From Parapristionchus giblindavisi (lineage: Eukaryota; Nematoda; Chromadorea; Rhabditida; Diplogasteridae): DNA of 64,000 bases. The notes under the pieces were generated by a model that had not been told where the DNA came from, ran no database searches, and worked only from the letters and a program-made list of their open reading frames with translations. The position numbers and the translations under genes are program-made. The stretch covers positions 62,001-126,000 of the forward strand of contig CALSFV010000029.1 in assembly GCA_943737045.1 (NCBI GenBank), written 5' to 3'. Within the stretch, counting starts at the first letter, position 1, and each line of letters starts with the position of its first letter. Below are positions 1 through 64,000 of the stretch, in pieces.

Positions 1-75
1 ACTCCATCGCGAAGTCCCTTCCCCAAGCCAAAATTCTCTCGAAGGAGAGAGGCACAACTGATGAATCAGAGGCGA
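1..75 (-). other. 5' leader and possible start codon of a minus-strand gene running off the left edge
   Basis: Read on the minus strand, the sequence downstream of a TATA box is pyrimidine-rich (CTCTTCCTCCTC), lacks an ATG until position 7, and then reaches ATG GAG at 7-5 before the window ends. A six-pair hairpin, TCTCTC-gaag-GAGAGA on the plus strand, lies at 35-50 inside the presumed leader. Only the start codon and one and a third further codons are inside the window, so the product cannot be named. The first ATG after a well-placed TATA box is the reason for choosing this start. An intron in the leader or a later start is equally possible. Confidence 0.35.
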
Positions 76-94
76 AGAATGAGGAGGAAGAGGG

Positions 95-104
95 CTATTT
101 ATAG
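95..104 (-). promoter_or_regulatory. TATA box of a minus-strand promoter
   Basis: The minus strand reads CCCCCTATAAATAGCC here, a near-perfect TATA box. Transcription would be expected to begin about 25-32 bases downstream, near 66-75, and a candidate ATG follows about 90 bases from the box. The CT-rich tract just upstream (130-205 on the plus strand, GA-rich on the transcribed sense) is the sort of sequence often found near eukaryotic promoters. This is inference from motif and spacing only. Confidence 0.5.
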
Positions 105-127
105 GGGGCCGTACAAACTACAATCCT

Positions 128-205
128 GGCATGCGCACTCTCTATGTGGGACACACTCTCTCGCTCACTCTCGCTCTCTAGCTCTCTCCTCTCTAATATC
201 CTCTG
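128..205. repeat. CT-rich low-complexity tract
   Basis: Imperfect CT/CTCT and CTCGCT runs fill this stretch. A GA-rich tract of similar make-up lies at about 785-925 in the opposite sense, on the far side of the foldback element, so the two may be the outer parts of one large imperfect inverted structure. Confidence 0.7.
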
Positions 206-233
206 CGTGTCTGATCCGATTCTGACTGTCTGT

Positions 234-773
234 GGTCTAACTTGAACATGATATAATTGCAATGGTTGTATGAATTAATTTATTAAGAGTAGTGCAAGGA
301 TGAGCTAATCGGTGATGAATAAAGAATCGGCTAATTGGTATGGAATAAAAAATGAACTCATCGGTAATAAGTGAAGAACAAAGTAATCGGTAATGAATGA
401 AGGAATAGGCTAATCAGTAGTTAATGAATAGAATAGGCAAATCGGTAAATGACTAAAAAATAAGCAAATTTATTGCGTTTATTGCGGATTTTTCCTTCAT
501 TAATTACATTACGGATTAGCCTATTCTTTTCATTAACTACCGATTAGCCTATTATTTTCAGTCATTACCGATTTGCCTATTCTATTCATTATGATTAGCC
601 TATTCCTTCATTCATTACCGATTACTTTGTTCTTCACTTATTACCGATGAGTTCATTTTTCATTCCATACCAATTAGCCGATTCTTTATTCATCACCGAT
701 TAGCTCATCCTTGCACTACTCTTAATAAATTAATTCATACAACCATTGCAGTTATAGCATGTTCTTAGGTCAC
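234..773. mobile_element. Foldback (long inverted repeat) element with internally repetitive arms
   Basis: The left arm (about 244-465) and the right arm (about 546-764) are reverse complements with only scattered mismatches. The arms begin and end with GAACATG / CATGTTC, and weaker similarity extends to about 234 and 773. Each arm is built from degenerate repeats of about 27 bp containing CCGATTAGCCTATT and CATTCATTA; about eight copies can be followed through the right half. The spacer between the arms (about 466-545) holds extra copies of the same motif. There is no coding capacity. Long arms made of short tandem repeats are typical of foldback-type non-autonomous transposons. No clear target-site duplication was found, so the assignment to a mobile element is inference, while the inverted repeat is seen directly. 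Confidence 0.7.
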
Positions 774-782
774 CATTAGTTA

Positions 783-930
783 ATCAAGAGCGAGAGAGTG
801 CGAGAAAGCGTTGAGATATGAGAGAGTATACGAGATATGAGAGTGTGCGCAGTGCATAGTGAGAGAGGGCGAGAGAGAATTGAGATATGAGAGAGTCTTG
901 AACGAAAACAGAGTGCTAGGATGGAGGGGG
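783..930. repeat. GA-rich low-complexity tract
   Basis: GAGAGA-rich sequence with the recurring phrase GAGATATGAGAG (about three to four copies near 811, 832 and 883). It mirrors the CT-rich tract on the other side of the foldback element. A short minus-strand open frame (780-962) falls in this low-complexity tract and is not considered a gene. Confidence 0.7.
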
Positions 931-960
931 CGGGGCGTGGGCGTTTGCGGAACAAGCGCC

Positions 961-1039
961 AAGGTACTATAGGGGAATTATTCCTAGTTGCATAAGTGAA
1001 TTAGTCTTCTGACTTGGAATTATGCCCCTGGGGTACCTT
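961..1039. repeat. Imperfect inverted repeat
   Basis: AAGGTAC...GGGGAATTATTCC at 961-984 pairs with GGAATTATGCCCC...GTACCTT at 1016-1039, arms of 24 bp with a few mismatches and a 31-bp spacer. It lies immediately after the GA-rich tract. Its function is unknown; it may be the remains of a small inverted-repeat element. Confidence 0.6.
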
Positions 1040-2709
1040 AGCCCTCGGTGAATATACCGTACCATGACTACCGTAATCGATCTTCGTCTACCGTACACCT
1101 AGTGAGAATGGGGACACATAGTCGTGTGTGACATACACTACCCGTCCGGTACATTCAATATGGGCCTTTAATTTGCTTTACGAAAGGGTGGAGTAGATAA
1201 TTACACATAAAGAGTATGCAACTACTGGGTGTGACCAGCATAATGTTAATTATATAATCAACTTTTTGGTAACTCTTTGGTAAAGTAGGTCCGAAGAAGA
1301 GATTAGGCTCTCCGGACTGAATTAGCCTTGAAAAATCACTAGCCTAGCAGTGATCACCACAAGCAAGATATCGTGTGCTTTGAACGGGCTGTACCTTTAC
1401 TTTACATTTGGTTACAATTCTTTATTTTTCACGCTTTTTCATAAACCCAGATGAACTTGAGGAGCAAAATCTTGTACACTAGAATTTTTTTAAACATGCC
1501 CCAGAAAAAATTATAAAGTCAGTTCACGATATTTCCCTTATTACGGTAGATCTGAGCACATACGATTTCGTTCAAGACTGCGCTCTCCGACTGTTCTTGT
1601 TTTACTACATTTTATCTGTATTCTTGTTGTATTTCATTGTTTTCCTGCACTGCTTACTCTCATTAACCATGCATTGCCTCGTTTCATTTGAGCAATTATC
1701 GCAAAATTATGGCGAAACTTGTAAACGTTTCCAAATGGTTTTACGAATGATTCTTTTGGATGTACATACTATTACTTTCTTCTTGATCAAGTAGTGTGCG
1801 CTATAGGCATAGCGCGTAAAAGTGCGTCTTTCAAATCAACCTTAAAAAATCCCAAGCTCATCACAATGCTTTTGCATAATTCGAAAGTTCTAGTCTGCGT
1901 CTTCGAATTTGCATATTAACCCTCTTCATTGTTTTTCATCTTTACTATGCCTTTGTTCCAATCTTTTTCATCATATTATTGATCGATAATCTCGTGATCG
2001 AGATCGCACGTGTCCTTTAGTCTTCGATCTTGATCCTCGTTTACTTTTGGCGATACTTTGCGTATATTTACTCGTAAACTTCTATCGATATTTATCAACT
2101 CGTGTCATTTTACTTTGTAATGTATTTCTGTAATTGCGTGCGGCTCATTCATGAATTATCTAAAAGAACTGGCCAGTTGTTTAATTTAATAATTTTTCAG
2201 AATTTGAAGCGACGTCCGATCTCAACAAGAAGTTCAAAGATGGTCGACACTAGGGGAATCAACCTAGAGGCTTGAACATTTTTATAATCCTAATGGGTCA
2301 GCTCGGGAGGCAAAGTGAGTGCGCAACCTTGTTGCGCCCTTTGCGTAAGTAAATACAGAAAAACACTTCTGTTCTCATTATGGAAGTAGTGGTCATTGCA
2401 TCATACTCTGTCGACTCACTAAATGATATGTATCAGCCGTTCAAGACTCATTCCGAGTATTGATTGGTAGAGTTGGCATTGAAGCGTGAGCGATGACCGC
2501 CTTTGCTGCATGCGCAAAAGCTACTTTCATCCGGTCACTCGATCGTAATGAGTAGGGTTGAGAGTGATTGAGATAAGAGTGCTACAAACTATGCTGTGCG
2601 TATGGCACATGCCTGGCTGGATCTTTGGATTAAAGCTGCGGGTTCACCCGGCCCCAGTATATCTGGCCCCGGATGGTCCTTTAGGTGGTCATTGTGACCT
2701 GCGGTTCGT
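1040..2709. other. Gene-poor interval, no supported gene
   Basis: I see no open frame with an ATG and plausible coding character, no RNA gene and no strong repeat. TACCGTA occurs about three times between 1065 and 1115. At 2190-2253 an acceptor-like TTTTTCAG is followed by a short open stretch ending at TAG 2251-2253, with an overlapping frame ending at TGA 2273-2275. This is too short to call a gene. Confidence 0.5.
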
Positions 2710-2757
2710 GCGAATTCGAATTCGAATTCGCTTTTGCGAATTCGGATTCGGATTCGC
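2710..2757. repeat. Two adjacent GAATTC/GGATTC hexamer repeats
   Basis: A 22-bp block at 2710-2731 is a run of overlapping GAATTC hexamers bounded by GC. After a TTTT spacer a second 22-bp block at 2736-2757 repeats it with two A-to-G changes. The first block is self-complementary and could form a hairpin or cruciform. Confidence 0.8.
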
Positions 2758-3310
2758 TTTCGAGGAAGTCGCGTCCGTTCTTACCATAGCGAAAGTCGGC
2801 GGATGGGCTCATGCAAGCAGTATAGTTGGGTGAGAATGAAGTGAGAGGAGATTAAAGGAATGAATTGTTTAATGAGTTAGAGAAGGGGCTGTAGAGAGAA
2901 TAGAGAGAGAAGATAGAGAAGGTGAAAGAGCTTACATTATACTTCTATTGTATTTATAATAATAGTAATAATTTATTTAAAAAATATGCTATTTTTTGTT
3001 AATATTAATAATTATTAATAGTTATTCTTCTTTTTCGTTGACAATCACCGTGATAGAGGGAAACGCGACGACTCGCGGGACTACTTGGCCAGACCCATAG
3101 ACCGTTATTAATCAGTCTTAAACGGTAATAATTATAATTTTGGTTAATTAAAATAATAAATGATGAATAAAAATTCCGAATGTATTGTTCCGTCTAGATG
3201 CCGTCATCGTGACGTCGTCTGTGGGAGGATGAAGGAGTCGGAGATGGAGATGATGTGGATGGCTGAAGATGATGTTCTCCATGATCTTAACGGAGTGGAG
3301 AGAGCCGTAG
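2758..3310. other. Purine-rich then AT-rich intergenic sequence
   Basis: 2825-2935 is rich in GAGA/GAAG. 2936-3030 is strongly AT-rich with runs of ATAATA. A weak CCGTT/AACGG hairpin lies near 3100-3125. An open frame at 3160-3369 is not ATG-supported by good context and ends without splice continuity, so it is not called. Confidence 0.45.
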
Positions 3311-3391
3311 ATGAACATCGACAACGTCAAGGAGATGTTGTTGAAGGATGGAGACGAAGCTCCGGATAAGCAGTACCATTTCCTTGAGAAG
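3311..3391 (+). CDS. Possible first coding exon (27 codons), gene unrecognised
   Basis: An ATG at 3311, directly after an in-frame TAG at 3308-3310, opens 27 codons rich in D, E and K (beginning MNIDNVKEML, ending QYHFLEK). It stops at GAGAAG|GTATGT, a near-consensus 5' splice site at 3391/3392. A candidate acceptor, CGGTTCAG at 3471-3478, follows 87 bases later. Continuing in phase from there meets a TGA near 3527-3532, so the downstream structure is unresolved. The codon make-up and the donor are the evidence. No protein family is recognised. It could be a decayed gene or an incomplete model. Confidence 0.3.
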
Positions 3392-3586
3392 GTATGTAAT
3401 TAATCAATAATTGTAGTTTCTATCGTAGTCAATTAATAATACCTGTTCTTATCACCAATCAATCGATAATCGGTTCAGTTCTCGAGGTGGCTTCCGTACG
3501 CCGGTAACTCAACGATCACATCACACGTCTGATGAGGAGCACTTGACGCCCTCCGCTACCGTAACCCCACCCAGAGTAGATGGTAG

Positions 3587-3917
3587 TGCCGACTGTGGCC
3601 CCACCGTAACCCCGGCGGCGTCGCTAACCTTTCTGATGGATCGGCGACCAAGATCGCGAAGAGACGTGGGTCTGGTGTGGACGCGGATACTTCTGGCTCT
3701 GCCAATAAAGGTGCTTCATTTTATAAATTTATTATTATTTTCATTTTCGACAATGTAATTTATGTATGAAAGGCAGACGCGAGCTAATTTTGGTCTCCGT
3801 CGTGCAGACAAGAGGCGTAGACAAAGAAAGCGAGAGAGCGTTGTCAGCGCGGAGAGTCTCAAATTAGCTCTTGATGTGCCTTTAGATGGCACATCTGAAC
3901 ATCTTCTGTCATTTTGA
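3587..3917 (+). CDS. Possible 3' end of a spliced gene: basic, lysine/arginine-rich tail
   Basis: Two open stretches join in phase across a candidate short intron. The upstream one contains GSATKIAKRRGSGVD, ends at AATAAAG|GTGCTT (3710/3711), and is open back to a TAG at 3584-3586. The downstream one begins after CGTGCAG at 3807 and reads DKRRRQRKRESVV across the junction, continuing to a TGA at 3915-3917. Joining them removes 97 bases (3711-3807) and keeps one frame. Two clusters of basic residues resemble nuclear-localisation or nucleic-acid-binding tails. The donor is weak, the 5' boundary is uncertain and no family is recognised. The span given includes the proposed intron. Confidence 0.3.
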
Positions 3918-4324
3918 ATCATTTTAATCTTATTCAAATAATGTCCATTGCGACCTTTATCTGAAAGAGCAAGTCCCTCCTATTGTTGCCCTTCTTCCTT
4001 TCTCTGGCTTACTCTCTCAAACGTTGTATTTCTCTACCACTCTCTCACTTCTACGTACTCTCTCGTCCTGCTGTTCCTTAGTTTGTGTCCTTTTTGTTAC
4101 TATCCATCAACCTTTCTACCATCTTTCAATCATGACGATATCTTCCTTTTCTCTTTTGATTTTCGAAATGATTGGAACTTTCGGTTGCAGATGCAATTTC
4201 TTAATTAGGAAAATTCGGTTAATTAGGAATATTTAATACGTTAAAGCTTTCTTCCGTTCGCATTGTTACATTAATCAGTAAATAAATCAAACAGGTGAAA
4301 CCATTCGTGGGCACCACTGCTGCT
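3918..4324. other. Pyrimidine-rich intergenic stretch, no supported gene
   Basis: 3970-4140 is dominated by CT-rich sequence. Overlapping short frames here encode low-complexity S/L/F strings and start from poor contexts. I see no RNA gene or transposon structure. Confidence 0.45.
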
Positions 4325-4442
4325 AGCGGCAATACACCCCCGATTTTTGTCACCCAACCCCCCGATTTTCCGAAAAAATCACTCAAAATGTCGTATAAAT
4401 GCTCCATTTTTTGCTTCCCCGATTTTCATTTCCAGCGGCAAT
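4325..4442. repeat. Small repeat module: three CCCCGATTTT boxes between AGCGGCAAT direct repeats
   Basis: AGCGGCAAT occurs at 4325-4333 and again at 4434-4442 in direct orientation. Between them CCCCGATTTT is present three times, at 4338-4347, 4360-4369 and 4417-4426, all in one orientation. The regular arrangement suggests a short non-coding repeat element or a bound regulatory cluster. No terminal inverted repeat is seen. Confidence 0.5.
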
Positions 4443-4518
4443 GCCCGCCCACGTATGGGTGAAACGCCGATTCACGGTCGCCACACTTCATCTACATACC
4501 TCATCGATCACATTCCAG

Positions 4519-4662
4519 TTTGAGCCGCTGGACGCGGGCGTCATTGCGGACAGGAAGCTCGCTTTATCCGGCGCCTGATCGACGAGATCAATCGATAATG
4601 ATAGTTATGGCAGATGAGAGCGAACTGTAGTCAAGATCTAACAATGCGAGGAGACTGTGCAG
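4519..4662 (+). pseudogene. Exon-like block, possibly a diverged relative of the exon-like block amplified in the array
   Basis: A 144-bp, GC-richer block lies between an acceptor-like CACATTCCAG (ending 4518) and a donor-like GTGCAG|GTAATA (4662/4663). The sequence after this donor resembles that after the array donor: both begin GTAATA, reach GTATAAAG some 24-30 bases on, and continue T-rich to TTGTG. The best frame is open for about 36 codons but meets a TAG at 4627-4629, so a working exon in that frame is excluded. Homology with the array block is inference from intron-side similarity. The blocks themselves share little beyond CGAT-rich composition. Confidence 0.3.
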
Positions 4663-4737
4663 GTAATAAAGTTGGAAAATATATTCAAGTATAAAGTTAT
4701 TTGTTTTTATGTTTGTATTGTGGAACATGACTGTACG

Positions 4738-4893
4738 GTGTTCCTTGGATGTGAAATACAACGCGTGAGATACCGTTTTGAACTATAGGGATACTGTAGA
4801 AAGTTGACCTAATCATCAATCAATAATGAGTTCTGACACTACTTTCTACAGTACTCCTAAATAATACGCGCACGTCTCCATCAAAGGAACATC
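4738..4893. repeat. Imperfect palindrome next to the array edge
   Basis: The perfect 12-bp arms ACTGTAGAAAGT (4793-4804) and ACTTTCTACAGT (4841-4852) are nested inside outer arms related as GGTGTTCCTT (4738-4747) and AAGGAACATC (4884-4893), with partial pairing between them. It lies 30 bp left of the first array sequence. It may be a small inverted-repeat transposon or the remnant of the rearrangement that founded the array. Confidence 0.6.
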
Positions 4894-5176
4894 GTCGTCA
4901 GGCAAATGTTCGTATGTATACACGAATAGACAAGTTAACCTTATCTATTAAATTTATTGATTGATTGCTTTATACGCTCACTTAATTACTGTGAATTGAG
5001 CAGCGAACATGCTAGGATACGGTAGGAATATTTGGAAGTATGGTACCAGTACTTTTATTTCGGAGGGGGGATCATCTAGGAAATAGTTCCTTTAATTGTA
5101 TAACACCTGGTGAATCGTTGTTTCTTATTTTGATTGGTATCTTGATGAACAAGCGAATTATGAGTGGATTTACCCT

Positions 5177-5964
5177 TTGATTTGCTGTTGCTCTTTAGTA
5201 AGCTTGTGTAAGGATACGGTAGGAATAATTGAAAGTATGGTACCAGTACTTTTATTTCGGAGGGGGGATCATCTAGGAAATAGTTCCTTTAATTGTATAA
5301 CACCTGGTGAATCGTTGTTTCTTATTTTGATTGGTATCTTGATGAACAAGCGAATTATGAGTGGATTTACCCTTTGATTTGCTGTTGCTCTTTAGTAAGC
5401 TTGTGTAAGGATACGGTAGGAATAATTGAAAGTATGGTACCAGTACTTTTATTTCGGAGGGGGGATCATCTAGGAAATAGTTCCTTTAATTGTATAACAC
5501 CTGGTGAATCGTTGTTTCTTATTTTGATTGGTATCTTGATGAACAAGCGAATTATGAGTGGATTTACCCTTTGATTTGCTGTTGCTCTTTAGTAAGCTTG
5601 TGTAAGGATACGGTAGGAATAATTGAAAGTATGGTACCAGTACTTTTATTTCGGAGGGGGGATCATCTAGGAAATAGTTCCTTTAATTGTATAACACCTG
5701 GTGAATCGTTGTTTCTTATTTTGATTGGTATCTTGATGAACAAGCGAATTATGAGTGGATTTACCCTTTGATTTGCTGTTGCTCTTTAGTAAGCTTGTGT
5801 AAGGATACGGTAGGAATATTTGGAAGTATGGTACCAGTACTTTTATTTCGGAGGGGGGATCATCTAGGAAATAGTTCCTTTAATTGTATAACACCTGGTG
5901 AATCGTTGTTTCTTATTTTGATTGGTATCTTGATGAACAAGCGAATTATGAGTGGATTTACCCT
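5177..5964 (+). repeat. Canonical 197-bp subrepeat, four head-to-tail full copies (type example)
   Basis: Copies begin at 5177, 5374, 5571 and 5768, exactly 197 bp apart. Landmarks in order are TTGATTTGCTGTTGCTC, GGATACGGTAGGAAT, GGTACCAGTACT, CGGA followed by six G, the short hairpin AGGAA-atag-TTCCT, AACACCTGGTGAATCG and GAACAAGCGAATTATGAG. Two main sequence types alternate: one reads AATAATTGAAAG with GTATAAC, the other AATATTTGGAAG with GTGTAAC. An open frame of 66 codons fills each copy, starting at TTG and overlapping the next by four bases. It is judged incidental because it lacks an ATG start and fails in copies whose G-tract length differs. Confidence 0.95.
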
Positions 5965-6173
5965 TTGATTTGCTGTTGCTCTTTAGTAAGCTTGTGTAAG
6001 GATACGGTAGGAATAATTGAAAGTATGTTACCAGTACTTTTATTTCGGCGGGAACATCTAGGAAAAAAGTTCCTTTAATTGTTTAACACCTTATTCTTAA
6101 CACCTGGTGAATCGTGGTTTCTTATTTTGATTGGTATCTTGATGAACAAGCGAATTATGTGTGAATTTACTCT
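5965..6173 (+). repeat. Diverged terminal subrepeat (type example)
   Basis: The last subrepeat of every run is a distinct version about 209 bp long. The G tract is replaced by CGGCGGGAACATC, the hairpin reads AGGAAAAAAGTTCCT, a 14-bp partial duplication gives AACACCTTATTCTTAACACC, and the end reads ATGTGTGAATTTACTC. It always sits between the canonical run and the core, so it marks one fixed end of each higher-order unit. In units ending at cores 8715 and 17042 it is replaced by a canonical/diverged hybrid. Confidence 0.9.
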
Positions 6174-6421
6174 TTGATTTGTTTTTGCTGTTTAGTAATC
6201 TTGTGATATTGGGTAGTACGGTTCTATTGAAAGATGGTGTATAAGTAGTTGAAGGTACGGTAATTGCAGTTCGCCATACTGTATCAGTTTTGAATTGTGC
6301 GATAGGAATGGTTTTATCTCAACGAAACCAGTCTAAACTCGGTTATTTTCATATCTGATTAAAAGACAATGTTCTTTACCTATTGATCTCTTTGAATGTT
6401 AATATAGTTTTTAATCAATTA

Positions 6422-6445
6422 TACTAATCAATACCCCTTTTCCAG
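6422..6445 (+). promoter_or_regulatory. Branch-site and 3' splice-site motif ahead of the exon-like block (type example)
   Basis: TACTAAT at 6422-6428 is followed by ACCCCTTTTCCAG, with AG at 6444-6445. The likely branch adenosine is 18 bases from the AG, a normal spacing for spliceosomal introns. The motif is present in all 42 cores. In cores 31409, 35538, 38202 and 43740 it reads TACTTAT, which removes the expected branch adenosine, and cores 21607, 22742 and 25011 have CCTC for CCCC in the tract. Confidence 0.55.
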
Positions 6446-6550
6446 CTCATCGACATGTTCGCCATCGACGATATCCGCTGATCTACCGTACCCGATCGCT
6501 CATATCGATCGAACACTATCGATCAGAAGACGGCGATCAAGAGGAGAAAG
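6446..6550 (+). other. 105-bp exon-like block, first of 42 copies
   Basis: The block lies between TTTTCCAG and AAAG|GTAATACG, is about 50% GC in AT-rich surroundings, and is CGAT-rich. Its length is 35 codons exactly. Frame 1 is closed by TGA at codon 12, but the second and third frames are open throughout and stay open if copies are joined to each other (junction codons AGC and GCT). Further copies start at 7776, 8715, 9850, 11179, 12313, 13642, 14776, 16105, 17042, 18186, 19331, 20473, 21607, 22742, 23877, 25011, 26145, 27280, 28497, 31409, 32626, 35538, 36672, 38202, 39336, 40674, 41811, 43740, 44874, 46797, 48720, 49857, 50996, 52130, 53858, 54995, 56132, 57272, 59000, 61121 and 63049, each 105 bp. 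No protein family is recognised and expression is unproven. Confidence 0.5.
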
Positions 6551-8233
6551 GTAATACGATTTAATCAATAATGTATAAAGATGTGTTATCATTTTATTGT
6601 TGTTTGTGTACAAGAATTGAGTCACTGAATGATGTATAGGACATCATAGAATAGACAAGTTAACCTTATCTATTCAATTTATTGATTGATTGCTTTATAC
6701 GCTCACTTAATTGCTGTGAATTGAGCAGCGAACATGCTAGGATACGGTAGGAATATTTGGAAGTATGGTACCAGTACTTTTATTTCGGAGGGGGATCATC
6801 TAGGAAATAGTTCCTTTAATTGTATAACACCTGGTGAATCGTTGTTTCTTATTTTGATTGGTATCTTGATGAACAAGCGAATTATGAGTGGATTTACCCT
6901 TTGATTTGCTGTTGCTCTTTAGTAAGCTTGTGTAAGGATACGGTAGGAATAATTGAAAGAATGGTACCAGTACTTTTATTTCGGAGGGGGGATCATCTAG
7001 GAAATAGTTCCTTTAATTGTATAACACCTGGTGAATCGTTGTTTCTTATTTTGATTGGTATCTTGATGAACAAGCGAATTATGAGTGGATTTACCCTTTG
7101 ATTTGCTGTTGCTCTTTAGTAAGCTTGTGTAAGGATACGGTAGGAATATTTGGAAGTATGGTACCAGTACTTTTATTTCGGAGGGGGGATCATCTAGGAA
7201 ATAGTTCCTTTAATTGTATAACACCTGGTGAATCGTTGTTTCTTATTTTGATTGGTATCTTGATGAACAAGCGAATTATGAGTGGATTTACCCTTTGATT
7301 TGCTGTTGCTCTTTAGTAAGCTTGTGTAAGGATACGGTAGGAATAATTGAAAGTATGGTACCAGTACTTTTATTTCGGCGGGAACATCTAGGAAAAAAGT
7401 TCCTTTAATTGTTTAACACCTTATTCTTAACAACTGGTGAATCGTGGTTTCTTATTTTGATTGGTATCTTGATGAACAAGCGAATTATGTGTGAATTTAC
7501 TCTTTGATTTGTTTTTGCTGTTTAGTAATCTTGTGATATTGGGTGGTACGGTTCTATTGAAAGATGGTGTATAAGTAGTTGAAGGTACAGTAATTGCAGT
7601 TCGGCATACTGTATCAGTTTTGAATTGTGCGATATGAATGGTTTTATCTCAACGAAACCAGTCTAAACTCGGTTATTTTCATATCTGATTAAAAGACAAT
7701 GTTCTTTACCTATTGATCTCTTTGAATGTTAATATAGTTTTTAATCAATTATACTAATCAATACCCCTTTTCCAGCTCATCGACATGTTCGCCATCGACG
7801 ATATCCGCTGATCTACCGTACCCGATCGCTCATATCGATCGAACACTATCGATCAGAAGACGGCGATCAAGAGGAGAAAGGTAATACGATTTAATCAATA
7901 ATGTATAAAGATGTGTTATCATTTTATTGTTGTTTGTGTACAAGAATTGAGTCACTGAATGATGTATAGGACATCATAGAATAGACAAGTTAACCTTATC
8001 TATTCAATTTATTGATTGATTGCTTTATACGCTCACTTAATTGCTGTGAATTGAGCAGCGAACATGCTAGGATACGGTAGGAATATTTGGAAGTATGGTA
8101 CCAGTACTTTTATTTCGGAGGGGGGATCATCTAGGAAATAGTTCCTTTAATTGTATAACACCTGGTGAATCGTTGTTTCTTATTTTGATTGGTATCTTGA
8201 TGAACAAGCGAATTATGAGTGGATTTACCCTTT

Positions 8234-8470
8234 GATTTGCTGTTGCTCTTTAGTAAGCTTGTGTAAGGATACGGTAGGAATAATTGAAAGAATGGTACCA
8301 GTACTTTTATTTCGGAGGGGGGATCATCTAGGAAATAGTTCCTTTAATTGTTTAACACCTTATTCTTAACACCTGGTGAATCGTGGTTTCTTATTTTGAT
8401 TGGTATCTTGATGAACAAGCGAATTATGTGTGAATTTACTCTTTGATTTGTTTTTGCTGTTTAGTAATCT
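8234..8470 (+). repeat. Hybrid subrepeat: canonical left half, diverged right half
   Basis: The sequence is canonical through six G and AGGAAATAGTTCCTTTAATTG, then switches to the diverged version TTTAACACCTTATTCTTAAC. The unit is accordingly one subrepeat short (core spacing 939 bp). This is the expected product of unequal crossover or gene conversion within a subrepeat. Confidence 0.85.
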
Positions 8471-10140
8471 TGTGATATTGGGTGGTACGGTTCTATTGAA
8501 AGATGGTGTATAAGTAGTTGAAGGTACGGTAATTGCAGTTCGGCATACTGTATCAGTTTTGAATTGTGCGATAGGAATGGTTTTATCTCAACGAAACCAG
8601 TCTAAACTCGGTTATTTTCATATCTGATTAAAAGACAATGTTCTATACCTATTGATCTCTTTGAATGTTAATATAGTTTTTAATCAATTATACTAATCAA
8701 TACCCCTTTTCCAGCTCATCGACATGTTCGCCATCGACGATATCCGCTGATCTACCGTACCCGATCGTTCATATCGATCGAGCACTATCGATCAGAAGAC
8801 GGCGATCAAGAGGAGAAAGGTAATACGATTTAATCAATAATGTATAAAGATGTGTTATCATTTTATTGTTGTTTGTGTACAAGAATTGAGTCACTGAATG
8901 ATGTATAGGACATCATAGAATAGACAAGTTAACCTTATCTATTCAATTTATTGATTGATTGCTTTATACGCTCACTTAATTACTGTGAATTGAGCAGCGA
9001 ACATGCTAGGATACGGTAGGAATAATTGAAAGTATGGTACCAGTACTTTTATTTCGGGGTGGGGGGGATCATCTAGGAAATAGTTCTTCAATTGTTTAAC
9101 ACCTGGTGAATCGTTGTTTCTTATTTTGATTGGTACCTAGATGAACACGCGAATTATGAGTGGATTTACCCTTTTATTTGCTGTTGCTCTTTAGTAAGCT
9201 TGTGTAAGGATACGGTAGGAATAATTGAAAGTATGGTACCAGTACTTTTATTTCGGAGGGGGGATCATCTAGGAAATAGTTCTTTAATTGTATAACACCT
9301 GGTGAATCGTTGTTTCTTATTTTGATTGGTATCTTGATGAACAAGCGAATTATGAGTGGATTTACCCTTTGATTTGCTGTTGCTCTTTAGTAAGCTTGTG
9401 TAAGGATACGGTAGGAATAATTGAAAGTATGTTACCAGTACTTTTATTTCGGCGGGAACATCTAGGAAAAAAGTTCCTTTAATTGTTTAACACCTTATTC
9501 TTAACACCTGGTGAATCGTGGTTTCTTATTTTGATTGGTATCTTGATGAACAAGCGAATTATGTGTGAATTTACTCTTTGATTTGTTTTTGCTGTTTAGT
9601 AATCTTGTGATATTGGGTGGTACGGTTCTATTGAAAGATGGTGTATAAGTAGTTGAAGGTACGGTAATTGCAGTTCGCCATACTGTATCAGTTTTGAATT
9701 GTGCGATAGGAATGGTTTTATCTCAACGAAACCAGTCTAAACTCGGTTATTTTCATATCTGATTAAAAGACAATGTTCTTTACCTATTGATCTCTTTGAA
9801 TGTTAATATAGTTTTTAATCAATTATACTAATCAATACCCCTTTTCCAGCTCATCGACATGTTCGCCATCGACGATATCCGCTGATCTACCGTACCCGAT
9901 CGCTCATATCGATCGAACACTATCGATCAGAAGACGGCGATCAAGAGGAGAAAGGTAATACGATTTAATCAATAATGTATAAAGATGTGTTATCATTTTA
10001 TTGTTGTTTGTGTACAAGAATTGAGTCACTGAATGATGTATAGGACATCATAGAATAGACAAGTTAACCTTATCTATTCAATTTATTGATTGATTGCTTT
10101 ATACGCTCACTTAATTGCTGTGAATTGAGCAGCGAACATG

Positions 10141-13100
10141 CTAGGATACGGTAGGAATATTTGGAAGTATGGTACCAGTACTTTTATTTCGGAGGGGGGA
10201 TCATCTAGGAAATAGTTCCTTTAATTGTATAACACCTGGTGAATCGTTGTTTCTTATTTTGATTGGTATCTTGATGAACAAGCGAATTATGAGTGGATTT
10301 ACCCTTTGATTTGCTGTTGCTCTTTAGTAAGCTTGTGTAAGGATACGGTAGGAATAATTGAAAGAATGGTACCAGTACTTTTATTTCGGAGGGGGGATCA
10401 TCTAGGAAATAGTTCCTTTAATTGTATAACACCTGGTGAATCGTTGTTTCTTATTTTGATTGGTATCTTGATGAACAAGCGAATTATGAGTGGATTTACC
10501 CTTTGATTTGCTGTTGCTCTTTAGTAAGCTTGTGTAAGGATACGGTAGGAATATTTGGAAGTATGGTACCAGTACTTTTATTTCGGAGGGGGGATCATCT
10601 AGGAAATAGTTCCTTTAATTGTATAACACCTGGTGAATCGTTGTTTCTTATTTTGATTGGTATCTTGATGAACAAGCGAATTATGAGTGGATTTACCCTT
10701 TGATTTGCTGTTGCTCTTTAGTAAGCTTGTGTAAGGATACGGTAGGAATAATTGAAAGTATGGTACCAGTACTTTTATTTCGGCGGGAACATCTAGGAAA
10801 AAAGTTCCTTTAATTGTTTAACACCTTATTCTTAACACCTGGTGAATCGTGGTTTCTTATTTTGATTGGTATCTTGATGAACAAGCGAATTATGTGTGAA
10901 TTTACTCTGATTTGTTTTTGCTGTTTAGTAATCTTGTGATATTGGGTGGTACGGTTCTATTGAAAGATGGTGTATAAGTAGTTGAAGGTACGGTAATTGC
11001 AGTTCGGCATACTGTATCAGTTTTGAATTGTGCGATAGGAATGGTTTTATCTCAACGAAACCAGTCTAAACTCGGTTATTTTCATATCTGATTAAAAGAC
11101 AATGTTCTATACCTATTGATCTCTTTGAATGTTAATATAGTTTTTAATCAATTATACTAATCAATACCCCTTTTCCAGCTCATCGACATGTTCGCCATCG
11201 ACGATATCCGCTGATCTACCGTACCCGATCGCTCATATCGATCGAACACTATCGATCAGAAGACGGCGATCAAGATTAGAAAGGTAATACGATTTATTCA
11301 ATAATGTATAAAGATGTGTTATCATTTTATTGTTGTTTGTGTACAAGAATTGAGTCACTGAATGATGTATAGGACATCATAGAATAGACAAGTTAACCTT
11401 ATCTATTCAATTTATTGATTGATTGCTTTATACGCTCACTTAATTGCTGTGAATTGAGCAGCGAACATGCTAGGATACGGTAGGAATAATTGAAAGAATG
11501 GTACCAGTACTTTTATTTCGGAGGGGGGATCATCTAGGAAATAGTTCCTTTAATTGTATAACACCTGGTGAATCGTTGTTTCTTATTTTTATTGGTATCT
11601 TGATGAACAAGCGAATTATGAGTGGATTTACCATTTGATTTGCTGTTGCTCTTTAGTAAGCTTGTGTAAGGATACGGTAGGAATATTTGGAAGTATGGTA
11701 CCAGTACTTTTATTTCGGAGGGGGGATCATCTAGGAAATAGTTCCTTTAATTGTATAACACCTGGTGAATCGTTGTTTCTTATTTTGATTGGTATCTTGA
11801 TGAACAAGCGAATTATGAGTGGATTTACCCTTTGATTTGCTGTTGCTCTTTAGTAAGCTTGTGTAAGGATACGGTAGGAATAATTGAAAGTATGGTACCA
11901 GTACTTTTATTTCGGCGGGAACATCTAGGAAAAAAGTTCCTTTAATTGTTTAACACCTTATTCTTAACACCTGGTGAATCGTGGTTTCTTATTTTGATTG
12001 GTATCTTGATGAACAAGCGAATTATGTGTGAATTTACTCTTTGATTTGTTTTTGCTGTTTAGTAATCTTGTGATATTGGGTGGTACGGTTCTATTGAAAG
12101 ATGGTGTATAAGTAGTTGAAGGTACGGTAATTGCAGTTCGCCATACTGTATCAGTTTTGAATTGTGCGATAGGAATGGTTTTATCTCAACGAAACCAGTC
12201 TAAACTCGGTTATTTTCATATCTGATTAAAAGACAATGTTCTTTACCTATTGATCTCTTTGAATGTTAATATAGTTTTTAATCAATTATACTAATCAATA
12301 CCCCTTTTCCAGCTCATCGACATGTTCGCCATCGACGATATCCGCTGATCTACCGTACCCGATCGCTCATATCGATCGAACACTATCGATCAGAAGACGG
12401 CGATCAAGAGGAGAAAGGTAATACGATTTAATCAATAATGTATAAAGATGTGTTATCATTTTATTGTTGTTTGTGTACAAGAATTGAGTCACTGAATGAT
12501 GTATAGGACATCATAGAATAGACAAGTTAACCTTATCTATTCAATTTATTGATTGATTGCTTTATACGCTCACTTAATTGCTGTGAATTGAGCAGCGAAC
12601 ATGCTAGGATACGGTAGGAATATTTGGAAGTATGGTACCAGTACTTTTATTTCGGAGGGGGGATCATCTAGGAAATAGTTCCTTTAATTGTATAACACCT
12701 GGTGAATCGTTGTTTCTTATTTTGATTGGTATCTTGATGAACAAGCGAATTATGAGTGGATTTACCCTTTGATTTGCTGTTGCTCTTTAGTAAGCTTGTG
12801 TAAGGATACGGTAGGAATAATTGAAAGAATGGTACCAGTACTTTTATTTCGGAGGGGGGATCATCTAGGAAATAGTTCCTTTAATTGTATAACACCTGGT
12901 GAATCGTTGTTTCTTATTTTGATTGGTATCTTGATGAACAAGCGAATTATGAGTGGATTTACCCTTTGATTTGCTGTTGCTCTTTAGTAAGCTTGTGTAA
13001 GGATACGGTAGGAATATTTGGAAGTATGGTACCAGTACTTTTATTTCGGAGGGGGGATCATCTAGGAAATAGTTCCTTTAATTGTATAACACCTGGTGAA

Positions 13101-16100
13101 TCGTTGTTTCTTATTTTGATTGGTATCTTGATGAACAAGCGAATTATGAGTGGATTTACCCTTTGATTTGCTGTTGCTCTTTAGTAAGCTTGTGTAAGGA
13201 TACGGTAGGAATAATTGAAAGTATGGTACCAGTACTTTTATTTCGGCGGGAACATCTAGGAAAAAAGTTCCTTTAATTGTTTAACACCTTATTCTTAACA
13301 CCTGGTGAATCGTGGTTTCTTATTTTGATTGGTATCTTGATGAACAAGCGAATTATGTGTGAATTTACTCTGATTTGTTTTTGCTGTTTAGTAATCTTGT
13401 GATATTGGGTGGTACGGTTCTATTGAAAGATGGTGTATAAGTAGTTGAAGGTACGGTAATTGCAGTTCGGCATACTGTATCAGTTTTGAATTGTGCGATA
13501 GGAATGGTTTTATCTCAACGAAACCAGTCTAAACTCGGTTATTTTCATATCTGATTAAAAGACAATGTTCTATACCTATTGATCTCTTTGAATGTTAATA
13601 TAGTTTTTAATCAATTATACTAATCAATACCCCTTTTCCAGCTCATCGACATGTTCGCCATCGACGATATCCGCTGATCTACCGTACCCGATCGCTCATA
13701 TCGATCGAACACTATCGATCAGAAGACGGCGATCAAGATTAGAAAGGTAATACGATTTATTCAATAATGTATAAAGATGTGTTATCATTTTATTGTTGTT
13801 TGTGTACAAGAATTGAGTCACTGAATGATGTATAGGACATCATAGAATAGACAAGTTAACCTTATCTATTCAATTTATTGATTGATTGCTTTATACGCTC
13901 ACTTAATTGCTGTGAATTGAGCAGCGAACATGCTAGGATACGGTAGGAATAATTGAAAGAATGGTACCAGTACTTTTATTTCGGAGGGGGGATCATCTAG
14001 GAAATAGTTCCTTTAATTGTATAACACCTGGTGAATCGTTGTTTCTTATTTTTATTGGTATCTTGATGAACAAGCGAATTATGAGTGGATTTACCATTTG
14101 ATTTGCTGTTGCTCTTTAGTAAGCTTGTGTAAGGATACGGTAGGAATATTTGGAAGTATGGTACCAGTACTTTTATTTCGGAGGGGGGATCATCTAGGAA
14201 ATAGTTCCTTTAATTGTATAACACCTGGTGAATCGTTGTTTCTTATTTTGATTGGTATCTTGATGAACAAGCGAATTATGAGTGGATTTACCCTTTGATT
14301 TGCTGTTGCTCTTTAGTAAGCTTGTGTAAGGATACGGTAGGAATAATTGAAAGTATGGTACCAGTACTTTTATTTCGGCGGGAACATCTAGGAAAAAAGT
14401 TCCTTTAATTGTTTAACACCTTATTCTTAACACCTGGTGAATCGTGGTTTCTTATTTTGATTGGTATCTTGATGAACAAGCGAATTATGTGTGAATTTAC
14501 TCTTTGATTTGTTTTTGCTGTTTAGTAATCTTGTGATATTGGGTGGTACGGTTCTATTGAAAGATGGTGTATAAGTAGTTGAAGGTACGGTAATTGCAGT
14601 TCGCCATACTGTATCAGTTTTGAATTGTGCGATAGGAATGGTTTTATCTCAACGAAACCAGTCTAAACTCGGTTATTTTCATATCTGATTAAAAGACAAT
14701 GTTCTTTACCTATTGATCTCTTTGAATGTTAATATAGTTTTTAATCAATTATACTAATCAATACCCCTTTTCCAGCTCATCGACATGTTCGCCATCGACG
14801 ATATCCGCTGATCTACCGTACCCGATCGCTCATATCGATCGAACACTATCGATCAGAAGACGGCGATCAAGAGGAGAAAGGTAATACGATTTAATCAATA
14901 ATGTATAAAGATGTGTTATCATTTTATTGTTGTTTGTGTACAAGAATTGAGTCACTGAATGATGTATAGGACATCATAGAATAGACAAGTTAACCTTATC
15001 TATTCAATTTATTGATTGATTGCTTTATACGCTCACTTAATTGCTGTGAATTGAGCAGCGAACATGCTAGGATACGGTAGGAATATTTGGAAGTATGGTA
15101 CCAGTACTTTTATTTCGGAGGGGGGATCATCTAGGAAATAGTTCCTTTAATTGTATAACACCTGGTGAATCGTTGTTTCTTATTTTGATTGGTATCTTGA
15201 TGAACAAGCGAATTATGAGTGGATTTACCCTTTGATTTGCTGTTGCTCTTTAGTAAGCTTGTGTAAGGATACGGTAGGAATAATTGAAAGAATGGTACCA
15301 GTACTTTTATTTCGGAGGGGGGATCATCTAGGAAATAGTTCCTTTAATTGTATAACACCTGGTGAATCGTTGTTTCTTATTTTGATTGGTATCTTGATGA
15401 ACAAGCGAATTATGAGTGGATTTACCCTTTGATTTGCTGTTGCTCTTTAGTAAGCTTGTGTAAGGATACGGTAGGAATATTTGGAAGTATGGTACCAGTA
15501 CTTTTATTTCGGAGGGGGGATCATCTAGGAAATAGTTCCTTTAATTGTATAACACCTGGTGAATCGTTGTTTCTTATTTTGATTGGTATCTTGATGAACA
15601 AGCGAATCATGAGTGGATTTACCCTTTGATTTGCTGTTGCTCTTTAGTAAGCTTGTGTAAGGATACGGTAGGAATAATTGAAAGTATGGTACCAGTACTT
15701 TTATTTCGGCGGGAACATCTAGGAAAAAAGTTCCTTTAATTGTTTAACACCTTATTCTTAACACCTGGTGAATCGTGGTTTCTTATTTTGATTGGTATCT
15801 TGATGAACAAGCGAATTATGTGTGAATTTACTCTGATTTGTTTTTGCTGTTTAGTAATCTTGTGATATTGGGTGGTACGGTTCTATTGAAAGATGGTGTA
15901 TAAGTAGTTGAAGGTACGGTAATTGCAGTTCGGCATACTGTATCAGTTTTGAATTGTGCGATAGGAATGGTTTTATCTCAACGAAACCAGTCTAAACTCG
16001 GTTATTTTCATATCTGATTAAAAGACAATGTTCTATACCTATTGATCTCTTTGAATGTTAATATAGTTTTTAATCAATTATACTAATCAATACCCCTTTT

Positions 16101-17332
16101 CCAGCTCATCGACATGTTCGCCATCGACGATATCCGCTGATCTACCGTACCCGATCGCTCATATCGATCGAACACTATCGATCAGAAGACGGCGATCAAG
16201 ATTAGAAAGGTAATACGATTTATTCAATAATGTATAAAGATGTGTTATCATTTTATTGTTGTTTGTGTACAAGAATTGAGTCACTGAATGATGTATAGGA
16301 CATCATAGAATAGACAAGTTAACCTTATCTATTCAATTTATTGATTGATTGCTTTATACGCTCACTTAATTGCTGTGAATTGAGCAGCGAACATGCTAGG
16401 ATACGGTAGGAATAATTGAAAGAATGGTACCAGTACTTTTATTTCGGAGGGGGGATCATCTAGGAAATAGTTCCTTTAATTGTATAACACCTGGTGAATC
16501 GTTGTTTCTTATTTTTATTGGTATCTTGATGAACAAGCGAATTATGAGTGGATTTACCATTTGATTTGCTGTTGCTCTTTAGTAAGCTTGTGTAAGGATA
16601 CGGTAGGAATATTTGGAAGTATGGTACCAGTACTTTTATTTCGGAGGGGGGATCATCTAGGAAATAGTTCCTTTAATTGTATAACACCTTATTCTTAACA
16701 CCTGGTGAATCGTGGTTTCTTATTTTGATTGGTATCTTGATGAACAAGCGAATTATGTGTGAATTTACTCTGATTTGTTTTTGCTGTTTAGTAATCTTGT
16801 GATATTGGGTGGTACGGTTCTATTGAAAGATGGTGTATAAGTAGTTGAAGGTACGGTAATTGCAGTTCGGCATACTGTATCAGTTTTGAATTGTGCGATA
16901 GGAATGGTTTTATCTCAACGAAACCAGTCTAAACTCGGTTATTTTCATATCTGATTAAAAGACAATGTTCTATACCTATTGATCTCTTTGAATGTTAATA
17001 TAGTTTTTAATCAATTATACTAATCAATACCCCTTTTCCAGCTCATCGACATGTTCGCCATCGACGATATCCGCTGATCTACCGTACCCGATCGTTCATA
17101 TCGATCGAGCACTATCGATCAGAAGACGGCGATCAAGAGGAGAAAGGTAATACGATTTAATCAATAATGTATAAAGATGTGTTATCATTTTATTGTTGTT
17201 TGTGTACAAGAATTGAGTCACTGAATGATGTATAGGACATCATAGAATAGACAAGTTAACCTTATCTATTCAATTTATTGATTGATTGCTTTATACGCTC
17301 ACTTAATTACTGTGAATTGAGCAGCGAACATG
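10141..17332 (+). repeat. 2463-bp dimeric higher-order repeat, two full copies and a shortened third
   Basis: Units of 1329 and 1134 bp alternate at 10141-12603 and 12604-15066. The third dimer, 15067-17332, is about 197 bp shorter because of a hybrid subrepeat at about 16560-16770. Private variants recur at the 2463-bp interval: TTTACTCTGATTTG lacking two T (near 10906, 13369, 15832), GATTAGAAAG at the exon-like block end (cores 11179, 13642, 16105), and ATTTTTATTGG in one subrepeat. Confidence 0.9.
16560..16770 (+). repeat. Second, independent hybrid subrepeat
   Basis: Here the canonical sequence runs on through GTATAACACC before changing to TTATTCTTAAC of the diverged form, so the breakpoint lies further right than in the hybrid near 8350. 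The unit again loses one subrepeat (core spacing 937 bp). Confidence 0.85.
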
Positions 17333-20300
17333 CTAGGATACGGTAGGAATAATTGAAAGTATGGTACCAGTACTTTTATTTCGGGGTGGGGGGGATCATC
17401 TAGGAAATAGTTCTTTAATTGTTTAACACCTGGTGAATCGTTGTTTCTTATTTTGATTGGTACCTAGATGAACACGCGAATTATGAGTGGATTTACCCTT
17501 TTATTTGCTGTTGCTCTTTAGTAAGCTTGTGTAAGGATACGGTAGGAATAATTGAAAGTATGGTACCAGTACTTTTATTTCGGAGGGGGGGGGGGGGGAT
17601 CATCTAGGAAATAGTTCCTTTAATTGTATAACACCTGGTGAATCGTTGTTTCTTATTTTGATTGGTATCTTGATGAACAAGCGAATTATGAGTGGATTTA
17701 CCCTTTGATTTGCTGTTGCTCTTTAGTAAGCTTGTGTAAGGATACGGTAGGAATAATTGAAAGTATGGTACCAGTACTTTTATTTCGGCGGGAACATCTA
17801 GGAAAAAAGTTCCTTTAATTGTTTAACACCTTATTCTTAACACCTGGTGAATCGTGGTTTCTTTTTTTGATTGGTATCTTGATGAACAAGCGAATTATGT
17901 GTGAATTTACTCTTTGATTTGTTTTTGCTGTTTAGTAATCTTGTGATATTGGGTGGTACGGTTCTATTGAAAGATGGTGTATAAGTAGTTGAAGGTACGG
18001 TAATTGCAGTTCGGCATACTGTATCAGTTTTGAATTGTGCGATAGGAATGGTTTTATCTCAACGAAACCAGTCTAAACTCGGTTATTTTCATATCTGATT
18101 AAAAGACAATGTTCTATACCTATTGATCTCTTTGAATGTTAATATAGTTTTTAATCAATTATACTAATCAATACCCCTTTTCCAGCTCATCGACATGTTC
18201 GCCATCGACGATATCCGCTGATCTACCGTACCCGATCGTTCATATCGATCGAGCACTATCGATCAGAAGACGGCGATCAAGAGGAGAAAGGTAATACGAT
18301 TTAATCAATAATGTATAAAGATGTGTTATCATTTTATTGTTGTTTGTGTACAAGAATTGAGTCACTGAATGATGTATAGGACATCATAGAATAGACAAGT
18401 TAACCTTATCTATTCAATTTATTGATTGATTGCTTTATACGCTCACTTAATTACTGTGAATTGAGCAGCGAACATGCTAGGATACGGTAGGAATAATTGA
18501 AAGTATGGTACCAGTACTTTTATTTCGGGGTGGGGGGGATCATCTAGGAAATAGTTCTTTAATTGTTTAACACCTGGTGAATCGTTGTTTCTTATTTTGA
18601 TTGGTACCTAGATGAACACGCGAATTATGAGTGGATTTACCCTTTTATTTGCTGTTGCTCTTTAGTAAGCTTGTGTAAGGATACGGTAGGAATAATTGAA
18701 AGTATGGTACCAGTACTTTTATTTCGGAGGGGGGGGGGGGGGGATCATCTAGGAAATAGTTCCTTTAATTGTATAACACCTGGTGAATCGTTGTTTCTTA
18801 TTTTGATTGGTATCTTGATGAACAAGCGAATTATGAGTGGATTTACCCTTTGATTTGCTGTTGCTCTTTAGTAAGCTTGTGTAAGGATACGGTAGGAATA
18901 ATTGAAAGTATGGTACCAGTACTTTTATTTCGGCGGGAACATCTAGGAAAAAAGTTCCTTTAATTGTTTAACACCTTATTCTTAACACCTGGTGAATCGT
19001 GGTTTCTTTTTTTGATTGGTATCTTGATGAACAAGCGAATTATGTGTGAATTTACTCTTTGATTTGTTTTTGCTGTTTAGTAATCTTGTGATATTGGGTG
19101 GTACGGTTCTATTGAAAGATGGTGTATAAGTAGTTGAAGGTACGGTAATTGCAGTTCGGCATACTGTATCAGTTTTGAATTGTGCGATAGGAATGGTTTT
19201 ATCTCAACGAAACCAGTCTAAACTCGGTTATTTTCATATCTGATTAAAAGACAATGTTCTATACCTATTGATCTCTTTGAATGTTAATATAGTTTTTAAT
19301 CAATTATACTAATCAATACCCCTTTTCCAGCTCATCGACATGTTCGCCATCGACGATATCCGCTGATCTACCGTACCCGATCGTTCATATCGATCGAGCA
19401 CTATCGATCAGAAGACGGCGATCAAGAGGAGAAAGGTAATACGATTTAATCAATAATGTATAAAGATGTGTTATCATTTTATTGTTGTTTGTGTACAAGA
19501 ATTGAGTCACTGAATGATGTATAGGACATCATAGAATAGACAAGTTAACCTTATCTATTCAATTTATTGATTGATTGCTTTATACGCTCACTTAATTACT
19601 GTGAATTGAGCAGCGAACATGCTAGGATACGGTAGGAATAATTGAAAGTATGGTACCAGTACTTTTATTTCGGGGTGGGGGGGGGATCATCTAGGAAATA
19701 GTTCTTTAATTGTTTAACACCTGGTGAATCGTTGTTTCTTATTTTGATTGGTACCTAGATGAACACGCGAATTATGAGTGGATTTACCCTTTTATTTGCT
19801 GTTGCTCTTTAGTAAGCTTGTGTAAGGATACGGTAGGAATAATTGAAAGTATGGTACCAGTACTTTTATTTCGGAGGGGGGGGGGATCATCTAGGAAATA
19901 GTTCCTTTAATTGTATAACACCTGGTGAATCGTTGTTTCTTATTTTGATTGGTATCTTGATGAACAAGCGAATTATGAGTGGATTTACCCTTTGATTTGC
20001 TGTTGCTCTTTAGTAAGCTTGTGTAAGGATACGGTAGGAATAATTGAAAGTATGGTACCAGTACTTTTATTTCGGCGGGAACATCTAGGAAAAAAGTTCC
20101 TTTAATTGTTTAACACCTTATTCTTAACACCTGGTGAATCGTGGTTTCTTATTTTGATTGGTATCTTGATGAACAAGCGAATTATGTGTGAATTTACTCT
20201 TTGATTTGTTTTTGCTGTTTAGTAATCTTGTGATATTGGGTGGTACGGTTCTATTGAAAGATGGTGTATAAGTAGTTGAAGGTACGGTAATTGCAGTTCG

Positions 20301-20763
20301 GCATACTGTATCAGTTTTGAATTGTGCGATAGGAATGGTTTTATCTCAACGAAACCAGTCTAAACTCGGTTATTTTCATATCTGATTAAAAGACAATGTT
20401 CTATACCTATTGATCTCTTTGAATGTTAATATAGTTTTTAATCAATTATACTAATCAATACCCCTTTTCCAGCTCATCGACATGTTCGCCATCGACGATA
20501 TCCGCTGATCTACCGTACCCGATCGTTCATATCGATCGAGCACTATCGATCAGAAGACGGCGATCAAGAGGAGAAAGGTAATACGATTTAATCAATAATG
20601 TATAAAGATGTGTTATCATTTTATTGTTGTTTGTGTACAAGAATTGAGTCACTGAATGATGTATAGGACATCATAGAATAGACAAGTTAACCTTATTTAT
20701 TCAATTTATTGATTGATTGCTTTATACGCTCACTTAATTACTGTGAATTGAGCAGCGAACATG
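17333..20763 (+). repeat. Three 1142-1145-bp units with expanded G tracts
   Basis: Units with cores at 18186, 19331 and 20473 share a first subrepeat with CGGGGT plus a G run, CTAGATGAACACGCG and CCTTTTATTTG, and a second subrepeat whose G tract reaches 14 (17585), 15 (18729) and 10 (19876). The variable unit length comes entirely from the G runs. Confidence 0.9.
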
Positions 20764-23700
20764 CTAGGATACGGTAGGAATAATTGAAAGTATGGTACCA
20801 GTACTTTTATTTCGGAGGGGGGATCATCTAGGAAATAGTTCCTTTAATTGTATAACACCTGGTGAATCGTTGTTTCTTATTTTGATTGGTATCTTGATGA
20901 ACAAGCGAATTATGAGTGGATTTACCCTTTGATTTGCTGTTGCTCTTTAGTAAGCTTGTGTAAGGATACGGTAGGAATAATTGAAAGTATGGTACCAGTA
21001 CTTTTATTTCGGAGGGGGGATCATCTAGGAAATAGTTCCTTTAATTGTATAACACGTGGTGAATCGTTGTTTCTTATTTTGATTGGTATCTTGATGAACA
21101 AGCGAATTATGAGTGGATTTACCCTTTGATTTGCTGTTGCTCTTTAGTAAGCTTGTGTAAGGATACGGTAGGAATAATTGAAAGTATGGTACCAGTACTT
21201 TTATTTCAGCGGGAACATCTAGGAAAAAAGTTCCTTTAATTGTTTAACACCTTATTCTTAACACCTGGTGAATCGTGGTTTCTTATTTTGATTGGTATCT
21301 TGATGAACAAGCGAATTATGTGTGAATTTACTCTTTGATTTGTTTTTGCTGTTTAGTAATCTTGTGATATTGGGTGGTACGGTTCTATTGAAAGATGGTG
21401 TATAAGTAGTTGAAGGTACGGTAATTGCAGTTCGGCATACTGTATCAGTTTTGAATTGTGCGATAGGAATGGTTTTATCTCAACGAAACCAGTCTAAACT
21501 CGGTTATTTTCATATCTGATTAAAAGACAATGTTCTATACCTATTGATCTCTTTGAATGTTAATATAGTTTTTAATCAATTATACTAATCAATACCTCTT
21601 TTCCAGCTCATCGACATGTTCGCCATCGACGATATCCGCTGATCTACCGTACCCGATCGTTCATATCGATCGAGCACTATCGATCAGAAGACGGCGATCA
21701 AGAGGAGAAAGGTAATACGATTTAATCAATAATGTATAAAGATGTATTATCATTTTATTGTTGTTTGTGTACAAGAATTGAGTCACTGAATGATGTATAG
21801 GACATCATAGAATAGACAAGTTAACCTTATTTATTCAATTTATTGATTGATTGCTTTATACGCTCACTTAATTACTGTGAATTGAGCAGCGAACATGCTA
21901 GGATACGGTAGGAATAATTGAAAGTATGGTACCAGTACTTTTATTTCGGAGGGGGGGATCATATAGGAAATAGTTCCTTTAATTGTATAACACCTGGTGA
22001 ATCGTTGTTTCTTATTTTGATTGGTATCTTGATGAACAAGCGAATTATGAGTGGATTTACCCTTTGATTTGCTGTTGCTCTTTAGTAAGCTTGTGTAAGG
22101 ATACGGTAGGAATAATTGAAAGTATGGTACCAGTACTTTTATTTCGGAGGGGGGATCATCTAGGAAATAGTTCCTTTAATTGTATAACACGTGGTGAATC
22201 GTTGTTTCTTATTTTGATTGGTATCTTGATGAACAAGCGAATTATGAGTGGATTTACCCTTTGATTTGCTGTTGCTCTTTAGTAAGCTTGTGTAAGGATA
22301 CGGTAGGAATAATTGAAAGTATGGTACCAGTACTTTTATTTCAGCGGGAACATCTAGGAAAAAAGTTCCTTTAATTGTTTAACACCTTATTCTTAACACC
22401 TGGTGAATCGTGGTTTCTTATTTTGATTGGTATCTTGATGAACAAGCGAATTATGTGTGAATTTACTCTTTGATTTGTTTTTGCTGTTTAGTAATCTTGT
22501 GATATTGGGTGGTACGGTTCTATTGAAAGATGGTGTATAAGTAGTTGAAGGTACGGTAATTGCAGTTCGGCATACTGTATCAGTTTTGAATTGTGCGATA
22601 GGAATGGTTTTATCTCAACGAAACCAGTCTAAACTCGGTTATTTTCATATCTGATTAAAAGACAATGTTCTATACCTATTGATCTCTTTGAATGTTAATA
22701 TAGTTTTTAATCAATTATACTAATCAATACCTCTTTTCCAGCTCATCGACATGTTCGCCATCGACGATATCCGCTGATCTACCGTACCCGATCGTTCATA
22801 TCGATCGAGCACTATCGATCAGAAGACGGCGATCAAGAGGAGAAAGGTAATACGATTTAATCAATAATGTATAAAGATGTATTATCATTTTATTGTTGTT
22901 TGTGTACAAGAATTGAGTCACTGAATGATGTATAGGACATCATAGAATAGACAAGTTAACCTTATTTATTCAATTTATTGATTGATTGCTTTATACGCTC
23001 ACTTAATTACTGTGAATTGAGCAGCGAACATGCTAGGATACGGTAGGAATAATTGAAAGTATGGTACCAGTACTTTTATTTCGGAGGGGGGGATCATATA
23101 GGAAATAGTTCCTTTAATTGTATAACACCTGGTGAATCGTTGTTTCTTATTTTGATTGGTATCTTGATGAACAAGCGAATTATGAGTGGATTTACCCTTT
23201 GATTTGCTGTTGCTCTTTAGTAAGCTTGTGTAAGGATACGGTAGGAATAATTGAAAGTATGGTACCAGTACTTTTATTTCGGAGGGGGGATCATCTAGGA
23301 AATAGTTCCTTTAATTGTATAACACCTGGTGAATCGTTGTTTCTTATTTTGATTGGTATCTTGATGAACAAGCGAATTATGAGTGGATTTACCCTTTGAT
23401 TTGCTGTTGCTCTTTAGTAAGCTTGTGTAAGGATACGGTAGGAATAATTGAAAGTATGGTACCAGTACTTTTATTTCGGCGGGAACATCTAGGAAAAAAG
23501 TTCCTTTAATTGTTTAACACCTTATTCTTAACACCTGGTGAATCGTGGTTTCTTATTTTGATTGGTATCTTGATGAACAAGCGAATTATGTGTGAATTTA
23601 CTCTTTGATTTGTTTTTGCTGTTTAGTAATCTTGTGATATTGGGTGGTACGGTTCTATTGAAAGATGGTGTATAAGTAGTTGAAGGTGCGGTAATTGCAG

Positions 23701-26700
23701 TTCGGCATACTGTATCAGTTTTGAATTGTGCGATAGGAATGGTTTTATCTCAACGAAACCAGTCTAAACTCGGTTATTTTCATATCTGATTAAAAGACAA
23801 TGTTCTATACCTATTGATCTCTTTGAATGTTAATATAGTTTTTAATCAATTATACTAATCAATACCCCTTTTCCAGCTCATCGACATGTTCGCCATCGAC
23901 GATATCCGCTGATCTACCGTACCCGATCGTTCATATCGATCGAGCACTATCGATCAGAAGACGGCGATCAAGAGGAGAAAGGTAATACGATTTAATCAAT
24001 AATGTATAAAGATGTATTATCATTTTATTGTTGTTTGTGTACAAGAATTGAGTCACTGAATGATGTATAGGACATCATAGAATAGACAAGTTAACCTTAT
24101 TTATTCAATTTATTGATTGATTGCTTTATACGCTCACTTAATTACTGTGAATTGAGCAGCGAACATGCTAGGATACGGTTGGAATAATTGAAAGTATGGT
24201 ACCAGTACTTTTATTTCGGGGTGGGGATCATCTAGGAAATAGTTCCTTTAATTGTATAACACCTGGTGAATCGTTGTTTCTTATTTTGATTGGTATCTTG
24301 ATGAACAAGCGAATTATGAGTGGATTTACCCTTTGATTTGCTGTTGCTCTTTAGTAAGCTTGTGTAAGGATACGGTAGGAATAATTGAAAGTATGGTACC
24401 AGTACTTTTATTTCGGAGGGGGGATCATCTAGGAAATAGTTCCTTTAATTGTATAACACCTGGTGAATCGTTGTTTCTTATTTTGATTGGTATCTTGATG
24501 AACAAGCGAATTATGAGTGGATTTACCCTTTGATTTGCTGTTGCTCTTTAGTAAGCTTGTGTAAGGATACGGTAGGAATAATTGAAAGTATGGTACCAGT
24601 ACTTTTATTTCGGCGGGAACATCTAGGAAAAAAGTTCCTTTAATTGTTTAACACCTTATTCTTAACACCTGGTGAATCGTGGTTTCTTATTTTGATTGGT
24701 ATCTTGATGAACAAGCGAATTATGTGTGAATTTACTCTTTGATTTGTTTTTGCTGTTTAGTAATCTTGTGATATTGGGTGGTACGGTTCTATTGAAAGAT
24801 GGTGTATAAGTAGTTGAAGGTACGGTAATTGCAGTTCGGCATACTGTATCAGTTTTGAATTGTGCGTTAGGAATGGTTTTATCTCAACGAAACCAGTCTA
24901 AACTCGGTTATTTTCATATCTGATTAAAAGACAATGTTCTATACCTATTGATCTCTTTGAATGTTAATATAGTTTTTAATCAATTATACTAATCAATACC
25001 TCTTTTCCAGCTCATCGACATGTTCGCCATCGACGATATCCGCTGATCTACCGTACCCGATCGTTCATATCGATCGAGCACTATCGATCAGAAGACGGCG
25101 ATCAAGAGGAGAAAGGTAATACGATTTAATCAATAATGTATAAAGATGTATTATCATTTTATTGTTGTTTGTGTACAAGAATTGAGTCACTGAATGATGT
25201 ATAGGACATCATAGAATAGACAAGTTAACCTTATTTATTCAATTTATTGATTGATTGCTTTATACGCTCACTTAATTACTGTGAATTGAGCAGCGAACAT
25301 GCTAGGATACGGTAGGAATAATTGAAAGTATGGTACCAGTACTTTTATTTCGGAGGGGGGATCATCTAGGAAATAGTTCCTTTAATTGTATAACACCTGG
25401 TGAATCGTTGTTTCTTATTTTGATTGGTATCTTGATGAACAAGCGAATTATGAGTGGATTTACCCTTTGATTTGCTGTTGCTCTTTAGTAAGCTTGTGTA
25501 AGGATACGGTAGGAATAATTGAAAGTATGGTACCAGTACTTTTATTTCGGAGGGGGGATCATCTAGGAAATAGTTCCTTTAATTGTATAACACGTGGTGA
25601 ATCGTTGTTTCTTATTTTGATTGGTATCTTGATGAACAAGCGAATTATGAGTGGATTTACCCTTTGATTTGCTGTTGCTCTTTAGTAAGCTTGTGTAAGG
25701 ATACGGTAGGAATAATTGAAAGTATGGTACCAGTACTTTTATTTCGGCGGGAACATCTAGGAAAAAAGTTCCTTTAATTGTTTAACACCTTATTCTTAAC
25801 ACCTGGTGAATCGTGGTTTCTTATTTTGATTGGTATCTTGATGAACAAGCGAATTATGTGTGAATTTACTCTTTGATTTGTTTTTGCTGTTTAATAATCT
25901 TGTGATATTGGGTGGTACGGTTCTATTGAAAGATGGTGTATAAGTAGTTGAAGGTACGGTAATTGCAGTTCGGCATACTGTATCAGTTTTGAATTGTGCG
26001 ATAGGAATGGTTTTATCTCAACGAAACCAGTCTAAACTCGGTTATTTTCATATCTGATTAAAAGACAATGTTCTATACCTATTGATCTCTTTGAATGTTA
26101 ATATAGTTTTTAATCAATTATACTAATCAATACCCCTTTTCCAGCTCATCGACATGTTCGCCATCGACGATATCCGCTGATCTACCGTACCCGATCGTTC
26201 ATATCGATCGAGCACTATCGATCAGAAGACGGCGATCAAGAGGAGAAAGGTAATACGATTTAATCAATAATGTATAAAGATGTGTTATCATTTTATTGTT
26301 GTTTGTGTACAAGAATTGAGTCACTGAATGATGTATAGGACATCATAGAATAGACAAGTTAACCTTATCTATTCAATTTATTGATTGATTGCTTTATACG
26401 CTCACTTAATTACTGTGAATTGAGCAGCGAACATGCTAGGATACGGTAGGAATAATTGAAAGTATGGTACCAGTACTTATATTTCGGAGGGGGGGATCAT
26501 ATAGGAAATAGTTCCTTTAATTGTATAACACCTGGTGAATCGTTGTTTCTTATTTTGATTGGTATCTTGATGAACAAGCGAATTATGAGTGGATTTACCC
26601 TTTGATTTGCTGTTGCTCTTTAGTAAGCTTGTGTAAGGATACGGTAGGAATAATTGAAAGTATGGTACCAGTACTTTTATTTCGGAGGGGGGATCATCTA

Positions 26701-27570
26701 GGAAATAGTTCCTTTAATTGTATAACACCTGGTGAATCGTTGTTTCTTATTTTGATTGGTATCTTGATGAACAAGCGAATTATGAGTGGATTTACCCTTT
26801 GATTTGCTGTTGCTCTTTAGTAAGCTTGTGTAAGGATACGGTAGGAATAATTGAAAGTATGGTACCAGTACTTTTATTTCGGCGGGAACATCTAGGAAAA
26901 AAGTTCCTTTAATTGTTTAACACCTTATTCTTAACACCTGGTGAATCGTGGTTTCTTATTTTGATTGGTATCTTGATGAACAAGCGAATTATGTGTGAAT
27001 TTACTCTTTGATTTGTTTTTGCTGTTTAGTAATCTTGTGATATTGGGTGGTACGGTTCTATTGAAAGATGGTGTATAAGTAGTTGAAGGTACGGTAATTG
27101 CAGTTCGGCATACTGTATCAGTTTTGAATTGTGCGATAGGAATGGTTTTATCTCAACGAAACCAGTCTAAACTCGGTTATTTTCATATCTGATTAAAAGA
27201 CAATGTTCTATACCTATTGATCTCTTTGAATGTTAATATAGTTTTTAATCAATTATACTAATCAATACCCCTTTTCCAGCTCATCGACATGTTCGCCATC
27301 GACGATATCCGCTGATCTACCGTACCCGATCGTTCATATCGATCGAGCACTATCGATCAGAAGACGGCGATCAAGAGGAGAAAGGTAATACGATTTAATC
27401 AATAATGTATAAAGATGTATTATCATTTTATTGTTGTTTGTGTACAAGAATTGAGTCACTGAATGATGTATAGGACATCATAGAATAGACAAGTTAACCT
27501 TATTTATTCAATTTATTGATTGATTGCTTTATACGCTCACTTAATTACTGTGAATTGAGCAGCGAACATG
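20764..27570 (+). repeat. Six uniform 1134-1135-bp units
   Basis: Cores at 21607, 22742, 23877, 25011, 26145 and 27280 are evenly spaced, each preceded by two canonical subrepeats and one diverged. This is the plainest form of the higher-order unit. Shared variants (CACGTGG for CACCTGG, CAGCGGG for CGGCGGG, TTATTTATTC) tie neighbours together and show that copying was local. Confidence 0.9.
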
Positions 27571-30500
27571 CTAGGATACGGTTGGAATAATTGAAAGTAT
27601 GGTACCAGTACTTTTATTTCGGGGTGGGGATCATCTAGGAAATAGTTCCTTTAATTGTATAACGCCTGGTGAATCGTTGTTTCTTATTTTGATTGGTATC
27701 TTGATGAACAAGCGAATTATGAGTGGATTTACCCTTTGATTTGCTGTTGCTCTTTAGTAAGCTTGTGTAAGGATACGGTAGGAATATTTGGAAGTATGGT
27801 ACCAGTACTTTTATTTCGGAGGGGGGATCATCTAGGAAATAGTTCCTTTAATTGTGTAACACCTGGTGAATCGTTGTTTCTTATTTTGATTGGTACCTTG
27901 ATGAACAAGCGAATTATGAGTGGATTTACCCTTTGATTTGCTGTTGCTCTTTAGTAAGCTTGTGTAAGGATACGGTAGGAATAATTGAAAGTATGGTACC
28001 AGTATGTTAGTGTTGTTTCTTGGTTATGCCGTAGTCTACGTAGTTTATGGTACCAGTACTTTTATTTCGGCGGGAACATCTAGGAAAAAAGTTCCTTTAA
28101 TTGTTTAACACCTTATTCTTAACACCTGGTGATTCGTGGTTTCTTATTCATGGTTTATTGAATCGTTGTTTCTTATTTTGATTGGTATCTTGATGAACAA
28201 GCGAATTATGAGTGGATTTACCCTTTGATTTGCTGTTGCTCTTTAGTAAGCTTGTGATATTGGGTGGTACGGTTCTATTGAAAGATGGTGTATAAGTAGT
28301 TGAAGGTACGGTAATTGCAGTTCGGCATACTGTATCAGTTTTGAATTGTGCGATAGAAATGGTTTTATCTCAACGAAACCAGTCTAAACTCGGTTATTTT
28401 CATATCTGATTAAAAGACAATGTTCTATACCTATTGATCTCTTTGAATGTTAATATAGTTTTTAATCAATTATACTAATCAATACCCCTTTTCCAGCTCA
28501 TCGACATGTTCGCCATCGACGATATCCGCTGATCTACCGTACCCGATCGTTCATATCGATCGAGCACTATCGATCAGAAGACGGCGATCAAGAGGAGAAA
28601 GGTAATACGATTTAATCAATAATGTATAAAGATGTGTTATCATTTTATTGTTGTTTGTGTACAAGAATTGAGTCACTGAATGATGTATAGGACATCATAG
28701 AATAGACAAGTTAACCTTATCTATTCAATTTATTGATTGATTGCTTTATACGCTCACTTAATTACTGTGAATTGAGCAGCGAACATGCTAGGATACGGTA
28801 GGAATAATTGAAAGTATGGTACCAGTACTTTTATTTCGGAGGGGGGGATCATATAGGAAATAGTTCCTTTAATTGTATAACACCTGGTGAATCGTTGTTT
28901 CTTATTTTGATTGGTATCTTGATGAACAAGCGAATTATGAGTGGATTTACCCTTTGATTTGCTGTTGCTCTTTAGTAAGCTTGTGTAAGGATACGGTAGG
29001 AATATTTGGAAGTATGGTACCAGTACTTTTATTTCGGAGGGGGGATCATCTAGGAAATAGTTCCTTTAATTGTGTAACACCTGGTGAATCGTTGTTTCTT
29101 ATTTTGATTGGTATCTTGATGAACAAGCGAATTATGAGTGGATTTACCCTTTGATTTGCTGTTGCTCTTTAGTAAGCTTGTGTAAGGATACGGTAGGAAT
29201 AATTGAAAGTATGGTACCAGTACTTTTATTTCGGAGGGGGGGATCATCTAGGAAATAGTTCCTTTAATTGTATAACACCTGGTGAATCGTTGTTTCTTAT
29301 TTTGATTGGTATCTTGATGAACAAGCGAATTATGAGTGGATTTACCCTTTGATTTGCTGTTGCTCTTTAGTAAGCTTGTGTAAGGATACGGTAGGAATAA
29401 TTGAAAGTATGGTACCAGTACTTTTATTTCGGAGGGGGGGATCATCTAGGAAATAGTTCCTTTAATTGTATAACACCTGGTGAATCGTTGTTTCTTATTT
29501 TGATTGGTATCTTGATGAACAAGCTAATTATGAGTGGATTTACCCTTTGATTTGCTGTTGCTCTTTAGTAAGCTTGTGTAAGGATACGGTAGGAATATTT
29601 GGAAGTATGGTACCAGTACTTTTATTTCGGAGGGGGGATCATCTAGGAAATAGTTCCTTTAATTGTGTAACACCTGGTGAATCGTTGTTTCTTATTTTGA
29701 TTGGTATCTTGATGAACAAGCGAATTATGAGTGGATTTACCCTTTGATTTGCTGTTGCTCTTTAGTAAGCTTGTGTAAGGATACGGTAGGAATAATTGAA
29801 AGTATGGTACCAGTACTTTTATTTCGGAGGGGGGATCATCTAGGAAATAGTTCCTTTAATTGTATAACACCTGGTGAATCGTTGTTTCTTATTTTGATTG
29901 GTATCTTGATGAACAAGCGAATTATGAGTGGATTTACCCTTTGATTTGCTGTTGCTCTTTAGTAAGCTTGTGTAAGGATACGGTAGGAATATTTGGAAGT
30001 ATGGTACCTGTACTTTTATTTCGGAGGGGGGATCATCTAGGAAATAGTTCCTTTAATTGTGTAACACCTGGTGAATCGTTGTTTCTTATTTTGATTGGTA
30101 TCTTGATGAACAAGCGAATTATGAGTGGATTTACCCTTTGATTTGCTGTTGCTCTTTAGTAAGCTTGTGTAAGGATACGGTAGGAATAATTGAAAGTATG
30201 GTACCAGTACTTTTATTTCGGAGGGGGGGATCATCTAGGAAATAGTTCCTTTAATTGTATAACACCTGGTGAATCGTTGTTTCTTATTTTGATTGGTATC
30301 TTGATGAACAAGCGAATTATGAGTGGATTTACCCTTTGATTTGCTGTTGCTCTTTAGTAAGCTTGTGTAAGGATACGGTAGGAATATTTGGAAGTATGGT
30401 ACCTGTACTTTTATTTCGGAGGGGGGATCATCTAGGAAATAGTTCCTTTAATTGTGTAACACCTGGTGAATCGTTGTTTCTTATTTTGATTGGTATCTTG

Positions 30501-33500
30501 ATGAACAAGCGAATTATGAGTGGATTTACCCTTTGATTTGCTGTTGCTCTTTAGTAAGCTTGTGTAAGGATACGGTAGGAATAATTGAAAGTATGGTACC
30601 AGTACTTTTATTTCGGAGGGGGGGATCATCTAGGAAATAGTTCCTTTAATTGTATAACACCTGGTGAATCGTTGTTTCTTATTTTGATTGGTATCTTGAT
30701 GAACAAGCTAATTATGAGTGGATTTACCCTTTGATTTGCTGTTGCTCTTTAGTAAGCTTGTGTAAGGATACGGTAGGAATATTTGGAAGTATGGTACCAG
30801 TACTTTTATTTCGGAGGGGGGATCATCTAGGAAATAGTTCCTTTAATTGTGTAACACCTGGTGAATCGTTGTTTCTTATTTTGATTGGTATCTTGATGAA
30901 CAAGCGAATTATGAGTGGATTTACCTTTTGATTTGCTGTTGCTCTTTAGTAAGCTTGTGTAAGGATACGGTAGGAATAATTGAAAGTATGGTACCAGTAC
31001 TTTTATTTCGGCGGGAACATCTAGGAAAAAAGTTCCTTTAATTGTTTAACACCTTATTCTTAACACCTGGTGAATCGTGGTTTCTTATTTTGATTGGTAT
31101 CTTGATGAACAAGCGAATTATGTGTGAATTTACTCTTTGATTTGTTTTTGCTGTTTAGTAATCTTGTGATATTGGGTGGTACGGTTCTATTGAAAGATGG
31201 TGTATAAGTAGTTGAAGGTACGGTAATTGCAGTTCGGCATACTGTATCAGTTTTAAATTGTGCGATAGGAATGGTTTTATCTCAACGAAACCAGTCTAAA
31301 CTCGGTTATTTTCATATCTGATTAAAAGACAATGTTCTATACCTATTGATCTCTTTGAATGTTAATATAGTTTTTAATCAATTATACTTATCAATACCCC
31401 TTTTCCAGCTCATCGACATGTTCGCCATCGACGATATCCGCTGATCTACCGTACCCGATCGTTCATATCGATCGAGCACTATCGATCAGAAGACGGCGAT
31501 CAAGAGGAGAAAGGTAATACGATTTAATCAATAATGTATAAAGATGTATTATCATTTTATTGTTGTTTGTGTACAAGAATTGAGTCACTGAATGATGTAT
31601 AGGACATCATAGAATAGACAAGTTAACCTTATTTATTCAATTTATTGATTGATTGCTTTATACGCTCACTTAATTACTGTGAATTGAGCAGCGAACATGC
31701 TAGGATACGGTAGGAATAATTGAAAGTATGGTACCAGTACTTTTATTTCGGGGTGGGGATCATCTAGGAAATAGTTCCTTTAATTGTATAACACCTGGTG
31801 AATCGTTGTTTCTTATTTTGATTGGTATCTTGATGAACAAGCGAATTATGAGTGGATTTACCCTTTGATTTGCTGTTGCTCTTTAGTAAGCTTGTGTAAG
31901 GATACGGTAGGAATAATTGAAAGTATGGTACCAGTACTTTTATTTCGGAGGGGGGATCATCTAGGAAATAGTTCCTTTAATTGTATAACACCTGGTGAAT
32001 CGTTGTTTCTTATTTTGATTGGTATCTTGATGAACAAGCGAATTATGAGTGGATTTACCCTTTGATTTGCTGTTGCTCTTTAGTAAGCTTGTGTAAGGAT
32101 ACGGTAGGAATAATTGAAAGTATGGTACCAGTATGTTAGTGTTGTTTCTTGGTTATGCCGTAGTCTACGTAGTTTATGGTACCAGTACTTTTATTTCGGC
32201 GGGAACATCTAGGAAAAAAGTTCCTTTAATTGTTTAACACCTTATTCTTAACACCTGGTGATTCGTGGTTTCTTATTCATGGTTTATTGAATCGTTGTTT
32301 CTTATTTTGATTGGTATCTTGATGAACAAGCGAATTATGAGTGGATTTACCCTTTGATTTGCTGTTGCTCTTTAGTAAGCTTGTGATATTGGGTGGTACG
32401 GTTCTATTGAAAGATGGTGTATAAGTAGTTGAAGGTACGGTAATTGCAGTTCGGCATACTGTATCAGTTTTGAATTGTGCGATAGAAATGGTTTTATCTC
32501 AACGAAACCAGTCTAAACTCGGTTATTTTCATATCTGATTAAAAGACAATGTTCTATACCTATTGATCTCTTTGAATGTTAATATAGTTTTTAATCAATT
32601 ATACTAATCAATACCCCTTTTCCAGCTCATCGACATGTTCGCCATCGACGATATCCGCTGATCTACCGTACCCGATCGTTCATATCGATCGAGCACTATC
32701 GATCAGAAGACGGCGATCAAGAGGAGAAAGGTAATACGATTTAATCAATAATGTATAAAGATGTGTTATCATTTTATTGTTGTTTGTGTACAAGAATTGA
32801 GTCACTGAATGATGTATAGGACATCATAGAATAGACAAGTTAACCTTATCTATTCAATTTATTGATTGATTGCTTTATACGCTCACTTAATTACTGTGAA
32901 TTGAGCAGCGAACATGCTAGGATACGGTAGGAATAATTGAAAGTATGGTACCAGTACTTTTATTTCGGAGGGGGGGATCATATAGGAAATAGTTCCTTTA
33001 ATTGTATAACACCTGGTGAATCGTTGTTTCTTATTTTGATTGGTATCTTGATGAACAAGCGAATTATGAGTGGATTTACCCTTTGATTTGCTGTTGCTCT
33101 TTAGTAAGCTTGTGTAAGGATACGGTAGGAATATTTGGAAGTATGGTACCAGTACTTTTATTTCGGAGGGGGGATCATCTAGGAAATAGTTCCTTTAATT
33201 GTGTAACACCTGGTGAATCGTTGTTTCTTATTTTGATTGGTATCTTGATGAACAAGCGAATTATGAGTGGATTTACCCTTTGATTTGCTGTTGCTCTTTA
33301 GTAAGCTTGTGTAAGGATACGGTAGGAATAATTGAAAGTATGGTACCAGTACTTTTATTTCGGAGGGGGGGATCATCTAGGAAATAGTTCCTTTAATTGT
33401 ATAACACCTGGTGAATCGTTGTTTCTTATTTTGATTGGTATCTTGATGAACAAGCGAATTATGAGTGGATTTACCCTTTGATTTGCTGTTGCTCTTTAGT

Positions 33501-35828
33501 AAGCTTGTGTAAGGATACGGTAGGAATAATTGAAAGTATGGTACCAGTACTTTTATTTCGGAGGGGGGGATCATCTAGGAAATAGTTCCTTTAATTGTAT
33601 AACACCTGGTGAATCGTTGTTTCTTATTTTGATTGGTATCTTGATGAACAAGCTAATTATGAGTGGATTTACCCTTTGATTTGCTGTTGCTCTTTAGTAA
33701 GCTTGTGTAAGGATACGGTAGGAATATTTGGAAGTATGGTACCAGTACTTTTATTTCGGAGGGGGGATCATCTAGGAAATAGTTCCTTTAATTGTGTAAC
33801 ACCTGGTGAATCGTTGTTTCTTATTTTGATTGGTATCTTGATGAACAAGCGAATTATGAGTGGATTTACCCTTTGATTTGCTGTTGCTCTTTAGTAAGCT
33901 TGTGTAAGGATACGGTAGGAATAATTGAAAGTATGGTACCAGTACTTTTATTTCGGAGGGGGGATCATCTAGGAAATAGTTCCTTTAATTGTATAACACC
34001 TGGTGAATCGTTGTTTCTTATTTTGATTGGTATCTTGATGAACAAGCGAATTATGAGTGGATTTACCCTTTGATTTGCTGTTGCTCTTTAGTAAGCTTGT
34101 GTAAGGATACGGTAGGAATATTTGGAAGTATGGTACCTGTACTTTTATTTCGGAGGGGGGATCATCTAGGAAATAGTTCCTTTAATTGTGTAACACCTGG
34201 TGAATCGTTGTTTCTTATTTTGATTGGTATCTTGATGAACAAGCGAATTATGAGTGGATTTACCCTTTGATTTGCTGTTGCTCTTTAGTAAGCTTGTGTA
34301 AGGATACGGTAGGAATAATTGAAAGTATGGTACCAGTACTTTTATTTCGGAGGGGGGGATCATCTAGGAAATAGTTCCTTTAATTGTATAACACCTGGTG
34401 AATCGTTGTTTCTTATTTTGATTGGTATCTTGATGAACAAGCGAATTATGAGTGGATTTACCCTTTGATTTGCTGTTGCTCTTTAGTAAGCTTGTGTAAG
34501 GATACGGTAGGAATATTTGGAAGTATGGTACCTGTACTTTTATTTCGGAGGGGGGATCATCTAGGAAATAGTTCCTTTAATTGTGTAACACCTGGTGAAT
34601 CGTTGTTTCTTATTTTGATTGGTATCTTGATGAACAAGCGAATTATGAGTGGATTTACCCTTTGATTTGCTGTTGCTCTTTAGTAAGCTTGTGTAAGGAT
34701 ACGGTAGGAATAATTGAAAGTATGGTACCAGTACTTTTATTTCGGAGGGGGGGATCATCTAGGAAATAGTTCCTTTAATTGTATAACACCTGGTGAATCG
34801 TTGTTTCTTATTTTGATTGGTATCTTGATGAACAAGCTAATTATGAGTGGATTTACCCTTTGATTTGCTGTTGCTCTTTAGTAAGCTTGTGTAAGGATAC
34901 GGTAGGAATATTTGGAAGTATGGTACCAGTACTTTTATTTCGGAGGGGGGATCATCTAGGAAATAGTTCCTTTAATTGTGTAACACCTGGTGAATCGTTG
35001 TTTCTTATTTTGATTGGTATCTTGATGAACAAGCGAATTATGAGTGGATTTACCTTTTGATTTGCTGTTGCTCTTTAGTAAGCTTGTGTAAGGATACGGT
35101 AGGAATAATTGAAAGTATGGTACCAGTACTTTTATTTCGGCGGGAACATCTAGGAAAAAAGTTCCTTTAATTGTTTAACACCTTATTCTTAACACCTGGT
35201 GAATCGTGGTTTCTTATTTTGATTGGTATCTTGATGAACAAGCGAATTATGTGTGAATTTACTCTTTGATTTGTTTTTGCTGTTTAGTAATCTTGTGATA
35301 TTGGGTGGTACGGTTCTATTGAAAGATGGTGTATAAGTAGTTGAAGGTACGGTAATTGCAGTTCGGCATACTGTATCAGTTTTAAATTGTGCGATAGGAA
35401 TGGTTTTATCTCAACGAAACCAGTCTAAACTCGGTTATTTTCATATCTGATTAAAAGACAATGTTCTATACCTATTGATCTCTTTGAATGTTAATATAGT
35501 TTTTAATCAATTATACTTATCAATACCCCTTTTCCAGCTCATCGACATGTTCGCCATCGACGATATCCGCTGATCTACCGTACCCGATCGTTCATATCGA
35601 TCGAGCACTATCGATCAGAAGACGGCGATCAAGAGGAGAAAGGTAATACGATTTAATCAATAATGTATAAAGATGTATTATCATTTTATTGTTGTTTGTG
35701 TACAAGAATTGAGTCACTGAATGATGTATAGGACATCATAGAATAGACAAGTTAACCTTATTTATTCAATTTATTGATTGATTGCTTTATACGCTCACTT
35801 AATTACTGTGAATTGAGCAGCGAACATG
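27571..35828 (+). repeat. 4129-bp segment present twice in tandem
   Basis: 27571-31699 and 31700-35828 each comprise a 1217-bp unit and a 2912-bp unit (11 canonical subrepeats). Rare features repeat at exactly 4129 bp: the 54-bp insertion, GGTACCTGTACT variants, TACTTAT branch sites, and subrepeats with AAGCTAATTATG. The first subrepeats of the two 1217-bp units differ slightly, so some conversion followed the duplication. Confidence 0.9.
28005..28058 (+). repeat. 54-bp insertion in a terminal subrepeat (also at 32134-32187)
   Basis: After GGTACCAGTA, 54 extra bases are present, containing GCCGTAGTCTACGTAG and ending in a repeat of TATGGTACCAGTA, so the extra segment is bounded by a 13-bp direct repeat. 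About 90 bases later a further 29-bp insertion carries a partial duplication of TTTCTTATT, and the subrepeat then ends in canonical rather than diverged form. Together 54 and 29 account for the 83-bp excess of this unit (1217 against 1134). Confidence 0.85.
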
Positions 35829-38800
35829 CTAGGATACGGTAGGAATAATTGAAAGTATGGTACCAGTACTTTTATTTCGGGGTGGGGATCATCTAGGAAA
35901 TAGTTCCTTTAATTGTATAACACCTGGTGAATCGTTGTTTCTTATTTTGATTGGTATCTTGATGAACAAGCGAATTATGAGTGGATTTACCCTTTGATTT
36001 GCTGTTGCTCTTTAGTAAGCTTGTGTAAGGATACGGTAGGAATATTTGGAAGTATGGTACCAGTACTTTTATTTCGGAGGGGGGATCATCTAGGAAATAG
36101 TTCCTTTAATTGTGTAACACCTGGTGAATCGTTGTTTCTTATTTTGATTGGTATCTTGATGAACAAGCGAATTATGAGTGGATTTACCCTTTGATTTGCT
36201 GTTGCTCTTTAGTAAGCTTGTGTAAGGATACGGTAGGAATAATTGAAAGTATGGTACCAGTACTTTTATTTCGGCGGGAACATCTAGGAAAAAAGTTCCT
36301 TTAATTGTTTAACACCTTATTCTTAACACCTGGTGAATCGTGGTTTCTTATTTTGATTGGTATCTTGATGAACAAGCGAATTATGTGTGAATTTACTCTT
36401 TGATTTGTTTTTGCTGTTTAGTAATCTTGTGATATTGGGTGGTACGGTTCTATTGAAAGATGGTGTATAAGTAGTTGAAGGTACGGTAATTGCAGTTCGG
36501 CATACTGTATCAGTTTTGAATTGTGCGATAGGAATGGTTTTATCTCAACGAAACCAGTCTAAACTCGGATATTTTCATATCTGATTAAAAGACAATGTTC
36601 TATACCTATTGATCTCTTTGAATGTTAATATAGTTTTTAATCAATTATACTAATCAATACCCCTTTTCCAGCTCATCGACATGTTCGCCATCGACGATAT
36701 CCGCTGATCTACCGTACCCGATCGTTCATATCGATCGAGCACTATCGATCAGAAGACGGCGATCAAGAGGAGAAAGGTAATACGATTTAATCAATAATGT
36801 ATAAAGATGTGTTATCATTTTATTGTTGTTTGTGTACAAGAATTGAGTCACTGAATGATGTATAGGACATCATAGAATAGACAAGTTAACCTTATCTATT
36901 CAATTTATTGATTGATTGCTTTATACGCTCACTTAATTACTGTGAATTGAGCAGCGAACATGCTAGGATGCGGTAGGAATAATTGAAAGTATGGTACCAG
37001 TACTTTTATTTCGGAGGGGGGGATCATCTAGGAAATAGTTCCTTTAATTGTATAACACCTGGTGAATCGTTGTTTCTTATTTTGATTGGTATCTTGATGA
37101 ACAAGCGAATTATGAGTGGATTTACCCTTTGATTTGCTGTTGCTCTTTAGTAAGCTTGTGTAAGGATACGGTAGGAATAATTGAAAGTATGGTACCTGTA
37201 CTTTTATTTCGGAGGGGGGATCATCTAGGAAATAGTTCTTTAATTGTGTAACACCTGGTGAATCGTTGTTTCTTATTTTGATTGGTATCTTGATGAACAA
37301 GCGAATTATGAGTGGATTTACCCTTTGATTTGCTGTTGCTCTTTAGTAAGCTTGTGTAAGGATACGGTAGGAATAATTGAAAGTATGGTACCAGTACTTT
37401 TATTTCGGAGGGGGGGGATCATCTAGGAAATAGTTCCTTTAATTGTATAACACCTGGTGAATCGTTGTTTCTTATTTTGATTGGTATCTTGATGAACAAG
37501 CTAATTATGAGTGGATTTACCCTTTGATTTGCTGTTGCTCTTTAGTAAGCTTGTGTAAGGATACGGTAGGAATATTTGGAAGTATGGTACCAGTACTTTT
37601 ATTTCGGAGGGGGGATCATCTAGGAAATAGTTCCTTTAATTGTGTAACACCTGGTGAATCGTTGTTTCTTATTTTGATTGGTATCTTGATGAACAAGCGA
37701 ATTATGAGTGGATTTACCTTTTGATTTGCTGTTGCTCTTTAGTAAGCTTGTGTAAGGATACGGTAGGAATAATTGAAAGTATGGTACCAGTACTTTTATT
37801 TCGGCGGGAACATCTAGGAAAAAAGTTCCTTTAATTGTTTAACACCTTATTCTTAACACCTGGTGAATCGTGGTTTCTTATTTTGATTGGTATCTTGATG
37901 AACAAGCGAATTATGTGTGAATTTACTCTTTGATTTGTTTTTGCTGTTTAGTAATCTTGTGATATTGGGTGGTACGGTTCTATTGAAAGATGGTGTATAA
38001 GTAGTTGAAGGTACGGTAATTGCAGTTCGGCATACTGTATCAGTTTTAAATTGTGCGATAGGAATGGTTTTATCTCAACGAAACCAGTCTAAACTAGGTT
38101 ATTTTCATATCTGATTAAAAGACAATGTTCTATACCTATTGATCTCTTTGAATGTTAATATAGTTTTTAATCAATTATACTTATCAATACCCCTTTTCCA
38201 GCTCATCGACATGTTCGCCATCGACGATATCCGCTGATCTACCGTACCCGATCGTTCATATCGATCGAGCACTATCGATCAGAAGACGGCGATCAAGAGG
38301 AGAAAGGTAATACGATTTAATCAATAATGTATAAAGATGTATTATCATTTTATTGTTGTTTGTGTACAAGAATTGAGTCACTGAATGATGTATAGGACAT
38401 CATAGAATAGACAAGTTAACCTTATTTATTCAATTTATTGATTGATTGCTTTATACGCTCACTTAATTACTGTGAATTGAGCAGCGAACATGCTAGGATA
38501 CGGTAGGAATAATTGAAAGTATGGTACCAGTACTTTTATTTCGGGGTGGGGATCATCTAGGAAATAGTTCCTTTAATTGTATAACACCTGGTGAATCGTT
38601 GTTTCTTATTTTGATTGGTATCTTGATGAACAAGCGAATTATGAGTGGATTTACCCTTTGATTTGCTGTTGCTCTTTAGTAAGCTTGTGTAAGGATACGG
38701 TAGGAATATTTGGAAGTATGGTACCAGTACTTTTATTTCGGAGGGGGGATCATCTAGGAAATAGTTCCTTTAATTGTGTAACACCTGGTGAATCGTTGTT

Positions 38801-41800
38801 TCTTATTTTGATTGGTATCTTGATGAACAAGCGAATTATGAGTGGATTTACCCTTTGATTTGCTGTTGCTCTTTAGTAAGCTTGTGTAAGGATACGGTAG
38901 GAATAATTGAAAGTATGGTACCAGTACTTTTATTTCGGCGGGAACATCTAGGAAAAAAGTTCCTTTAATTGTTTAACACCTTATTCTTAACACCTGGTGA
39001 ATCGTGGTTTCTTATTTTGATTGGTATCTTGATGAACAAGCGAATTATGTGTGAATTTACTCTTTGATTTGTTTTTGCTGTTTAGTAATCTTGTGATATT
39101 GGGTGGTACGGTTCTATTGAAAGATGGTGTATAAGTAGTTGAAGGTACGGTAATTGCAGTTCGGCATACTGTATCAGTTTTGAATTGTGCGATAGAAATG
39201 GTTTTATCTCAACGAAACCAGTCTAAACTCGGTTATTTTCATATCTGATTAAAAGACAATGTTCTATACCTATTGATCTCTTTGAATGTTAATATAGTTT
39301 TTAATCAATTATACTAATCAATACCCCTTTTCCAGCTGATCGACATGTTCGCCATCGACGATATCCGCTGATCTACCGTACCCGATCGTTCATATCGATC
39401 GAGCACTATCGATCAGAAGACGGCGATCAAGAGGAGAAAGGTAATACGATTTAATCAATAATGTATAAAGATGTGTTATCATTTTATTGTTGTTTGTGTA
39501 CAAGAATTGAGTCACTGAATGATGTATAGGACATCATAGAATAGACAAGTTAACCTTATCTATTCAATTTATTGATTGATTGCTTTATACGCTCACTTAA
39601 TTACTGTGAATTGAGCAGCGAACATGCTAGGATACGGTAGGAATAATTGAAAGTATGGTACCAGTACTTTTATTTCGGAGGGGGGGGGGATCATATAGGA
39701 AATAGTTCCTTTAATTGTGTAACACCTGGTGAATCGTTGTTTCTTATTTTGATTGGTATCTTGATGAACAAGCGAATTATGAGTGGATTTACCCTTTGAT
39801 TTGCTGTTGCTCTTTAGTAAGCTTGTGTAAGGATACGGTAGGAATAATTGAAAGTATGGTACCAGTACTTTTATTTCGGAGGGGGGGATCATCTAGGAAA
39901 TAGTTCCTTTAATTGTATAACACCTGGTGAATCGTTGTTTCTTATTTTGATTGGTATCTTGATGAACAAGCGAATTATGAGTGGATTTACCCTTTGATTT
40001 GCTGTTGCTCTTTAGTAAGCTTGTGTAAGGATACGGTAGGAATAATTGAAAGTATGGTACCAGTACTTTTATTTCGGGGTGGGGGGGATCATCTAGGAAA
40101 TAGTTCTTTAATTGTATAACACCTGGTGAATCGTTGTTTCTTATTTTGATTGGTATCTTGATGAACAAGCGAATTATGAGTGGATTTACCCTTTGATTTG
40201 CTGTTGCTCTTTAGTAAGCTTGTGTAAGGATACGGTAGGAATAATTGAAAGTATGGTACCAGTACTTTTATTTCGGCGGGAACATCTAGGAAAAAAGTTC
40301 CTTTAATTGTTTAACACCTTATTCTTAACACCTGGTGAATCGTGGTTTCTTATTTTGATTGGTATCTTGATGAACAAGCGAATTATGTGTGAATTTACTC
40401 TTTGATTTGTTTTTGCTGTTTAGTAATCTTGTGATATTGGGTGGTACGGTTCTATTGAAAGATGGTGTATAAGTAGTTGAAGGTACGGTAATTGCAGTTC
40501 GGCATACTGTATCAGTTTTGAATTGTGCGATAGGAATGGTTTTATCTCAACGAAACCAGTCTAAACTCGGTTATTTTCATATCTGATTAAAAGACAATGT
40601 TCTATACCTATTGATCTCTTTGAATGTTAATATAGTTTTTAATCAATTATACTAATCAATACCCCTTTTCCAGCTCATCGACATGTTCGCCATCGACGAT
40701 ATCCGCTGATCTACCGTACCCGATCGTTCATATCGATCGAGCACTATCGATCAGAAGACGGCGATCAAGAGGAGAAAGGTAATACGATTTAATCAATAAT
40801 GTATAAAGATGTGTTATCATTTTATTGTTGTTTGTGTACAAGAATTGAGTCACTGAATGATGTATAGGACATCATAGAATAGACAAGTTAACCTTATCTA
40901 TTCAATTTATTGATTGATTGCTTTATACGCTCACTTAATTACTGTGAATTGAGCAGCGAACATGCTAGGATGCGGTAGGAATAATTGAAAGTATGGTACC
41001 AGTACTTTTATTTCGGAGGGGGGGATCATCTAGGAAATAGTTCCTTTAATTGTATAACACCTGGTGAATCGTTGTTTCTTATTTTGATTGGTATCTTGAT
41101 GAACAAGCGAATTATGAGTGGATTTACCCTTTGATTTGCTGTTGCTCTTTAGTAAGCTTGTGTAAGGATACGGTAGGAATAATTGAAAGTATGGTACCAG
41201 TACTTTTATTTCGGGGTGGGGGGGATCATCTAGGAAATAGTTCTTTAATTGTGTAACACCTGGTGAATCGTTGTTTCTTATTTTGATTGGTATCTTGATG
41301 AACAAGCGAATTATGAGTGGATTTACCCTTTGATTTGCTGTTGCTCTTTAGTAAGCTTGTGTAAGGATACGGTAGGAATAATTGAAAGTATGGTACCAGT
41401 ACTTTTATTTCGGCGGGAACATCTAGGAATAAAGTTCCTTTAATTGTTTAACACCTTATTCTTAACACCTGGTGAATCGTGGTTTCTTATTTTGATTGGT
41501 ATCTTGATGAACAAGCGAATTATGTGTGAATTTACTCTTTGATTTGTTTTTGCTGTTTAGTAATCTTGTGATATTGGGTGGTACGGTTCTATTGAAAGAT
41601 GGTGTATAAGTAGTTGAAGGTACGGTAATTGCAGTTCGGCATACTGTATCAGTTTTGAATTGTGCGATAGGAATGGTTTTATCTCAACGAAACCAGTCTA
41701 AACTCGGTTATTTTCATATCTGATTAAAAGACAATGTTCTATACCTATTGATCTCTTTGAATGTTAATATAGTTTTTAATCAATTATACTAATCAATACC

Positions 41801-43029
41801 CCTTTTCCAGCTCATCGACATGTTCGCCATCGACGATATCCGCTGATCTACCGTACCCGATCGTTCATATCGATCGAGCACTATCGATCAGAAGACGGCG
41901 ATCAAGAGGAGAAAGGTAATACGATTTAATCAATAATGTATAAAGATGTGTTATCATTTTATTGTTGTTTGTGTACAAGAATTGAGTCACTGAATGATGT
42001 ATTGGACATCATAGAATAGACAAGTTAACCTTATCTATTCAATTTATTGATTGATTGCTTTATACGCTCACTTAATTACTGTGAATTGAGCAGCGAACAT
42101 GCTAGGATACGGTAGGAATAATTGAAAATATGGTACCAGTACTTTTATTTCGGGGTGGGGGGGATCATCTAGGAAATAGTTCTTTAATTGTTTAACACCT
42201 GGTGAATCGTTGTTTCTTATTTTGATTGGTACCTAGATGAACACGCGAATTATGAGTGGATTTACCCTTTGATTTGCTGTTGCTCTTTAGTAAGCTTGTG
42301 TAAGGATACGGTAGGAATAATTGAAAGTATGGTACCAGTACTTTTATTTCGGAGGGGGGATCATCTAGGAAATAGTTCCTTTAATTGTATAACACCTGGT
42401 GAATCGTTGTTTCTTATTTTGATTGGTATCTTGATGAACAAGCGAATTATGAGTGGATTTACCCTTTGATTTGCTGTTGCTCTTTAGTAAGCTTGTGTAA
42501 GGATACGGTAGGAATATTTGGAAGTATGGTACCTGTACTTTTATTTCGGAGGGGGGATCATCTAGGAAATAGTTCCTTTAATTGTGTAACACCTGGTGAA
42601 TCGTTGTTTCTTATTTTGATTGGTATCTTGATGAACAAGCGAATTATGAGTGGATTTACCCTTTGATTTGCTGTTGCTCTTTAGTAAGCTTGTGTAAGGA
42701 TACGGTAGGAATAATTGAAAGTATGGTACCAGTACTTTTATTTCGGAGGGGGGGATCATCTAGGAAATAGTTCCTTTAATTGTATAACACCTGGTGAATC
42801 GTTGTTTCTTATTTTGATTGGTATCTTGATGAACAAGCTAATTATGAGTGGATTTACCCTTTGATTTGCTGTTGCTCTTTAGTAAGCTTGTGTAAGGATA
42901 CGGTAGGAATATTTGGAAGTATGGTACCAGTACTTTTATTTCGGAGGGGGGATCATCTAGGAAATAGTTCCTTTAATTGTGTAACACCTGGTGAATCGTT
43001 GTTTCTTATTTTGATTGGTATCTTGATGA

Positions 43030-43222
43030 CATAGGTGGGCGTGTGAAAACGAATATTTTTTGCGCACAGCCTTGCCTTCCCATGGGGGGACTTGCGCATA
43101 GCCTTGCCTCGCGAAAATTGGGCAATTTTCAGTCGAATTCGTCAAAAAATAGCCATGCGCACAGCCTTGCATTACCCTTCCCCGGTTTGCGCACAGCCTT
43201 TCCCCCAGCGTGCCCACCTATG
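43030..43222. mobile_element. 193-bp non-autonomous DNA transposon (MITE), probably hAT-like
   Basis: The element begins CATAGGTGGGC and ends GCCCACCTATG, a perfect 11-bp terminal inverted repeat. It is flanked by the direct repeat CTTGATGA at 43022-43029 and 43223-43230, and that 8-bp sequence occurs once in uninterrupted subrepeats. An 8-bp target duplication is characteristic of hAT elements (P elements also make 8 bp). The terminal bases only loosely fit the usual hAT ends, so the superfamily is tentative. Inside are four direct copies of TGCGCACAGCCTTGCC or close variants and a GAAAATT/AATTTTC hairpin. There is no transposase. Open frames crossing the insertion are chance fusions. Confidence 0.88.
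43061..43203 (+). repeat. Four direct copies of a 16-bp motif inside the MITE
   Basis: TGCGCACAGCCTTGCC occurs at 43061-43076, with variants at 43093-43108 (CATAG), 43156-43171 (final A) and 43188-43203 (CTTTCC). Spacing is 32, 63 and 32 bp, so the element looks like a duplicated pair. Subterminal repeats of this kind are often transposase-binding sites; that role is inferred here. Confidence 0.8.
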
Positions 43223-45164
43223 CTTGATGAACAAGCGAATTATGAGTGGATTTACCTTTTGATTTGCTGTTGCTCTTTAGTAAGCTTGTGTAAGGATACG
43301 GTAGGAATAATTGAAAGTATGGTACCAGTACTTTTATTTCGGCGGGAACATCTAGGAAAAAAGTTCCTTTAATTGTTTAACACCTTATTCTTAACACCTG
43401 GTGAATCGTGGTTTCTTATTTTGATTGGTATCTTGATGAACAAGCGAATTATGTGTGAATTTACTCTTTGATTTGTTTTTGCTGTTTAGTAATCTTGTGA
43501 TATTGGGTGGTACGGTTCTATTGAAAGATGGTGTATAAGTAGTTGAAGGTACGGTAATTGCAGTTCGGCATACTGTATCAGTTTTAAATTGTGCGATAGG
43601 AATGGTTTTATCTCAACGAAACCAGTCTAAACTCGGTTATTTTCATATCTGATTAAAAGACAATGTTCTATACCTATTGATCTCTTTGAATGTTAATATA
43701 GTTTTTAATCAATTATACTTATCAATACCCCTTTTCCAGCTCATCGACATGTTCGCCATCGACGATATCCGCTGATCTACCGTACCCGATCGTTCATATC
43801 GATCGAGCACTATCGATCAGAAGACGGCGATCAAGAGGAGAAAGGTAATACGATTTAATCAATAATGTATAAAGATGTATTATCATTTTATTGTTGTTTG
43901 TGTACAAGAATTGAGTCACTGAATGATGTATAGGACATCATAGAATAGACAAGTTAACCTTATTTATTCAATTTATTGATTGATTGCTTTATACGCTCAC
44001 TTAATTACTGTGAATTGAGCAGCGAACATGCTAGGATACGGTAGGAATAATTGAAAGTATGGTACCAGTACTTTTATTTCGGGGAGGGGATCATCTAGGA
44101 AATAGTTCCTTTAATTGTATAACACCTGGTGAATCGTTGTTTCTTATTTTGATTGGTATCTTGATGAACAAGCGAATTATGAGTGGATTTACCCTTTGAT
44201 TTGCTGTTGCTCTTTAGTAAGCTTGTGTAAGGATACGGTAGGAATATTTGGAAGTATGGTACCAGTACTTTTATTTCGGAGGGGGGATCATCTAGGAAAT
44301 AGTTCCTTTAATTGTGTAACACCTGGTGAATCGTTGTTTCTTATTTTGATTGGTATCTTGATGAACAAGCGAATTATGAGTGGATTTACCCTTTGATTTG
44401 CTGTTGCTCTTTAGTAAGCTTGTGTAAGTATACGGTAGGAATAATTGAAAGTATGGTACCAGTACTTTTATTTCGGCGGGAACATCTAGGAAAAAAGTTC
44501 CTTTAATTGTTTAACACCTTATTCTTAACACCTGGTGAATCGTGGTTTCTTATTTTGATTGGTATCTTGATGAACAAGCGAATTATGTGTGAATTTACTC
44601 TTTGATTTGTTTTTGCTGTTTAGTAATCTTGTGATATTGGGTGGTACGGTTCTATTGAAAGATGGTGTATAAGTAGTTGAAGGTACGGTAATTGCAGTTC
44701 GGCATACTGTATCAGTTTTGAATTGTGCGATAGAAATGGTTTTATCTCAACGAAACCAGTCTAAACTCGGTTATTTTCATATCTGATTAAAAGACAATGT
44801 TCTATACCTATTGATCTCTTTGAATGTTAATATAGTTTTTAATCAATTATACTAATCAATACCCCTTTTCCAGCTCATCGACATGTTCGCCATCGACGAT
44901 ATCCGCTGATCTACCGTACCCGATCGTTCATATCGATCGAGCACTATCGATCAGAAGACGGCGATCAAGAGGAGAAAGGTAATACGATTTAATCAATAAT
45001 GTATAAAGATGTGTTATCATTTTATTGTTGTTTGTGTACAAGAATTGAGTCACTGAATGATGTATAGGACATCACAGAATAGACAAGTTAACCTTATCTA
45101 TTCAATTTATTGATTGATTGCTTTATACGCTCACTTAATTACTGTGAATTGAGCAGCGAACATG

Positions 45165-48100
45165 CTAGGATACGGTAGGAATAATTGAAAGTATGGTACC
45201 AGTACTTTTATTTCGGAGGGGGGATCATATAGGAAATAGTTCCTTTAATTGTATAACACCTGGTGAATCGTTGTTTCTTATTTTGATTGGTATTTTGATG
45301 AACAAGCGAATTATGAGTGGATTTACCCTTTGATTTGCTGTTGCTCTTTAGTAAGCTTGTGTAAGGATACGGTAGGAATATTTGGAAGTATGGTACCAGT
45401 ACTTTTATTTCGGAGGGGGGATCATCTAGGAAATAGTTCCTTTAATTGTGTAACACCTGGTGAATCGTTGTTTCTTATTTTGATTGGTATCTTGATGAAC
45501 AAGCGAATTATGAGTGGATTTACCCTTTGATTTGCTGTTGCTCTTTAGTAAGCTTGTGTAAGGATACGGTAGGAATAATTGAAAGTATGGTACCAGTACT
45601 TTTATTTCGGAGGGGGGATCATCTAGGAAATAGTTCCTTTAATTGTATAACACCTGGTGAATCGTTGTTTCTTATTTTGATTGGTATCTTGATGAACAAG
45701 CGAATTATGAGTGGATTTACCCTTTGATTTGCTGTTGCTCTTTAGTAAGCTTGTGTAAGGATACGGTAGGAATATTTGGAAGTATGGTACCTGTACTTTT
45801 ATTTCGGAGGGGGGATCATCTAGGAAATAGTTCCTTTAATTGTGTAACACCTGGTGAATCGTTGTTTCTTATTTTGATTGGTATCTTGATGAACAAGCGA
45901 ATTATGAGTGGATTTACCCTTTGATTTGCTGTTGCTCTTTAGTAAGCTTGTGTAAGGATACGGTAGGAATAATTGAAAGTATGGTACCAGCACTTTTATT
46001 TCGGAGGGGGGGATCATCTAGGAAATAGTTCCTTTAATTGTATAACACCTGGTGAATCGTTGTTTCTTATTTTGATTGGTATCTTGATGAACAAGCGAAT
46101 TATGAGTGGATTTACCCTTTGATTTGCTGTTGCTCTTTAGTAAGCTTGTGTAAGGATACGGTAGGAATATTTGGAAGTATGGTACCAGTACTTTTATTTC
46201 GGAGGGGGGATCATCTAGGAAATAGTTCCTTTAATTGTGTAACACCTGGTGAATCGTTGTTTCTTATTTTGATTGGTATCTTGATGAACAAGCGAATTAT
46301 GAGTGGATTTACCCTTTGATTTGCTGTTGCTCTTTAGTAAGCTTGTGTAAGGATACGGTAGGAATAATTGAAAGTATGGTACCAGTACTTTTATTTCGGC
46401 GGGAACATCTAGGAAAAAAGTTCCTTTAATTGTTTAACACCTTATTCTTAACACCTGGTGAATCGTGGTTTCTTATTTTGATTGGTATCTTGATGAACAA
46501 GCGAATTATGTGTGAATTTACTCTTTGATTTGTTTTTGCTGTTTAGTAATCTTGTGATATTGGGTGGTACGGTTCTATTGAAAGATGGTGTATAAGTAGT
46601 TGAAGGTACGGTAATTGCAGTTCGGCATTCTGTATCAGTCTTGAATTATGCGATAGAAATGGTTTTATCTCAACGAAACCAGTCTAAACTCGGTTATTTT
46701 CATATCTGATTAAAAGACAATGTTCTATACCTATTGATCTCTTTGAATGTTAATATAGTTTTTAATCAATTATACTAATCAATACCCCTTTTCCAGCTCA
46801 TCGACATGTTCGCCATCGACGATATCCGCTGATCTACCGTACCCGATCGTTCATATCGATCGAGCACTATCGATCAGAAGACGGCGATCAAGAGGAGAAA
46901 GGTAATACGATTTAATCAATAATGTATAAAGATGTGTTATCATTTTATTGTTGTTTGTGTACAAGAATTGAGTCACTGAATGATGTATTGGACATCATAG
47001 AATAGACAAGTTAACCTTATCTATTCAATTTATTGATTGATTGCTTTATACGCTCACTTAATTACTGTGAATTGAGCAGCGAACATGCTAGGATACGGTA
47101 GGAATAATTGAAAGTATGGTACCAGTACTTTTATTTCGGAGGGGGGATCATATAGGAAATAGTTCCTTTAATTGTATAACACCTGGTGAATCGTTGTTTC
47201 TTATTTTGATTGGTATTTTGATGAACAAGCGAATTATGAGTGGATTTACCCTTTGATTTGCTGTTGCTCTTTAGTAAGCTTGTGTAAGGATACGGTAGGA
47301 ATATTTGGAAGTATGGTACCAGTACTTTTATTTCGGAGGGGGGATCATCTAGGAAATAGTTCCTTTAATTGTGTAACACCTGGTGAATCGTTGTTTCTTA
47401 TTTTGATTGGTATCTTGATGAACAAGCGAATTATGAGTGGATTTACCCTTTGATTTGCTGTTGCTCTTTAGTAAGCTTGTGTAAGGATACGGTAGGAATA
47501 ATTGAAAGTATGGTACCAGTACTTTTATTTCGGAGGGGGGATCATCTAGGAAATAGTTCCTTTAATTGTATAACACCTGGTGAATCGTTGTTTCTTATTT
47601 TGATTGGTATCTTGATGAACAAGCGAATTATGAGTGGATTTACCCTTTGATTTGCTGTTGCTCTTTAGTAAGCTTGTGTAAGGATACGGTAGGAATATTT
47701 GGAAGTATGGTACCTGTACTTTTATTTCGGAGGGGGGATCATCTAGGAAATAGTTCCTTTAATTGTGTAACACCTGGTGAATCGTTGTTTCTTATTTTGA
47801 TTGGTATCTTGATGAACAAGCGAATTATGAGTGGATTTACCCTTTGATTTGCTGTTGCTCTTTAGTAAGCTTGTGTAAGGATACGGTAGGAATAATTGAA
47901 AGTATGGTACCAGCACTTTTATTTCGGAGGGGGGGATCATCTAGGAAATAGTTCCTTTAATTGTATAACACCTGGTGAATCGTTGTTTCTTATTTTGATT
48001 GGTATCTTGATGAACAAGCGAATTATGAGTGGATTTACCCTTTGATTTGCTGTTGCTCTTTAGTAAGCTTGTGTAAGGATACGGTAGGAATATTTGGAAG

Positions 48101-49010
48101 TATGGTACCAGTACTTTTATTTCGGAGGGGGGATCATCTAGGAAATAGTTCCTTTAATTGTGTAACACCTGGTGAATCGTTGTTTCTTATTTTGATTGGT
48201 ATCTTGATGAACAAGCGAATTATGAGTGGATTTACCCTTTGATTTGCTGTTGCTCTTTAGTAAGCTTGTGTAAGGATACGGTAGGAATAATTGAAAGTAT
48301 GGTACCAGTACTTTTATTTCGGCGGGAACATCTAGGAAAAAAGTTCCTTTAATTGTTTAACACCTTATTCTTAACACCTGGTGAATCGTGGTTTCTTATT
48401 TTGATTGGTATCTTGATGAACAAGCGAATTATGTGTGAATTTACTCTTTGATTTGTTTTTGCTGTTTAGTAATCTTGTGATATTGGGTGGTACGGTTCTA
48501 TTGAAAGATGGTGTATAAGTAGTTGAAGGTACGGTAATTGCAGTTCGGCATTCTGTATCAGTCTTGAATTATGCGATAGAAATGGTTTTATCTCAACGAA
48601 ACCAGTCTAAACTCGGTTATTTTCATATCTGATTAAAAGACAATGTTCTATACCTATTGATCTCTTTGAATGTTAATATAGTTTTTAATCAATTATACTA
48701 ATCAATACCCCTTTTCCAGCTCATCGACATGTTCGCCATCGACGATATCCGCTGATCTACCGTACCCGATCGTTCATATCGATCGAGCACTATCGATCAG
48801 AAGACGGCGATCAAGAGGAGAAAGGTAATACGATTTAATCAATAATGTATAAAGATGTGTTATCATTTTATTGTTGTTTGTGTACAAGAATTGAGTCACT
48901 GAATGATGTATAGGACATCATAGAATAGACAAGTTAACCTTATCTATTCAATTTATTGATTGATTGCTTTATACGCTCACTTAATTACTGTGAATTGAGC
49001 AGCGAACATG
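45165..49010 (+). repeat. 1923-bp unit present twice in tandem
   Basis: Units 45165-47087 and 47088-49010 each hold six canonical subrepeats and share private variants: GGTATTTTGATGAAC in the first subrepeat, CCAGCACTTTT in the fifth, and a core with GGCATTCTGTATCAGTC and AATTATGCGATAG. Confidence 0.9.
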
Positions 49011-52000
49011 CTAGGATGCGGTAGGAATAATTGAAAGTATGGTACCAGTACTTTTATTTCGGAGGGGGGGATCATCTAGGAAATAGTTCCTTTAATTGTA
49101 TAACACCTGGTGAATCGTTGTTTCTTATTTTGATTGGTATCTTGATGAACAAGCGAATTATGAGTGGATTTACCCTTTGATTTGCTGTTGCTCTTTAGTA
49201 AGCTTGTGTAAGGATACGGTAGGAATAATTGAAAGTATGGTACCAGTACTTTTATTTCGGGGTGGGGGGGATCATCTAGGAAATAGTTCTTTAATTGTGT
49301 AACACCTGGTGAATCGTTGTTTCTTATTTTGATTGGTATCTTGATGAACAAGCGAATTATGAGTGGATTTACCCTTTGATTTGCTGTTGCTCTTTAGTAA
49401 GCTTGTGTAAGGATACGGTAGGAATAATTGAAAGTATGGTACCAGTACTTTTATTTCGGCGGGAACATCTAGGAAAAAAGTTCCTTTAATTGTTTAACAC
49501 CTTATTCTTAACACCTGGTGAATCGTGGTTTCTTATTTTGATTGGTATCTTGATGAACAAGCGAATTATGTGTGAATTTACTCTTTGATTTGTTTTTGCT
49601 GTTTAGTAATCTTGTGATATTGGGTGGTACGGTTCTATTGAAAGATGGTGTATAAGTAGTTGAAGGTACGGTAATTGCAGTTCGGCATACTGTATCAGTT
49701 TTGAATTGTGCGATAGGAATGGTTTTATCTCAACGAAACCAGTCTAAACTCGGTTATTTTCATATCTGATTAAAAGACAATGTTCTATACCTATTGATCT
49801 CTTTGAATGTTAATATAGTTTTTAATCAATTATACTAATCAATACCCCTTTTCCAGCTCATCGACATGTTCGCCATCGACGATATCCGCTGATCTACCGT
49901 ACCCGATCGTTCATATCGATCGAGCACTATCGATCAGAAGACGGCGATCAAGAGGAGAAAGGTAATACGATTTAATCAATAATGTATAAAGATGTGTTAT
50001 CATTTTATTGTTGTTTGTGTACAAGAATTGAGTCACTGAATGATGTATAGGACATCATAGAATAGACAAGTTAACCTTATCTATTCAATTTATTGATTGA
50101 TTGCTTTATACGCTCACTTAATTACTGTGAATTGAGCAGCGAACATGCTAGGATGCGGTAGGAATAATTGAAAGTATGGTACCAGTACTTTTATTTCGGA
50201 GGGGGGGATCATCTAGGAAATAGTTCCTTTAATTGTATAACACCTGGTGAATCGTTGTTTCTTATTTTGATTGGTATCTTGATGAACAAGCGAATTATGA
50301 GTGGATTTACCCTTTGATTTGCTGTTGCTCTTTAGTAAGCTTGTGTAAGGATACGGTAGGAATAATTGAAAGTATGGTACCAGTACTTTTATTTCGGGGT
50401 GGGGGGGGGATCATCTAGGAAATAGTTCTTTAATTGTGTAACACCTGGTGAATCGTTGTTTCTTATTTTGATTGGTATCTTGATGAACAAGCGAATTATG
50501 AGTGGATTTACCCTTTGATTTGCTGTTGCTCTTTAGTAAGCTTGTGTAAGGATACGGTAGGAATAATTGAAAGTATGGTACCAGTACTTTTATTTCGGCG
50601 GGAACATCTAGGAAAAAAGTTCCTTTAATTGTTTAACACCTTATTCTTAACACCTGGTGAATCGTGGTTTCTTATTTTGATTGGTATCTTGATGAACAAG
50701 CGAATTATGTGTGAATTTACTCTTTGATTTGTTTTTGCTGTTTAGTAATCTTGTGATATTGGGTGGTACGGTTCTATTGAAAGATGGTGTATAAGTAGTT
50801 GAAGGTACGGTAATTGCAGTTCGGCATACTGTATCAGTTTTGAATTGTGCGATAGGAATGGTTTTATCTCAACGAAACCAGTCTAAACTCGGTTATTTTC
50901 ATATCTGATTAAAAGACAATGTTCTATACCTATTGATCTCTTTGAATGTTAATATAGTTTTTAATCAATTATACTAATCAATACCCCTTTTCCAGCTCAT
51001 CGACATGTTCGCCATCGACGATATCCGCTGATCTACCGTACCCGATCGTTCATATCGATCGAGCACTATCGATCAGAAGACGGCGATCAAGAGGAGAAAG
51101 GTAATACGATTTAATCAATAATGTATAAAGATGTGTTATCATTTTATTGTTGTTTGTGTACAAGAATTGAGTCACTGAATGATGTATTGGACATCATAGA
51201 ATAGACAAGTTAACCTTATCTATTCAATTTATTGATTGATTGCTTTATACGCTCACTTAATTACTGTGAATTGAGCAGCGAACATGCTAGGATACGGTAG
51301 GAATAATTGAAAGTATGGTACCAGTACTTTTATTTCGGGGTGGGGATCATCTAGGAAATAGTTCCTTTAATTGTATAACACCTGGTGAATCGTTGTTTCT
51401 TATTTTGATTGGTATCTTGATGAACAAGCGAATTATGAGTGGATTTACCCTTTGATTTGCTGTTGCTCTTTAGTAAGCTTGTGTAAGGATACGGTAGGAA
51501 TATTTGGAAGTATGGTACCAGTACTTTTATTTCGGAGGGGGGATCATCTAGGAAATAGTTCCTTTAATTGTGTAACACCTGGTGAATCGTTGTTTCTTAT
51601 TTTGATTGGTATCTTGATGAACAAGCGAATTATGAGTGGATTTACCCTTTGATTTGCTGTTGCTCTTTAGTAAGCTTGTGTAAGGATACGGTAGGAATAA
51701 TTGAAAGTATGGTACCAGTACTTTTATTTCGGCGGGAACATCTAGGAAAAAAGTTCCTTTAATTGTTTAACACCTTATTCTTAACACCTGGTGAATCGTG
51801 GTTTCTTATTTTGATTGGTATCTTGATGAACAAGCGAATTATGTGTGAATTTACTCTTTGATTTGTTTTTGCTGTTTAGTAATCTTGTGATATTGGGTGG
51901 TACGGTTCTATTGAAAGATGGTGTATAAGTAGTTGAAGGTACGGTAATTGCAGTTCGGCATACTGTATCAGTTTTGAATTGTGCGATAGAAATGGTTTTA

Positions 52001-55000
52001 TCTCAACGAAACCAGTCTAAACTCGGTTATTTTCATATCTGATTAAAAGACAATGTTCTATACCTATTGATCTCTTTGAATGTTAATATAGTTTTTAATC
52101 AATTATACTAATCAATACCCCTTTTCCAGCTCATCGACATGTTCGCCATCGACGATATCCGCTGATCTACCGTACCCGATCGTTCATATCGATCGAGCAC
52201 TATCGATCAGAAGACGGCGATCAAGAGGAGAAAGGTAATACGATTTAATCAATAATGTATAAAGATGTGTTATCATTTTATTGTTGTTTGTGTACAAGAA
52301 TTGAGTCACTGAATGATGTATAGGACATCACAGAATAGACAAGTTAACCTTATCTATTCAATTTATTGATTGATTGCTTTATACGCTCACTTAATTACTG
52401 TGAATTGAGCAGCGAACATGCTAGGATACGGTAGGAATAATTGAAAGTATGGTACCAGTACTTTTATTTCGGAGGGGGGATCATATAGGAAATAGTTCCT
52501 TTAATTGTGTAACACCTGGTGAATCGTTGTTTCTTATTTTGATTGGTATCTTGATGAACAAGCGAATTATGAGTGGATTTACCCTTTGATTTGCTGTTGC
52601 TCTTTAGTAAGCTTGTGTAAGGATACGGTAGGAATAATTGAAAGTATGGTACCAGTACTTTTATTTCGGAGGGGGGATCGTCTAGGAAATAGTTCCTTTA
52701 ATTGTATAACACCTGGTGAATCGTTGTTTCTTATTTTGATTGGTATCTTGATGAACAAGCGAATTATGAGTGGATTTACCCTTTGATTTGCTGTTGCTCT
52801 TTAGTAAGCTTGTGTAAGGATACGGTAGGAATATTTGGAAGTATGGTACCTGTACTTTTATTTCGGAGGGGGGATCATCTACGAAATAGTTCCTTTAATT
52901 GTGTAACACCTGGTGAATCGTTGTTTCTTATTTTGATTGGTATCTTGATGAACAAGCGAATTATGAGTGGATTTACCCTTTGATTTGCTGTTGCTCTTTA
53001 GTAAGCTTGTGTAAGGATACGGTAGGAATAATTGAAAGTATGGTACCAGTACTTTTATTTCGGAGGGGGGGATCATCTAGGAAATAGTTCCTTTAATTGT
53101 ATAACACCTGGTGAATCGTTGTTTCTTATTTTGATTGGTATCTTGATGAACAAGCGAATTATGAGTGGATTTACCCTTTGATTTGCTGTTGCTCTTTAGT
53201 AAGCTTGTGTAAGGATACGGTAGGAATAATTGAAAGTATGGTACCAGTACTTTTATTTCGGGGTGGGGGGGATCATCTAGGAAATAGTTCTTTAATTGTA
53301 TAACACCTGGTGAATCGTTGTTTCTTATTTTGATTGGTATCTTGATGAACAAGCGAATTATGAGTGGATTTACCCTTTGATTTGCTGTTGCTCTTTAGTA
53401 AGCTTGTGTAAGGATACGGTAGGAATAATTGAAAGTATGGTACCAGTACTTTTATTTCGGCGGGAACATCTAGGAAAAAAGTTCCTTTAATTGTTTAACA
53501 CCTTATTCTTAACACCTGGTGAATCGTGGTTTCTTATTTTGATTGGTATCTTGATGAACAAGCGAATTATGTGTGAATTTACTCTTTGATTTGTTTTTGC
53601 TGTTTAGTAATCTTGTGATATTGGGTGGTACGGTTCTATTGAAAGATGGTGTATAAGTAGTTGAAGGTACGGTAATTGCAGTTCGGCATACTGTATCAGT
53701 TTTGAATTGTGCGATAGGAATGGTTTTATCTCAACGAAACCAGTCTAAACTCGGTTATTTTCATATCTGATTAAAAGACAATGTTCTATACCTATTGATC
53801 TCTTTGAATGTTAATATAGTTTTTAATCAATTATACTAATCAATACCCCTTTTCCAGCTCATCGACATGTTCGCCATCGACGATATCCGCTGATCTACCG
53901 TACCCGATCGTTCATATCGATCGAGCACTATCGATCAGAAGACGGCGATCAAGAGGAGAAAGGTAATACGATTTAATCAATAATGTATAAAGATGTGTTA
54001 TCATTTTATTGTTGTTTGTGTACAAGAATTGAGTCACTGAATGATGTATAGGACATCATAGAATAGACAAGTTAACCTTATCTATTCAATTTATTGATTG
54101 ATTGCTTTATACGCTCACTTAATTACTGTGAATTGAGCAGCGAACATGCTAGGATGCGGTAGGAATAATTGAAAGTATGGTACCAGTACTTTTATTTCGG
54201 AGGGGGGGATCATCTAGGAAATAGTTCCTTTAATTGTATAACACCTGGTGAATCGTTGTTTCTTATTTTGATTGGTATCTTGATGAACAAGCGAATTATG
54301 AGTGGATTTACCCTTTGATTTGCTGTTGCTCTTTAGTAAGCTTGTGTAAGGATACGGTAGGAATAATTGAAAGTATGGTACCAGTACTTTTATTTCGGGG
54401 TGGGGGGGATCATCTAGGAAATAGTTCTTTAATTGTGTAACACCTGGTGAATCGTTGTTTCTTATTTTGATTGGTATCTTGATGAACAAGCGAATTATGA
54501 GTGGATTTACCCTTTGATTTGCTGTTGCTCTTTAGTAAGCTTGTGTAAGGATACGGTAGGAATAATTGAAAGTATGGTACCAGTACTTTTATTTCGGCGG
54601 GAACATCTAGGAAAAAAGTTCCTTTAATTGTTTAACACCTTATTCTTAACACCTGGTGAATCGTGGTTTCTTATTTTGATTGGTATCTTGATGAACAAGC
54701 GAATTATGTGTGAATTTACTCTTTGATTTGTTTTTGCTGTTTAGTAATCTTGTGATATTGGGTGGTACGGTTCTATTGAAAGATGGTGTATAAGTAGTTG
54801 AAGGTACGGTAATTGCAGTTCGGCATACTGTATCAGTTTTGAATTGTGCGATAGGAATGGTTTTATCTCAACGAAACCAGTCTAAACTCGGTTATTTTCA
54901 TATCTGATTAAAAGACAATGTTCTATACCTATTGATCTCTTTGAATGTTAATATAGTTTTTAATCAATTATACTAATCAATACCCCTTTTCCAGCTCATC

Positions 55001-57562
55001 GACATGTTCGCCATCGACGATATCCGCTGATCTACCGTACCCGATCGTTCATATCGATCGAGCACTATCGATCAGAAGACGGCGATCAAGAGGAGAAAGG
55101 TAATACGATTTAATCAATAATGTATAAAGATGTGTTATCATTTTATTGTTGTTTGTGTACAAGAATTGAGTCACTGAATGATGTATAGGACATCATAGAA
55201 TAGACAAGTTAACCTTATCTATTCAATTTATTGATTGATTGCTTTATACGCTCACTTAATTACTGTGAATTGAGCAGCGAACATGCTAGGATGCGGTAGG
55301 AATAATTGAAAGTATGGTACCAGTACTTTTATTTCGGAGGGGGGGATCATCTAGGAAATAGTTCCTTTAATTGTATAACACCTGGTGAATCGTTGTTTCT
55401 TATTTTGATTGGTATCTTGATGAACAAGCGAATTATGAGTGGATTTACCCTTTGATTTGCTGTTGCTCTTTAGTAAGCTTGTGTAAGGATACGGTAGGAA
55501 TAATTGAAAGTATGGTACCAGTACTTTTATTTCGGGGTGGGGGGGATCATCTAGGAAATAGTTCTTTAATTGTGTAACACCTGGTGAATCGTTGTTTCTT
55601 ATTTTGATTGGTATCTTGATGAACAAGCGAATTATGAGTGGATTTACCCTTTGATTTGCTGTTGCTCTTTAGTAAGCTTGTGTAAGGATACGGTAGGAAT
55701 AATTGAAAGTATGGTACCAGTACTTTTATTTCGGCGGGAACATCTAGGAAAAAAGTTCCTTTAATTGTTTAACACCTTATTCTTAACACCTGGTGAATCG
55801 TGGTTTCTTATTTTGATTGGTATCTTGATGAACAAGCGAATTATGTGTGAATTTACTCTTTGATTTGTTTTTGCTGTTTAGTAATCTTGTGATATTGGGT
55901 GGTACGGTTCTATTGAAAGATGGTGTATAAGTAGTTGAAGGTACGGTAATTGCAGTTCGGCATACTGTATCAGTTTTGAATTGTGCGATAGGAATGGTTT
56001 TATCTCAACGAAACCAGTCTAAACTCGGTTATTTTCATATCTGATTAAAAGACAATGTTCTATACCTATTGATCTCTTTGAATGTTAATATAGTTTTTAA
56101 TCAATTATACTAATCAATACCCCTTTTCCAGCTCATCGACATGTTCGCCATCGACGATATCCGCTGATCTACCGTACCCGATCGTTCATATCGATCGAGC
56201 ACTATCGATCAGAAGACGGCGATCAAGAGGAGAAAGGTAATACGATTTAATCAATAATGTATAAAGATGTGTTATCATTTTATTGTTGTTTGTGTACAAG
56301 AATTGAGTCACTGAATGATGTATAGGACATCATAGAATAGACAAGTTAACCTTATCTATTCAATTTATTGATTGATTGCTTTATACGCTCACTTAATTAC
56401 TGTGAATTGAGCAGCGAACATGCTAGGATGCGGTAGGAATAATTGAAAGGATGGTACCAGTACTTTTATTTCGGAGGGGGGGATCATCTAGGAAATAGTT
56501 CCTTTAATTGTATAACACCTGGTGAATCTTTGTTTCTTATTTTGATTGGTATCTTGATGAACAAGCGAATTATGAGTGGATTTACCCTTTGATTTGCTGT
56601 TGCTCTTTAGTAAGCTTGTGTAAGGATACGGTAGGAATAATTGAAAGTATGGTACCAGTACTTTTATTTCGGGGTGGGGGGGGGGATCATCTAGGAAATA
56701 GTTCTTTAATTGTGTAACACCTGGTGAATCGTTGTTTCTTATTTTGATTGGTATCTTGATGAACAAGCGAATTATGAGTGGATTTACCCTTTGATTTGCT
56801 GTTGCTCTTTAGTAAGCTTGTGTAAGGATACGGTAGGAATAATTGAAAGTATGGTACCAGTACTTTTATTTCGGCGGGAACATCTAGGAAAAAAGTTCCT
56901 TTAATTGTTTAACACCTTATTCTTAACACCTGGTGAATCGTGGTTTCTTATTTTGATTGGTATCTTGATGAACAAGCGAATTATGTGTGAATTTACTCTT
57001 TGATTTGTTTTTGCTGTTTAGTAATCTTGTGATATTGGGTGGTACGGTTCTATTGAAAGATGGTGTATAAGTAGTTGAAGGTACGGTAATTGCAGTTCGG
57101 CATACTGTATCAGTTTTGAATTGTGCGATAGGAATGGTTTTATCTCAACGAAACCAGTCTAAACTCGGTTATTTTCATATCTGATTAAAAGACAATGTTC
57201 TATACCTATTGATCTCTTTGAATGTTAATATAGTTTTTAATCAATTATACTAATCAATACCCCTTTTCCAGCTCATCGACATGTTCGCCATCGACGATAT
57301 CCGCTGATCTACCGTACCCGATCGTTCATATCGATCGAGCACTATCGATCAGAAGACGGCGATCAAGAGGAGAAAGGTAATACGATTTAATCAATAATGT
57401 ATAAAGATGTGTTATCATTTTATTGTTGTTTGTGTACAAGAATTGAGTCACTGAATGATGTATTGGACATCATAGAATAGACAAGTTAACCTTATCTATT
57501 CAATTTATTGATTGATTGCTTTATACGCTCACTTAATTACTGTGAATTGAGCAGCGAACATG
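49011..57562 (+). repeat. Mainly 1134-1140-bp units with one 1728-bp unit
   Basis: Cores at 49857, 50996, 52130, 53858, 54995, 56132 and 57272. Most units begin CTAGGATGCGG and contain a second subrepeat with CGGGGT plus a G run and a one-base deletion (AGTTCTTTAATTG). The unit ending at core 53858 carries five canonical subrepeats. These are near-identical neighbours and probably a recent local expansion. Confidence 0.88.
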
Positions 57563-60500
57563 CTAGGATACGGTAGGAATAATTGAAAGTATGGTACCAG
57601 TACTTTTATTTCGGGGTGGGGGGGATCATCTAGGAAATAGTTCTTTAATTGTTTAACACCTGGTGAATCGTTGTTTCTTATTTTGATTGGTACCTAGATG
57701 AACACGCGAATTATGAGTGGATTTACCCTTTGATTTGCTGTTGCTCTTTAGTAAGCTTGTGTAAGGATACGGTAGGAATAATTGAAAGTATGGTACCAGT
57801 ACTTTTATTTCGGAGGGGGGATCATCTAGGAAATAGTTCCTTTAATTGTATAACACCTGGTGAATCGTTGTTTCTTATTTTGATTGGTATCTTGATGAAC
57901 AAGCGAATTATGAGTGGATTTACCCTTTGATTTGCTGTTGCTCTTTAGTAAGCTTGTGTAAGGATACGGTAGGAATATTTGGAAGTATGGTACCTGTACT
58001 TTTATTTCGGAGGGGGGATCATCTAGGAAATAGTTCCTTTAATTGTGTAACACCTGGTGAATCGTTGTTTCTTATTTTGATTGGTATCTTGATGAACAAG
58101 CGAATTATGAGTGGATTTACCCTTTGATTTGCTGTTGCTCTTTAGTAAGCTTGTGTAAGGATACGGTAGGAATAATTGAAAGTATGGTACCAGCACTTTT
58201 ATTTCGGAGGGGGGGATCATCTAGGAAATAGTTCCTTTAATTGTATAACACCTGGTGAATCGTTGTTTCTTATTTTGATTGGTATCTTGATGAACAAGCG
58301 AATTATGAGTGGATTTACCCTTTGATTTGCTGTTGCTCTTTAGTAAGCTTGTGTAAGGATACGGTAGGAATATTTGGAAGTATGGTACCAGTACTTTTAT
58401 TTCGGAGGGGGGATCATCTAGGAAATAGTTCCTTTAATTGTGTAACACCTGGTGAATCGTTGTTTCTTATTTTGATTGGTATCTTGATGAACAAGCGAAT
58501 TATGAGTGGATTTACCCTTTGATTTGCTGTTGCTCTTTAGTAAGCTTGTGTAAGGATACGGTAGGAATAATTGAAAGTATGGTACCAGTACTTTTATTTC
58601 GGCGGGAACATCTAGGAAAAAAGTTCCTTTAATTGTTTAACACCTTATTCTTAACACCTGGTGAATCGTGGTTTCTTATTTTGATTGGTATCTTGATGAA
58701 CAAGCGAATTATGTGTGAATTTACTCTTTGATTTGTTTTTGCTGTTTAGTAATCTTGTGATATTGGGTGGTACGGTTCTATTGAAAGATGGTGTATAAGT
58801 AGTTGAAGGTACGGTAATTGCAGTTCGGCATTCTGTATCAGTCTTGAATTATGCGATAGAAATGGTTTTATCTCAACGAAACCAGTCTAAACTCGGTTAT
58901 TTTCATATCTGATTAAAAGACAATGTTCTATACCTATTGATCTCTTTGAATGTTAATATAGTTTTTAATCAATTATACTAATCAATACCCCTTTTCCAGC
59001 TCATCGACATGTTCGCCATCGACGATATCCGCTGATCTACCGTACCCGATCGTTCATATCGATCGAGCACTATCGATCAGAAGACGGCGATCAAGAGGAG
59101 AAAGGTAATACGATTTAATCAATAATGTATAAAGATGTGTTATCATTTTATTGTTGTTTGTGTACAAGAATTGAGTCACTGAATGATGTATTGGACATCA
59201 TAGAATAGACAAGTTAACCTTATCTATTCAATTTATTGATTGATTGCTTTATACGCTCACTTAATTACTGTGAATTGAGCAGCGAACATGCTAGGATACG
59301 GTAGGAATAATTGAAAGTATGGTACCAGTACTTTTATTTCGGGGTGGGGGGGATCATCTAGGAAATAGTTCTTTAATTGTTTAACACCTGGTGAATCGTT
59401 GTTTCTTATTTTGATTGGTACCTAGATGAACACGCGAATTATGAGTGGATTTACCCTTTGATTTGCTGTTGCTCTTTAGTAAGCTTGTGTAAGGATACGG
59501 TAGGAATATTTGGAAGTATGGTACCTGTACTTTTATTTCGGAGGGGGGATTATCTAGGAAATAGTTCCTTTAATTGTGTAACACCTGGTGAATCGTTGTT
59601 TCTTATTTTGATTGGTATCTTGATGAACAAGCGAATTATGAGTGGATTTACCCTTTGATTTGCTGTTGCTCTTTAGTAAGCTTGTGTAAGGATACGGTAG
59701 GAATAATTGAAAGTATGGTACCAGTACTTTTATTTCGGAGGGGGGGATCATCTAGGAAATAGTTCTTTAATTGTTTAACACCTGGTGAATCGTTGTTTCT
59801 TATTTTGATTGGTACCTAGATGAACACGCGAATTATGAGTGGATTTACCCTTTGATTTGCTGTTGCTCTTTAGTAAGCTTGTGTAAGGATACGGTAGGAA
59901 TAATTGAAAGTATGGTACCAGTACTTTTATTTCGGAGGGGGGATCATCTAGGAAATAGTTCCTTTAATTGTATAACACCTGGTGAATCGTTGTTTCTTAT
60001 TTTGATTGGTATCTTGATGAACAAGCGAATTATGAGTGGATTTACCCTTTGATTTGCTGTTGCTCTTTAGTAAGCTTGTGTAAGGATACGGTAGGAATAT
60101 TTGGAAGTATGGTACCTGTACTTTTATTTCGGAGGGGGGATCATCTAGGAAATAGTTCCTTTAATTGTGTAACACCTGGTGAATCGTTGTTTCTTATTTT
60201 GATTGGTATCTTGATGAACAAGCGAATTATGAGTGGATTTACCCTTTGATTTGCTGTTGCTCTTTAGTAAGCTTGTGTAAGGATACGGTAGGAATAATTG
60301 AAAGTATGGTACCAGTACTTTTATTTCGGAGGGGGGGATCATCTAGGAAATAGTTCCTTTAATTGTATAACACCTGGTGAATCGTTGTTTCTTATTTTGA
60401 TTGGTTTCTTGATGAACAAGCGAATTATGAGTGGATTTACCCTTTGATTTGCTGTTGCTCTTTAGTAAGCTTGTGTAAGGATACGGTAGGAATATTTGGA

Positions 60501-63500
60501 AGTATGGTACCAGTACTTTTATTTCGGAGGGGGGATCATCTAGGAAATAGTTCCTTTAATTGTGTAACACCTGGTGAATCGTTGTTTCTTATTTTGATTG
60601 GTATCTTGATGAACAAGCGAATTATGAGTGGATTTACCCTTTGATTTGCTGTTGCTCTTTAGTAAGCTTGTGTAAGGATACGGTAGGAATAATTGAAAGT
60701 ATGGTACCAGTACTTTTATTTCGGCGGGAACATCTAGGAAAAAAGTTCCTTTAATGGCTAACACCTTATTCTTAACACCTGGTGAATCGTGGTTTCTTAT
60801 TTTGATTGGTATCTTGATGAACAAGCGAATTATGTGTGAATTTACTCTTTGATTTGTTTTTGCTGTTTAGTAATCTTGTGATATTGGGTGGTACGGTTCT
60901 ATTGAAAGATGGTGTATATGTAGTTGAAGGTACGGTAATTGCAGTTCGGCATTCTGTATCAGTCTTGAATTATGCGATAGAAATGGTTTTATCTCAACGA
61001 AACCAGTCTAAACTCGGTTATTTTCATATCTGATTAAAAGACAATGTTCTATACCTATTGATCTCTTTGAATGTTAATATAGTTTTTAATCAATTATACT
61101 AATCAATACCCCTTTTCCAGCTCATCGACATGTTCGCCATCGACGATATCCGCTGATCTACCGTACCCGATCGTTCATATCGATCGAGCACTATCGATCA
61201 GAAGACGGCGATCAAGAGGAGAAAGGTAATACGATTTAATCAATAATGTATAAAGACGTGTTATCATTTTATTGTTGTTTGTGTACAAGAATTGAGTCAC
61301 TGAATGATGTATTGGACATCATAGAATAGACAAGTTAACCTTATCTATTCAATTTATTGATTGATTGCTTTATACGCTCACTTAATTACTGTGAATTGAG
61401 CAGCGAACATGCTAGGATACGGTAGGAATAATTGAAAGTATGGTACCAGTACTTTTATTTCGGGGTGGGGGGGATCATCTAGGAAATAGTTCTTTAATTG
61501 TTTAACACCTGGTGAATCGTTGTTTCTTATTTTGATTGGTACCTAGATGAACACGCGAATTATGAGTGGATTTACCCTTTGATTTGCTGTTGCTCTTTAG
61601 TAAGCTTGTGTAAGGATACGGTAGGAATAATTGAAAGTATGGTACCAGTACTTTTATTTCGGAGGGGGGGGATCATCTAGGAAATAGTTCCTTTAATTGT
61701 ATAACACCTGGTGAATCGTTGTTTCTTATTTTGATTGGTATCTTGATGAACAAGCGAATTATGAGTGGATTTACCCTTTGATTTGCTGTTGCTCTTTAGT
61801 AAGCTTGTGTAAGGATACGGTAGGAATATTTGGAAGTATGGTACCTGTACTTTTATTTCGGAGGGGGGATCATCTAGGAAATAGTTCCTTTAATTGTGTA
61901 ACACCTGGTGAATCGTTGTTTCTTATTTTGATTGGTATCTTGATGAACAAGCGAATTATGAGTGGATTTACCCTTTGATTTGCTGTTGCTCTTTAGTAAG
62001 CTTGTGTAAGGATACGGTAGGAATAATTGAAAGTATGGTACCAGTACTTTTATTTCGGAGGGGGGGGATCATCTAGGAAATAGTTCCTTTAATTGTATAA
62101 CACCTGGTGAATCGTTGTTTCTTATTTTGATTGGTATCTTGATGAACAAGCGAATTATGAGTGGATTTACCCTTTGATTTGCTGTTGCTCTTTAGTAAGC
62201 TTGTGTAAGGATACGGTAGGAATAATTGAAAGTATGGTACCAGTACTTTTATTTCGGAGGGGGGATCATCTAGGAAATAGTTCCTTTAATTGTATAACAC
62301 CTGGTGAATCGTTGTTTCTTATTTTGATTGGTATCTTGATGAACAAGCGAATTATGAGTGGATTTACCCTTTGATTTGCTGTTGCTCTTTAGTAAGCTTG
62401 TGTAAGGATACGGTAGGAATATTTGGAAGTATGGTACCAGTACTTTTATTTCGGAGGGGGGATCATCTAGGAAATAGTTCCTTTAATTGTGTAACACCTG
62501 GTGAATCGTTGTTTCTTATTTTGATTGGTATCTTGATGAACAAGCGAATTATGAGTGGATTTACCCTTTGATTTGCTGTTGCTCTTTAGTAAGCTTGTGT
62601 AAGGATACGGTAGGAATAATTGAAAGTATGGTACCAGTACTTTTATTTCGGCGGGAACATCTAGGAAAAAAGTTCCTTTAATTGTTTAACACCTTATTCT
62701 TAACACCTGGTGAATCGTGGTTTCTTATTTTGATTGGTATCTTGATGAACAAGCGAATTATGTGTGAATTTACTCTTTGATTTGTTTTTGCTGTTTAGTA
62801 ATCTTGTGATATTGGGTGGTACGGTTCTATTGAAAGATGGTGTATAAGTAGTTGAAGGTACGGTAATTGCAGTTCGGCATACTGTATCAGTTTTGAATTG
62901 TGCGATAGGAATGGTTTTATCTCAACGAAACCAGTCTAAACTCGGTTATTTTCATATCTGATTAAAAGACAATGTTCTATACCTATTGATCTCTTTGAAT
63001 GTTAATATAGTTTTTAATCAATTATACTAATCAATACCCCTTTTCCAGCTCATCGACATGTTCGCCATCGACGATATCCGCTGATCTACCGTACCCGATC
63101 GTTCATATCGATCGAGCACTATCGATCAGAAGACGGCGATCAAGAGGAGAAAGGTAATACGATTTAATCAATAATGTATAAAGACGTGTTATCATTTTAT
63201 TGTTGTTTGTGTACAAGAATTGAGTCACTGAATGATGTATTGGACATCATAGAATAGACAAGTTAACCTTATCTATTCAATTTATTGATTGATTGCTTTA
63301 TACGCTCACTTAATTACTGTGAATTGAGCAGCGAACATGCTAGGATACGGTAGGAATAATTGAAAGTATGGTACCAGTACTTTTATTTCGGGGTGGGGGG
63401 GATCATCTAGGAAATAGTTCTTTAATTGTTTAACACCTGGTGAATCGTTGTTTCTTATTTTGATTGGTACCTAGATGAACACGCGAATTATGAGTGGATT

Positions 63501-64000
63501 TACCCTTTGATTTGCTGTTGCTCTTTAGTAAGCTTGTGTAAGGATACGGTAGGAATATTTGGAAGTATGGTACCTGTACTTTTATTTCGGAGGGGGGATT
63601 ATCTAGGAAATAGTTCCTTTAATTGTGTAACACCTGGTGAATCGTTGTTTCTTATTTTGATTGGTATCTTGATGAACAAGCGAATTATGAGTGGATTTAC
63701 CCTTTGATTTGCTGTTGCTCTTTAGTAAGCTTGTGTAAGGATACGGTAGGAATAATTGAAAGTATGGTACCAGTACTTTTATTTCGGAGGGGGGGGATCA
63801 TCTAGGAAATAGTTCCTTTAATTGTATAACACCTGGTGAATCGTTGTTTCTTATTTTGATTGGTATCTTGATGAACAAGCGAATTATGAGTGGATTTACC
63901 CTTTGATTTGCTGTTGCTCTTTAGTAAGCTTGTGTAAGGATACGGTAGGAATAATTGAAAGTATGGTACCAGTACTTTTATTTCGGAGGGGGGATCATCT
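57563..64000 (+). repeat. Long units (1728, 2121, 1928 bp) with a 4049-bp repeat beginning at 59291
   Basis: Cores lie at 59000, 61121 and 63049. The variant GGGGATTATCTAGG occurs near 59545 and again near 63594, 4049 bp apart, the sum of the 2121- and 1928-bp units, so unit 63340 onward appears to restart a two-unit repeat. The window ends inside the fourth subrepeat of this last unit; the right edge of the array is not reached. Confidence 0.85.

Follow-up and report, generated by a model that had tools for sequence, protein, structure and literature searches.

An array of intron-exon-intron-like repeat units in Parapristionchus giblindavisi that probably derives from a decayed chimeric gene

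Analysis of a 64,000-nucleotide window of the Parapristionchus giblindavisi genome (C29:62001-126000, where C29 is contig CALSFV010000029.1; the assembly comprises 251 Mb in 703 contigs) revealed a satellite array whose units resemble the end of an intron, an exon and the beginning of the next intron. We consider it probable (roughly 0.6) that this array arose by amplification of an intron-exon-intron piece from a decayed chimeric gene and is now a satellite that could be spliced if it were transcribed. The source segment would have run from the end of one intron through an exon-like block into the next intron, within a chimeric, already decayed gene copy; unequal exchange would then have amplified this segment head to tail, apparently at its present location, and a 197-bp stretch within the intron would have undergone an extra expansion. 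The splice signals would thus be inherited rather than selected, homogenisation would keep them alike, and any transcript would be expected to be a non-coding, many-exon or skipped RNA with a Sec10-like tail at its end. A previous sequence-only reading had proposed that a gene segment was captured and amplified. The gene-like origin is supported because the array joins the last exon of a Sec10 copy and because relatives with the same intron matrix exchange the sequence in the exon slot, but the coding exon that was expected as a parent did not emerge among the candidates scored in this genome.

The array occupies positions 4924 to 64000 of the window on the plus strand and runs on as far as C29:160551. 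The leftmost base that matches the array coincides with the first base of an inverted repeat (GAATAGACAAG...CTTATCTATTC), and since the array starts at the first base of this larger palindrome, the palindrome may have served as the break point. In the first unit, a run of the nested 197-bp tandem repeat, which belongs to the intron part, lies at 5014-6205 and is followed by the acceptor-side intron with TACTAATCAATACCCCTTTTCCAG (6206-6445), the 105-bp exon-like block (6446-6550) and the donor-side intron with GTAATACG (6551-6738), all on the plus strand. The window contains 42 blocks of 105 bp with starts from 6446 to 63049, all on the plus strand as had been claimed; the last one was placed at 63049-63153 by summing the spacings. 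The one-orientation array is real, and it is larger than the window: in full it measures 93.6 kb (C29:66924-160551) and carries 62 blocks of 105 bp in a single orientation, positioned from C29:68446 to 160464 and spaced 740-4243 bp apart. The 197-bp repeat was likewise borne out, with 289 matches within the C29 stretch, which take up a large share of the units' intron portion.

The units were found to be nearly identical. The 42 blocks in the window fall into four sequence variants (33, 5, 3 and 1 copies), and across the whole array 48 of 62 blocks are identical, two other variants have 5 and 3 copies, and 6 blocks are rarer. The median pairwise difference is 0 both for the 62 blocks and for the next 60 bp of intron, with means of 0.009 and 0.009, which indicates that the array as it now stands is either of recent origin or well homogenised. 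As expected of satellite DNA, near-identical units are arranged head to tail, and related units occur at more than one locus (contigs C251 and C289, described below). CAG precedes and GTAATA follows every block, in the whole array (62/62) as in the window (42/42). An exact TACTAAT is present in 58 of 62 array units, and in the window in 38 of 42, the remaining four having TACTTAT; the pyrimidine tract carries one change in 3 of the 42. The first block is GC-richer than its surroundings, as had been noted, with a GC content of 0.50 compared with 0.25 and 0.27 in the adjoining 100 bp on each side. A putative block-to-block splice junction would join the block end GAGAAAG (AAAG) to CTCATCGAC.

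The block borders were scored with a splice model built from real sites of the same genome (21 donors and 20 acceptors), namely those of 18 introns of a Sec10 gene plus three donors and two acceptors of the TPR gene downstream of it, which we take to be UNC-45-like. The array acceptor scored 5.7 and ranked second of the 70 AGs per unit on the plus strand, while the donor scored 4.7 and ranked 10th of 94 GTs on that strand; both scores lay inside the leave-one-out range of real sites. The donor rank depends on the training set, being 25 of 94 with Sec10 sites only and 10 of 94 once the three TPR-gene introns, none of which has a G at +5, were added. The array donor lacks this +5 G, which is present in 18 of 21 real donors and absent in 3, and is absent also in 20 of 20 slots listed from other loci. 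The description of the splice signals as complete was thus a little strong for this donor, although AG and GT do bound all blocks. TACTAAT itself is a weak argument in nematodes, where branch sites show little consensus.

These figures bear on the reading that this is an ordinary satellite stretch in which splice-like words arose by chance, which we find quite unlikely. The motif set TACTAAY-CAG-block-AGGTRA, a pattern defined post hoc, appeared in 29 of 10,000 sequences simulated from one unit with a first-order Markov model, satellites are numerous in genomes, and the mediocre donor would be unsurprising in such a case. However, composition shifts at the AG and at the GT, most comparisons with C29 show divergence going up at the AG and down at the GT, and the array joins a real Sec10 exon in the correct orientation.

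Units on C251 and C289 share the introns of the C29 array, mostly at 80-94% identity and at 72% at the lowest. C251 also carries the 197-bp repeat in tandem, and the pieces of C289 that were read hold 0 to 2 long 197-like stretches each (81-89%). From these pieces we listed 20 slots with 15 distinct sequences, four further slots being left out. AG stood at the acceptor and GT at the donor in 19 of the 20, the acceptor side being rearranged in one; this is not an independent count, since the slots were picked through flanks that contain AG and GT. In one C251 unit (L050), acceptor, block and donor are all deleted, and acceptor-side flanks end before the AG in C251a, L057 and L063. Blocks with both borders measured from 93 to about 184 bp and were of three types. 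Type A fillers have a 3' half in common with the C29 block, type C fillers have a length nearer to it, and type B fillers differ in sequence and bring an acceptor of their own, either CTTTGCAG or CTTTTCAG, which is linked to the donor of the slot. Type B occurs at six places only in the genome, all on C251 and C289. A possible identity as a piece of a dynamin GED was dropped, as it gave no Pfam or PDB match. C251 and C289 are older relatives of the C29 array that share its introns but fill the exon slot differently.

To describe how divergence is distributed along the unit, one C29 copy was used as the reference in eight comparisons with the other loci. In the 5' part of the block 0.37-0.50 of sites differed in the eight comparisons, compared with 0.19-0.32 in the 3' part and 0.18-0.30 in the last 60 bases of the acceptor-side intron. 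The 5' part of the block is therefore the least conserved stretch, and the 3' part resembles the acceptor-side intron. Divergence dropped sharply at the GT: over donor positions +1 to +60 it was 0.02-0.10 in six of eight comparisons, with 0.26 and 0.28 in the two that have a rearranged intron, and over +61 to +110 it was 0.06-0.12 in five and 0.32-0.60 in three. Between C251 and C289 slots the contrast was weaker (0.08-0.12 for the block against 0.03-0.05 for the intron), and in one pair (L052:1525 and L057:1525) the donor side was more divergent than the block. The 105-bp block is thus no better conserved than its flanks. The earlier reading had named a lack of conservation of the splice motifs beyond that of the flanking satellite as evidence against it, and this applies in part: nearly all listed slots retain AG and GT, but the flanking intron is largely kept as well, so no excess conservation of the motifs emerged.

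Because 105 bp corresponds to 35 codons, we also considered a protein-coding gene in which each exon encodes one copy of a 35-residue repeat, a reading that now stands close to refuted. Two of three phases are open through the joined C29 blocks, although two or three open phases were found in about 8% of shuffled blocks. The 15 distinct slots of other loci were open in end-phases 0, 1 and 2 in 6, 3 and 6 cases, respectively, and slots 93, 107 and 108 bp long occur side by side, so that no phase is kept between exons and loci as it would be in a coding exon-repeat gene. In end-phase 1, differences at third positions were in excess in three of six pairs (7/13, 7/14 and 7/14), all involving slot L057:1525, and that phase may have a coding past; the other three pairs had no such excess in the same phase. 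A protein search with four joined repeats in one phase returned no protein sharing three words, and on C29 the reading frame is broken in the upstream exon as well as in the Sec10 tail. A single-copy, coding parent gene of the block, which had been anticipated, was not found in this genome among the best 40 of 150 and the best 40 of 81 candidates scored, most of which were C29 copies. With no phase kept open, and with length changes that are not multiples of three, a conserved coding exon is unsupported as far as the family is concerned and improbable for C29. The coding reading was put aside on the open phases, the lengths and the empty one-phase protein search.

At its right end, within the donor-side intron of the final unit, the array passes into GATTGATCTTTTGCAG followed by CTTGCCGGTCCC (L015:4551-4571). 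The former corresponds to the 3' end of a Sec10 intron and the latter to the last Sec10 exon. The corresponding gene lies on contig C265, where 608 codons could be read without a stop across 18 GT-AG introns (the 5' end of the gene lies outside the stretch), and the C29 exon that matches Sec10 is the counterpart of the last exon of this gene. A 286-residue piece of the C265 protein matched Pfam PF07393 at 1.7e-43 and PDB chain 5h11_A at 2.3e-39; the PDB entry is listed as an uncharacterised protein and is presumably fish Exoc5. The protein was read from the same DNA as the gene model, and the independent check comes from related proteins, with identities of 74% to Pristionchus fissidentatus and 71% to P. 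mayeri. Together with the sequence following it, the Sec10-like last exon on C29 is 81% identical to C265 and 82% to C251. The C29 tail stops early after a deletion, ending in LAGPALNTTTFLQSLP and a stop, compared with LADPALITTFLQLRTDYRNLKWRP and a stop on C265 and with C251. Farther to the right, C29 matches C265 sequence about 3 kb downstream of Sec10, which indicates a rearranged copy of the Sec10 neighbourhood there. A second array adjoins a Sec10 tail on C251, and on C289 no Sec10-tail match was present among the best 40 of 106 candidates scored; from the latter result, the Sec10 tails may be a destination to which the array moved and not the place of first amplification. The nematode spliced leader SL1 had 686 sites in this genome at up to two mismatches, and a reversed control had 0; with the Sec10 identities given above, this marks the genome as that of a nematode, probably a diplogastrid close to Pristionchus.

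To the left of the array, a decayed exon of a gene-like family lies at 3259-3391 on the plus strand and ends in GAGAAG followed by GTATGTAA. The peptide of this exon has nine matches in the genome, of which four contain stops; on C29 the match extends over residues 1-27 of 46, with the rest in another frame. With this exon on one side and the Sec10 copy on the other, the sequences that flank the array on both sides are pieces of rearranged or decayed gene-like loci. The segment at 4656-4923 (plus strand) holds a donor-like GCAG joined to GTAATAAAG and an intron start. Among 34 of 1264 candidates scored, it was 83-89% identical to array units on C245 and 85-86% to those on C98, and it also matched single or few places on C347, C33 and C92. 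The tandem units of C245 and C98 are about 640-655 bp long and also hold a block between TTTTCAG and AG/GTAATA. A common origin of the donor-side introns of the C29 array and of the C245 and C98 arrays was considered as a possibility. When the donor-side intron of the C29 array was aligned with that of C245, the score was 25 (shuffles 19.0 +- 2.6, maximum 30) and the alignment started at the GT in both; with C98 the score was 23, and the start was not at the GT.

The donor-side intron contains inverted repeats. RNAalifold, run on 12 of 13 rows of this intron, gave z scores of -6.0, -4.9, -3.0 and -1.4 for minus-strand windows, whereas plus-strand windows ranged from -1.4 to -2.4, and the covariation term on the minus strand was -0.5 to -0.7 against shuffle means, given as means without spread, of -0.2 to -0.3. 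Windows on the acceptor side gave nothing (z of -1.3 or weaker). Rfam returned 18 hits in two scans (2 and 16), 17 of them to miRNA families, and a known non-coding RNA in the scanned stretches was rejected as every hit fell below its gathering score. The miRNA-family hits lie in four stretches (window 423-535, L057 416-725, L015 2665-2809 and L057 2611-2668), the first three of which are visible inverted repeats; a weak sR2 hit to the left of the array reached 16.5 bits with a cut-off of 42. No snoRNA of a described family was found by Rfam in the array parts of window positions 1-9000 (the first three blocks), L042, L052, L057 and L015, and ARAGORN in its bacterial setting found no tRNA in the window, L015, L050, L042 and L044.

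These results are relevant to the possibility of a functional non-coding gene whose repeated exons number in the tens, laid out like SNHG14, which would be transcribed from the left and spliced unit by unit, and whose exons or intron pieces would have a function. AG and GT are retained in the listed slots despite different fillers, even around type B fillers with a different acceptor; the acceptor ranks high within the unit; and the inverted repeats fold, with best z scores as given for each strand and, on the minus strand, a covariation term more negative than the shuffle means. Nevertheless, the slot count is conditional on the flanks used to find the slots, one unit in L050 has lost its slot and acceptor flanks are cut short in C251a, L057 and L063, the scanned array stretches match no snoRNA, conservation against C29 is lowest in the 5' part of the block, and folding is stronger on the minus strand, opposite to that of the putative transcript. 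A functional repeat-exon RNA is possible, and a working gene of this kind seems to us unlikely. In a more speculative extension, for which we hold equally modest expectations, the family would be a satellite with an exon slot, in which the introns form the conserved amplified matrix and the exon is a swappable cassette. Recombination within the exon could then give new many-exon transcripts with intact splice borders and provide a source of new RNA genes joined to housekeeping-gene tails such as that of Sec10.

The preferred reading of an amplified piece of a decayed chimeric gene is of interest in either state of the array. If transcribed, it would offer a direct test of the spliceosome on dozens of identical exons and of satellites as seeds of new genes. 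If silent, it would clearly illustrate how a gene-like piece becomes a satellite, in a genome that also contains its older relatives on C251 and C289 and, on C265, the Sec10 gene from which its tail came. Judging by titles and the openings of abstracts, the literature that we found holds no description of such an array.

Three known systems share features with the C29 array. The SNORD115/SNORD116 host gene SNHG14 is summarised as having 29 and 48 tandem introns with one snoRNA each (PMC11608373). Both have tens of tandem exon-intron-like units in one orientation with apparently non-coding blocks; however, the C29 array has no Rfam snoRNA in its repeated introns in the scanned parts and contains nested 197-bp repeats. 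The kringle IV repeat of LPA is a coding exon array in which exon and intron were amplified together. The amplified unit is thus alike in containing an exon plus an intron, whereas the C29 family keeps no reading phase between loci. Finally, higher-order-repeat satellite DNA resembles the C29 array in its long head-to-tail arrangement, near-identical units, nested shorter repeat and variable unit length, but the C29 unit is intron-exon-intron-like and joins a real exon, and its related loci carry other sequences in the slot.

In the donor-side intron of the C29 array, we found an inverted repeat, GAATAGACAAGTTAACCTTATCTATTC (window:6649-6675), which was common, with some changes, to 13 aligned units from three loci. 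The better folding of this inverted repeat was given by the minus strand, that is, the strand opposite to the putative transcript. One unit of the C29 array had an inverted-repeat insertion of approximately 400 bp in its acceptor-side intron (L015:2542-2958).

Further tandem arrays with a unit of approximately 640-655 bp were present on contigs C245 (L045) and C98 (L046), and their units contained an exon-like block flanked by TTTTCAG and AG|GTAATA. When the C29 array was compared with these arrays at the sequence level, the likeness on the donor side was suggestive at most. Among the older relatives that share the C29 intron matrix, the C289 locus contained segmental copies (L061 and L062) approximately 6.7 kb apart, and one C251 unit (L050:437-682, reverse complement) revealed a joint deletion of the acceptor, block and donor. 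Upstream of the C251 array, a stretch resembling a conserved gene fragment (L050:2760-2920) was present, perhaps from CSE1/exportin-2.

To the left of the array, window:240-770 formed a long inverted repeat, both arms of which held 26-bp tandem copies resembling GCTAATCGGTAATGAATGA. This region gave a weak miRNA match in Rfam and is perhaps a MITE-like element. Elsewhere in the assembly, the nematode spliced-leader sequence SL1 was repeated on one strand of contig C145 (G000:C145:26447-90056). Among the matches listed, the spacing was mostly 1,160-1,170 bp, and these copies perhaps represent a spliced-leader RNA gene array.
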